A stretch of DNA of 64,000 nt from Pohlia nutans (taxonomy: Eukaryota > Streptophyta > Bryopsida > Bryales > Mniaceae), in assembly GCA_022496805.1 (NCBI GenBank), contig CM040106.1:3472001-3536000 (forward strand), read 5' to 3'. Below are positions 1-64,000 of this stretch, piece by piece (positions within the stretch are counted from its first letter, which is position 1; each line of letters begins with the position of its first letter). The position numbers were made by a program, and so were the translations under genes. The notes beneath the pieces were generated by a model. That model was given only the letters and a program-made list of their open reading frames with translations, did not search any database and was not told where the DNA came from.

Positions 1-366
1 GTATTTCTCTAGCGCCTCCTAGAAACAGGTTGGAGCCAACCCACCATGAGAATTACTCGTTGATGGATTCAAGACATTCCCCCAACCAGCTAGTCATTTC
101 TCATCTCCGTGTACTTCTTCATCTCAATCCAGATGTTGCGCACAATCAGGGAGGAGAATCCCTCCTTAGCGTTAAGCTAATTCCACTCCTCGTCGGGGTA
201 GGGAATCCAATCAGCATCCTTATAAGGCACGGAGTATCCCTTGAACTTGCTCACGAGCTTGTTGATGATGAGTGGGTCGAGCTTCTTGTCCTTGCACCAT
301 TCCGACAGCGTCACCTTTTGCCGAGTCTTCGCATTATGCTTGATGCAGACACGATTCGCCATAAAA
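1..366 (-). pseudogene. Element B ParB/methyltransferase-like gene, downstream fragment
   Basis: Read on the minus strand, this is the continuation of the element B gene whose earlier parts lie at 25,991-26,737 and 20,982-21,500. The frame holds a lysine-rich stretch followed by residues resembling 'PDEEWN', then an in-frame TAG at 177-179, and goes on coherently to the window edge through further nonsense codons. The segment resembles the element A relative around 15,660-15,850 in order and spacing: a basic 'TKEW'-like piece, then a proline-rich piece ending in a Trp. The gene therefore runs off the left edge, and its methyltransferase-like end is presumably outside. Element A was inserted immediately to the right, at 367. 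Assignment rests on this pattern similarity and on the context. Confidence 0.55.
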
Positions 367-573
367 CATAATATTCATTAAAATGAGAGAATAGGGACCT
401 CTCAAAATCATATCTCTCATATTCAAGGTGGAAGATTGAATGTAAATGGGTTGTCAATTTAGGTGGATAGTTAGTACATATATCATATGGAAGTTGGAGT
501 TTCCATTAAAATGAGAGTTACCGAAAGAATGATCGCTCCTAGTCGGAAGGAGGAGTTTCCATTAAAATGAGAG
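367..573 (+). repeat. Element A left TIR and subterminal repeats
   Basis: The terminal inverted repeat occupies 367-392 and begins CATAATATTC. Its core CATTAAAATGAGAG (376-389) recurs at 504-517 and 560-573 in the same orientation, giving a short subterminal array of the kind DNA transposases bind. The remaining sequence up to the transposase 3' end at 1,365 holds no gene I can see. Confidence 0.8.
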
Positions 574-1364
574 TCATGAAAGGAACGGTCCTTTCCAAAC
601 TAATCTAGTACCATTTCAAATAAAAATAATGCTTATGTATAAGGGACTGGTTTCTCATCTCCTGGACACCAAGTCATGAGCTCAATGGTTGGTTGTGAGT
701 GGGTGTTTATCTCATATAGGTGGTCCGGGTTTGATTCCCGTTGAATTCGTTTGAGCGGATATGAGATATGCATGACTTGGTGCTGCTAAGTGAGCCTCGG
801 CAGGCAGGAAATTTGTAACAACCAACCAGCCCCGTACTCTAAATTGTGACAAGTGCTTAACGCACTAACAAAAATACAGTGGTCTTAACCACTAAACCTT
901 TTATATGTACTTGTTTTTAAAATCAAACACATACAGTTAATCTTTGAAGGAAAACGGATCAAATATACAAAGAAGTGAACGTACGATGTAAAAGTTATTT
1001 TATTAATAAAGTATAGACATTGCAGTTGCAACCCGTAGTTATATTCAAAATCAAAACACTTAGTCTTTGAAATGGAAATCTTCAACTTCAAAGTAAAACA
1101 CGCAAATATAAAATGAGAAATAAGTGAAAAGAAATCTACAACGTCTAATGAACTAGTCATAGTATAGACTCTATATCGCTTACATCAAAGCACAAACTAT
1201 CACAAGAGTAGTCAAGTACGAACTATCACATAGAGGTAGCAAGCAAGCCATATTCTCCATCGCCTCCAATCAACAGCCGCTTAAGTAGAATTATACAAAG
1301 CCAATCTTTGGTTAATGACTTCGATCTGAGCTGATGGAATTTTGATCATGCACTCGACAGTACC
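574..1364. other. Element A left subterminal, no gene seen
   Basis: Non-coding DNA between the subterminal repeats and the 3' end of the transposase gene. I saw no coherent reading frame, palindrome cluster or RNA gene in it. Confidence 0.5.
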
Positions 1365-4119
1365 TCATTTGATCCTAGACTTCCATGTTGTCATCAAAGC
1401 ATTTGTCTCTTCCCAAAGTGGAGGTTCCGTTTCATCAATCTTCCAACGCAAACCTCTCGTGGTATGCCATCCAGTGTAGTAGTCCTGGACATTTTGATCC
1501 GTTGATGTTGGACGAAAGTACTGAATGAGGACACAATTTGGTCTTTCAGGGTTACAGTTAGGATCAGACAACGCCTTCGCAATCCAAACTGGCCGAGTGT
1601 CACCATCTGTTGGTCGGATTGCAACGAAGTAGCCTTTGTAAAGGTCTCGACCCACCCTGAATGATGGCAATGGACGACCCCACATCTGCCCAACGTAAAT
1701 GTCATCCTCTGCAAACTCTTCCCGAATGTCTATCTTCTGCGTATTGATCCTCCACAATTGCTTCAACCCGAGATGTGGGCCAGAAGCCGTCTTTCAGAAC
1801 ATTGGACGGTTGTGGAGGCTCTTGAAGCGCTACATTCACAGCCCGCCAATAATGAATCAAGTGCTCATAGCGTCTTCTGAATTCCCCGGTGATGTCCTCA
1901 TTGCACAAATTCTCCCAGTATTTGATAAATCCAGATATACCTTTCGAGATGTCTTCCACGTTCCTCATCGGACGCTGCTCAACAGGAATTGGCACTCCAC
2001 GGGGCTACAAACTCCTACCTTCCAAATCCTCCTTCCACAGTTTGATCCCTCCACCTTCTTTGGGCAACCAGTCTACGTCCGTGCAGAAAATCTTGTACTT
2101 CAACACCGGACAACCAGTAGAGTCAAGGTAGAACTTAAATTGTTGTGCCTTGGTGTGTCCTACGAGTGCTTCATCTCCTCCATAATACTGCCTTCGATGA
2201 ATCCTTTGAAATCGGGCACTTCTTCGACGAGGTGTGGGATAATCGTGATAGATTCCACGTCCATGAAGGACTTCATGAGCAAAGGAATCGTAGGAAAGTT
2301 TTCCTTCCGCAACAACATGCTCCACCTTCCAAACAACGCATCGATGTCGTCGTGGGTGTGACCCACCAGCATAAAATTAACATATACTTCACGAAATATT
2401 TTTCTTAGCAACGAGAAGAGACCAAAAACAGAAAACATATCTATTCTTGTTGTCCCCGGTAGCATTGTCCATTTGCACATGGAGAACGGGCGGCAAAGGA
2501 GTCGCTAGAGGGGAGGTTCCAGTGGTAGGACGCAACGATGGTTCACGACTCTCTGCACCCTTAAGCACAACATCAAACAATAGAGATGACCTTGATCCCA
2601 CAAACAATTCGCGAGATGCAAACTTAAGAGGCAACTCTAGATCCCGCAACAACCTGGCCATTGAGCCGATAGTGTAATTGGAATCGTGCGAGAATAGATC
2701 CAGGCCGTAATGCGCATAGCGCACATCGGCGTGGCCACGTGCAAGCATACCAGTAACGAAAACGGGCAACTTCACAAGGCCATCAACCTCTTTGCTCTTG
2801 TGGGAGAAAACCGGAGAAGCCGTTTTCGCGTGGTCCATCTTGTCATGCGTGATTGTGAGACACTCGTGGGGGAAGTTGAAGGATCGTGTGCGGTTGGCAT
2901 AATACAACTCTCGGTGCGCATGCGCAAGAGCCAGATGCTTGTCTAACCTCTTAGCCCAGAGCAATGCTTGTTGGGATCCAGCTATTGATCCCCTCCTAAG
3001 AGAATGATATTTGTCGCACGTTGCGCACCTAGTGAAGTTGTCACCTGGTTTCTTTGCGTCGAACTCACTGAAGGTGGATGTCCTTATCTTGCTCAAGTTG
3101 GATGGCGAGACATCCTTCAACCCAAACGCAGCATTCACCTTGTTCAGTTCAGGAATGGTGTCTTTCCATTGAAAGGTTGCCGGCAGGATCATGGAAACAA
3201 CCGTCTCCCCGGATTTGAGCGTCCTCCTACGGTGGGGCATGTGGTCCGCGGATTTCTCTAGAATAAACCGCAGCGTCGCAGTGGCTTGAACGGTGTGATT
3301 ACAAGGCTTTTTAATTCCCGAATTTCCGTGAGGATGCGGTTGCGGCCCTTGCACCGCGTATGCTTGGTAACGGTAGAATGTTGCTTCGGGGACGCCTGCA
3401 ATATGCATCCATGCTCGCACGCAAACATCAATACCTTCGATAGTCACCACCCTCCGGTTTTGAGAATCACGGTGAATCTGCCGGTGGATGTCCATCTTCA
3501 TGTGGAATCTGAACTGGAAAGAGGTTCCCTGATACATACGTTCGCGGAAGGCACGAATCTTATCCATCGGGAAGGGTTGAATGCAATTCTTGCTGCAACA
3601 GACTTTGCTAGAGACGGAGTTGATAGAGTCTTGAGAGAGGAGTTGCTGCGATTTGACGGAAGTCTCACGGGGCGGGTTCCTCAATGTACTGGTATATCTT
3701 GACGACCTAGCAGAAGAGGGCTGTGTGAGACTAGTTTGGCGACGGTTGTAGCTGTCGCGAATTTCATGATCATGGAGGCTAGCTCCATTGATATGGACAA
3801 GCCGTATTGGCCAAGCCCGCAACGAGTTCCTCCACTCGCGGGGGATGTCTACTTCGGAGTGACTCCGAACTATGTGAAGAGCAACGTGAGTGTCTCCAAG
3901 TGGCCCGTTCGCACCGAGGACAAGGTCTGAGCTGACACTATGACAAGTTTGGTCCCCAACATGCAAGCCGTCGTCATTGAACAAAGCTACACACTGAGTA
4001 TTCCAGTGACGTCGCGGAATGCCTTCACAATCCGGAACCTCGACGTCCAGTGTGTGTTGGGCCTTAGCTTCATCGTCAGAAAAGTCGAGTCCATGAATCA
4101 GCATCCGAGCAGGGTCCAT
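1365..4119 (-). pseudogene. DUF7869-type DDE transposase of element A, frameshifted
   Basis: The ATG at 4,119 opens a 576-codon frame down to 2,389. The protein continues in other frames at 2,480-2,160, 2,325-2,005, 1,995-1,702 and 1,766-1,365, so about four frameshifts break it. Seen in order are an acidic and Ser-rich N-terminus, a Cys cluster 'CCSKNC', a segment 'HGNSGIKKP', a 'CATCDKYHSL' Cys pair, 'HDKMDHAKT', 'GMLARGHADVRYAHY', 'QMDNATGDNKNRY' and 'VGHTHDDIDALF'. The last two are hallmarks of the family I know as DUF7869, a presumed RNase H-fold transposase in which HDKMD and QMDN would supply catalytic Asp residues. The C-terminus has a BAH-like 'FVAIRPTDGDTRPVWIAKAL' stretch. It diverges from the ParB/methyltransferase-like gene. 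Family is fairly sure; the mobilising role is inferred. Confidence 0.8.
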
Positions 4120-5417
4120 GGCAGCAGTAGAGGAAATGATGATACCTGAACGATTGCATGCCCTGAAGTTAAAATATAGTACAATGGAGATGACTCCCCA
4201 TATGTAGAATTAGCTCGAGGCGAGCTAAATCACAAGAGGAAATTGGAAGATGTACATACGAAACAAGAGGCATTCAAAAATTATAGTGTGGATACTCCTG
4301 GAGTCCCAAGCGTAACGCTATGGTCACTCTTCAGATGTCGTTTAGGTGGAATCGACCTCATTTGTCTAGACTATGTCTCAGTTTAGGTCTGCCCAACCTA
4401 AATTGTATCGATCCAGAATTGTCGAGACATTGATTCCATCATCACATCAATTTAGGTCGGACCAAGCTGACTTGATCTGAAGAATTTCCTCCACCATCCG
4501 CTCACTTCATGTACGTACGCGGAAGGGTACCCCTGTTGAGGTCGCTACTAGCTGAGTTGAAATTTTGGGGTGAGAAATATGACAGAGTGCTAGGTTTCCA
4601 ACAGAAGATCACCGGCCAAGGAAGTTTAGGTCGAATCGACCTAAAATGATGTAGACCATGTGGAATGGAATGGAGCGGCTCGAATGATGTAGACCATCTG
4701 GAATGGAATGGGATCTAAGCGTCCTCGCGATTTAGCTCGCCTCGAGCTAAATTGAGGAGAACAGACGGCATGGAATACAATATACAATGCTTACAGAAAG
4801 ACGAGGCTCCTATACATTAGATGCGTTCGACTTCAATCTGTATTATCACATTACGTGTCGACGCAGTGCAACTCTACCCGACATGAATAGACCACAAGAG
4901 TCCAGGTGAGTACTCCAGTACTTGTATAATTTAGGTCGAGTCGACCTAAACTAGAAGGTAGATCAGAGCTCCAGTACACGGCTTTAAGAAGGTAACGTTG
5001 GTGCAATTCAGGTCGAGTCGACCTAAACTGGAAGGTGACTCTCGCTCAAATACAAGGCTAGATGACGATAACGTTGGCGAAAATTAGGTCGAGTCGAGCT
5101 AATTGTACAAGGGCAAGAGGTTCCGTTCTCGAGGACCTTGGAACATATTCAGGTCGAGTCGAGCTAATATGTCCCGGAATTTACAGCAACAATATCGGAA
5201 AGCAACAGCATGGATAATCTGCATTTCGAATTGAAGCAACAGCAACTGAACTGTGGATTACAAATGAAAGCTATGCCAAATACGATTGTAGGAAAGAAGA
5301 AGTTGTCCGAATGCTTACAATAACATAACAGTATGAGATGCAACTGAAAATGAACCCTATCTAAATCGTGCGCGCTAACCCTAGAACTTGAAGTTCTGGA
5401 TAGGTAGTGATCTCTTA
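4120..5417 (-). repeat. Leader intron with element A palindromes
   Basis: This stretch lies between a good donor (GTAAGAGATC on the minus strand, near 5,409-5,418) and acceptor-like CAGs just before the transposase ATG. It carries about ten copies of the element A palindrome, at roughly 4,208, 4,340, 4,381, 4,451, 4,624, 4,731, 4,930, 5,008, 5,083 and 5,148. The best copies are TTTAGGTCGA, one base, then TCGACCTAAA. Others swap a half-site to TTAGCTCGA, or carry transitions at CpG. The copies are irregularly spaced and not tandem, which suggests protein-binding sites rather than a satellite. No coding sequence was seen. Confidence 0.8.
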
Positions 5418-5630
5418 CCGGAATATGTCGCCAACACAGCTCCTCTTGACACGATTCTAGAGCCTCAGCCCGCAACTACACGTAGTCTCCTCGAAGCCTA
5501 AGAACAAAAACTTCCTCCCTTCAACCATGCGAGAGTACAAAGACCGGTGTGGTGGAGTACGCGAACGGAGGAGCATGAGCACGCAAAGAAACGGGAAAAG
5601 GAATATTTCAGTCGCATTTCAACATTTATA
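5418..5630 (-). promoter_or_regulatory. Candidate promoter and first leader exon of the element A transposase
   Basis: On the minus strand a TATAAAT (plus-strand 5,624-5,630) lies upstream of a C/T-rich leader that ends at a GTAAGAG splice donor near 5,418. A start about 30 bp downstream of the TATA box would give a leader exon of about 180 bases joined to the ATG at 4,119. This is inferred from sequence only. Confidence 0.5.
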
Positions 5631-5699
5631 GACAATAAGACGGGAACGATGTGGCGGGAAGAGAAAGGGAGAATTTTGAACCGTCGTTTCTCATCCACT

Positions 5700-8600
5700 T
5701 AAAAATCATATCGTCCACGATGTTCAGTGGACTTTACAACTATGGAGGGAGAAAACTTACTGAAAATATACGCGACAATAATAGAATTCTATACAATATT
5801 TGAATACTTCATTCAAATATAGATTCCATCCCTATGTAACAAGAACATTAGAAACGGAAAATTCTACAGTGAGACATTGCTCTATATTAAATTGTAGATC
5901 ATAATAATAATATTATTCAAACTGCACTTTGTTGGTTTTTGTCGAAAGTACAAATGTAGTTGACAATAAAATAACCACCTCGGGGAGGGAACTTCTTGTA
6001 AATTTCATGAGCGGTATTAGGGTATTTAATCGAGGGCTATGAAGTAATTTTTCATATTCTAGTATTTATAATTTAGTTATGGTATATTCTAAGAATATCC
6101 CTAGAATATTCTCTAAATAGTTTTAAAACACCCTATATTACTTCTATAAATTTATTATTTTTATCTTAAATGAAAAAAGGACACTCAAGATTTGTTCTCA
6201 TATAGTTATGAAAATTCTCGACATTCACTACCTTAAGGTAACCACTGAACATATTGGTAAACATCGTCAAAACCACTATTTATAACTAAGAGTAATTTTG
6301 ATTTTTTATAGAAATGGAAGTTCACCATTTTGACTTTTAGATTCCATCCGTACGGTAGGATTTACTAAATCTATCAGCGATATTTAATTATAAATTTTGA
6401 AAGTTAAATTAAAAAATTCAGTCTACATTTGATAATTACAAAATTATAATGACTTAGTTGAGTAGGACTTATTAAGAATAATTGTAAAGTAGATTTTTCA
6501 AAACATTCATTCAGTTGGTGACTTCTAACGATTGTCGTGTTATAAAAATCTACGACCTCTTTTTCGCAAGTTCTGGATCGCACTAGTATCAATTGAACTC
6601 TGGCGTAGTGAAGGACTTGAATTACTGAACATTATATTCATTTGAGATAAAAAATTATAAATTTGTGAAAGTAATATAGGGTGTGATAAAACGAATTTAG
6701 GAATTTTTTTGGAATTTTTTTGGAATATACGTAGACTATACCCTAAACATACTACAGATAGTAGCATATTCCAATTGTTTCCTAGCCCCCTATTTTACGG
6801 TTATACGTATCCAAAATTTACACTAACTAAGTGACTTCCCCGAGTGTATCTATGTATTTTCCACTGTAGTATTAAGCAGGTAACTTATATAGTAAGTCAA
6901 AATGTACTCCACTTACAGGTCAGGGCGCATTCTAATATTATAGTGAGTGATGTTAATAAAATAATGGAAAATGTAATGTAATTGTCTTAATGAGGAGTGT
7001 TTTAAATATATAAAAGCAAGTAACGATATAGTTGGAGGTATTTCCGTTAAAATTAAGTTTAATGTGTTACTTTATTGTGTTAATATTTAGTTTAAAGGCA
7101 TTATTCACGTTAATTATTAAATAATGAAATATATTGAATTGATATACGGAAAATTTAAATACATACAAGCATTTTTATTAGAGAATATGCATTGCAAATA
7201 ATTCACATTTAATTATACATCAAATAATATGAACGTGTAGGTAGTGCAATATATATTTGGCGTTAAGTACGTGAATTATCAAATAATCGGAACATATTAA
7301 GGAACACTAGATTTAATTTGAGTGACAAAAATCTTGAAAAATCATGGAATATTAATAGAACTATGGGCGTTATAGACACCATGCTTGCAAATATACATTT
7401 GGTATCAAAGACAAGATCATGTCTAGTACTACACATATTAAAATGACTTATTTAGACAGAAGTCACACATTGCGCGACTCACGGTTCAATGTGGTACCCA
7501 TACCAAGTGAACCCATAATTTTCCAAATGCTAAATAATTATTCCCATATTCGTATTTTTATTGTCAATAGTGCAAATTTTTCAAATGAAAATTAATGAAT
7601 ATTAGTATTAAACAGTGATAGCAGTAATTTAGGGACTTTAAGTAACAAAAGTCATAAATGACATATAAGTAGCTTCTAAATGCATGATCATAATTAAACA
7701 AGTTGTAAACATATTTAATTTGTCAAATGCATGATTATTACATTGATGTCATGCTTGCCAAGTGTTCACTATAGGTTATTTTTTACGTGCAAGTAATATG
7801 AAAAATCACAAATTGCTGTACTTCATGGGGCCTCAACCCTAAATGTCAAGTGATTATGATCCAAAAGCATGATAAAACGAAATGCACAAGTTGTAAATAA
7901 TTTTTAATACGCCGAAAGCATTAAATTACTCTACCCTAAACTCTAACCGATGTTTATTTGGATGAATTATCAGATATGTTAAACTTCATCCGCTCATAAC
8001 TTCTACGATTCACGTCCATAAATTAAATAAAAAATCATTTTAATCTCATCTCCATGCAGTCCACTTCATCAAACCAAAATCGCTTAAAGCATGACTAAAT
8101 TGTTAATACTTAATATTTCATGACTTTCAATTGATACAACTCTATATCACCTAAATAATCTAAAAAATTTGTGAAAATTAAGACATTATTATTAGAATCA
8201 CAAAGGTCTAAATTGAAGGCTTAGGATAAAATGATCCACAAACACGTTATAAAACGTTTAAGGTAATATTTTTAAGCAAGTGTCAATGAAATCATCATGA
8301 TTTTACATTTAATACATTGATTCAAAAATTACATTAGGATTCGAAATACTTTCATTTAAATACATTATTTCACGCCATAGACCCTCTCAATTGCTTTCCC
8401 AATATATATGACACTCTTTCAAATGATGAAGTACATGTATGTTACGGATGGATGAATTATCAGAAATATTAAACTTCATCCGCTCATACCTGCTATGATT
8501 CATGTTTGAATTTAAAATACGAATTGAAGCCAATTATATTTATGTAATCTTCATGTACTGTGAATCTTTTTTAATTGAGATTTGTATGCGAGGTTAGCTT

Positions 8601-9520
8601 CATGTGTGTGTGATTTCATCAATTGAAAAGGAAACAATTTGTGGAAATATTATTCCTTATTTTGTGTTCCAATGTTTCACCTATAATTATGAAGATTTTA
8701 CAGACTCTAAAATTATTCTTCAATGAAAGAATAAAATCATAAAATCAAGCATCTAATTAAAAAAAATTCAAAAATCACAACACCTAGTAACAGTACTACA
8801 TTATAACCTGTCACATTCAACAAATATCATCCAGACAATCTGTTTTTATATAATTATATCTTAATATTCATAATCGAATTACTGAATGGTTTTTTATTAT
8901 GTGTTTCTAAAATTTTAGAAAAATTATAAGTGATAACAATGTTAGATTAAATCATATGAATAAATAGAATCTAAAATTCAATACATATAATTATTAACTT
9001 GTATTTATACATCAAGTTTCGAATATTCATGTTAGTTGCATTTTATAATACGTTGTTAGAAAACTACCCAAACCGGACATAGGTGAGGGCATGAAGGGGC
9101 TACAGAATTTGGAATTAAGATTGAAGTTACGATCGGTCAAAATTAAACCTTCTATTCAAAAATTAAACTCAATACAACAACATAGACAATTGTGGATGGA
9201 TGAAAAATAAAGAATACTTCAGTAGGTTACATAATTTACGTTGTAAGAAAGGTCTCTATAACTCCTAAACGTACCAAGTGAACCCTTTGAACATACGTTG
9301 ATTCTACTTAGCCTCAGAATCAGATACTAGTATGGCGAAGATTTATATGTAAGCATAAAATTTATCCAGCAAATTAGACATATTTGTAGTTGGAGGCCTC
9401 TCCAATATTATCAACAAGTTCCCATCAGAAGTCAAAGATTTATTGTGATTGGACGATAATTTAATAAGCTTTCTAAGGTGACTTGCATAAAGACAATCTC
9501 AGGTTGTAAAAGACAGTTAT
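5700..9520. other. AT-rich interior of element A, no gene seen
   Basis: About 3.8 kb of AT-rich DNA with stops in all frames. A segment of about 50 bp occurs twice, at 7,960-8,010 and 8,450-8,505, each containing CTTCATCCGCTCATA. I saw no element A palindromes here, unlike the gene-associated introns on either side, so part of it could be a later insertion. I could not find its edges. Confidence 0.5.
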
Positions 9521-10616
9521 AAGGCCCGAAATTTGTTCGAGATCCAGTTTCTGAACGCGAGGACGTTCAGGAAATACTGTAAAAATTTTAAGAACTATTT
9601 AACCAGAATTATGTGAACAACATGAGAATGTACAAATATAGAAACACGTTGCATATATATTTGTGTATATATATATATATATATATTTATGTATATATAC
9701 CTATATACATATATGTAGAAAGATAGGTGGGTATATAAATAAATATATATATTCAATTATATATAGTACGCGGAAGTCAGGGTCCGCACTTTCATGTCAA
9801 ATAATTAATAAAAGTTAAAATAGTGGACGTCGGCACTTTCAATAGTACGTAATAAGGAATCAGCCATTGATAGATACCAATAATTATTTACGGCCTGCTA
9901 GGAAACGTTTTATAATTTTAATTCTTTCTCTACCATTTTTTCTGACTGTCATGTTCTCATCCAGATTGTAGTGTTTTTTTTTTTACTACTTTTTGTTGAG
10001 TTCATTTTTTATGATATTGACAAATTACTTCATAATTTTTTAAATTTTACGGCACTTTTTACAGGTATTATTCTCTGCCATCCGTGCCTTGCATGTATGG
10101 AATATATATATATATATATACATCCTTTGGCTACCCATAGTCCTGGCTGCTGCCTGAGTTGCGCTGCCCGCTGAAGAGTCCAAGTCGTCTCTCTCGCACG
10201 GCTAGGGTTACAGTTGTTTTTTGTTCTCCGCTCTCCCGCGTCTGTTGCCCTCGTTTAGGTCCGCTTGCCTATCGTGTTCTTTCTGCTTCTCTGCCTCTCT
10301 TGTTTACCGCTTCTCTGTCTCTCTTGTTTACAAAGGTTGTATCAGAAAGCTACAAGGCTAGGAATTTCTTCGCGATCCAATTTTTGAATGCTCGGACGTT
10401 CTGGAAATACTGTAGAAATTAGAATAAGTATGTAACAAAAATTATGTGAACATCAGGAATTACATATATACCTGTTATAGATTTATTTATTTATTTTTAA
10501 TTGTTCCAATGTCCCTTTGTCCAGTGGGCATCGGGTCATTGACATTACGAACAAACACTTCATTCACGCCGGCCCTTTCTTTAGGGTTGGTGTTTCTATC
10601 TATCTTTATAGATCTT

Positions 10617-10665
<49 letters not shown>

Positions 10666-10845
10666 TGCCCGCTGCCCACTGCCCGCTGGCCATTGCCCGC
10701 TGCCCGAGACCCGCTGGGCACTGCTCGCTGCCCGAGCCCCGCTGCCCGCTGCCCGGTCGGGGTCGTCTTTCTCAGAACTAGGGTTTGGTTTGCATTCTGC
10801 GTTTTCTCCCTCCCACTTGTTTCTCCGCTTGCTGCCCTCGTTTCT
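9521..10845 (+). repeat. Duplicated promoter-like block with TA microsatellites
   Basis: Two diverged copies follow one another. The first has an anchor at 9,521-9,640 (around GACGTTCAGGAAATACTGTA), TA runs near 9,665 and 10,105, and a segment containing CTAGGGTT and GTTGCCCTCG at 10,140-10,260. The second has the anchor at 10,345-10,460, a TA run at 10,618-10,656, and the CTAGGGTTTGG / GCTGCCCTCG segment at 10,690-10,840. In between at 10,667-10,760 is a minisatellite of CTGCCCGCTGCC-like units. The block sits directly upstream of the leader of the methyltransferase-like gene, so it looks like a tandem duplication of its promoter. Confidence 0.55.
9780..9860 (+). repeat. Dispersed repeat shared with element C
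   Basis: A segment of about 80 bp containing AATAAAAGTT, AATAGTGGA and CACTTTCA closely resembles 47,415-47,500 in the same orientation. It marks a repeat family present in both element A and element C; its nature is not clear. Confidence 0.5.
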
Positions 10846-11250
10846 CATGTTTCTCTCTTGTGTTCTCTTGTTCTCGTTTAGTTCTCGTGTAGCCCTTGTT
10901 TAGTTCTCGTTCTTCTGTGTTGTTGTGTTTTTCTCTTGTGTTTCTCTGTGGGAGATCCAGCTTAGTGCTCGCTTCATTTTAGTTGCTTTATTCTTGCTTC
11001 TCCCGTGTATCTATCTACAATTACGCTGTCCGTCCAGTTTATCGTGTTTAGGGTTTAGAGTCAGTGTTATTTTGGCACGGCAGTGCTTTATCGTTCGCTT
11101 CGTTATAGCAACACCAATGCCTTAGAGTTCTTGGATTTCAAGTCCGGGCGATTTTATGGTGCGGTGGAGAGCTTCAACGCCCTAATTACTTTGAAGTTTG
11201 CATCTGTCGAACCATTTTCCAGAGCTGAAACCGCCCCAGCTTGAAAATTC
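10618..11250 (+). promoter_or_regulatory. Candidate promoter and first leader exon of the ParB/methyltransferase-like gene
   Basis: A long TA run could act as the TATA region. It is followed by a strongly pyrimidine-rich leader at about 10,790-10,990, the plant Y-patch type. The leader seems to end at the donor CAG|GTAATT at 11,250. A second leader exon at about 12,096-12,191 is bounded by TTTCAG and GTAAGTTT. The start site cannot be fixed from sequence alone. Confidence 0.45.
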
Positions 11251-12191
11251 AGGTAATTCACACCCCATTTGCTATGTTAATTGTTTTGCTTGATAATGTC
11301 TGATAGAGTTTTGGTTTGGCTTCATAATTGCTTGGTAGGGTTTAAGTTCTTAAATTTAGGGTTAACGTTGCACTGAAGCCTTAACTCTCATCAAGATTTT
11401 GGGCCACCTGAGAAGGCGGCCAAACTGAGTGCATCACTATTCATGGAGTTTTGTTTGTTTGGAAGAAATGCAAGCATTGATGTGTACAATGATGCACTGT
11501 AGTTCATGGAAGCTTCAAAATCTTGTTTTTAGTGGGTGGTGCAAAGAACAGGGTGGTGTAACTTGCTAACAAAACACAAATATGAGTGAGGTTTTGGGTT
11601 CTTAAATTCAGCTGGGAAAATTTTGAGATCATTTTGATTCTATGGGTGCTGGTACAATGGATTTCTATTGTTGAGAAGTGCTAATTACGGCCTTAGTTTG
11701 TCTGCTTGCTTTGAATTGGTGTTTGTGGTTTTCAAATTCTATTATCATAGATTGACAGATTGAGAGCTCTTTTTTGATTCTAGGGGTAGTCATGCATGGT
11801 TTTTTCGTGCATGGATTTCTGTTGCAAGGCCGTTTTTAGTTGCTGTAGTGAATTGTGTGATATGAGTACTTTTAGCTTTGGTGATTCAGATTTCATAGGC
11901 ATTGAGTGAAAATGCACAGTTTTTGCTATTGTATTTGAATATTAGTCAATGACACTCATATATCATGTATGTTTGCGATTTTTTGTGTATGAGATTCTTG
12001 AATGGTGATATTTTGAAACATTGAATTCCGAATGAATTTCATGAATGCTCTAGAAGTTCATTTTATTGATGAGTGAATTTGTTGCAATGTTTCAGATTGA
12101 GCAATTTGGCTAGCATGAGCAATTGTTTGTAGAATTTGTACTTCATAATCGAGGAGGTTACGTACGTGCGCTATTCACCACTCTCAATTCT

Positions 12192-13589
12192 GTAAGTTTC
12201 ATTCTTCTGTGCATTCAATGAATTGTATACCTGCATGTCCTAGACGGTAATTTTACTTTTGATATGGTATGCTATGTATGAGCACAGTAGTTTTTGGATT
12301 ACCTGCATGTGACATACGGTAGTTTAGGTCGATGTCAGTTTAGCTCGAGGCTATGTAAATGGACTCAAAAATGTAGTAACAGACGGAACTTTAGGTCGAC
12401 CCGATCTAAAGTGACAAAGGGCCCTACAACAATTGTAGGTCGGATTGATCTAAATACCTCCAAAACACCTATTCCTGTCACATCTCACTTGCAGTCGAGC
12501 TATTATGCGGTCGATTCAGCTCGCATGGACCTAAATTGAGCTTAGTTATAAACTCTAACACTACAGAATTTTAGATCGGCTCGAGCTAAATACACACAGA
12601 AACTCTTGCCAGCAACGGTACTTCAGATCGACCCGACCTAAAAATCACTAGTAAATGCCACATATCAGGTCGAATCGACCTAAATTGCAGTCCAATCAAG
12701 TCGGCCCGACCTAAATTACCGTATCTTATAATGAATACAAAGAAAACCTAAAAGAAAATATTAGGAAGAAAGATTCTCCCCATTCAGCAGATCAAGTTGA
12801 ATTGACCAAAATCCGCACTTATAGATCGTAGTTGTCAATTTCTACAGTAGGAAGTCTTGCACATGAAAATGTATAATGTGCTAATTCAGATAGAATTGGT
12901 CTAAATTACCGTAAACTTCAATAGAATTGCAGTCCATTAAGCTCGACCTGACCTAAAATACCATGTCATATGATTAATACACATGAAATGTAACAAAATA
13001 ATGGTAGAAACACACTACCTCTTTGGCAGTTTAGGTCGATTCGACCTTAATTACCCTACACAGTAATAAAATCTGATCGAACCTGCATAGAATTCAGCTC
13101 GGTACGACCTAAAGTACGCAAAATCGCTTATCATTAGATGTGAACATTCAGGTCGACCCGACCTAAATTGCCCTAAATGGCCTGCCCCGAACACTAAAAG
13201 AATAAATGAAAACCAAGACGAATCAACTAGGTTGCATCCCACACAATCCCATTGAACCTATACTCATAGGCACCACAAAATATATCCGTAATTTCTTAAT
13301 ACCTGAAATTCTTAACTATATTTCCTCTTTAGGTTGGGTCGACCTAAATAGTATTACATTCTTGACTGAATGTATGATACATATTAAGCGTACTACAGCC
13401 TTGTCTAAGTTTTAGCTCGACCTGAGCTAAATTATGATGTGAGTCTGATCAATATCGACGTCCGAGTTGTTCGCCGTTGACAAGCCTGCATCATGGTAAA
13501 TTTGCCACTCTATATAGGCATGCTGATGTGTGTGTTGTGCATTTTAGCTCGTACCGACCTAAATCTTTGTCTGTCCTCGTTGTGAACAG
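12192..13589 (+). repeat. Second leader intron with element A palindromes
   Basis: An intron by its GTAAGTTT donor at 12,192 and GAACAG acceptor ending at 13,589. It carries about 14 palindrome copies, near 12,323, 12,391, 12,435, 12,571, 12,621, 12,665, 12,700, 13,029, 13,092, 13,149, 13,329, 13,410 and 13,542. Half-sites are TTTAGGTCGA and variants (TTAGCTCG, TTCAGATCG), mirrored about one central base. Many differences from the consensus are C/T or G/A changes at CpG. No coding sequence was seen. Confidence 0.8.
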
Positions 13590-15027
13590 AATGGCAACAG
13601 AGAGGAAGACACCAAGGGAATTGCAAAGTGAACCCCTCCACCTCTACTACAAGAAAGTTGCACATCCACAGAGAACGGATGATGCAGGAGGCGACGACCT
13701 CGCAAACTTTGGGGAGTTCTGGGAGCTGCAGGACCAAGAACTGGTACAGTTCTGGAGTTTGAACATGATACCAATGACTCCTGATTGCTGCTTGATCACG
13801 AAGAACGCCAATGCACCGACCTACCTCCCACTGTCATTGCACGAGAAGGTAAAAGACATCAACGCCGGTGATGGCTCCAAAATCATGTTGCACTGCGTGA
13901 CAACAAGAACTGAATGAGAAAAGAAGAATCAGTACAACTTCACGCTGATTCTTGACTCCACTGTAATTCCATTCAAGATCAGCCCCTTGATAGCCTCTCT
14001 CAAACATACAGAATTCAGAGGAATGATGAAGGAGCTGGAGAATAAATTTGACAACCAATACTTCACAAGTACAAACGGTCAGCCGCTGCGTGGGGCCCAA
14101 CTCTGCTTGAAAATCCGGAAGGTGATCTAGAACTTTGAAACCTTCAAGGCCAAGATGGACATGCAGAGTCTATCGATGACACCAATAAGTGCGTCCCTCG
14201 ATAACCGTAGCCAGGGAGCGAGTGCGGGATCCATGGGCACAAACTCGCCAAGACCCCAACAGAGCCGAGGCAAGCGCAAGGCCAACACGCCTCACACCTA
14301 AACCACCACCCAAAAGCCATCTCGGCTCCTCGTCGAAGAGGAGGAAAGCTGTTGACAAGAGGGCACGATAGCTTGGCATCCGATGTGACCAGAGCCCGTG
14401 CAGCGCAATAAGAAACCGGACTTCACACGCTGGACCAAGGCGTACAAGACGTTATGGTCGTCCTGCACTGATGTGTTTCTCTGGGGAATCGAAGAAAAGA
14501 AAACGATCCCCATCGAGCAACTAGTCGATGCGCCTCCGCACATGAACATCAAGTCATACGAGCCGGGTCATGCGGAGAAGATCATGGGCTTCCTTCTCAG
14601 CATGCCCGATAAGAGCACAAAGCAGACTCTGTGCGTCATGCCTTGCGACCTAGACGTTAAGCCGACTAGCTGGGACTCCATCAAAGATGGAAAGTTCGGA
14701 CTGATCAACAGGCAGCACAGCGTCAAAGCAAGTTTCATGATGCGCGAACGAAAGATGGACCCCAAAGACATCAAAGAGTTAGCGCAATGGAACTGCTTTA
14801 TCGTTTGGACGAAGAACAACGAAAAAATTCATCAAATATCCGCGTACTACAACCGGGTCAACCACTTCGGCGCCATCAAGCCGTCCTGGGTGACTAACAT
14901 CTTGGGAGCGCGGCAGGTCTGGATTAAACTCGATCGCCCTAAGAACCCGAAGGAGTTAGTTCAAGTGGGAACGAGCCATCAGGCGTCGAGAACGAAAGAA
15001 GCCGCGATCAACAAAACAAAATTCAAC

Positions 15028-15255
15028 GTAATGTTCAGCTCGACTCGACCTGAATAGCTTGCGATAGTACTCCAAGTCCTAGTGTGTCCCTATAGAGTAG
15101 ATCCGTGGCACCTGCGAGTTAGGTCGAGTCGACCTAAAATGCTCATACGTTTGTGGTCTTTTCTACTGAGTGTCCTTGTAATCCGTGCGCTCCACAGTCT
15201 GGGTTGGTTTAGGTCGAGTTGACCTAAATGACTGTATAATAGCTAACAGTGTATG
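15028..15255 (+). repeat. Coding-region intron with element A palindromes
   Basis: An intron between a GTAATG donor near 15,028 and an AG acceptor near 15,255. It contains three palindrome copies, at about 15,035, 15,118 and 15,207; the one at 15,118 is nearly perfect. Exon sequence on both sides is free of them. Confidence 0.7.
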
Positions 15256-16631
15256 TACCCGTGCAAGAGTTTCAAGGTGCTATGAAGCTGCGGTTCCTGA
15301 TGCTCGACGTGGCGCAGGCGCAGAACGACGCCAAGAAAAGTAACGCGTCCGAATTGCTCGACATCCACAATGAGCTGAAGTTGATTACACCGCCGGACAA
15401 CGTGTTCGATCTATAGAGCAAAGTGATCTCAAGAGCGCGTGCCGGAGAGCTCCATGACCCAGACACTGATTTGCCGTTCAAGGACAAGCCTAACTGGAAT
15501 CCCGAGAGTAGGAATCTGACGCGCGAGTTCTTCAAGTGGCTGGGAAATCTAACCTATGAGGACCTTGCCAAACTTGCCAGGCATATCCTGAACCACGGGA
15601 ACCCAAAGTGGACCTTGGGCTACCCGAAGGTCACGATTAAGGCAATATCCTCCGTTCAAGACAAGTGCTACTTGACCAAGGAATGGGTGGAGAGAAGGAA
15701 GCAGAAGCACCTTGTCAAGAAGGAATCGCACAACATCAATTGTGATCTCGGACTCTTCAATCCGGCGGGGGAACTGGTGCCGGAGAAGTGGAGGCAGTTC
15801 AAGAAGAACTACAACGTCACGAGGGCGACAATGAATGTACTCCTTGAGCGGCCGGGTGAGGTATATTTCAGGGAGGCAAAGCAGGTCAGGAGCAAGAACA
15901 AGAAGACTACAGAAGTCTCCCCGTACGCATACGAATTCTTCAAAGTCTTCCTGGAGAAGAGGAAGAAATTTGTGAAGCCGGCCGGAAACGCTCACTTCCG
16001 GCCATACGACCCGTAGTTAAACGAGCACGCCGACTGGGCCAAGGGCGCCTGGACACCCGACACCTTTGTGAACTTGAAGCTGGGGGTCATTGACTTCAGG
16101 GTCCTTCCCGGGGTGGGTAACAACGAGAAGTCAACTACGGATATGCCGTACTTCTACGAGTTCATGTCCTCTCTAAAAGAAAGACGAGTACCAGAATTTG
16201 ATGAAGTACCTGCGTGGCTCTTCATCTGCGCCGATATGATAGAGCAGAACCATGCAGTTCATTTCGCTGAGCACGACGACCAACTCCGCAGATACAAGAT
16301 GGAGTATGCGGACTACCATCCAGCAAAGAATGAGCGACTGGGAGACTATCCGGCGGACCATAAGAAGGCGCGGGCTAAAGTTCACCTGGTCTTCTTGCAA
16401 AGGCCCGATATTCCGATGGTGTCGATCCCCCCCGACTTCTTCGCTCCGGAGACCACGGTATATACAAAGCCCCGGGCGTACGATGAGTTGTTGTACGATG
16501 AGTTGTTGTACTGCGTGTACAACGCATAACTCAGAATGGAGTTCTACTTGTGGCTCATGAACGCGTTCTGCATGCCGGGGTCGAACGTAGTCTCCGTCTA
16601 CGCGGGATCCAAGTTCACTTGCGCTTCACAG

Positions 16632-17006
16632 GTGAGTAGTTCAGCATTTGGACACATGCTCTTCAGCTCGAGTCGATGTGACGCTACGTAGTGTTAGCGT
16701 TGATACATTTTAGGTCGGGTCGACCTATAATTCATACCGGCAATCTTGCTCTTCTAGGAAGTGTCCAAACTATATCCGCAATGTGTTTCAGGTCGGGTCG
16801 ACCTAAACGTTTAGTGGCCAGATCTTAGATTCGATGCTATTGTTTAGCTTGGTTCGACCTGACCTTCTCAGTGCCCCCCCATTCATTTGCTCGATTCAAC
16901 CTGAACTATCCCCTCTATAGCTGCCTCATCCCTTCTTACTGCCTCTCCGTCACAATTTAGGTCGAGGCGATCTAAATCTTTCTCGATCCACAATTATATC
17001 TACCTG
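16632..17006 (+). repeat. Intron between methyltransferase-like exons with palindromes
   Basis: The GTGAGT donor at 16,632 directly follows the SAM-motif exon. Palindrome copies lie at about 16,660, 16,709, 16,788, 16,843, 16,887 and 16,956, spaced 35-80 bp apart. The acceptor lies just before the next coding exon at about 17,007. Confidence 0.7.
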
Positions 17007-17992
17007 TGACTCACTTGATGACTGCCATGTCATTTGTGAAGATGTGTTGCATGAACAGCTATGCTGTCCGAGACAGGAGAATCAAAGACTCATTTGCTTC
17101 TATCGCGAACAACGCCTTAGACCTCGACAAGGCAGACTTCCTGGAGGACGGATACCCTCTGCATGTTGATGGGGAGCAGAGTACCCCTGCTGCACGACCT
17201 GGGCCCTCCAGATCGAAGAGGAAGTCCAGAGATCTGTGGTCTGATCCCCCTCTCACGCACAGGGATGAGGAGCACTCGTCAACCTCCTCTTCCGATGACG
17301 AGGATGACGACGAGGACGACGAAGACCATGCTCCTCCTCTGAATACCCCCCGGAGATCTGATGCGCCACGTTCGTTTACGTCCTCTGGCTATCAGTTCGG
17401 AACTCCTTCCTCTGAGCCGTAGTCGAAGAGGAAGAAACGTGAGTCTTCAAACAAAATTTTGAAGACGTTGGCTGCTACAGTTGCAGCTGTCACTGTTCAG
17501 ACCTCGAAGACCGCGGAGGAGAATATGAAGATGCACCAAGAGACGAGGAAAGAGCAGTACGATTTCTTGAAGTTTATTATGGAACAGCAACGTCTGCAGC
17601 TGCAGCAGCAAAATGCCTTGCAGCAGACTCTGCACGCGTTGATGTAGAGCCTTATGCCGCCTTCTGGCGCCGTATTGAACTCGCCGCCGCTGGCTTCTCA
17701 ATCTTTGCTGCTTGGTAATCAGCCGTCGGGTTCAACCACCAGCGAAGAATCTGCTCCACCTGTGCCCTCGTCTGTTGCTGCGCCTCCTCCGCCTCCTCCG
17801 CTGCCAGCTGCTCCTGTGTCTGCTCCGTCCACTTCGCCGGCTCCCCCGCAAGTGTCATCAAGCGCTGCTGGTGACGCCGCCGATCCATACCGCGTTGACG
17901 ACAGTCTGGGATTCGGCGGAGCCGCTGGCAGTGACAATGCAGACACTGTCGTCTCGCCCGGCACAGACGCTGCAGCAGGTGGTTCCCAATAA

Positions 17993-18217
17993 TCACTCGA
18001 TGTCATTTGTATAGATTTAGCTCCACTCGAGTTGATTTGTATTATAGGTTTTTTGTAGATTTTTTTGTATAGACGGCTGTAATACTTAGGATCTTTAACC
18101 CCTGGTTGAGTAGAGTCTTTGGGACATTTTCCCATGAACATTTTTTGTACTTCAATTTTTTTTGGCCTTACTTTAATTTACACACTCCTCACTCGGAATT
18201 TATGTTCATCTACTGTC
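17993..18217 (+). other. Intergenic gap between two element A genes
   Basis: About 225 bp between the TAA near 17,990 and the ATG at 18,218. It holds one decayed palindrome at about 18,015 and T-rich sequence that could serve the 3' end of one gene and the start of the next. I saw no clear TATA box. Confidence 0.4.
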
Positions 18218-19478
18218 ATGGCAGGCTCCATCGGTGCCCACATTATGCCTCATGCTCAATTCCCTTCTGCTGTTCATCCGCCCGCACAATGTATTCGGGG
18301 CAGTCAGTCCTTGGATCCCAGTCCGACCTCGCCTGCAGTCGCTTCCTCTACTGTCGTCCCTCCGTCCTCTCAAACACTGGTGTCAGGACGTAGACATCAG
18401 CGGGATTCGCAATTGGATGAGCGTACACGTACATCGGCCTTTCCTCCTCTTCACGTCGCCGGCGCTGCACCTTCGACAGCCACACCTGTGGTCAGTGCGA
18501 AGTCTATCAGGTCCTCCGGCCTTCAGGTGCGTTCCATACGTTTCTTAATGATCACAACTTCCTGTTGGTTATCTTTGCGCTTGCCTCGATTGTGTACCGT
18601 ATTCATTACAATGTCGTCCGAAATGTGTCAGTTCAGGATCGTAACTGGCTGCACATTTGTCTGCCAGTTGTCGCCAGGGATCCACTCCTCCTCTTACTCG
18701 AGGAGGTTCTTCGGAGGCGGTCGTTCGGTTTCCACAGCTTAGGCCGCCCAAAAAATGGCTCAATGTCGTCCTAGACCTGAATGGAATCCTCTACGTCTGT
18801 GAGGATTTGAAATCCTAGTCCAGGATTACGGCCTTTAATGAGTACTCGGCGCAGCACTCAGGCGTTCTCCCCGCTGTAATCAGGCCCAAAGCAGTGTATG
18901 TGCGTCCACTCTGCTTCTCGTTCCTACGGGAGCTGATCATGATTGCTGACGTTATCGTCTGGAGCTCCATGAAGAAGTCTACCACGGAATTGGTAGTGCG
19001 ATATTTATTCCGCGGCATCCAGCCCCTCCCTTCCCTTGCAGTTGGCCAGGAGTCGTGCGAAACTCTCAAGTGTAGGGATAGGCACGGCCGGCTATCCTCG
19101 TTCAAAGTGCCTGGCATTGATAAGGACTTGTTCCTTAAGAATCTCGCCAAGCTGTTCACAGGCTATGGTGGCAGATTCACGTCCGCAAACACCGTTGTAG
19201 TGGACGACAACGCCAATAAGCACATTTTGAATGAGCCCCATAATGTAATACTCCCTGACTCTTGGTCCTACGTCGGAGACGGTGCGCGTGACAATTTCCT
19301 CCATGATGTTCTCCTTCCATGGTTTCGGCGTCTCCATCGCAGTCCTGGCACAAGGTTGTTATCTTTCCGTAGGGACAATAATATTGGGCGGCGTATGCTC
19401 TGCAACGAGCCCGATCGTCAAGAGTACAGCGCCCTCATGGAGGCTGTACACGCATCCCGTAGTCTGCCTAGCTCCTAG
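18218..19478 (+). pseudogene. FCP1/SCP-like phosphatase-fold gene of element A
   Basis: Exon 1 (18,218-18,526) starts at ATG and encodes a Ser/Pro/Ala-rich N-terminus of 103 residues. The intron keeps phase, and exon 2 starts at 18,678. It reads 'WLNVVLDLNGILYV', then an in-frame TAG at 18,816-18,818, then 'YVRPLCFSFLREL', 'VIVWSSMKKS', 'VVVDDNANKHILNEPHNVI' and 'LHDVLLPWFRRL', ending in TAG. This order (DxDx-type motif I, 'vRP', 'VWSS', the late 'DD...N...N' motif) is that of the NLI/FCP1 branch of HAD phosphatases, which dephosphorylate the RNA polymerase II CTD in known members. Motif I reads DLNG rather than DxDG, so the general-acid Asp is missing, as in some plant homologues. One premature stop breaks it. 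The fold call is good; activity is not expected. Confidence 0.72.
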
Positions 19479-19799
19479 TTCATTGTACGATTGTATAGCT
19501 GGACGCCCTTTTCTTAGTGATGTAGCCGTTCCGGACTACCTATCAATTTCTGGTCGCCTTGATTGATCTAAATAATTCCTTGTAATTGTAATATACCTTT
19601 GTCTTTACAACATTTGCGCTTGAGTACTTTGTGAGATGAATATTATGAACGCTTGAATGTTATCCCTAGAATGTGTTATGTCTTAATCGCACCCGTATAC
19701 AGTTTGCATCATTTTTCTTCTCTTTTTTTTACTGCTTGGAAATTTTTGTTTCATTGCAATGCGCTGGTGGAATTTGACCTCATTGGTAATTCTCTTCAG

Positions 19800-20608
19800 G
19801 CAAGGTATGCCACTGCCAATCCAGCCCACGGTGCTGGCCTCCAATGCACAGGGTCCACCGATTCTATCATGGACTATGGCCAGTATGCTATACTCAGTAG
19901 AGGAAACGTCTTGTGCTCGGCAACTACGGCCTAGTCAACGATGGACTTTTCCACCAAGCCAATTCGACATGGTGTAGTGGACAGCCCTCCTAACGGTGGT
20001 ACCCGTCCTGTGCCGAAGTCCTCACCTTCTCCTTTGGGGTCACGAGAACCCTCTACTTCTCGTTGGTTGCGTTCTCCGTCTGATAGGGTGCCTCAGAGAA
20101 AGCTTTATGAAGACGCCGCACACCCAATTATTTCTCTTGAGGTACGAATACTTGCTTTCCCCACACCATTATTTCGCTTAGACGGTCTTGTCTTGCAGTT
20201 TACTTGATGTAGATTCCCTTGTACTTGCAGGGTTCCGACATTCCCAAACCATGCAAGTCCTTTGCTACTTTAAATGCTTTCCGAAAGACTCCTGCAATGC
20301 TTTCATCAGACCCGCCTCCTCTAACCCAAGCCCGTGTTAATGTGGTCTCTCGTGTGCCCTTGCGTACTCGTCTCCCTTCAGTGAATGCGGGTCTTCAAAA
20401 GACTAAGTCGCATGACAAATTCAGAAGGAGATCCGCTCCGGTTCGAGATGAGAGGGAGGAACTGATGTTTGCGCAACAAAGGCGAGAGATTGCGCAACGG
20501 CGATTGTCGATGTATCCCTTCTACAGTCGTAGTCATGTGATGTTGAAGGCAATAGCTGAACTTCATTTGAAGGCTGAAGCTGAACTAAAGAGTCGATCGC
20601 AACCCTAG
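19800..20608 (+). CDS. Unknown basic protein, last two exons in element A
   Basis: Exon 19,800-20,141 follows a TTCAG acceptor and ends at a GAG|GTACG donor. Exon 20,231-20,608 follows TTGCAG and ends in TAG, and both are in phase. The first has one in-frame TAG about 45 codons in and is Ser/Pro/Arg-rich. The second ends in an Arg/Glu/Ala-rich helical stretch ('AELHLKAEAELKSRSQ'). I recognise no domain. It could be the 3' end of the FCP1-like gene read past the TAG at 19,478, or a separate gene with an unseen first exon. It is the last coding sequence before the right TIR. Confidence 0.5.
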
Positions 20609-20955
20609 AAACCGCTAGGCATTCTATTTGTGATTACTATAGAGACTTAAAAAAGTACGTGGAGCTCATGTTTTTATATAGGATTTTAGGCTTCACTCAT
20701 TCTTTTTCCTAGCATTATGAGACATTATCAAAATTGGATTACCGTCCTGTAATACAAACACCCAAAAAATGTATATTCGTTTTATAATTACTATAAATAG
20801 ATGTCACATCTGTAATCTTATATTGCTCACTTCTATTAAATGTACTCTATTTGATCTTCGCTGTGTCCATCTTCTTGTGTTTCAACCTATATTTGGAATG
20901 GTTAGTGGTTCAATTTGGGTTGATTTTAGACTTTTTGAACTCTCATTATTCTGGA

Positions 20956-20981
20956 ATTCTCTCATTTTAATGAATATTATG
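20956..20981 (-). repeat. Element A right TIR
   Basis: This is the exact reverse complement of 367-392 over 26 bp. It contains CTCTCATTTTAATG at 20,960-20,973 and ends in GAATATTATG. Minus-strand coding sequence of element B starts right after it. It sits about 350 bp beyond the end of the last element A coding exon (20,608). Confidence 0.85.
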
Positions 20982-21500
20982 CTATAATCTCCTTTGCAAG
21001 CTTCTTGAAATCGCAGTCCCAGACACAAAGTGTTAAAACAAGATATGTCTTCGTGATGTGGGTCCTTGGCAGCCATGAAATCACACCAGGCTTGCTACCG
21101 TCCACGAGCGGAAGTTCTCCTTTACCACTCTCTCCACAATATTGAGGTTGAGAGCGTTAGAGACGCGGATGAGCTTTTTTTGATCCCGACTATACACTGG
21201 AATGACTTCGAACTCTAGCAGGTCCTTCCGAGCCTCTGATCCTATAGGGAGCTCTTAGGCAAGGTCGCGGCAAGCTGTGACGGTGTGTTGCCTCCCTACA
21301 ACGTACCAATGGACATCAGGCGAATTCCACCAATCAACTTCAACACCGTCAACCACCACCTTGGATCCTTCCGCCGGCATAATGTCCATAACAATATCAA
21401 TGCCGTCCTTGTCCATCAAGGGCCTCTTCTTCAAGGGAACAACATGGATCTCTGACTTCTTCCTGATGCATCCATATCCCTTGTATATTTGCTTGACCTG
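20982..21500 (-). pseudogene. Element B ParB-like exon, cut by element A
   Basis: After a GTTGTCAG acceptor near 21,500 the minus strand reads a basic segment, then 'WYVVGRQHTVTACRDLA', an in-frame TAA/TAG, then 'LLEFEVIPVYSRDQKKLIRVSNALNLN' in pieces, to the element A boundary at 20,981. 'VVGRQHTVTAC' is the counterpart of the ParB box in elements A ('INRQHSVKAS') and D ('CDGNHRLQAW'). The frame is picked up again at 366 beyond element A. Upstream at about 21,556-21,577 a B-type palindrome lies in the intron. Confidence 0.6.
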
Positions 21501-21751
21501 ACAACAATGGCAGGCATAGTTAGATTCATACCGCTTGCAAGTGCTTGCAATCATGTCAGCTGGCAGTCGATACCAAGAAATGGCCAAACTGGCATACGAA
21601 TAATGAATAAAGCACTAACCTGCGACAAGCGCTCCTTTGCAATCCTGCGCTATTAGAACGTGTCGGAAGGGATGTGCAGCCTATCAGAAGGGATGACACT
21701 AGGAAGGCGATGCTAGTTGTAAAGAAACAAACGGGACAGTTCAGCCTCTAT
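21501..21751 (-). other. Element B intron sequence left of the copia element
   Basis: Non-coding sequence between the ParB-like exon and the copia 3' LTR. It holds one B-type palindrome, near 21,556-21,577. I see no gene here. No clear 5-bp target duplication links it to 25,991. Confidence 0.5.
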
Positions 21752-21992
21752 TGAAAGTGATGGAAGAATGCACAAGGCACAAGGAATGCGTAGAAAGGGA
21801 TGATCTTTACTCAAGAGCTTCCCTCCTTAAGAGGTATACACTAGGAGGTGTGCATGACAACCCATATGGGTTAACTCACCACTAGAGGCCTCTAAGATCA
21901 ACCCATGCCTTGACCCCTCTCCTACACATTATTATTTCCACCCAATCCCCTTTGCCTTCTAGCAACACTAACCTACATCTTCTACTTCAAGA
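21752..21992 (-). repeat. Copia 3' LTR
   Basis: About 241 bp, the partner of the 5' LTR. Its outer end is CA in minus orientation, as expected. Its inner end has TC in place of TG. Confidence 0.9.
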
Positions 21993-22005
21993 CTCCCACT
22001 TTGCG
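21993..22005 (-). other. Copia polypurine tract
   Basis: The minus strand reads AAAGTGGGAG immediately before the 3' LTR, the usual position and composition of a plus-strand primer in plant copia elements. Confidence 0.7.
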
Positions 22006-22114
22006 TAGAGCCAAAGCCTTTAAGTCCATATGCTATTACTAGTTTTTCATGTCGATCTCGTGCAAGACCCTTTGTCAACACATCCGCCATCATGTGCTCC
22101 GTTGAACAATACTC

Positions 22115-24976
22115 TTACCGTATAACTCCCATCTCCAAATTCTCCCGAATGAAGTGGTATTGCACATCAATGTGCTTTGTGCGTGAATGATGTGTCGGGT
22201 TCTTTGCAAGTGAAATGCTTCCTTGGTTGTCACACATGATCGTAGTAGCCTCCCCTTGTGCACAACCCACATCCGCCATTAGTTGTCTTAACCAAATGGC
22301 CTCCTTCGTAGCCTGGATTGTCGCAATGTATTCCGCCTCCACGGTAGACGTGGCCGTGGTTTGTTGCCGCTTGCTATTCCACGATACCGCACCCGATCCA
22401 ACCTTGAACATATAGCCCGTGGTAGATTTTTGATAGTCCATGTCTCCCGCGTAGCCCGCATCGCAATAACCGCTTAATACAATGTCAAAGCCACCGAGGC
22501 ATAACTTCACATCAATCGTTTTCTTCAAGTAACGCATGATCCTCTTCACCGCCATCCAATGCTTTGAGCCCGATCTTGCCATGTATTGACTCACCACGCT
22601 AATTTGATATCCAAGGTCCGGCCTTGTAGCGATCATCGCATACATCAACGACCCCACCGTTTGCTTGTATGGCACTTCCGACATCGATTGAGCCTCCGCC
22701 AAATACTTCTCCTTGGTAAGCTTCACGAGCTTGGAAATGACATTTAATGGTGTTGCAATGGGCTTGCAATCCTCCATCCCAAATCGCTTGAGCACATCCA
22801 ACACGTATTTGCCTTGGCTCAATGTGATAGTGCGCATTGCCCTATCCCTCACAAACTCAACTCCCAAAAAAAAATGCAACTCGCCAAGGTCGCACATCTC
22901 ATACTCCTTCTCAAGCATGGCTTTGAGCGCCTCCATTGAACTCATGAGGCTTGCAAGAATGATCAAGCCATCGACATAAATGATCACAATCACAACATGT
23001 TGACCCTCTTGCATGAAATACAAACTATGATCCGCAATGCTTCTAGTGAACCCGCATTGCACAAGAAATGTGTCAATCTTTTGATACCATGACTTCGAAG
23101 ATTGCTTCAACCCATACAATGACTTTTTGAGTTTGCAAACATAATCCTCTTTACCTTCTTGTACAAATCCCTCGGGTTGCACCATATAAATGTCCTCCTC
23201 CAAATCGCCATTCAAGAATGCCGTCTTCACATTCATTTGATGAATTTCCAAATCCATGGCCGCTCTAATTGCAAGAATGCATTGAATGGTCATGAACTTG
23301 GCCACGAGAGCAAACGTCTCATGAAAATCCACGCCTTGATCTTGCGCAAATCCCTTTGCCACAAGCCTTGCCTTGTAGCGCACCACATCACCAGAAGCAT
23401 CTCTCTTTGAACGAAACACCCACTTGCAACCAATGGAGTTGCGACCCTTGGTAATGGGATTCAATTCCCATATGCCATTAGCAATCAACGACTCATACTC
23501 CTCTTGCATAGCTTGCTCCCACTTGACCGCATCTTCACCTTGCAATGCTTCACGAATAGTTGATGGTCCATCCGATAACGCCACCTTCGCATGTTCGTTA
23601 TCACTAGGAGGAAAGATCTTCCACCACCCTTCGGGTGGCTTGCGCACTCTTTCGGGATATCGCCGATTGTTTGAAAGTGCGTTCTCCATTTGCACCTCCT
23701 TTTTGTCGTTCTTGGTGCTCGAACTCGATAGATCCTCCAACTTGCCATCCTTCTCACCTTCATCTTTATCGCCAACATCAACAATAGGAGATTTGGAGGG
23801 TGTGTCCACAATTACGTCTCTACATCTTCGACTTGGACCATCCTCCAAATGCGGCTTTGCCGTAGACTCCTCACAAAACGTCACATCGCACGATCGAATA
23901 ATCTTCTTTGTGTCCACTGACATCAACCTATGCGCCTTGGCCTCAAGCACCGTGTCATCTCCCAAAATCACTCTCTTTGGCAAAATAAGATGATAGGAAT
24001 GAAAACAACTCCTTTCGGGTGCCATGTGGCTCGAGGCACCCGAATCTACAATCCAATCACTCACACTACCGTTGCATGATACGTGACCTGCCATGTTTGC
24101 GTATTCGTAATCATCATCAGTCATGCTTACATCACGAGTGACATATCTTGTGGTGAAAGCATACTCATCATTATAGTCACGTGTCTTTGTGTTGTTGGCA
24201 CTCTCGCCCTTCTCATTATACTTCCGTTTGAAACAATATTTTGCGAAGTGACCCTTCTTGCCACAATAGAAGCACCTCGCTAAAGCTCCTTTCTTGGATT
24301 GCTTTGCCATAAGAGCCGCACTATCTCCATGAGACTCATTCTCCTTTCGCCGCGAAAGCTCGTGCAACAACCGCGATGTCACATAGTCCAATGTGAGTTC
24401 GGAAATGGGCCTCGTCTCCATAGCCACAATGAAATACTCAAATGAGGGTGGTAGACTCTCCAAAAGCGACATCACGATCTCCCCATCCGAAATGGTCACG
24501 TCCGCACTGTTGAGTTGATTCGCGAGTGCCTTGACCTTGTTGATGTGCTCCAACTTGTCTTCTTCTTTCTCCATCTTGATGGTCAAGAACTTGCACCTCA
24601 AAAACAAAATCTTGGCTAAAATCTTCGCTTCGTGAATGACGCAAAGCTTCGCCCATGCTTCCGAGGGTGTCTTGCAAGAACGGATGTGCGCAAGTTGTGA
24701 ATCCGAGAGATTGAGAGCCAATATTGCAAATGCCTTCTTCTCCCTCCTCATGTATGCTTGCATAGCGCGAGGGTCCGAAGTAGAATTAGCCGACTTCTCA
24801 CAACCGCCTACAATCTCCCACAAGTCCTTCTCGGCCATCACCATCTCCATTTTGAACTTCCACAAGTGGAAATTCACCCCATCAAACTTGTCCACCACTT
24901 CGGGACCCTCACCCTCATAAGATGCCATGATGTACGTCTCCCCACTCAAATCAACCCTCAAACTCAAAAAGGACAC
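22115..24976 (-). CDS. Copia gag-pol polyprotein lacking the integrase core
   Basis: A single uninterrupted frame of 953 codons; the likely start is the Met of 'MASYEGEG' about 16 codons in. It has a gag domain with 'DKFDGVNFHLWKFKMEMVM', a CCHC zinc knuckle 'CFYCGKKGHFAKYC' (about residues 237-250) and a protease 'WIVDSGASSHM' (about 307-317). Within about 50 residues comes 'DVTFCEES', which normally lies at the far C-terminal end of integrase. Then follow the acidic linker, reverse transcriptase ('CKWVFRSKRD', 'KARLVAKGF', 'QMNVKTAFLNGDL', 'SLYGLKQS', 'IIYVDGLIILA') and RNase H ('GYCDAGYAGD', 'EAEYIA', 'HIDVQYHFIRE'). The HHCC and DDE integrase regions are missing without loss of frame, and the catalytic YVDD reads YVDG. 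The usual length is about 1,300 residues. It would need both functions from elsewhere. Confidence 0.93.
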   Translation of the reverse strand: MSFLSLRVDLSGETYIMASYEGEGPEVVDKFDGVNFHLWKFKMEMVMAEKDLWEIVGGCEKSANSTSDPRAMQAYMRREKKAFAILALNLSDSQLAHIRSCKTPSEAWAKLCVIHEAKILAKILFLRCKFLTIKMEKEEDKLEHINKVKALANQLNSADVTISDGEIVMSLLESLPPSFEYFIVAMETRPISELTLDYVTSRLLHELSRRKENESHGDSAALMAKQSKKGALARCFYCGKKGHFAKYCFKRKYNEKGESANNTKTRDYNDEYAFTTRYVTRDVSMTDDDYEYANMAGHVSCNGSVSDWIVDSGASSHMAPERSCFHSYHLILPKRVILGDDTVLEAKAHRLMSVDTKKIIRSCDVTFCEESTAKPHLEDGPSRRCRDVIVDTPSKSPIVDVGDKDEGEKDGKLEDLSSSSTKNDKKEVQMENALSNNRRYPERVRKPPEGWWKIFPPSDNEHAKVALSDGPSTIREALQGEDAVKWEQAMQEEYESLIANGIWELNPITKGRNSIGCKWVFRSKRDASGDVVRYKARLVAKGFAQDQGVDFHETFALVAKFMTIQCILAIRAAMDLEIHQMNVKTAFLNGDLEEDIYMVQPEGFVQEGKEDYVCKLKKSLYGLKQSSKSWYQKIDTFLVQCGFTRSIADHSLYFMQEGQHVVIVIIYVDGLIILASLMSSMEALKAMLEKEYEMCDLGELHFFLGVEFVRDRAMRTITLSQGKYVLDVLKRFGMEDCKPIATPLNVISKLVKLTKEKYLAEAQSMSEVPYKQTVGSLMYAMIATRPDLGYQISVVSQYMARSGSKHWMAVKRIMRYLKKTIDVKLCLGGFDIVLSGYCDAGYAGDMDYQKSTTGYMFKVGSGAVSWNSKRQQTTATSTVEAEYIATIQATKEAIWLRQLMADVGCAQGEATTIMCDNQGSISLAKNPTHHSRTKHIDVQYHFIRENLEMGVIR

Positions 24977-25720
24977 TTGTTTTTATGATTTTTGATAGAA
25001 TGTAGCACCTTTGTGCTTCCAATGCCTCTACAACAACTCTAAACCTCAAATCAGCACTTTTGTGCTCTTCACACACCTTTCAACACTCAAATTGCCAAGA
25101 AGTTCACCAAAATACCTCAAATCACTCAATGGAGCTCTCCACTACTCCAATTGCCTCAAAACAACACCTTAGTGTTTCCAATTGCTCAATGCACTTAATC
25201 GACACCTTTGTGTCCCTCAGTAGCACTAAATCGATGCTCATAGACTCACATAAGCCCTTCAAAACCCGAATTATATTGCATTGAATTGCCCAAAACCGCA
25301 CCTTTGTGCTCCCAAGTGCATTAAACAACTCCACATGAAATTTTGAGCATTCCGAGGGCATGAAACACATGCAACACCTCTTTCCAAGTGCCCAATCACT
25401 AAAATCAGATTGTAGACTCTTCCCTTAGAGCCTCAACACCTCACAAATCACTTGCAATCTTACAAGTGCACCAAATTGAACAAAACAATGTTCCACTTAC
25501 AAAAAGGGTTTGGAATCAAAAAATTAAAGCACCAAAAGAAGAGATTGACCAAGAAGAGTGCTCCAATGTGCAACTTCAACCCATGCGCACCTCCAAGAGA
25601 CAATACTCCTCCAAAAAGCTCCAAAAATAAAATGCTCCCAAAAGCTCCAAATCAGCCCCTTCCACAACGACCTCCAACAAAACGCCTCAATGCAATCCAA
25701 CACTCACGCAACACACATGA

Positions 25721-25734
25721 GTGGGCCCATAACC
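25721..25734 (-). other. Copia primer-binding site, initiator tRNA-Met anticodon region
   Basis: On the plus strand the 14 bases GTGGGCCCATAACC lie three to four bases inside the 5' LTR. From memory these match the anticodon stem-loop of plant initiator tRNA-Met, not the tRNA 3' end. Priming by a cleaved half-tRNA is known for Drosophila copia and yeast Ty5. Confidence 0.75.
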
Positions 25735-25737
25735 TAT

Positions 25738-25990
25738 TGAAGGTGATAGAGGAATGCACAAGGCACATACACAAACACAAGGAATGCGTAGAAAGAGATG
25801 ATCTTTACTCAAGAGCTTCCCTCCTTAAGAGGTATACACTGGGAGGTGTGCATGACAACCTATATGGGATAACTCACCGCTAGAGGCCTTTAAGATCAAC
25901 CCATGCTTTGACCCCTCTCCTACACATTATTATTTCCACCCAATCCCCTTTGGCTTCTAGCAACACTAACCTACATCTTCTACTTCAACA
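25738..25990 (-). repeat. Copia 5' LTR
   Basis: In minus orientation it begins TGTTGAAGTAG and ends ACCTTCA, with the canonical TG..CA ends. It is about 253 bp long and matches 21,752-21,992 throughout, with scattered substitutions and one insertion of about 12 bp. Confidence 0.9.
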
Positions 25991-26737
25991 ACATCGAGTG
26001 CCTTGTAGATGGCCTCCACCTCATCGTCCTTGGACAGCTTGTTGGCCGGCGCCAATGCGTCGTCCAAGGAGAGGAGAACCGTCTCATTCTTTGGCTTCGC
26101 TTTACTCTTGCGCTTCTTGCTACTCCTTTCGCACGTCGCAAGGATAGCCTCTAGACCTGATAAAGGAGCGGGTGCTGCTGCAGCAACAGTAGCGCTCTTC
26201 TTCTTTGAGGCTTTCATCTTTATCCTCTTGGCAGGAATCTCTGGACCCTTCCCTTTGTTCAACGTTGCCTTGATTTTCAGGTTCTTAGCCATACATTTCT
26301 TGTTGAGCTCCTCCCTGCAGTTGAGGAAGTCCTTGAGGCTCGCTGGGGTATTCCTTTCGCGAGAAAACATCATGCCTTTTGACTTTTCTTCTTCCCTGCA
26401 CACAGCCTCTGTGCATTTACTCCACGGAAGCGATACTACGACGTAGTCCTCCTGACCATCGGGGTTATTGATTGGCATCAGGCAAATCATGACGTCCACA
26501 TAGCTGCCTTAGCCATAAATCGCCATAACTGAGCCATGTCCCGGAATCATGCAGCCATTCACATTGGTGGAGCAGGCAATCTCAACTCGCTTGCCTTCCT
26601 CAGCACGCCAGGAGAGGCCCCACTCTTGGATAGCTTTATTTCTCCACCACACAACTCGAGGCTTGATGTCCCCAGCCCAAACCGGTGTGCTTGCAAGCGG
26701 GTCACCAAGCAGTTTGTGCAGCACAGGAGGTTTTCTG
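25991..26737 (-). pseudogene. Element B ParB/methyltransferase-like gene, first coding exon
   Basis: The exon follows a TTGCAG acceptor at about 26,738 on the minus strand. It reads 'LHKLLGDPLASTPVWAGD', an in-frame TAA near 26,509, then 'MICLMPINNPDGQEDYVVV', 'TPASLKDFLNCREELNKK', and a Lys/Ala-rich, NLS-like stretch ('KKRKSKAKPKNE') up to the copia LTR. Its order (hydrophobic strand, 'LKdFLncREEL'-like helix, basic spacer) parallels 13,900-14,300 of element A, before the ParB box. The copia element interrupts it, and the ParB exon follows at 21,500. Confidence 0.55.
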
Positions 26738-28366
26738 CAATCAAAAGCAGAGTTTTAATCTATGTCCGTTGCCGGCCGATACATTCGAGGCAACCTTATT
26801 GGCTGCTGGCCGATAAGAGACAAACATGGACATGCATTGCAACATTCAGATTACATTAACATTATTTAGTTACGCATGCCCCTCCTGTTCTAAATATCTC
26901 AACAGCCGCACCAGTGAGTGTATATCGGCTGCCAGCCAATAACTATTCAACCGCATGCACTTTCAAGGACATGGCAATAGCGGGTTATCGGCTGGCAGCC
27001 GACATACATCACATTTATCAGCTGCCAGCCTATACAACAATGCTCATTGCGACAACACAAATTATGATCTTACCTGAGAGTGGATGCCCTGGACGACATT
27101 TTGTATCGGCTGGTCACAACTTGCATGTCGGCTGATCACAGCTTGCAGTAGAAGCTGCACGTGTTCTTGTAGGCTGCCGTCCGATAGCTGTCGGTTGCAC
27201 AATCAAAAGTATTGGCTTCACAAACAAAGGTGTCGGCTGCCGTTCGATAGCTGTCGGTTGATGAAGAGCGCGGTGAGTGAGAGAGGGAGAGCAGGGAGAG
27301 TAGGGAGCAAAATTGCAAAAAAACTATCGGCTGGCAGTAGTGAGGGAGAGAGGGAAAGCAGGGAGAGCAGAGAGAGGAGAGAGCCAAGAAAAAAAACTCA
27401 AGAATGAAGGATAGTGAGGGAGGATGAGAGACTGACCCCCCCTGCCTCTCTCCCGCCACTCGAGTGATTTTGCAATCACTTCAAACAGCCGCCGAAACGT
27501 CACATGTCACATCCATCCATCCATTCCTGGCCTTCCCTACGCCTAGTCTACTTCATCCATCCTCAACAATTCCATCCACCCAAGAATGCACGCACGTCAC
27601 ATTCAATTGCATTCAAGAAGATGCATGCAACTCAAAATTTTCTTGAAGTGGCGCGCACTTGGTAGAGGGAAGCCTTTGTCTCCCTCATTCACTCTCGCAA
27701 TCTTGTTTTGGACTTCAGTACTATGGGCAAGAGGCTCCATTTTTGCTCAGATTTCTTTGTGTTCCGTGCTTGATTTGCTTAGGTTGATGCTGTAGCTCTG
27801 CATTTTTCTACTCTGTGCTTGAACTGATAACAACATCTCCATTAATTTGTAGGTTTTTTCATTCATGTTTACCTTTGATGCACTCTCCTAATCGCTGACC
27901 TAATCTGGATTCTGGTCTCCTAATTATAAGGTCATTGCTCTATTCAGTATCGGAGGCCAGCCAATACCCCGATTACCAGCAGCCAATACATCAAGCAGAT
28001 TTCAAATCTATTCTACTCCTAGCATACGCCAACCTAGAGCAGTTTTTAGGTCCCTATTCAGTATCTTCACTATCATATCATCTCAATTATCGGCTGCTAG
28101 CCGATACTCTACGTGGATTTCTGAACTTGTACTCACTCCTCCATTGGCTGCCAGCCGATACACTAGGAGGCGTCTGAATCATCTATCCTTCAAACACACG
28201 CTCTCTGCTATCGGCTGCCAGTCGATACAATCGGAACCGCCTGAATCATAAATCGTGCAATCACACGTCCTCCAATATCGGCTATCAGCCGATACACTTG
28301 GTAGACTATAAATTTCTACTCTTACCGTCTGACACTCTCCTCTGTCAGCTGCCAGTCGATACTAGT
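26738..28366. repeat. Divergent control region of element B with its palindromes
   Basis: The region between the two divergent B genes carries about 14 copies of the B palindrome (half-site TATCGGCTG, one base, then CAGCCGATA). They lie near 26,769, 26,799, 26,924, 26,987, 27,017, 27,103, 27,170, 27,231, 27,326, 27,946, 28,092, 28,143, 28,210, 28,276 and 28,346. Copies form two groups, in the apparent leaders of each gene, with a free gap at 27,430-27,900. At 27,270-27,430 the plus strand is GA-rich, so the minus strand has a Y-patch leader for the ParB/methyltransferase-like gene. Promoters are inferred. Confidence 0.75.
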
Positions 28367-30303
28367 ATGAAGAGGTCATTTGCAGCTGCGATGGACTTAG
28401 AGCCTATTGCTTCATCTTTGAAGAATGGTGGCTCTAGTCGATGGAAGATGGCAAAAGACGTTTTTGTTGCACTCACTCATGCCGGCCTGTACTATGCCGG
28501 ACGTGCTGTTATAAATCGGGTAGTCTCTCGAGATCTGATACTTTTGAGTGTGCGTGTGCTGGATGTATCGGACTCTATTGAGATGATCCTCCCGTTCACA
28601 GTTGAAGACGTCAAATACCTAAGTAAAAGTGTGGGAAAGAGCATTGTATGGAAAGAGAGATTCGTCAGACCCTTTGCGGAGGAAATTGACGCTGTTTGCA
28701 CTCCTATCGGCCGGCAGACGATACATCTGATGGCAGAGGAGATACCCATCGACCAAATTCTGATGCTCTCAGTGAACATGGCGGTCACACTTCTTTATAG
28801 TGATGGAGCCGACCTCCGATGTGTTGGAGTCGGTGTCATCGTTGAGTGCTCACCCAAAGGGAGTTGGGAGGGCTTCCTAGTCCCGCACAGTTTCTTTGTC
28901 ATGGTGAGGTGGATCACTGTCCACTGTGACTTCCGTGAGCTCACAGCTTATTGCGACGACAATTCTCTAACTGTCTTTAGAAATGCCTTGGTCACTACGT
29001 CTTGTGGAGTGGATACAACGTCAGGCCTGCGGACCCTTCTGCACCGGTGCGTTGTGGTGTTGGCTGCCAGCCAATACATCCGTGTTCGAAGGAGGTCGAC
29101 CAGGATGCTAGCCATGTTGTACGCACAAATGATTCCCCTCCCGGAGAAGGCTGTGGCAGCTCTGGAAATGCTCATGCAGGCGAGCGTCCCCTCGATTGTG
29201 GGCGTGGTTCGTCCTTGGGATCTGCTACGGAGTTGCAACGGCCCAACCTAGAGAATGGCCATGACCTTGATGATGTTAGTGATGATCATGACCTGCCTCG
29301 TGAGATTGGGAATAGCTCTAGTTTCAGAGATGACAATGGAGGCAGTGACATTACAGGAGGACAAAGTGTCGCAAGTGCAGCTGGCGATAGCGCCGCTGTT
29401 GGTCGTGATGTCCGGTTGCCATATCCCGATCGCCACCTCTGGAGGCATAAATACTGTGAGCTCCTCAACGAGAATCAGACAGTGTTTGGCCAAGCAATGA
29501 TTCAAGTTTGCCTTCTTGAGGAGGCTTGCGATGAGAACATTCTAGGCGATATCGACGTGGGTGTTATGTTTGTGTCCGAGCACGAGTCCCTTGAGATGAC
29601 CATTATGCTCTGGCCATTGAGCCGTACTAGATTAGAAGGTGGGCAACTACTATCCGAGATCGTCACGCTCTACTTTAATGCTGCAAATATGGTCGAATCT
29701 GAGGATAGAGGATTCTATGAAATTCCCAAGAATCCTAACCGCTCAGTGCGTCGCAAGTTCTTGCCCAAGAATCTCACTCCCATATCCAAACTGAAGCATA
29801 AGACATCGGAAGTGGTGGTTTGGAAGGTCAGCTCACAAGGTTGCTGTAGGAATAGGTGTTGTATGACGTTTCCTTGGGAGGAGACTAGGAATCTCCGCCA
29901 AAAGTTCTTTGCCTCCTCATTTGAGGCAAGGAGGGAGACTACTTACGCTGTTCAGTGTCAGCTTCATCCAGGTCCGTTGAGGGGAAGGAGGTTTATCGCT
30001 CTTGCCAATGTTGATGTCTGTGAGAAAGTATGGTAAGTCATTCACGGAGTCTCAAAATCCGCATACCACGTGTACAAGAATGCTCCGGTGGGCGGATGTG
30101 TTAGCGGGTCTCACTGTAATTCTGGAGTTGTTCGACCTCGTCCCCACACAATTCAAGCCCACGCAACCTTACAGAAAATCATTGATGAGAACTTTGACAA
30201 GATGTCAAATGAGTTTAGACTCGTCGCGAGCAAACGAGTGGATAATTTGAAGGTTGTGTCGTCCGCCATGAATTGGAACCACATGCGAGAGCAGGTTAAC
30301 TTT

Positions 30304-30519
30304 GTGAGTACCACGACTGCTTCACCCGAAGGCACTCGATTGTACTTGTCTGCCACTGGCACTGTATTGGTTGGCGGCCGATACGGTCCAACTCACTTTT
30401 CCTGAATAAATGTTGTCAACTCCTCGTGGCCTTCTAGTCGTCGCACCAGCCAATATCGGCTACCGGCCGATACATATTCTGCAATCACGAACTGACTCGT
30501 CCATAGTGGTCGCGTTCTA
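30304..30519 (+). repeat. Intron of the element B transposase with palindromes
   Basis: Donor GTGAGTACC, acceptor TTCTAG. It contains B palindrome copies near 30,370 and 30,454 (TATCGGCTACCGGCCGATA). Confidence 0.65.
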
Positions 30520-31002
30520 GGTGAATGAAAAGTGGAAACGTAGGCCTGTCTCGCAATCCACCATTAGTCAGTTCCGAAAGAATCACTTCAAGAATGTCGA
30601 AGTCAAAGCTGTTGGGAGCAACTTCTCGAAGTGCACCGAGTGTGACTTTCTCGAAGTGCGACTTTCTCAAGTGTGACTTCTCGAAGTGCAACAAGCGCAT
30701 CGAAATATATACGCCGGTTGGAGTGCTCAATCTGTGCAGAATCCGTCTGAGTTTCTCTGTATTATTCACGACAAGATGGACACAAGCAAGACGGCTATTC
30801 CCAGAATGCAACGTATCATCAAAGCCACTGCAGGACTTGGCAAGATTCCCATCTATTGCACTAGCATGTTGACGCATGGCCATGGTGACGATGCGTACGC
30901 ACATTATTTGACAGCACTCTGGCCGGGCGACTCCAACTTCACTATTTCCTCTTTGTGTCAGCTATTGCGAGCTTTGGAGCAACCACCTGTCTCAAAGTCC
31001 CG

Positions 31003-31198
31003 TAAGTTTCTTCCTACTCCTCTAAGTGTACGGACTTCTGCATGTCCCTGAATTTCTTTCTTTGGATGTCTGAGATTAGCGTTTGAGTATATATCGGCTG
31101 CCCGCCGATACGCTTCCAGCTTTCTTCGACTGACTCGTTCACTGTGGTCTCATTCTTGGTGAACTGTTTCCTACTCCTCATGAGAATAGTTTCTTCCA
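31003..31198 (+). repeat. Second intron of the element B transposase with a palindrome
   Basis: Donor GTAAGTTTC, acceptor TTCCAG. One B palindrome lies at about 31,091-31,109 (TATCGGCTGCCCGCCGATA). Confidence 0.65.
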
Positions 31199-32195
31199 GG
31201 CTCTCCTACACGGAAAGTCAAGGTGTTTGTCATCCATTCCTCCTGCTTCGGGTCATCCCACGCCACCACCGTGCCCTCGACGCCCACCGGTACCACTACC
31301 CAGGAAGCTATTTCTGCAACTTGAGAATTCAGCAAAAGATAACAAAAATCGTTTCCTGATGGCCTTCTGCTCATTGTTAACAACTCGACGCATCTTCAAC
31401 GAAGTGACCGTCAGATTCTTGATTGTGGGTCATACTCATGAGGATATTGAAGCGCACTTCAACTATCTCTTCAAGCTTATCTAGAGGAAGAATACATACG
31501 TCCTTAGAGATCTCATAAAGGCTTTCATAGACTCCTTGAAGATGGTGGCCTTCATTCCAAATTTGTTCAAGAAGTTGTTGATTTCAAGTCGTACGTGAAG
31601 GACTTCCACCATCATGGTATTAACAAGATTGTCGGACTCGGCGATAAGCACCTCTTCAAGTTCTACGTTGAAGAGGACGGAGATGATCGTGGCTGGCCTG
31701 TCATGCGATATAAACCGCGAGCGACTGATTTATCGTAGCTTCCTCCTGGGCCTGCGGTCAAAATGTGGACCGCCGACGACCAAGGGAGACCTGAACTGCC
31801 ATTTGGTGACCCTGCTCCTGTTCCCTTTAAGCCATTGTAGAGAGATGTCGAGGTCAATTCTAGGAAGTGGAATGTTGAGAAGGAGCAAGCGAGGGCCACT
31901 GAATGCATGGAGAAGCAAAGCTACATAAAGAATGGCATTGCAAAATATGTTGAGTTCTGGAAGACTGGCATGGCACGCAACAGGAGATGCTCTGAGGAGA
32001 TGGCTGGATGCGTAGCGTATTAGAAGCAAATCCATGCTGAAATAATCAAATCCTTGCCCGTGACTCCTTCTACACTTGTCGAAGAATTTTGGCTGGGTGC
32101 GTGATCATGCTCGCACCAATGTAGAATACGTCTCTGCATTAAACAATCCAAAGGACGCAACGACGCTACCGTGCGTGCGTAGAATGGAGAGCGTA

Positions 32196-32604
32196 AGAAT
32201 AGAGAGCCGTGATTTGGAGAGCGAAGAGCATAAAATCTTGCTAAATTAAAGTTTAGACTTTATTTTTTGAAAAAATATTTCTAAAAATAGAATTTTACTA
32301 TTCATAGTAATTTTATGGGACCTATGACCGCTGCACCTAAGACCGTGTATTTGCACTAAAGAATGTTAAATTTTGCAGTCAATCTGGAAAACATTGGGCA
32401 AACCAGTAGAAATGGATATAATTGGTCTAACATACAGTAGAATATTTTTTAAGTTTTTTTGCGAACAAATGATCAATTCGTCAAAATAAGTAGGCAATAA
32501 CTCCAATCAACTATAACTTATAGTGTTGTACTCTATAATAGAAATCTATGATTCTACTATCCCCCTAAACCGCAAAACAACCTCAGCAGTCTATTAACCA
32601 ATCT
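32196..32604. other. Element D left subterminal region, no gene seen
   Basis: AT-rich sequence inside the left end of D, with further GAGAGC copies to 32,225 and ACCTATGAC near 32,320. I see no coding sequence until the 3' end of the MULE transposase at 32,616. Confidence 0.5.
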
Positions 32605-32615
32605 TCAGTTTGGGT

Positions 32616-35302
32616 TTAGGGGGCTACGACAAAACATGGCATCTGGCAGTAAGGAATCTTGATAATCCCAGTAGCTACCAGAATCTGCTGGACCTCGTCC
32701 ATGCTTAGAATGGGGGCACGGATAAAAGTGTCCACTTTGTAGTCTAGCTTGCAAAAGAAGCGAAAGACATAGTAAAGGTGCTTGCAGTTGACGTACATAC
32801 CACGCCTTCCAATTGCAGAAGAAGTCATGTTGTGATAATGCGGGCATGTACAAGCTGGAAAATTGCAGAGTGTAATGTTGTAAGTGTTCGTAGTCGGCTC
32901 GACTCCAGATTGTAGGACAACGATTGCTCCTAGACCCGGATACGGAAGAAGGTTCACTCGGACAATTGTTGCCTTGACGTTGTGGGCGCTCTCCCATTGG
33001 TTTCAGTGAGCTTCTGCGGGCGCTTTGGGGTTGCGGCGCACGCTCTTGCCGCTCCGAATGGTAGGGACACGATCAGAATTTGGAGGTTTCGGATGAGTCC
33101 ACAACACCGTTTCAAAGAGCTTAGATCCTGCGAAGAGGCGCCGTGTCGAGAGCGGAGTCGTAGATTGAAGGTGGAAACCAGCCTCTTGGAGCTCCCAGAT
33201 CTCATGATCCTGCATTGCATCTTCAATTGCTGCTCCGGAAGAATACCACCATGTCCGAAGCTTTTAATACATCAAATCCGCCTCAGCCATCGAGGTAGCA
33301 GCCTTGTACTCTCTGCACAACGTGATGTGCTGGTTCCAGAAGCTTGTTGCAATTAGTTTCTTTGTATGCTTGTGCATGCTTGTAGACCAGTGAAACAAGC
33401 ACGTCCTCTTCCGGTCCACCATAACCACGGATGGGTCTCCGGATCCATAAACAATGCGTACCGAATTGAAATTAGCTTGTGCACTATCACACATGAATCC
33501 TTTGAAATTAGGTTCAGGAACACCATTTCTAGCCATCACTTTGTTTAGGCATTTCCAGAAAATGACTTGGCCATCCGTACCTTCGGTCTGCATGTCACAA
33601 ACCGCAATTTTCATGACTGTGCAGTACGTAGACTCGTAGACGTGACAAGCCAGCGTTGTCCAAGGCTTCACTCGCTTCACGTGATCGAACATAATGAAGC
33701 AATTCTGAAGGTCTCCTCCCAGCTGCATTCGGCCCACGAGTTCAACTTCACTACCGGGACCGTCCATGAGCATCTTGAACAGGTACACTTTCTCTTGCCT
33801 TTGACCGGAGAAGATGCTGTCGTAGATGTACTCCATCTTTGCCACCTTCTTCATTTCCAGAATCCTGCCAATTTTGCCTTTATCTTTGGCAGATGCGCGA
33901 AAGGATGCGATGATGTTTCAAACGTTTGGAGAGCTCAGCATGCGAAACTTGTCCATGACCTCATCCTATTCCGCCCCGCAAAGCATCTCCTTCGGACCCG
34001 GTCCAGCATGGACTAAGAAGGTATCCGTGAACCCGTGCTTGCTGCTAATGCAATAGCACAATTCTTTGCCGTTGGTGTCTTCTAAAGTACTGACGCAATC
34101 ATGCCCGTGATGGTCTCCATAGATTCCCGGCATTGGCCAGTTTCTACAGGGTGGCGATGGTGTCCTAAATAGATGCATGCTCTCGTCCTATCTACAACAT
34201 TGAGCACATAATAGATACGCGCTGGGTACATAGCAAAACAAGATGGAATCGATTTGCAGACCCTGCAAACCAAAGACGAATCTAACTGCGGGTCCAAACC
34301 TACATAGAATGGATTTATGGTTGTACCCGTCCATTCAGTCTCATTCTTCTTAGAAATGCGTTTTAGATAATCACAGTTAGCGTTTTCACAACAAAGATGG
34401 CCTACGCACGTCGACCTTTTGAACTTAAGCCCCAAATTATTGTTAATATTAGAAGTGAGAGTGCGCGTCCAAGCATGACCATCATATCAATTGTCCATTC
34501 CTTCCATGCTCTTGGCACTCGAGGAATGAACACTACCACTACACGCACGCAATTCAAAAACAACATCCCTATCAAACGTGGGCGGCAGGAACTGAACCTT
34601 TTGATATTCATTGGCGTCAAAATCAATCTGGACCAATTCGTTTCGACAGCCGGGAATACAATGCATTTGTTTCAGACATTGCATGATACTGAGAGAATCA
34701 GAAGAAGCAGGATAGAGAGGAGGACAAGACAAAGAGGAGGAAGATGGACTTGTACATGGTGTGCGATAAGTGGACTGATGAGGAAGCAGGAATGGATTCA
34801 ATGTCTTTCCTTCATTAGATCTACACTGGGCAAGTGTCTCTCCTTCCGATTTGCTAGAGAGTTCTACAATCGCAGGAAGGTGCTCTTGTTTTACTTTGCG
34901 GAGCTTAAACATGATTTCAGCAACTGATCGAGAAGTATGGGGGGTTTGAGAACACTGCGTGGCACGAACCGGAGCTTCTACAGTAGAAGTATTAGAGTTG
35001 TTAACTAGGATCTCAGTGGAGGCCGCTAACTGAGACGGTGTCATACCATACGCTCTATACTGACCAGGGTGAAGGAGCCAGTAATAGCCATCGCGATCCT
35101 CACATCTAGCCTGTAGGACAGCCTCTTTCAGTATTCCGTAACTCTCTAAAACTTCTTCAGTCAGCATGCTAGAGGTTTTTGCAATTCCAAAACGGATGGT
35201 GAGGAGATTAGCGGGGACCCTTACAAACTCCTCATCGCCTACGGGAACAACTAGAGGGACTTCATCACCTTCGAAATGAATCGCAGCCATTCTGCACTGC
35301 AT
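32616..35302 (-). pseudogene. MULE-type transposase with SWIM finger (element D)
   Basis: The coding frame opens at about 35,302-35,285 ('MAAIHFEGDEVPLVVPVGD') and runs in a single frame across a TGA (34,487) to about 34,090, where one frameshift occurs, then to 32,616 across stops near 33,988, 33,934, 33,264 and 33,003. It has a Cys cluster 'STCVGHLCCENANC', 'RACIYLGHHRHPV', 'CFIMFDHVKRVKPWTTLACHVY', 'FKGFMCDSAQANFNSVRIVYG', 'RTCLFHWSTSMHKHTKK' and a C-terminal SWIM-type finger 'CNFPACTCPHYH..CKHL'. These are the DDE domain (D in 'MFDHVK' and 'CDSAQAN') and the zinc finger typical of Mutator-like transposases. Its apparent 5' exon lies at 48,606-49,214, beyond element C. The TGA near 33,934 sits where I recall Arg in relatives, consistent with a CGA-to-TGA change. 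Confidence 0.78.
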
Positions 35303-35953
35303 GGGATGTTTGTACTGTCACGGAAAGAAGTGGGAAGGAAATGAGAGTTCTCTTATCAGGGACAACCACGTTAAAAACATCTGTTGACCATTCTGACATA
35401 CTAGTAAAGTAATTTTTTTTCTAATTATATCGCAGGATCAAAACAATGTGGACATTGAAGGACTAAATTTCAAAGACGGTGGCCATGGTATACTAAAAGA
35501 ACTCTTGTGACAGGTAAGGTGATGCTAATGTATTGCTGGAATTGCCAAAATAGTCCGCTTTCTGTAAATGACAACTGCATGAACATTGAGGACGCTATTC
35601 ACTGATAGTTGAGCATCGTGTTGAGAAAGTTGGTAGCCTGTACTGAAGCCATAATGAACCAAGGATGAAGCTTGATAATTAATTAATCTTCCAAATCTAT
35701 AAACGGTGAACATGATTAAAGATAATAAGTAAACGAAAACGACAACATCACAAAATGTGTTGACGGCCGAGGCACAATGGAGGCTACAATCATGCACATT
35801 GCAAGCGATGCTTATATTAATAACATGGAGCAGAGTAATTTGAAATAGATCATCATAGCTCCCTTTATATTTGCTCAAGATCTTTCTTATGCTAAAGATT
35901 GCTACTGACAACGTCAATTGAGTTGTACGTGTTGCCTCCAGAGAACGCTAAGT
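35303..35953 (-). other. Intron of the element D transposase gene (part)
   Basis: Between an acceptor-like CAG before the MULE coding start and the left end of element C. A 130-codon open frame at 35,525-35,917 has no recognisable motif and is probably chance. I see no other feature. Confidence 0.45.
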
Positions 35954-36080
35954 GGGTGAGTGTACACTAGACCTTGTACTTTGGGGTGTCACAAAGTACA
36001 AATGTACAAGTACATGACTTTGTACTTCAAATTACCACATCTTACACCTTATTTTTTTCAGATTTGTTGTATTTCCTATG
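35954..36080 (+). repeat. Element C left TIR and subterminal GTAC motifs
   Basis: After the 20-bp TIR come at least five GTAC-centred motifs in about 100 bp (TTGTACTTTG, AAGTACAAATGTAC, AAGTACATG, TTGTACTTC), in both orientations. They are plausible transposase- or regulator-binding sites. Confidence 0.7.
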
Positions 36081-36760
36081 TCCATCAATACTTGAAGATT
36101 CATAAACATCAATGACTTATGCAAAATTTCTTTAGTTATTTATTTAGTTATTACTTGCTAGTAGATACCTACCACTACTCCTTTTTGGATGGAATAAAGT
36201 TTCTTGTGGTTGCATTCTTCATATTTCATAGATCTATATAATACACCAAAGTTTTTTTGCAATTAAGAAAAGGTGCAAAATTTTGACTTTTTATTATTTT
36301 CGCAGTAGATTCTGGAAGATTGGAAGCAGTTCTAGGATGGCTAACCGCCAATTTAACGAAAAAACCTCTCTATCAGAAATTTCTATTTTTGCGCATGGCT
36401 GCCAGTTGCTTGTACTTCCAGTGGCGAGAGTACTTTTTGTACTCTTTGGTGATGACGTGGTTGGCCACGAACGTTTGCAGTGACCGGGATTTGTGGACGC
36501 CGAGCGAGAAAAGCAAGAAGACGGAGGCGCTTGCATCTGCCCAGCTGCCCCGCAAAACCAAGTCGAGGCAGCGCTTCCCTTTGCGCCGTCCCTTAGTCCT
36601 CAGTCCTCAGCCTAGATCCATTCGGTTCGAATCTCTCTTGAGTCGTTATTCTGGCCGTGCATGGTTGCTCTAGGAGTTTATGGAGACGGCTTTTGAAGTT
36701 GTTGGGGTCACAATTGCTGTGCTTAGGATTGAATGTTGATTTCCTCAGTAGGTTTTGGGG

Positions 36761-39700
36761 ATGGGTAACACTGCAAAGAGACGGCGGGTACGAGAGGGAT
36801 TGAGTCGCCCAGATCCAGCTCAACGGGAAGCAGATCTTGCAGATCTTGAGTCGCAACGCCATGTTACTGCAACCGCAGCTCGAGGAAGAAAACAATGCCA
36901 GAGGATTTGTGATAGGGAGAGGGTCGCAAAGCCACGCGTGTTGACCCATGATTCAGCCGAACAGATTGTAGCTCCGTCTTTGACAATGAGGAAGAGCAAT
37001 AAAATTTCGCTCAAAATATGTCAAGCCATTGTTCAAGAGTTGTAAGAGTGTCCTAATCTAGCTGGGCGAAGAGATGTTATAGAAAGGGTCTTGCGTCACT
37101 GCTCTATTTCTCCCTTCTTGCCTGACTGTTACCACCGTCCACAGGATGCACGAGCTAGGGACGCATTCATTGACAATTTCAAGCATGAACTTGGTTTAGT
37201 GAAGATTGCCAACTCCCATGATCTATTGGCTCGAAAATCAGCTCTTTTAGATGCGGCCGTCAATTCCGGGTGTAGCGTTGGAGTGAATGCGATATCTAGA
37301 GTTTTGGACACTACCAAAGAGAGTATTAGCATTGCCATGAAAAGAAAAGTGCCTGAGGTTCATTTGTAAGGACTTCTCCCGAAGCTACGTTTATCTCGAC
37401 AGAAGAGGGCGGGTCTCTCAGACTACGTGAAACAGTGTGTGTTGCAATGGTGATAGGTGCAAACAAAAGTTTCGCCCAACAAGATGGACATTGTTAGGCA
37501 CAGAGTAGGGGTGGAATCTTTGGCTTCCGCCTCACCCAACCCATTACCTCTGTGAGACGCAAGTAAGTTTTCTATTGCATTTCGTACACTTTGGATTCAT
37601 TGATGCGCGCACTTCTATTACAGTAGTGTAAATAGTCGTCCGTGTGTTCCTTTTGGATCCATAAACATGCGGTACTCAGTTTCAACTCTAAGTATGTGGT
37701 TTTCGTGACTGTATTATTTGTACAAAAAGGGCTTGCATTTGTGATTATACTATGTCCTATCTGCTTTTGCGTAACATACCTATTTCCTACCATGGAGTCT
37801 TCTTTTATACTCCATGCAATGTCATATCATCCGCTGTACTTTCAATCCTGCACATAGTATTTATTTAACTATTGTTTATGCTTTCTACGTATTTAGAGTT
37901 CACTATGTACATTCATCGTCCGTGCCTTGTACTAAAATTAAATTTGTATGGACCCGAGTACTCTTTTTGGACTTTGTATGTAATGTTTGCTAATTATGTA
38001 CTGAAATAAAGTATTGATTGTACTACCGTTTTACCTGGAAGTATTTAGAGTATACCAAGTATAGACACTAGCTAGTTTAGACTACAGTGCCTTACTCAAG
38101 TACACTTTGTATATCTGGTATCCTAATTATGTACTCAAGTGGTATAGTAATTGTACTACTCTTCTACCGCGTAGCAAGTAGAGTACATCAACTACAGACA
38201 CTGATCCTCATTTGTACTAGAATACATTACTTATGAACACTTTGTACCGTATATTTACGTTGAATATCTTGTATACTAATTATCTACTCAAATTTAACAT
38301 ATTGTAGTTGCCTCCGTTTCTTCTACAGACATCGTTCTTTCTACATTTTATGGAAGCGCACCCTGAATGCAATATTCAACAGAGGGCATTTGAGAGGTTG
38401 AAGCCATGGTGGGTGAAGAAATTGAAAGAGAGGAATACATGTTGCTGCATATATCATGTGGAGATGGACATGATGAAGGCTGGGTTGATGACTCTCAGGG
38501 ATAAGTTCAGGGGGTTTCATACCTCAACAAATTGCAACTGTCTGTGTGTCGTATGTGCAGACGAAAAGGATGGGATTGGTTGCCATGCACATGAACGTGT
38601 CTTCAAACACATAAATTCCATGTGGGAAGCTTGCCTTTGTCCTAAGGGAGAGTATGAGAGGTGGAATAGGTTAGAGTGTATCATGGGTGATTGTTCAGAA
38701 TGTGGATTTCATTTGTTTAAGTTTTGTCGATTAGAATTATTGGATTCTCAGTCATTCTTGTTGAAGTGGAAGTGTTTTGAGTACTACGAAGTTGGAGTGC
38801 ATGCAAAGACTTGGCAACCAGAAAAACGTCTTAGAGAGGCGTTTAAAGCAACTCCGATCCACGAGTTCCTCTCGTACATGGAGAAAACTGTCTCTACCTT
38901 TGTCACTCACAATTTCAGAGCAAGATGGCAAGATGAGCAATGTCAACTGATGATGAAAAATATACATGAGGGGGTTCTTGTTTCCCATATAGACTATGCG
39001 GAAAACTACACTTTTGCTATCCAAAATGAAGTCCAAAGTATGTATTATTTTAGCACTAGCGTTACAATTCTTGTTCATATCACGATGTAGAAGGAAGGTG
39101 CTGAAATTATGAAGTAGACGCATTACTATATATCGGATAACAAGGCACATGATTTGGCGTTTGTCCAGCATTGCTTAATGTTGCACTGGGATTGGGTGGT
39201 CGATGCTGGACTCTCCATAGACAAACATTGGGTCTATAGTGATGGCTGCAGTTCGCAATTCAAGTGTGCCACGGCAATGTATTTTGTCGGTCGGTACCCT
39301 TCGCTCACTGGAGGGTGTTTGATGCGATGGAATTACTTTGAATCAGCTCATGGGAAGGGGGAGTGGGATGGTGCAGGTGCAGTGGCAAAGAGGTAGCTTC
39401 AAGCAGAGCAAATTCAAAACCCCCTCAGACCGCTCCAAAATGTAGAGCATGTTGTTGAGTACTTGAAAGAAAATTATTCAAGTCGTGTTGCTAGCACATA
39501 CTCTCAGTCTAAGACTAACCCGATCTCTCGTGTCTTTTGGAATATTGGAGAATTTGAAGTTGATCATAAAGACAGCAGTATCAAATGCCGCACATTACCT
39601 GGCTCTAGCAATCTATATTCCATTATGGGGTTTTCTTTGACTGATCCTACCCTTATTAGGACTCGTGAATTGTCATGCTTTTGTATCCCCTGTATTGATA

Positions 39701-40239
39701 GTAATTGGAATGATTGTGAGAACTCGTCTCATGTGCAAGACTGGAAGGTTTAGCGCCTAAATCCCTTTAGTGCTGGCGCTTTAGCCCCGCAAATTGCGAT
39801 GTTGGACGATGAGGCAAACTGGATTCATGATGGAGTGTCCGTGGAGATAGGAGACTTGGTGTGCGTTGGTGATAACTTCATGATTCCAGCAGAGTGCGAC
39901 AACGAAGATGGGGACGATTATTATATAGTGCAATGTCAACGTCCCAAATTCATGTTGGAGGAGCCTTTGAGTTGTCCATGGGGAGGTGTCTTTGGTGCAG
40001 GAGATGAAGTAATCCGAGCTAAATACTACAAAAAGTTTGGTAGAGGTGACAAAACCTACGTGTTTTGTGATAGGGCAGTTGATGCGCATGTTGATGCTCA
40101 TCTAATGAGAGCTTGCAAGTTCCCAATGCTTCTTGCAGCCCACAGAGTTAAGGGAAGCCTTGTTTACAAGATCACAGCTCAATCCAAGAGGATATGCGAG
40201 GATGCGTTAAGAGACTGGTGGGCGTTTAATGTTGAATAG
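36761..40239 (+). pseudogene. DDE transposase-like gene of element C
   Basis: A first part from the ATG at 36,761 runs in pieces to about 37,560, across stops (for example 37,042, 37,367). It encodes a basic N-terminus and ends near 'TKVSPNKMDIVRHR'. After a GTAC-rich intron, the exon from about 38,329 to 40,239 reads 'MEAHPECNIQQRAFERLKP', 'CCCIYHVEMDM', several Cys pairs, 'HIDYAENYTFAIQNEVQS', TAG 39,088, TAG 39,115, 'YYISDNKAHDLAFVQH', 'VYSDGCSSQFKCA', 'NYFESAHGKGEWDGAGAVAKR', TAG 39,394, TAG 39,751, and a C-terminal region to TAA 40,239. The 'DYAENY / SDG..QFK / HGKG.wDG' triad defines a widespread, unnamed (to me) DDE family of plants, algae and invertebrates. All four stops in the long exon are TAG. 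It is convergent with the zinc-finger gene. Confidence 0.72.
37565..38328 (+). repeat. GTAC-motif-rich intron in the element C transposase gene
   Basis: An AT-rich intron with many GTAC-centred motifs (TTGTACT, AGTACTC, ATGTACTC, AAGTACAC, GAGTACATC) at intervals of roughly 20-60 bp, ending at a CTACAG acceptor. GTAC is much less frequent in the adjoining exon. No coding sequence was seen. Confidence 0.6.
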
Positions 40240-40723
40240 ATGCCCAGAGTAGGCTAGGTAAATTGTATTTTCTTATACTTAATACAAAATTTGACAAAAG
40301 TACTTGCTAACATAAACTGTTGATACACTTAGTTTAGATAATATGTACGTCTAGGTACAATGTCCAAAATGTGTTCAACTTATGTACAATATGTCCACAG
40401 CTGTGTCCAAATTGTCCTGAACAATGTCCAAAATGTATTCAAGTTATGTACAATATGTCATGAAGTGTACGCCCTGTATAATATGTACGGCACATGTATA
40501 ACCCTGAACATGTACATGCCGCATCCAGTTTACCACTACTTAATCTACAAAGTCCACCTGCAGACAAAACAACATCCCACATATCCAACAGCACACACCC
40601 ACAAATGTGAAAAAAAAAACTTGCAATGAGGTCAAGGCCTCCAACGCATTAGTTGAAGTGAACCCCACAAGCAAGGTGCAATACATTGTTGGACTTTACA
40701 AAAAAATACTAACTCTAGTGAAC
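40240..40723. repeat. Convergent 3' ends with a 64-bp tandem repeat
   Basis: Between the two converging genes of element C. A unit starting AATGTCCAAAATG occurs at 40,359 and 40,423, with a period of 64 bp, and TATGTACAATATGTC is in both. It may hold the polyadenylation regions of both genes. Confidence 0.55.
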
Positions 40724-41024
40724 CTATTTCCGCCCCTTCTTCGCCATCGCAATTGCCTTTCGCTTCACTTTCTCGGCTTTCTTCTTCACAGATTGCGGAG
40801 GAGGTGAATCCTCGGCAACCTCCTTTGCACGTGCCCTGGTCACTCGGTCAGTTGGGGTAGGAATTTTGGGTACAGGCTCCCCCTCATCTGCAAGGGCTTG
40901 CTCAATCATCTTTGAGTAGCTCTTATCCACCGAGTGTAGGTTCTCAACCGCTACTGCCTCATCATCGATGCTATTTGCCACTGCAGATTTACAAACATTC
41001 TAATGTTTTTATGCACAATTCCAA

Positions 41025-42961
41025 CACTACTAGAAAATCATGACCAAATCAACAGAAAATCAACAGATTTATGTTGTTCGGGGCACTGCAATGACCGATT
41101 TCACTGATTTGTAATTTTTTTGTAAAAATCAACAGTTTGCTGCTTACTTTTCTGTTGATTCAAATAGTACAATGACCAAATCAACAAAATTTTAGTGAAA
41201 TATGGAATCTTTTTGGAATCTTTTGGAATCTATCAAAATATTCTAGAATATATTGGAATATTCTAGAATCTTTTGAATCTTTTGCAATTTATATGAGTGT
41301 TTTGTAATCACTTAGTACTAGAATGGGTGTTTTATGTAATTGGATTATATAACTGCAATTTTGTAGACTTTCATCATCCCTGACAAACAACAACAGAAGA
41401 CAAACAACTTGATATTCCCTAAATTAAAGCTATTGAGGGTTTAGATTTACACACTTCAGCTGCTGACTAACTTTTAGCTCTATCAGAAACAATAATCACA
41501 GGGACGCTCTAATAAATAAATCCACTTGAATGGGACAACAGTCAGTCATCTGTGAACCTTTTTTTTCTTTCTTCTTTGAATCTCTCTGTGCTAGAAACTT
41601 GGAATCTTCTTTTTGTTTCTACATAGTAATCCGGCTTTTGAAACATTCAATCAATTGAACTCATTAACCCCTATGTGACCAATCGACCATATTTTGGTCG
41701 CACCCAAATAGCAGTGACTGCCCATGGTTAGGAAATGACATTTTCAAATTTTAATATCTTATTGAACTTGGGAGGAGAGATCATCTTCTAGTGTTGTTTA
41801 ATACATTTCATTTGCAATATTGAGGTTTATTAAGGAATTTTTCAACGACATAGACCTCAATATTGCCTTAGTGTTATAAAACTTATTACTTTAGGAAACT
41901 AATGATGTTCTCTCCTTTGAAACTTTTGCTTTTAAAATTTTAGAATAGAATGTTTAGTTTTAATTAATCATACCAAATTTCATATTCTAAATGCAGAATT
42001 ATTAATTTTGGTAAATTTCAAATGGTAAATGAATCTAAATTCATAAAAATGAGTACTTAAAACTCTTTTTGGAAGTTAGACCATACGGATAATTACTAAA
42101 CATCATGCTTTTCATTATCTCTTTTGGACCAAATTTCATCAAAGTTGCAAAAGTAACATCTTATAACACATCTAGATTTTTCCCTTCCCCCCTCTGTCAT
42201 TTAAGGGTTAACTTAATCATTTGCAATTAAAAAAAAACCTCCACAAACTTTATCGGCCATTTTGTCATAGTAAAATAATTTTTTTCAAAAATCTTTCAAT
42301 TAAGAAAAGTTGGTAAATCAAGTTGAGTTTCATCTCCAAAAATCCGTTTGTGATTTTGAGCCTCCATTCAAAAGTTATTGACACAATTCGGAGTGGGGTA
42401 GCAAGGAATATTTTTTTTGATATTTCCAAACACCCTCTCTGAATTTTGTCTATAACTTTTGACTGGAGGATCAAAATCACAAACGGACTTTGGAGGATGA
42501 AAGTTAACTTGATTTCCCAACTTTTCTTAGTCCAAAGGTTTTTTAAAAAAGTTAATTTTCTATGTGAAAATGGCCACCAAAGTATGCTGAGTTCCAAAAC
42601 ATCAAATTGTAAGTGCATAAGTAAGAAAAAAATAACTCTTTGTTCATCAAATTCTAAGTATGGTGAGTTGGTTAGGATATTGAGTTTAGCATGTGAGGTC
42701 TCGAGTTCAAATCCGATTGCCAACCGTAGTGGTATAGTCGGGCTGCCCTCAAATCCGGGAAATCAAAAATTGTTTTCTTACCCGAAAAATCCGGGCAGCA
42801 AAAAAAAGTTTTTTTTTTTTTTTAATAATTTTTTTTTGGTGACCAGATCAACAAAAAACATCAACAGATTTTTGTTGATTAATGACCCACACAACGCGAC
42901 CGATTCAACAGAAACCCTCAACGCTTTTCTGTTGATTTGGACACTGCATTTTCTAGTAGTG
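41025..42961. mobile_element. Non-autonomous CACTA element
   Basis: The ends CACTACTAGAAAA (41,025) and TTTTCTAGTAGTG (to 42,961) form perfect 13-bp TIRs, flanked by a 3-bp target duplication CAA (41,022-41,024 and 42,962-42,964), as expected for CACTA/En-Spm elements. Subterminal copies of ATCAACAGA and related units (TTCTGTTGATT) occur at both ends. Inside is a large imperfect inverted repeat (about 42,275-42,540). I see no transposase frame in its 1.9 kb. It sits in the last intron of the element C zinc-finger gene. A relative is at 62.35-63.47 kb. Confidence 0.88.
42275..42540. repeat. Inverted repeat inside the CACTA element
   Basis: Arms at about 42,275-42,375 and 42,440-42,540 contain CCGTTTGTGATTTTGA and its reverse complement TCAAAATCACAAACGG, separated by about 65 bp. 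This could fold as a hairpin and feed small-RNA silencing. Related sequence recurs at about 62,380-62,600. Confidence 0.7.
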
Positions 42962-43816
42962 CAAGTATACAATTATTCCATACATGCTTGTCATGAGAAT
43001 CACAATCCTACAGAATTCAGAAATTGCATTACCATATGTTGAGGGCGTCACTTCTGCTAAGGTACACACATTCTAACACAACTTCAATACATTGATAATT
43101 ACACTCCATAAGGGAAAAAGATGTGTACCTAGAGGTCCTCCTTCCGGACTGGAAGATGCTTCAAGAGGCGAAATTTTTTGAGACTGTGGTGACAGACTTA
43201 CTTCACGTCCTTGGTCTGCCAGCCACATGGATGCTCCTTGCAGTGTTAGGGTGGATGCTGACGCTGATATAGGACGAGGCGGCACAAATTTCTTGGGAGC
43301 AGTGACCTTAGACTTGGGGGGGGGGCCTAGGAGACGATTCAGGTGGTGCTACTTCGATTTCCCTCTCATCTTCGCTATCTGCTGCAGCATGTTCTCCACC
43401 TTCAGAAGGAGTTGCTTCGATTTCTTTCTCATCTTCGCTATCTTCCGCACCACCTTCCCCACCTTTAGAAGTAGATCTTGTTGTACCGGAACTAGAAGGA
43501 AGGTTGGGCATTTTCATGTCCCGGTCGTCATCACTGGAAGACTCGTCCTCGGAGAGCAACGTAGGCTCTGCACCTTCCTTCTTTCAAGAGCCTTCAACAT
43601 CCAAGCACTCAAAGTTGGGTTTTTCTTCCCTCTTTCGCTTTGCTCCAGTCGAAGACTGCTTCAACAAGGTTGTCAAAGGTGCTGGTTTTGCACTCTTAGG
43701 CAAGCGCTTGGAATCCAACGCTGTAACTTCCACTGGACTAATTGCTTGGCTAAATTCACCTTCTGTGAAGGTCCTTGGAGCCAATCCACGCACAGGGAAG
43801 GAGAATTTCAATAATT

Positions 43817-44720
43817 CTATGGGACAAAAACCAACAACATGGAAATTAGAAGAATGAACTGCAATGTCAGAAAAGGACCAACAATTACATAGTGGAAGTA
43901 CTTTTTAGTGCCCCAACATAACTATCGTATACATTGACTACTTCTGGGATATATGTTTTCAAAAGCCTAGACTTTATGTTCTACAACAAGTACTGAACAA
44001 GTAACCAAAGCAAAGAACGTAGTACAAATGTGTATCAGGTTAAAAAGAGTAGTAGAGGCACTGTTCTATTCTAAAGCCACGTGTAGTTGTTATACACTAA
44101 CTACTTCAAGCAATACTCAACAAGGAAGCAAAGGAAAAACGTAGTACCTGGTTAATACCAAGGTGTAGGGTGAGTACTACAGGCATTCTAAAATTTTGAA
44201 GCCAACTGCACTCATTATACACTAAGTACTTAGACAAGTATGCAATGTCGAAGGGAATGTACTATAACCATAAACCATGTTCTAAGTCAGTAAAAAACTC
44301 GTATCACTATTCCTAAGTGTTGTACTGTTGATCTAAACAAAGTACTTCAGAATTTTATAAAGTAATCCTCTCCACAGTAGAGACTAACACTCTCCACAGA
44401 AGATACTAACCCTCACCAGAGTAGGTACTAGAGAACTTAGAAAAAATTCTAAACAACGTATATTTTTAGTATACAGTACAAGAATTACAAGAATGCAAAG
44501 TAAACGTAATCACTAAGTATGCATACAATAAAAATGTTATCCTTCTGATTGACACTATTACCCATGCATGATCAAACTTGACAAAGTACTATAGAAGTAT
44601 GCATGGAACTTCAGCATAATCGAATGACTCCAAGGAAGAACCGGAAGTAGAATTTGCGAGCATCAAACACAAACCTAAAACCATACACACTAAAGAGAAT
44701 ATAAGTTGCAATTTGTTGCA
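43817..44720 (-). repeat. GTAC-rich intron of the element C zinc-finger gene
   Basis: Between a GTTAGT donor at 44,720 and a CCATAG acceptor near 43,817 on the minus strand. It contains at least eleven GTAC motifs, many as AAGTAC or GTAGTAC. No coding sequence was seen. Confidence 0.6.
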
Positions 44721-46499
44721 CTAACCATCTGCTGGCAGCAATGCCTTCGCATGATCTGCCCTTACGTGAAGAATTCGGCTGCGATCATCAGCAACTCCAA
44801 GCATTGATTCTCGATCTCGCATCTCTGCACTCGGCTCTCCCCACCCAAAACTGTTGTACCATTCTGGATGGGGGACTTCTCCACATCCCTTACCTAAACA
44901 CTTGCCGGAATTTACAAATACCACCGAAGTACAAAATGGGTGGTAAAGATATCTACAGCTAGAAACAACTATATCATTCTGAGGGAATGGAAAGACGCAT
45001 AAACAACATACGCAAATTGCAATAGAATTGCAATCATCAGGAGTTTCCAAAGGAGGCGTAGGAAAATCAGAAGAAAAGACCGTAGGTTTTCGCCAGAAGG
45101 AGGCATTTGAATTTCCTCGCTTGAGCTGAAAATTCTCTACGGCCAAGGCATCGAATTGTTTTTGCCTCCCTTCTAGAATTGCTTCTAAACTTTGAAACTC
45201 TATTTTGGCCTTCTGAAGCTCCTCCAAAACAATACTCATGGTAGCCTCCTCTTCTACCAATTGCTCCTGAATTCCCTCCATCTTTATCTTCTCCCTATCA
45301 GAACTTGCTCCCTCATCCTCTAGCATCTTAATGCGAACCAATTTTTGTTCAATCTGGTGTTTACAACTATTTACCAAGCAACTGGTTTGCTTCCACTTGC
45401 CCCTCGCGGCCTCTACCCTCTCCAAACCAGAAACCTTCTTGACAGCAAAAGCCTTCAATTCAAGGTGAACTACACCCATCAAACCCTCTTACTCTTGCAA
45501 TCTCTCCAGAACCATCCTTTTCTTCCACCCCCCTAAGCCCTCACCGTGATCTCTCATACCCCCCTGCACACACACCCGCGAACCCATTCCACTCTCAAAG
45601 TTGCCATCACAATCTCTTGTGTCTCCAAGACAAGATTTCGTGATGGCAGGGTCTGAACCCTTGTTCTTCCCCTGCATTGGCGGCCTCGAGACGATTGCAG
45701 TTGATACCCCGGGCTCCAACTTGATAGACCGCCATTCCTTTCCTCGCACGTCGACAGCCTTCTTGCCTTCGAAAGTCTTCCGTAGCGCCAACAACTTTGC
45801 GAGGTCTTGTTTATACCTGGTCCTTTGCCTCTCATTCGTCTCAGCACCAAAAGCGCACCAATCAACAAAGCCAGGTCCTGCCTCGTGTTCAAAAGTGATG
45901 CCCTCCGCAAATTTCACCTTCACGTTGTTGGGAATTTCGCCCGGACCGTGCTGATAGAATATGGGATGTAGAAACTTCACCTACGCCAATACCTCGGGAA
46001 TTTTGCAATTAAGCCAGCAAAACCCAGCTCGACCCGAGTCTCCATATTGCGCGCCAAACAACTTCTTCAAAACCTCCGCAGGCACAGTCCCCTTGCGAAA
46101 CGGATGGGGGTTATCCCCCTCGTGAGGAAGAGAATACTCCCGCTGGAAGTCCTCTTGCGTCAAGGTGCGGGGAGGCATCTTCAACCGCGCGATCTCAGCA
46201 TCAACGTCCTCTACGGACTGAATTTTTTTTTCAGATCTGCTACCCTTCTTACGCGGTACTGTAGGCGTTGCCTCCTCCTTCCGAACATTCTCCGCGTCGT
46301 TACCCTCTCCGTCGCTCCATGCCTCCGTCGTTGTTTTCTCCCTCCTCTTAAGCGCAGCAGTCTTCGCCCGCCCTACAATCTTTCGTCCCGTCCCACCCGA
46401 AGCCGTTCTCACACTCAATCCGGCATCCATTGCAATCCTAAGCCCACTAGACATGCGCCATGCGCCACCCTAAACCTCCCACGAAGTCCCTGAAGAATG

Positions 46500-48489
46500 C
46501 GGCGCAAAGGCGGACACGAGCTTGCTGAAAAAAATCAAAGTAAAAACCCCCGCCTAGTGGAAGTGGCAGAAGGTGCGAGACGACGACGGGCAGTCACCGG
46601 TTGTCGGGCGAGGGCACCGGTGGTCACCAGTTTCCACCAAAGCACGCGGATGTGGTAACCGGTGATCAACGGTCACCAAAATGGGAAAAAAGCCTCAATC
46701 CCTACGACACCCAAAATATCCTAGATTTTAAAGTGTCAAATTCATCCTTTCCCATTGCTTAATATGCCCCATGTGTGTATAAAAACATATTTGAAGCATA
46801 GTTTTATTTTTTCAAGTTCTAACCCTTAAGTAACTGCTAAACAAATCAAAATAACCTTCTCTTTCATATTCTATTATTCATGACAATTGGTCGTAGTATT
46901 GAATGTATTAAAAATAACATTGAAGGGAAATAAAGCACAAATAAGCGAGGATGATTTAAAAACAAATAGCAAAAAGGATAGACTAATTTTTTTGAAAATA
47001 AGCAACATTTGAAGGATTCAATTGTGAAGAAGAGAAAAAAGTTGAGCTAGCTAATTGTTTGTAAATAAGGGTGCAAAGGCCATTTAATGGAAAATTTGGA
47101 GCATCTTCAAAATTTATTGGTTTTTGTATTTACTTTTTCTCTAAAACCAACACACGGATTTCAGGAATGGTATTCAATTGCGAGTGGTTGATGTTGCGCA
47201 ATGATGCCGCGGATGCTCTATTTAAGCAAACATGAAAATTGTGAAAATAAGAGAAATTATGAAACATTTGTAAGAAAAAACATAAAAAAGCGAAAAGAAT
47301 TAAAAAAGGATTTTTTTAATCCTAACCTTGGCAGGAACGAACGTTGATTTTCCATGTGTGTATTAGTATTTTATGTTATGTAAAATTATTGTGATAGGTT
47401 CATACATATAAAGGCAGGGTCGGCACTTTCATATTGAATAAAATTTTAATAAAAGTTGAAATAGTGGAGGTCTCCACTTTCAGATGTAATTATTAAGAAA
47501 TTGGCTATTCAAACCTAACATTAAGTTAAACGGTTTAAAGTTGTAACGTATTATTATACTTTTTATTTACAATTTTGTTCAATGTTATGTTGTATTATAT
47601 TTTTATTTTGGGATTTTCATCCGCTGTACTTTTGTTGATTTCAACAAAATACTTAATAAATTTATATAATTCTTCGGTGTTTTTTGGAGAATTATCTAAA
47701 GTCGACCTTACCTTCCACGTATGGTAATGGTGGTTGTATTTATAAGTGAATCCGTAACATATTCCATATAAAATATTAGAATTTTTTAAGTAATTGCAAT
47801 GTTCATCATCCCGAATTTTGAATAAAAGATTTTGAAGATGTTGTAGGAATAAAAGGAAATATAAATTACGTAAACCCTAAACAATGTAGTTTTGATTATT
47901 TGCACGATTGTCATGAATCACAATTAACCTTTAAACAACATATACCTTTCTAGTACCACACCCAAAATATCTTGTAAATTCCATTGTACAAGAATGAGTC
48001 TATTTTTAGTTTACTTGGGCTCTATTCTAAAGAAGTAAATATCTCTCTAAAGTGCTTGGTTTGACATTTCAAAAACCCCATTTGCTACAATGGAGTAGAA
48101 GTTATGAGCAAAATTCTCCCAAAATATAACCAAGCCCGTGTGGCTTGAATTGTCGTTTAAGGGTTAACATAAAACCTATTGATTATAATTTTCATCTGCT
48201 GCTCATCCAAAATAATCCCTAATTGTGAGATATCCATAGCTCTTGGCACATGAACTAATCAAATTAACAAAAGCACGAATGAACTCTGTGATGGCACCCT
48301 GCCCATTGGATGTTCATGCTTAATTCAAATCAGCCAGCGTGTCACACTTTCTGATTATAACCCTCATCCGCTCGGGCCGCGCGCAATTTCAAAACTAGCC
48401 CCCCACGTGGCACCCGAAAGCAAGGCCTCGTACCCATTGGCGGATCCAGATCCGAAGATCTCGTACCCACGACGTTAACCCTCGATACA
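46500..48489. other. Upstream region of the element C zinc-finger gene
   Basis: About 2 kb without a gene. At 46,595-46,680 four ACCGGT/GGTCACC-like short palindromes cluster, just upstream of the minus-strand coding start, and could be promoter elements. The rest is AT-rich. At 47,415-47,500 there is a repeat shared with 9,780-9,860 in element A. Confidence 0.45.
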
Positions 48490-48601
48490 ACGGCTAAGAG
48501 TACTCGTGTAGGAGTACACTGAGTACAGCTTAGTACTTCAGTGTATATTTGTTACAACTTCGTTTTGCCAAAAGTGGTGTGGGTCTAGCGTACTCTCACC
48601 C
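48490..48601 (-). repeat. Element C right TIR and subterminal GTAC motifs
   Basis: The mirror of the left end: GAGTACTCGTG, GAGTACACTGAGTAC and TTAGTACTTC precede a stretch containing TTTTGCCAAAAGTGG and the 20-bp TIR ending at 48,601. Confidence 0.75.
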
Positions 48602-48605
48602 AAGT

Positions 48606-49214
48606 CTAAATTACACCTTGCACCGGGGAGGAATCGAACGACTCGCCGTCATCAGATTTTGAAATGCTCGTGATGTCAAGAACGGAATCACAAAATGGAG
48701 GCTTGGGTTCGTCATCAAAGTGCTCTTCGACAGCATCGAAGATGGCCTTGGGCACGATTTGAACGTCCTCGCACTGGATATGGCACGGATCAGGAAGTCC
48801 AAGTATTTCGCAAACATAATGACACCATATCAACGTCCACAAAAGAGGAGGCTAGAAATCCCAAATTCCACACGGGATATCATGTCATACAAGAACCCCT
48901 TTTTCTAAGCGCAAGATGGAGATGTCGATGCGCCAGTCTTCACAACACTGCATCTCGCTCATCCACATCTCGATTGCCCCCTACAAATTGTCAACACGGT
49001 ATCTCATTTGGACAAACCTATCAATCTTCCACAGCACAGGGTAGTCGTCAATGCTTCGACCCAACCTGAGACTCCAGGTCAATTCCTCAAACCCGCGAGG
49101 AGTATCACCTTCCATCACAAGATTAAAGATATTGGGCAGAAACTCAAGCGAGCATTTGAGAAGGGAAAGCGAAGCAACAAGAACTATATTCTGAAGTTGA
49201 TAGAACTCTTGCAA
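48606..49214 (-). pseudogene. Probable 5' exon of the element D transposase gene
   Basis: The minus strand reads a coherent frame with stops: 'GRSIDDYPVLWKIDRFVQMRY', then 'EILGLPDPCHIQCEDVQ', 'IFDAVEEHFDDEPKPP', and an acidic Ser-rich end 'SISKSDDGESFDSSPVQ' just before a GTGTAA donor-like site. Element C starts immediately beyond. If that donor is used, the next exon is the MULE coding region at 35,302. I recognise no domain; the link to the MULE gene is inferred from order and strand. Confidence 0.4.
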
Positions 49215-49918
49215 GGTATTATATAAAGATCATTGGCATTTTGTATGAAGTTGTCGAATGGAAAATTGTTTAGGACTAATGAATGCAAACAGAGAGGTAA
49301 TGAAATGCGAAGATAGTCGACAGAGACATGGTTGAAACAAATCAAACAATTTGTGTGGACATAATTTGACCAAACACTTGCTTGGATATTCAGAATTAGA
49401 TCTACACAGAATTCATGATATCTTAAAGACGACTATGGACAACTAGATGAGGAGACAATGTCAGACTGATTGAGCTATAAAGAAATTGGCTATTAAAAAT
49501 TAAATTTGAAACTTTGGCTGACAACTTAACATAGTTGGAGAGTCCGCCGGCAAACCTTCAATAGCTGTCAGCAAAATTAGGGGAGACGTCTACGCTAGAC
49601 TTGATGAAGGTGAGGATGGATGAACGGACAACTGTAGAGTTTGGGCACACCGTCGAAATATTCTTAGCAACTCTTACAAGAGACTGAGTGAGTGAGTTTG
49701 ATCAATTCATTTGTGAATCACACTTTCTCCTAGAACGTTTTCTTTGCTTTGGTAGAGCAACTTTTAGTTATGATTGCAGTATGGAGGGCTGATGCCGATA
49801 GACAAAGTAGATTATGTTACAATGCAGATCTTAGTGCTGGAGTTGTAGAATTGCATGAAGTAATATGGACTGATAGTCGGTCTTAGAGTTCTGATGTTTT
49901 TATGCAAGTATAGGACAG
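49215..49918. other. Divergent promoter region of element D
   Basis: About 700 bp between the minus-strand transposase exon and the plus-strand exons. I see no palindrome cluster, TATA box or frame that I would defend. Confidence 0.4.
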
Positions 49919-50219
49919 ATGCAACGTGAAGATCATGTTAGAGAGCGAAAGAGTCAGAATGTGCAAAACAGAAAAAGAAAGAAACCAAAGGTTGTATACT
50001 CAACTAGGAAGGAGATAGAGGCAAGCCGAATGAGGCAAACGAAGACAAGATCAAAGGTAGCTAAAGTTGATTGTGCGGTCCCAAAGGCTATCCATTTTCG
50101 TGTTGTAGACGTGGTGGAATTTGCGAGCGATATCAGAAGCGAAACCGAAAATGCACTGAACACCAAAAGAGCGCCCTCAACTGAGACATTGAATTCCAAA
50201 GTCGACAGCGATCTCCACG
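49919..50219 (+). CDS. Small basic exon in element D
   Basis: An open frame from an ATG at 49,919 to a CAC|GTAAGT donor at about 50,219. It encodes Lys/Arg-rich sequence ('RKRKKPK', 'RQTKTRSKVAK') with a likely nuclear-localisation signal. It may be a 5' exon of the downstream gene or a separate short gene. No domain recognised. Confidence 0.35.
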
Positions 50220-50227
50220 TAAGTTAA

Positions 50228-50700
50228 TATTTTTTGCATCTCTTTTGTGCTATCAACTATTGGAAGCAAGGATTCTAAAGTTTAAATAGACTTAAAGCTT
50301 TTTTAGAATATTTTTTTGGAGCTTCCCTAATTGCAGAGAAATAACACCGGAGCATCAATTCTTTTTATGTTCCACCCATCCATCTAACAGTCGCTAACTT
50401 CATACAGTCAAATATAATTTTACGGTGTAAACATTTTTATGACCAAATGTATGTCAATGTAAGCTTGGATTTGGTTTGTAATTAGTAGATCGACGTGACC
50501 ATTTTGTTCCCTATGATCTTGTAAGTTACCTAGCACTTGAAGCGTCAAGTTGAGAGACTCGAACCCCATCCATTTACCTACGCTGGCTCCTTTCTAAATC
50601 TAAGTGTTTAACCAATTATGACAAATGTCTAGATTCAAGTCGTGTGGCTGCTTGATCAAAGTTTAATCTCAAGATTGCATGTTCGATGCAGACCGCGAAA
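50228..50700 (+). other. Non-coding stretch before the element D methyltransferase-like gene
   Basis: About 470 bp between the basic exon and the ATG at 50,701. I see no repeat, palindrome or coding sequence in it. Confidence 0.4.
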
Positions 50701-50935
50701 ATGGTGAGTGGCGATGGAGCACTCGTGTCGAGCGTATCAGGAAGACCACCTGGAGGCACAAAGCGTGCATCAAGCTCCAGTGGCGCAAAAGGAATGCGTC
50801 GCAGTCAACGCAATGCAGCGCCAAGTGGCTTGGTATGCTCCCAACAACACTCAAACAATGTTTAAAAATTAAACAACGGTAAAAAACATTTTCAACTCCA
50901 TCGGGTCTAAATTTTTTATTTTAAAATTTTTTTGG

Positions 50936-51470
50936 ACCACAGCGTCACGATGTGACGCCGTGGCGCCAAAACCCAGGGGGCCCCAAGCGGGGCGTCGCCG
51001 ACGACGCCCCCCCGGGTCTTCAAATTATTTTCTTAAAAATTAAAGACCACAGCGTCACGGCTTGACGCCGTGGCGCCGTGAGTCCAAAATCCGGGGGGGG
51101 CACAGGGGGGGCGTCGCCGGCGACTCCCCCCCTGGGGCCTCCCGGGTCTTCAAATTCTTTTTCAAAAAAAAGTTAAGACCACGGCGTCACGGCGTGAAGC
51201 CGTGGCCCTAAAACCCGAAGGGCCCCGGGGGGGCGTTGCCGGGGACGCCTCCCGTGGGGCCTCCCGGGTTTTGGAGTTTTCTGAGAGTAGAGTTGACGCC
51301 ACGGGGTTTTAGGAGTTTTCTGAGAGTAGAGTTGACGTTCACAACATGACGCGGTGCCACGAAAACCCGAAGGGCCCCCAGGGGGGTTGCCGGCGACGCC
51401 ACCCTTGGGGCCGCCCGGGTCTTCAATTTTTCTGAGAAAAAATTGAAGGCCACGCCCCCAGGGTTTTGGA
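50936..51470. repeat. GC-rich palindrome array in intron 1 of the element D gene
   Basis: About four diverged units of 110-140 bp (starting near 50,936, 51,051, 51,178 and 51,330) carry GCGTCACG..GTGACGC arms and a GC palindrome of the type GGCGTCGCCGGCGACGCC, separated by A/T runs and G/C homopolymers. It lies in the intron between 50,832 and 51,661. Composition is sharply unlike the surrounding AT-rich DNA. Confidence 0.7.
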
Positions 51471-52109
51471 GTTGTTTGAAGAAAATTTTATTACTTTAAT
51501 GTCTTACAGAAATGTCTGTTTATTTATTTGCAAAGAGAGTCTACTACATATGTTTGATGATAATGTCTGCTTAAATGTTTCTCATACATCAATGAAATTA
51601 GAATTTTGATATGTCTGTGTTTTAATCCATTGTCTGTATGTTTTGATGATGGTTGCTCAGAATATCGTTGCGGAGACTCAAGATGTAGTTCAGGAGCAGG
51701 ATACGCCTCAGACTCCCATGTTATCTCCTGTACCCGAGGTATTCATTCTCTTGTTTGCATCGTTGTCTTTCAGAGATGTTGTCCTAACGTCCTTAGGGTT
51801 CTTAATGTAAATATGTTTATGATTCTATTTATGATCATTGTCGTAGGACTGTGCTGCGGAGAATGCAGCATTCTCGGTCGAGATTATTGATCTGAGCTCT
51901 GACGATAGTGCTGATCATATTTATTGTATCTGCGAGCATCCTGTGTCGATCTCGATAGTTTAGATGATTATCGGTTGACTCGTCTTCAAGTGCCTCAATC
52001 ATTGTCTCCTCTTATCCGCTCTTTGTCTTCTCCGTATTCTTTTTCTGGTGATAGCATCCCTCCTCCAGTGTCACTTCCCGTTTCCCCATTGGAATTTTGT
52101 CCCACCTCT

Positions 52110-52490
52110 TCCGATGAGTTTGTTCCCTCCTCTCCCCCGGAGTATGCTTCTATTTCTTCCGCCGGCTTCACTTCTATGTCTCCCCGTGAGTTTGTTGCAT
52201 CTTTCCCTCCCGAGTAAGTTCCCTCCTCTCAGCCGGAGTATGTTCCCTCCTCTCCGCCGGAGTATGTTCCCTCTTCTCCGCCGGAGTATGTTCCCTCTTC
52301 CCCTCCGGAGTATGTTCCCTCTTCTCCTCCGGAGTATGTTCCCTCTTCTCCGCCGGAGTATGTTTCCACCTCTCCGCCGGAATATGTTCCCTCTTCCCCT
52401 CCGGAGTAGGTTCCCTCTTCTCCTCCAAAGTATGTTCCCTCTTCTCCGCCGGAGTATGTTCCCACTTCTCCCCCGGAGAATGTCCCTGCT
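52110..52490 (+). repeat. 24-bp coding minisatellite, eight-residue CTD-like repeat
   Basis: A unit of 24 bp (GTTCCCTCCTCTCCGCCGGA then GTAT) repeats about eleven times and encodes V-P-S-S-P-P-E-Y. One copy has TAA (52,216) and one TAG (52,407) in place of the Tyr codon. Upstream, looser 'SPLEF..PSSPPEY' units suggest the array grew from an older Ser/Pro-rich tail. It belongs to the third exon of the methyltransferase-like gene. Confidence 0.8.
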
Positions 52491-52678
52491 CTTGTATCTG
52501 CTCCTCCTGAGTGTATCCCTGTTATTCCTGTTCCTTCAATCCCTACAGTGTCTCCCCTATTCCTTCCTTATGACTCTGTTCTCCCATTCTCACGTTAACT
52601 GCTATTCGGGGTAGACATTTGTGGCCATCGAGGACGCCGCTCTTTTTCACGTGGACAGCGTATTTATAGACGCTTAGC

Positions 52679-54066
52679 CTAGAACACGCAATTCGCTATT
52701 TATGCATTTGGTCAAGTGCGTTCATTTCATGAGCAAATCTTGCTTAAAATTTTTTGTGTAAAAAGTTCTCTAAAAAAGAACGATTTTGTCGTTTTACAAT
52801 TACTTTCATTGTAAACAAACAATTATTTAATTTAATTTTTATTCTTATCTTTATTTTTTATCTTTATCTTTTATTTTATTTTTTATCTTTATCTTTTATT
52901 TTATTTTTTATTTTATCTTTTCTTTATCTTGTTTCATTTATCTTATTTCTTTCTTGTCTTCAATTTCTTTTCCTCCTTGTCTTCCTTCTTGTCTTCTTCT
53001 TTTTCTTCTATTTTTTTTCATTCCTCTTGTGGCAGCCGCAAATCCTTCGCCCGCACCAAAGACCAAAAAAAAAACAAAAACCTTTTTTTTTTTTTTTTTT
53101 TTTTTCTTGATTTCGTCTTCTTTTTTGTTTGGGGCTCATGAACCCTGAAAATAGAAATTTAAAAAAATAAAAATTTAGGGTTCATCCGCCGGCGGCTGAA
53201 CCCTAAACAGCGGAGGATGCACCAAAAAAATAAAATAAAAAATAAAAAATAAAAAATAAAAAAGTTTTTTTTTTTTTTTTTTCCTATTTTTAGTCTGCTG
53301 TGGGCTAGTGGGTGCGCGGCCGCGCATCCACTGCCTCATTTTCTCCTTTCTTCCTCTCTTCTTTCTCCCTCTCCCTCTTCCCTCTTCTTCTCTCTCCCCT
53401 CTCCCCTCTCCTCATATATATAGGAGAGAGAGAGAAGAAGAGGGAGAGAGGGAGAGAGGAGAAAATGAGGCAGTGGGTGCGCGGCCGCGCACCCACTAGC
53501 CCGCAGCAGACTAAAAATAAGAAAAAAAAAAAAAACTTTTTTTTTTTTTTTTTTTTTTTTTTGGTGCATCCTCCGTCGTTTAGGGTTCAGCCGCCGCCGG
53601 CTGAACCCTAAATTTCTATTTTCAGGGTTCATGAGCCCCAAACAAAAAAGAAGACGAAATCAAAAAAAAAAAAAAAAAAAAAAAAGGTTTTTGTTTTTTT
53701 TTTTTTTTTTTTTTTTTTGGTCTTTGGTGCGGGCGAAGGATTTGCGGCTGCCACAAGAGGAATGAAAAGAAATAGAAGAAAAAAAAGAAGACAAGAAGGA
53801 AGACAAGGAGGAAAAGAAATTGAAGACAAGAAAGAAATTAGATATATGAAACAAGATAAAGAAAATAAAAAATAAAAAATAAAATAAAAGATAAAGATAA
53901 GAATAAAAATTAAAGTAAATAATTGTTTGTTTACAATGAAAGTAATTGTAGAACGACAAAAATGGTTGTTTCTTAGACAGTTTTTTAGACAATATTTTTA
54001 ATGCTTCCGGGGACCAAGTGCATGATTATATGGCCAAGTTCGTAAATAGCGAATTGCGTGTTCTAG
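52679..54066. mobile_element. 1.39-kb foldback (hairpin) element
   Basis: The sequence is an almost complete inverted repeat about a centre near 53,372. The outer ends CTAGAACACGCAATTCGC (52,679) and its reverse complement (to 54,066) match, and so do inner landmarks such as the poly-T blocks, 'TTTAGGGTTCA', and GTGCGCGGCCGCGC either side of the centre (53,311-53,325 and 53,477-53,491). The arms are about 690 bp. It contains T-rich, TTTAT and CT/GA simple repeats, and open frames in it are artefacts of these. I found no clear target duplication. It lies in an intron of the element D gene, between the CTD-like exon and the ParB-like exon. Confidence 0.85.
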
Positions 54067-57000
54067 TTGTATGTTGACATATTTGCTTTGAGCAAATCCT
54101 TGTTATTTCTTCATTCTTCAAATATTTTTGATTCTATGTTTGTAGAATACACATACTTCAATTGTCGTAGTATCAGAGACTAACGATCCTCAGTCAACGC
54201 TCGGAGAATCGGATGGTGATAACAGCGACGGCGAAGACCAGGTTACTACTAATTTGACAACTGTTCAGCTTCGAGCAATCAACACGCCGAATTCAGTGAC
54301 AATGATTGAACAGCTGTGACTTCTGCCAATCGAGGACTCTCGAATTCTGATTCCTCTTTGCCGAATGACTATCATGCCCATTGTGAGACCGACGTTGTCG
54401 TGTGACTTGACATTACTTGAAGCTAAATTTGTGCATGGTTACCGCGAAGGAGCAGCAGTTTTCTACTTGTCCACAACAGATGAGCACGGCGTTATCCATA
54501 CCTTCTCTGATGAAAAAAAGCAATCTTGGAATGCGCACTAGAGAGCAGCGCATGCCCGTTTTGAGGAGTTCCTGCGGACCAAGCCGTCCCTTCAACATTT
54601 GTGCAATGCAAAGTTTTTTGTCTGCGATGGCAACCACCGTCTTCAGGCTTGGATGAAAGTCATCTCTCGCGACCACCCGCTAGAGATGAAATGGCATTAC
54701 TCGGTTGACGCCATTGTTTTGGATACAAAAGGCCGTATTGGGGAGGTTATGCAAGTTATGCACAAGATTAACAAGTAAGTATATATAAGACCAACTCTAG
54801 TCCTTTTTTATTATATCAGTTTGTCATTCACAACAAAATCTAAAACAATATCCGCTGTTGTTGCAGATCAACAGAGAACTCACATGTGAAGACGAACTTG
54901 GTACACGATCTATATTAAGTTTGTAAGTATGGAATGATGACAGTGGAGCAGTTGAAGGGTATCATCAGTCCCGGAGACTACAAACGTGCCAAGGCCTATA
55001 TTCCTCAATCGTGGTTTATTCTTTCAGCTAATACTTTAACCACTCTCATATTTCGTGTGAGTCAATCTATTCAACTCTTTTCATCGCATCCTTCCTCTCT
55101 ATTGATTTGTATTTATACATTTATTTAGTGACTTTCATGTGCGGTGCAGCATGACATTGCAAAGGCTGGACATGCCAAGCTTCGAAGTTATTGTGAGCAC
55201 ACTCCCGATGAAGACATCACAGAGGATGGCATAATGGATGCTATGTTGAAGGGCGTCAAAGACAAGACGGAGAAGTTGAAGGTCAAACTGCGCAAAATGA
55301 CTGCAGTTGCTAATCCTCTGTATGGAGACAAATTCTTGCACGAGGTATTTACTTCTCATTTCTTTCATTGTTGCATTTCTTTGATCAATGTTCAACCCTA
55401 ATAATGGCGAATTCTGCAGATCGAAAGACACTACGCTCGGAATTCCCTCGAACTTGACATGCAACTTGACAAACTGCAAGCCATTGCGACTTCTAACGCA
55501 GGCCCGGATAGCAAGGTTCAGTGGTTGATGTAGTGGAACAGTTCAGAACAAACTTGGGTTGCGAGAAAGTTCCCCACCAAAACCACCAAGGATATACTGA
55601 GTAATTGGCTAGACAAGGCTTGTTGGTATGCGGGGGTGAGTTTATATTCTCTTCCTCTACGTGTTGATTTTGGAAATTCATTATTTTTTGTGCTAATGTG
55701 TTTCACATTGATCACCGCAGTTCATGGAAGCGGCCATCGATACCTTCAGGTCCATCGCAGAGAAAGATGGGCTTGTAATTGATTACGAGGTAGCAGATAA
55801 AATTGACGTGTACCTTGAGAATTGGAGAATGAAGCTCTGGGACATTGGCTTCCCAGATGTCTTCAAGAGAAACGGATTCAAAAAGCACGACGACTTCACC
55901 AAAAACGCGGTTTCAACGTCCTTAGTCAATCGTGTCATATACCGGTTTGTTACTAAATCTCTCTCAATTTCCACACTTTGATTCATTGTTCATTATTTCA
56001 TTGATTTCAAGTATTTGATTACCTCTTTCTATGCAGGTACTTCATGTTTGAGCTGGTACCAAAGAAAGCTATCACCAAGGATGCTATACCCCTTTTCTTG
56101 GCCATATGGAGTGATTTGTTTAGTGACACTTGTATGTTTAGCCCTCATCAGATGAAGATTTGGACATCGTCTCATCTTTGTAGCGCAAGGTGGTACTTGG
56201 AGTGTAGTCTCAACGCCGTACCCGACGTGGAACGGGCACTTTTCGACTACGCGGAAAATGCAAAGGAAATCATTCTCCTTGACACTGTCAACAGCTTCCT
56301 GGACGAGGCTGCGAAAGCCAAAGCGATAGCAAAGATACAGGCTCAAGATCTCAAGAAGAAGAAGCAGATGGCGGCCACTGCTGAGAAACGACAAGCTAAA
56401 GAAGAAGCGAAACGGATTAAAGAGGCCAAGAAGAAACAAGCAAAGAATGAGAAGACAAGATTGAAACGAGCGGAGACGAACAAAGTTGGCATCACGAACG
56501 ACTCGACGGTGGTGGATGAGGCTCAAAGCAATCGAGCACCAAAGGACGCTGACAAGACTTCGAAAGTACCTGTGATCTCTTCTACACAAGAACGATTCAC
56601 GCAAGGACCCGATGTTGATGAAGTTGCATCAGCCTCTCATGCTACAAACGATGAATTCTTTCTGAATTTGTCCTTCTCATCTCTCTTGCCAGAGGACAAA
56701 CCGCCACTTATTGCTTTTAAAGACATCGTGGCATTTTTGGAGAAGGTATTGCTAGTCCTTCAACATTGCTTTCTAATCTTGTCAACCTTAATTTCGTTGC
56801 ATAAATCATCCCCGTGTCCTCTAACGCAACTACCTCTATATCTTAAATCCTATTGCAGCATCGTGGAGATCGGGATCAAGTGTTTAAGGGTCGCCGTAAT
56901 GCGAAAGCGACCGTTGACCTCATGTTGGTGGACTACCCGGAGGATCTGCGCGTCCCGAGTGTATCGGACCCCTCCGACGACATCCCACGTTGGAACAAAT

Positions 57001-58269
57001 TGGATCCTGCTACTTTAGATGCCATATTTGACTTCGTAGATCACCTCATTCATGACGGTGGGGCCATGGTCGTCATCCACCCTTACGACGTGGTGGTGAA
57101 GTCTTTTGTACTCGAGTATGTGAAGAGTTATGGGTTCATGGAGAGGAAAACCTGGGTTTGCATGAATCGCTTGCACTTGTGTCATTCGAGTAAGCAGGAA
57201 TTGTTGGTACGTTTCGCTAAGACCTTTATCTCAACTTGTCCATGCAATATAACTTTAAATATAATTTCCTTGCCTTTTGTGTTTCTTCTTTTGATTGTCT
57301 TCTTACGTCACAGACGCAAAGATTCGGTGCCTACCTTCTGGTGAGATCGGAGGGTTCTACCTTCCAATTCAATCCGGTGTCGTCCATAAACGAGTTCGGA
57401 GTGGACCCTGGTTCGGACGAGTGGCTGCAGAACTACACCACCAAGATTGACCAAGCTATGAACGGCTCTAAGCCCTGGCGTGGACCTAGAGAGAAGAGCA
57501 AAGGATTTTGGCAAGTTCTAATCGAGGCTTGTTCCAAGCCTGGAGACATTGTTCTAGACTGCCACGCCATGACTGGTGATTCCCTACCATCCTAACTAGC
57601 TTTGAAGTTTTTACATTTAATCGACGAAATTCTATCTGTCTATTCATACTACGTTTTTTCATAGACATTGTATGTGTATTCCAGGCGCTTCCATTCATGC
57701 TTGCAGGAATGTCAATCACTACATTGTGGCATTAGAGGAAGACAATGCCATCTTTGATGTTCTCATCGCTCCTTTGGCGCGTGCGAAGGCTACCCTACCA
57801 TCGCCACAGCCTTCCGGATCGAAGCGTTCTCAGGACCCAGACAATATGGAGGTAGTACCATCGCAAGTCAAGAGAAGACGTATGAGTAAGTAAGTTTTTT
57901 TTAATTCAAATTACCACGCTCTTTGATTCTGAACTAATTTCATGTAGCTGAATGTACTAATGTTATTCATATGTGTTATAGCTTCTCAATTGGAATGAGC
58001 CCTCCTCGACACAAGCCTTTTTTTGCTGCCCAGATGTTCTTTCTAAGTCCCCCAAAACCGTTTGAGCTCCTAGTGTACGTGGAGCCACTAGCTAGGGCAT
58101 TTGCAAAGAATAGGCTGGGTAATTGGACATGACTGAGGGAGTAGCTGATACCGGCGTTTCACAGTTCTTGGACTTAGAGGCAGCGGAGTCATCTTACACC
58201 CATAGTTCTAGCTCTTTTTCTAGAACATCATCTTCTACACTTGAGGACTCCTCTGATGACTCCTCGTAG

Positions 58270-58669
58270 TGTAATGTACTTTGCATTCCTATGTTATTTT
58301 ATGATTGGTAGTGAGACTAAAAGGGCCACTACACTTTGGTTCTCATAGCAGCATTCTCTTTTCACGTCACTGTCTTTTGTGGTCGTTACTGCATTCACGA
58401 GTTGATATATACTTTCTACAACATTCACCTACATCACGATTGAGCTCACCCTTGAACCCTAAACACTGATCTAAAATTCAACCTAATGTTGCATGGATAC
58501 AACATTTATAACCCTAAATCACTCAATCCCTATTCCTAATGGTCCCACGATCATACACCCTCGTCCCACAGTCATAGGTACTTTTCTTAACTCCCAGAAA
58601 AAAATCTCAAAAAATCCTACGCTCTCTGCTCTCCGCTGTCCGCTCTTGGGCTCACATACTAGCACCCCC
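58270..58669. other. Right end of element D
   Basis: Non-coding sequence after the acidic tail. It ends with the inverted GAGAGC cluster (TACGCTCTC at 58,618, further CTCTCC and CGCTCTT to 58,650). Beyond it, element B coding sequence resumes. Confidence 0.5.
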
Positions 58670-59158
58670 GCATAGGACATTACCCTCGAGGATGATGTTG
58701 ACACATTTCCATATTGTGGTCTTGCAAAGGATCAACCGAGATTGACCTTCAATCCCTTCCGCGACGTGCTATTAGGGAACTTTGTACTCTGTCGCCCTAG
58801 CGACAATCATTACCTACTTATGTAGCTTGGCCGATTGCTTGAGCGTGTTGACCTGAACCCGGGCCCAAGCTACGGTAACTTCAAGGTAGAACGGTGGATA
58901 CCTATGAAAGCCAAGAAGGAAAGAAATTTAGTCGTTGCTAGGGAATGCTGGACGTGCCGTTGGCAGAAGGAGCCTTGTCTTCCTCAAGTTGTTCACGTTA
59001 GTATTGTCATGTTCTCTCACAGGATGCCTTCGCATGCAAAGAAGGAGCCTCCAGCTACTCACGTTAACCCTGAAGCCTCTGTCACAGCTGCTCTGGCTAA
59101 CTTGGAGGCTGGCGACGTTATAATGGGCTGAGACGTTGACGATGACGCAGAGGATTAG
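58670..59158 (+). pseudogene. C-terminal domain of the element B transposase, beyond element D
   Basis: The frame reads 'DITLEDDVDTFPYCGLAKDQ', 'FRDVLLGNFVLCRPSDNHYL', an in-frame TAG, 'LGRLLERVDLNPGPSYGNF', 'VERWIP' and 'ECWTCRWQKEP', to about 58,978. This BAH-like C-terminal region is the counterpart of 1,365-1,766 in the element A transposase ('FVAIRPTDGDTRPVWIAKAL'). A short intron and a last exon ('AALANLEAGDVIMG', TGA, 'DVDDDAED', stop) follow to 59,158. This shows that element D split the gene. Confidence 0.65.
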
Positions 59159-59425
59159 ATTACCAGGTATTGGCTGCCGGCCGATACCTCTTGCCTCACT
59201 CCATATGACTTCCTCAAGTAGTTCATGTATGTATTGGTATTTCCTCTCACAGGATGCTTTCGCATGCAAATCCGGTTACTCCCGTTATCTTTGATGCATC
59301 TGTCGCAACTATTGTGGCTATCCTGGAATCTGGTGGCGTCATATTGGATAAAGACGTTGACGATGGTGCAAAGGAGTAAGCTGCCTTGTGTTGGCCGCCG
59401 GCCGATACCTCTTGCCTCATACCGT
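58979..59425 (+). repeat. Tandem duplication of the last exon with its palindrome
   Basis: Two units of 230 bp, at 58,979-59,208 and 59,209 to about 59,425. Each starts CTTCCTCAAG, contains CTCACAGGATGC, an Ala/Asp-rich coding end (GACGTTGACGATG) and one B palindrome (59,171 and 59,392; GCCGGCCGATACCTCTTGCC). The copies have diverged by about a fifth. The second unit is open to a TAA (59,380) where the first has TGA. Confidence 0.8.
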
Positions 59426-59429
59426 AGCT

Positions 59430-60464
59430 AGTATTATATCGTCCCATTGCTCCCAGCATCTTCATAATGGTAACCTACCTCTGTCCGCAGATTGCCTTGC
59501 TACTAATGTAAATTTTTTTAATCAACATTTCATATGAAATGTTTGATGTTTGTCATATGTGAATGTTGTCATGTATAATCTCTATGGTTGGAATTCACAA
59601 ATGCATTTTGATTATTTGTAAATGAATTCTGAGAGAAATGTTTTAAATATTCACATAAATTACATCATAATATACAATTATATGTTGTGTTGAACTAAGT
59701 TTTTATCACTTATAAGTGAGACGTTCTACACTTGGATAGAGAATGCGGTCATATAGGGTTTGCAATTTTTCCAAATCTCAATTCATACGAAGCTACATAA
59801 GAATAATGTAGACTTGATAGTTTAAATGAACAAATACCAACGATGAATACTTAATTCTACATATATCAACGCTAAAAACTTAATTTTGTATATTATGTGG
59901 ATTATGGAAGTTTGTTAATGAGATATTATATATATGGTTGTATGTGATGAATTTGAGGATTTGATAAGTCATTCCAAAATCCAAAATTTGATTGTGTAAT
60001 TCAATACAATCAACGACCATGAATACCCATCAATATTAGCGTTGTGCTTTTAGCCAATCTAACCAAAATCAAAGATGAATTATTTCTTTTTTTAATTTAT
60101 GTAATATACGGAAGTCTAGTAGTGAGATTTGATATATATAATTGTCCATGATGACTTCTAGAATTTAGATTTGGAATTGAATACATTCAAGGACAATGAA
60201 TACCTATAATTGTGGATGCATGCACTCGAGAGGGCAAGATACATAGCGCTGTAGGCTACTCTACGTACTTTGTGTGGAATGGCGGCTGACATGAGAGTGC
60301 AATTCATTTCCCGCAGCCTCCTCATCCAACATTTCAATATTTGGATTTGTAAGCTTCTTCTCTTTCACCAATTACAGTTTTCCCTCTCTCATTCACTTCC
60401 CTTGTTTCTCTTGTTCATCACTTGGCTTCCTTCATATCTCTGAATCTTCTTCATAGCCATCTCC
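59430..60464. other. AT-rich gap, with candidate promoter of the next gene
   Basis: About 1 kb without coding sequence or palindromes. The last 120 bp before the ATG at 60,465 are C/T-rich (CTCTCTCATTC, CTTGTTTCTCTTG), a Y-patch-like leader. I saw no clear TATA box at the expected distance. Confidence 0.4.
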
Positions 60465-61043
60465 ATGGACTCTAGACTCCCTCCCCAGGCAGAGACACCT
60501 CTCCCTCCTCATCCAGGGACTCTCGGCGCATTGACTGGATACCTATTGTTTGTCTACAATTCTGATGCTTGTGTCTACAAACGTCTTCCTCCTCATCCAT
60601 ACTTGCAAGGGCTTGTTAGTGGCGAGGACTGGCATTGGAACGACAACTATATTCTAGAGATGGCACGTCTGGAGGCTCATTTTGGCATTGCGTGGGATGC
60701 TGTGGCAGACCTTGTGAATCGTCCATCCACAAATATACTTCGCAACATGGCGGTGATATACGAGGATTGCGGGTGCGTGCTCCTTGATTTCTGCGATTGT
60801 TCTTTCACTGCATCGACAAAAAGCGCGAGGAACAAAGTCATTGAAATATCATCGAATACATCTCTCTACATCACAGCGCAGAACAATGTGGTTGAAGTTT
60901 TGGATACCGCATCGGTGGGGAGCAACCGCATTCCTAGTTTTTACATTGGCAGCACTTCCAGGAAATTTCGTTTAGCGGCGGGTTTTGTGAAAGAGGCGGC
61001 GGAACATTGGTTAGCACATGTTTTAGTTTCGCCCTGTTCATAG
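60465..61043 (+). CDS. Intact 192-residue protein of unknown function at the right of element B
   Basis: An uninterrupted frame from ATG (in TCTCCATGGACTC) to TAG, with no intron needed. The N-terminus is Pro-rich. The body has 'LTGYLLFVYNSDACVYKRLP', 'GEDWHWNDNYILEMARLEAHF' and 'AVADLVNRPSTNILRNMAVIY', then a Cys-containing strand 'EDCGCVLLDFCDCSF' and a C-terminal helix 'AAGFVKEAAEHWLAHVL'. I do not recognise the family, and see no signal peptide or membrane span. B palindromes lie on both sides (59,392; 61,176; 61,250), so it probably belongs to element B. That it is intact while its neighbours are broken is notable. Confidence 0.7.
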   Translation: MDSRLPPQAETPLPPHPGTLGALTGYLLFVYNSDACVYKRLPPHPYLQGLVSGEDWHWNDNYILEMARLEAHFGIAWDAVADLVNRPSTNILRNMAVIYEDCGCVLLDFCDCSFTASTKSARNKVIEISSNTSLYITAQNNVVEVLDTASVGSNRIPSFYIGSTSRKFRLAAGFVKEAAEHWLAHVLVSPCS

Positions 61044-61169
61044 CGATATTGCAAATTTTTAGGCACCAAGGTTTTAGATTTGTGAAGATATGAAGTAGTG
61101 TATATGTTTTGTTGGCCAGCTTGGTGGCCTTAGCTCACTGGTCAGGAGCAAGTAGAAATGTTTAATACT

Positions 61170-61270
61170 ACCGATGTTGGCTGCCAGCCGATACCCCTAG
61201 CCTGCAATTTATATATCGGCGTATAGCTGGATGTTGAATCAAACTGTGTATCGGCTGCCAGCCAATACCT
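61170..61270. repeat. Last element B palindromes
   Basis: Copies near 61,176 (TTGGCTGCCAGCCGATACC) and 61,250 (TATCGGCTGCCAGCCAATACC), and a decayed one near 61,215. No B-type palindrome was seen to the right, so element B probably ends close to 61.3 kb. Confidence 0.7.
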
Positions 61271-61283
61271 GTCTGACAGTCGG

Positions 61284-61648
61284 GTACATTCACAGTAACA
61301 CGACCCGAGAAAACTGTAACCAGTGATTAATTTAATGGATTGTTAAGCAATAATCTTATCATATGAATTGATAATGAAATATAGATTAGTAATTACATAT
61401 AATATATGTCATTATACAACATACTAAAGTTTGACAATGTTTGGGAAGTTATTGGTACTCCAAATCGACTAAAATATGGTCGTAACCAGTCGTTAATAAC
61501 GACTAAAATGTGCTAAAATGTTCAAAGTATGTTGCAAAATGTCCTTAAATTTTTTTAATATCTACATAAATTGAAGATATTATTTTCTAAGCACTCATCA
61601 AGAGTTGTTTTAACTAGGCGGGGTTGGGTCGTGTTACTGTGAATGTAC
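61284..61648. mobile_element. 365-bp MITE with 23-bp perfect TIRs
   Basis: The ends GTACATTCACAGTAACACGA.. (61,284-61,306) and its exact reverse complement (61,626-61,648) bound AT-rich DNA with no coding capacity. CAGTC lies just outside both ends (61,277-61,281 and 61,650-61,654) and could be part of a target duplication. The superfamily is unclear. Confidence 0.8.
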
Positions 61649-62255
61649 TCAGTCATTTGTAGGGGACTATTTTGTATGTCTTATTCGAATTGAGCTTTGC
61701 TGCTCATGGACTTGTACAGACATCAATTCACTATGCGAGGGAATTTCATTTTCCATATGAGCTTCAATTGTATGATTGGTATATATGGCATGTGTTTGCA
61801 CTCATCGGTTCCCTGAATTGGATTTTATTAGGGTGATCTCTGCCAGATGTTTAGGGTTTAAGGTTTAGGATTTACGGTATAGGTTGGTTTAGAAATAATA
61901 GTGTTGTAGGCCCGCCGTCACTTTTCTTTGACTTGTTGGCCTTAGTTTTCACTACATTAATTGTTTTAATGGGCTTCAGTTGGTTTTTGTGGAGAATGTG
62001 TTAGCGGGCCACCGATACTATTCTATGAAAATGTTCATAATTTGTTTGAATTTCTTCGTATTCAACTTTTTCCAATTTTCGCTTCCTCATTTTGGGCATT
62101 ATCTACAAATTTTGGACGTATTTCACCGTCATAAATTGTATGAATTTGTCCATAATTAGCACCATAGTCCATAATTAGTTAAATATCAGTTTGTTGCTCT
62201 TTGAAAACAAGTTAGCACTACACGTGTAGGAATTTACAAGGACAAAGGCTATAAA
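61649..62255. other. Unassigned AT-rich sequence
   Basis: About 600 bp with no coding sequence, palindrome or repeat that I can support. Confidence 0.4.
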
Positions 62256-62300
62256 GAGTGCAAGTACGCTAGACCCCATACACTTTTGGCAAAATCATGT
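62256..62300 (+). repeat. Terminus of an element C relative
   Basis: AGTACGCTAGACCCCATACA then CTTTTGGCAAAAT closely matches the right end of element C read inwards (48,565-48,601 reverse complement: AGTACGCTAGACCC, then CACTTTTGGCAAAA). It marks the left end of a second copy or a solo end, running rightward. Its other end is not in the window. Confidence 0.65.
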
Positions 62301-62339
62301 TATACTACAACTACAATAGTGTATTAAAAGTACTTTTTG

Positions 62340-63470
62340 ATGAACATTTTGGCCTAGTAAAATGATTCTCTTAAAAAATCTTTGAACTATAAAAAGCCGA
62401 GAAATCAAATCAAGTTTTATATCCCAAAACCCGTTTGTGATATAGAGCCTCCATTCACAAGTTATAGAAAAAATTTAGAGAGGGTGTTTGAAAATATCAA
62501 AGATAAACATTCCTTGATATCCCACTCTAAATTTTGTCTATAAATTTTAAATGCTAGCTCAAAATTTCATACTAGTTTAGAAGATGAGATTTTGCTTGGT
62601 TTTCTAATTATTTAAGGTTCAAAAAAAAAAAAAAAAAAAGCTATTCTACTATGACAAAATAGCCGCCGAAGTCTCTTGAGTATTTTTTTTTTAATTGTGA
62701 ATGATTAAATTATAAAAAAATTTAGAGTTCGTAGAACTTTAACCATGGTTCTTTAAGTATTGCCCAAATGAGGGTGTTTTAAATGTTTTAAATGTTTTGA
62801 AAGTCATAATTTTGCGCTTTGATACCTTTCAACTTTGGGGATAATATTTACAATCCTGTTGAGATTCTATATAAAGAATTTCAAATCAAATTGATCTATT
62901 TGTCATAGATGCCAGAAATTGTCCAAAACTAAAAAAATTACCTTTTGAGAATAATTTTTAACTAAAACTTAAATTGATCAAAAATATATCTAGGCTTTAA
63001 GTTGTTAATGAAACACAAGTTTACTAAGAATTTCACATGTTGTATAAGAATTGTATTCAACAAATATAGTATCAAGAATAGCCTATTCAAAAGTGGAAAA
63101 TGGTTTGAAATCTTGCCTCATGGTTTTGAGGGATATTTAATTATTTGGCATCAATATGTCAATCTTGTCCTATTGCTATGATATAAGAACATTCCAAAAT
63201 TTTATAAACATACAATGTTGAGTTCATAAATTTTAAAAGATTCCAATTCTTTCCAATAGATTCTAAAAGATCCTAAAAGATTCTAGAAAGATTCTAAAAT
63301 TGTTAAAAAAATCGATTAGGTCATTGCACTATTCAAATTAACAGAAATTAGGTAGCAATTTGTTGACTTTTACAAAAACTTCAGAAATCAGTGAAATCAG
63401 TCATTGCAGTGCTCCAAACAACATATATCAGCTGATTTTTGTTGATTTAGTCACGATTTTCTAGTAGAAA
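62340..63470 (-). mobile_element. Degraded relative of the CACTA element
   Basis: The right end (63,395-63,468, ending TTTTCTAGTAG) is the reverse complement of the left end of the CACTA element at 41,025, including CATTGCAGTGC and TGTTGATTT units. The inner region at 62,370-62,600 matches its 42,265-42,540 (CCCGTTTGTGAT, GAGCCTCCATTCA). The terminal TG is lost and no matching left TIR is visible, so this is a fragment or an inverted, truncated copy. Confidence 0.6.
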
Positions 63471-63772
63471 TTGCAGTTAAGATGATTCTTCCACAAGAAA
63501 ATTTTAAGAGTTCTCCATGAAGAGCAAAATCTTGAAAATATCTCGAAAATCATCAATTTCATTCATTACTTTATAATCTCGGCTAGGAGAATCCATTAGA
63601 TTAAAATGTTACTAGAAGTTGAAGTTCAAATTGATCACAAATTTGATAAAATCAAAGGATTCAACTTGAACTTTTTGTGGCCTTTTAATCAGAAGGTGTC
63701 TACTAGCCAAAAGTGTCTTGTATAGAAAAAAATGAACTGATTAGAAAGATGTTAAAATTCAAAATATAAAAC

Positions 63773-63938
63773 AAAAGCTTGTTGAGGTAGGTTTGTAGTC
63801 TACCTCAAACATACCTCAATATGCTCATACTTTGGAATTTTAACTTCAAACAAATTAGAAAGTTGGATAAAATGAAAAAGCAAAAGTGTGATGAAGCAGG
63901 TTTTGAGGTAGACATCAAACCTACCTCAACACACTTTT
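63773..63938. repeat. Short hairpin repeat
   Basis: Arms at about 63,773-63,835 and 63,881-63,938 pair around GTTGAGGTAGGTTTG / CAAACCTACCTCAAC with a loop of about 50 bp. It could be a small hairpin MITE or a small-RNA precursor. No other feature lies between 63,470 and the window end. Confidence 0.55.
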
Positions 63939-64000
63939 ACTTTTTATATTGATTTTTATATTTACGTAATATGTTCAGAGAATTTTAGATTTTTGGAAAT

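Follow-up and report, generated by a model that had tools for sequence, protein, structure and literature searches.

In bacteria, ParB, Noc and KorB clamps load onto DNA at palindromic sites (parS, NBS and OB, respectively). KorB has specific loading sites and acts at a distance (excerpt of PMC11790492). In Arabidopsis, the MULE VANDAL21 and its anti-silencing protein VANC21 rely on element-specific short motifs that are packed into non-coding DNA, introns included, often in tandem repeats, and these motifs differ between VANDAL families along with the element protein (excerpts of PMC5735166 and PMC10398659). In Ectocarpus, the giant Sola-1 transposon Sola1-1_Ec32 is 21.5 kb long and carries a ParB-methyltransferase accessory gene, and proteins of this kind have been proposed to bind their own element and modify it (excerpt of PMC12477816). 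This was the sole relevant report found in our literature search on ParB-bearing transposons. Giant transposons with ParB-methyltransferase genes are already published, while no report of palindrome arrays and the MITEs carrying them was found in the literature searched. An excerpt on other moss transposons (PMC7466625) leaves MITEs, Sola elements and target-site duplications unmentioned.

Here, we analysed a window of 64,000 nucleotides of the moss Pohlia nutans (the whole stretch of DNA, to which positions refer), whose features are collected in Table 1. Element A is bounded by 28-bp terminal repeats, AACAYAATATTCATTAAAATGAGAGAAT, with the right end differing at one position, and by a duplicated 4-bp target, ATAA (361-364 and 20984-20987). 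The corresponding empty site is found in a copy of element B, b4, where positions 7936-8058 match window 21103-20981 and positions 8052-8416 match window 364-1. Three A copies showed the target duplications ATAA, AAGT and ACAA, and one MITE showed GAAC. Sola transposons likewise produce a 4-bp target-site duplication, which is a point of likeness between moss A and Sola-1. The right part of A (17668-20981) shares 81% identity with another copy, c49.

Table 1. Features of elements A, B and C in the analysed window
Feature	Position	Strand	Support
Element A, 20.6-kb DNA transposon nested in element B	365..20983		empty site in B copy b4
A transposase, DUF7869, open frame in window copy	2389..4119	-	PF25273, E 2.7e-15
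9 motif A sites, leader of minus-strand gene	4209..5168		
15 motif A sites, leader intron of plus-strand gene (intron by eye)	12339..13563		
First coding exon, A ParB-like protein	13591..15027	+	tblastn 13528-15054; end is splice donor set by eye
3 motif A sites, intron 1	15034..15228		
5 motif A sites, intron 2 (by eye)	16709..16976		
A phosphatase frame, NIF/FCP1-type	18770..19480	+	PF03031, E 2.1e-10, from copy c50
B ParB-like gene fragment (GRQHT; GGQHT in copy b4)	21147..21470	-	tblastn 21147-21416, E 3.8e-4; b4, E 4.7e-7
Motif B site adjoining B ParB-like exon (intron by eye)	21554..21572		
Ty1/copia retrotransposon nested in B, 213-bp direct terminal repeats	21778..25988	-	
14 motif B sites, B divergent leaders	26763..28361		
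Motif B sites 28705 and 29058 (2 and 3 mismatches), open frame without homology support	28705..29076		
B transposase, 3 exons at about 29530-30304, 30521-31001 and 31194-32092 (splice ends by eye)	29530..32092	+	tblastn, E to 1e-34; PF25273, E 2.6e-23
3 motif B sites (30365, 30454, 31092) in both B transposase introns	30365..31110		
Element C, ParB-like exon (GNHR, by eye) and N6/N4 methyltransferase exons	54542..57890	+	PF01555
Element C, 4 motif-B-type sites (59168, 59389, 61175, 61249)	59168..61267		

Motif A, TTTAGGTCGA-N-TCGACCTAAA, is a 21-nt palindrome, motif B reads TATCGGCTG-N-CAGCCGATA, and site lengths across both motifs are 19-21 bp. An earlier, sequence-only reading of this DNA had estimated about 35 copies of A and about 25 of B, each mirrored about a single central base. 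With up to 5 mismatches, 32 A sites were counted, in good agreement. The number for B also holds (24 sites with up to 4 mismatches), but element B accounts for only 20 of them, the other 4 being located at 59.2-61.3 kb in element C, outside the range given for them. At the stricter threshold of 3 mismatches, the window contains 21 A sites, compared with a mean of 0.00 in 100 shuffles, and 19 B sites, compared with 0.01. The one-base centre was present at every site with up to 4 mismatches (28/28 for A and 24/24 for B), and centres of 0 or 2-5 bases were found at none. When palindromes were searched without a prior motif, A and B emerged as the strongest clusters, every other cluster having n=4. 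Across the genome (698 Mb, up to 3 mismatches), motif A matched 6,633 sites versus 25 for the reversed pattern, and motif B 4,177 versus 80; with a 2-bp centre, the counts were 15 for A (170 for its reversed control) and 27 for B (control, 35). These counts, far above the controls, confirm the palindrome arrays as a genuine feature of both families and bear out the claim that each family has its own motif, which is confined to it in the sites examined. All 57 perfect A sites among the matches listed lie inside the A family.

The motif also follows the protein encoded by the family. A perfect A site was located near 11/11 A ParB-like genes and a B site near 0/19, while a perfect B site was near 11 of the 13 B ParB-like genes and an A site near 0/6; no perfect B site occurs within 15 kb of the two remaining B loci. 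The predicted covariation of motif and ParB-like gene is thereby supported, for two families whose copies are not independent. Furthermore, several types of gene-less MITEs with A-type ends contain A palindromes, which in a 405-bp type are situated about 50 bp from each end. Conservation in MITE2 is barely higher at the site columns than elsewhere (.926 versus.885). Own palindromes in each family, together with the A sites of gene-less MITEs, point to DNA being tagged family by family, for recognition by an element-encoded protein.

Although the elements had been described as filled with their palindromes, the sites are clustered. None of the 32 A sites falls inside a homology-supported A exon (4,426 bp, donor-trimmed), all being in leaders and introns, and none of the 20 element-B sites falls inside a homology-supported B exon (2,479 bp, trimmed); the denominator is 20 instead of 24 because this test covered the exons of A and B, and the other 4 sites are in element C. 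The proposed placement in leaders and introns is supported, with the B sites 28705 and 29058 in an open frame that lacks homology support. The splice-site boundaries of exons were placed by eye. Protein matches left untrimmed overrun these boundaries, covering in the window the A site at 15034 and the B site at 30454 (the latter by P0200) and in copy c50 2/44 A sites. The A exon was ended at its splice donor, as the stretch beyond is missing from the Physcomitrium model P0041. In c50, 43/44 A sites lie within 3.5 kb of leaders and introns, and none lies in the 7.2 kb of reading frame (in part just an open frame) or in an AT-rich 4.8-kb stretch. The A sites of intron 1 are.937 identical to c50, compared with.609 for the remaining intron 1, while conservation of the minus-leader sites was not significantly above random placement (311/2000), and these alignments could be anchored on the sites themselves. 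The element shows only mild CpG depletion (o/e 0.70-0.93), so CpG retention in the sites is uninformative.

With about even confidence, we regard the palindromes as candidate family-specific sites of an element-encoded homodimeric protein, most likely the ParB-like one, serving self-recognition for anti-silencing and/or mobilisation. Lying in leaders and introns, where they leave the protein sequence unconstrained, the sites would allow a family to recognise its own DNA, whether in full copies or in MITEs. Once bound, the protein might keep the element accessible, by analogy with ParB clamps and Arabidopsis VANC, and/or assist element assembly for transposition. Whether the ParB-like protein itself is the binder seems evenly balanced, and a role going beyond end synapsis, in anti-silencing or self-marking, is suggested more tentatively. 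A more specific, speculative and rather unlikely version would be a eukaryotic parBS-like self-marking, in which the ParB-type clamp of a family loads on its own palindromes, spreads over copies and MITEs, and exempts exactly that family from silencing or gathers its copies for transposition, with new families arising as ParB and palindrome change together.

Alternatively, the palindromes could be accessory transposition sites, at which the transposase or a helper binds and pairs the ends with silencing uninvolved; this is rather unlikely. Internal binding motifs are known for the plant En/Spm and Ac transposases, and since MITEs have no genes to express, a mobilisation role accounts directly for their retained palindromes and for the near-terminal position of these in the 405-bp type. 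However, the nearest palindromes in c50 lie about 3.8 kb from the left end and 2.9 kb from the right, inside transcription units, and the short repeats by the left end look like the terminal repeat, not the palindrome. Control of the element's own transcription or splicing, with the palindromes as enhancers (promoter-proximal or intronic) to which a host factor or one encoded by the element binds, is improbable: the marked concentration of sites in the leaders and introns of the two divergent genes agrees with it, but MITEs without genes have the sites as well. Because the listed perfect A sites all belong to the A family, no host regulon is seen there, and a host transcription-factor site is disfavoured.

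Passive spread of functionless, neutral sequence by tandem duplication has very little probability. Local repeat runs of 76 bp, 31 bp and 148 bp do include palindrome sites, but sites occur in varied contexts (two introns, two leaders and several MITE types), their centre is exact, and within diverged introns they form conserved islands. RNA hairpins of leaders and introns, which a 21-nt palindrome could form and to which the skew of c50 plus-gene mismatches towards the sense 5' half (60 versus 33) would be favourable, were rejected as the least probable reading, since of 104 changed position pairs in the 44 c50 sites only 26 are still pairable and 9 changed on both sides and paired, the majority being broken, and since the exact one-base centre is a feature of DNA dimers. 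For this sense-strand asymmetry, avoidance of cryptic splice donors would be a conceivable cause, but many of the asymmetric sites are local duplicates.

The A and B families have a gene set in common, namely a DUF7869 transposase, a NIF-type phosphatase and a ParB-related protein, the gene of the last being on the strand opposite the transposase in both. Homology to the A transposase continues to about 1653 in the window, and in c50 this protein comprises 866 aa (PF25273, E 2.9e-42). In Pfam it matches DUF7869 only, its profile found no sequence relative in the PDB, and no mention of DUF7869 was found in the literature searched. The first exon of the A ParB-like gene has in-frame stops in the window copy. 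The ParB-related proteins of A and B share 24% identity over 96 residues; a third ParB group shows about 34% identity. Pfam returned no ParB domain (nor a methyltransferase domain) in the A exons scanned; the link to ParB rests on fold: a ParB/Srx CTPase-domain fold is predicted in the model of a metagenome homologue 71% identical to the A type (pTM 0.44), for which the best Foldseek match had E 1.3e-3 and probability 1.00, none reaching E 0.001. A search of the PDB with the ParB profile gave one match, at chance level. The canonical CTP-binding box of ParB is GERR; the A protein reads NGQHS there (by eye in the alignment), which makes CTP binding doubtful. The sequence-only reading had assigned both ParB-like and methyltransferase-like proteins to A and B. 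The former are present in both, whereas the methyltransferase match belongs to element C (PF01555, E 1.2e-5, 25.9 bits, with the curated cut-off slightly higher at 26.7).

In comparison with VANDAL/VANC, the parallel drawn in that reading holds for layout, as the moss families also have a family-specific motif dense in their non-coding parts, but protein and motif type differ. The VANC motifs are described as 8-9 bases long and in one orientation, with no mention of palindromes in the excerpt (PMC5735166), while the moss sites are palindromes of 19-21 bp. The excerpts of PMC5735166 and PMC10398659 name no ParB protein for VANDAL and do not mention non-autonomous elements. In place of a MULE with VANC, the moss families have a DUF7869 transposase and an accessory protein with a ParB fold as modelled for the A type. 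Sola1-1_Ec32 resembles moss A in its size of about 21 kb and in a ParB-like gene opposite the transposase, but palindrome arrays are not reported in the excerpt (PMC12477816), and A carries a NIF phosphatase, with no methyltransferase domain detected in its scanned exons. The bacterial clamps share the CTPase-domain fold predicted for the A-type homologue and differ in the box residues (by eye); the moss sites are 19-21 bp and occur in dozens. Overall, the earlier interpretation is partly supported, and those of its refuting conditions that were examined turned out in its favour, for two families. If the proposed function is true, a moss would join the Arabidopsis VANDAL group as a setting for sequence-specific self-recognition of transposons, here through a relative of bacterial partition proteins and a sharply defined 21-bp site. 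Moreover, a role in binding their own element has been proposed for the ParB-methyltransferase accessory genes reported in algal giant transposons, and the moss arrays offer candidate target sites for such a role. As the site is long, symmetric and family-confined in the sites examined, binding, methylation protection and MITE mobilisation are testable with simple constructs. Among the homologues listed with an organism name, 10/11 come from mosses (Physcomitrium patens and Ceratodon purpureus) and 1/11 from an uncultured Leptolyngbya.

Both family-specific palindromes described in the sequence-only reading are present in the window in excess over shuffled sequence. Allowing three mismatches, motif A occurs at 21 sites versus none in the shuffles, and allowing five it occurs at 32. 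Motif B has 19 sites versus 0.01 expected, and 24 sites at up to four mismatches, 20 of which lie within element B. The mirroring about a single central base also held, as window sites with at most four mismatches have a centre of exactly one base in both motifs and no other spacing. In a motif-free palindrome search of the window, motifs A and B emerged as the strongest repeated palindromes, the remaining clusters being few, with four members each. The window is located at C22:3472001-3536000. Across the 697.8 Mb of genome searched, motif A matched 6,633 sites (25 for the reversed pattern, 15 with a 2-bp centre) and motif B 4,177 sites (80 and 27, respectively).

Comparison with eight other copies showed that element A is a DNA transposon, 20.6 kb long in the window and ~21.8 kb in another copy, c50. 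It carries the terminal sequence AACAYAATATTCATTAAAATGAGAGAAT and is flanked by the target duplications ATAA in the window, AAGT in c50 and ACAA in a third copy, c49. Genome-wide, its terminal pattern occurs 449 times on one strand and 443 times on the other, versus 1 and 2 in controls, and many pairs are spaced 20-22 kb apart. An element B copy without element A shows the empty site; therefore, A jumped into the ParB-like gene of B. A Ty1/copia element is also inserted in element B.

The matches listed for C1 and C2 include 57 perfect A sites, every one of them within an A copy or a short A-ended element; 51 were assigned from stretches fetched and compared and 6, on C2, by position only. Eight perfect-site places outside the initial set of copies, examined as a check, comprised one A copy, two 560-bp and five 405-bp gene-less miniature elements (MITEs). 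The 560-bp MITE (target duplication GAAC, A-like subterminal repeat) contains six motif A sites at 51-52 bp spacing, four of them perfect. The 405-bp MITE (target duplications AGTT, TTTA and TTGG; imperfect in the L037 copy, with diverged ends in L034) has the end motif and palindromes in common with element A, its internal blastn matches being confined to short segments of 23-49 bp surrounding the palindromes. Its terminal repeat occurs at 59 places, of which 20 were fetched irrespective of sites: 18 carrying the repeat in exact form and two whose ends were both listed at a short distance from each other. The left site was kept (at most four mismatches) in 17 of the 18, and a site with at most two mismatches was found in all 18; several of these are near-copies of one another, and some lack the right part. 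The two short elements carry one site (4 mismatches) and two sites (5 and 3 mismatches). In the 405-bp MITE, conservation of the site columns is unexceptional (.926 vs.885).

The proposed placement in leaders and introns was borne out. With exons trimmed at splice donors by eye, none of the 32 A sites and none of the 20 B-element sites in the window lies in a homology-supported exon. In c50, leaders and introns hold 43 of 44 sites and the AT-rich middle none, part of the reading frame used being open frame only. Without trimming, protein matches would span one A site (15034) and one B site (30454) in the window and cover 2 of 44 sites in c50; these overlaps arise where splicing was ignored in the protein prediction or where alignment ends are loose. 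The stretch at A site 15034 is absent from the Physcomitrium model.

Several of these sites are more conserved than their surroundings. For intron 1, identity of the window copy to c50 is.937 over the three sites and.609 over the remaining intron (2/2000 random placements score as high); for intron 2, the values are.810 versus.617 (41/2000). In the plus leader, identities are.632 versus.403 against c50 (4/2000) and.581 versus.366 against copy c48 (41/2000), while the minus leader gave no significant difference against c50 (.656 vs.543; 311/2000); leader values are possibly inflated, since the alignment may anchor on the sites. In the c50 plus gene, motif A varies more in its sense 5' half (60 mismatches) than in its 3' half (33), and G6 is changed to C in 19/31.

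The motif also covaries with the family-encoded ParB-like protein, as the earlier reading required. Among the perfect sites and ParB matches listed on C1-C4, with a distance limit of 15 kb, 11/11 A ParB genes are near an A site and 0/19 near a B site; 11/13 B ParB genes are near a B site and 0/6 near an A site. Chance proximity would be 0.7% and 0.4%. The comparison covers two motif-protein pairs, and element copies are not independent. The A and B proteins share 24% identity across 96 residues. Genes of a third ParB group are near a B site in 0/5 cases and near an A site in 0/1.

The palindromes are best read as a predicted target of an element-encoded dimer, because the site is long, exactly symmetric, confined to its family where examined, common to autonomous copies and gene-less relatives, and switches together with the ParB-like protein. 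ParB proteins in algal transposons are reportedly treated in Iyer 2011 and Petroll 2025. The motif layout resembles that described in the consulted parts of the VANDAL/VANC papers (PMC5735166, PMC10398659), and the protein is of a type similar to that encoded by the ParB-methyltransferase accessory gene in Ectocarpus Sola1-1, whose product its authors, in the part consulted, suggest to bind and modify the element (PMC12477816). Within the portions of literature searched, mostly outside subscription journals, no description of palindrome arrays or of MITEs bearing them was found.

Coordinates of sites, genes and ends (window positions unless a chromosome or fetched stretch is named)
Feature	Position	Remark
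Terminal matches of c50	C1:50277685 and 50299513	
A sites	15034, 15118, 15208	Intron 1 of A's ParB-like gene
B sites	30365, 30454, 31092	Inside the two introns of B transposase
NIF/FCP1-type phosphatase gene	18770-19480	
NIF/FCP1-type phosphatase gene	L031+L032 10275-12303	
Element C methyltransferase	54542-57890	
DUF7869-type fragment	58676-58915	After element C methyltransferase; E 7e-7
Element with motif B sites	L029+L030 4245-11660	
End sequence TAATTAGTTAAATAT	62167	Common to L029+L030 element and b4
Third ParB group	C18:25084287, C10:23337152, C11:843319, C7:350642	~34% identical to B's; many copies with an open frame of 463 aa

Phosphatase genes of the NIF/FCP1 type occur in the element families, with two such frames in b4, a copy of element B. 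The L029+L030 element contains >20 motif B sites, of which many lie within tandem repeats of 148 bp, and shows no blastn similarity to B's genes. By hand count of 150 A-type ParB rows, C23 has 52, of which 32 are free of stops, and C22 has 17, of which 6 are; the two may be special chromosomes, for instance sex chromosomes. By eye, the methyltransferase of element C, a third element, has VDYPED in place of the expected DPPY-type catalytic motif, so the enzyme may be inactive.
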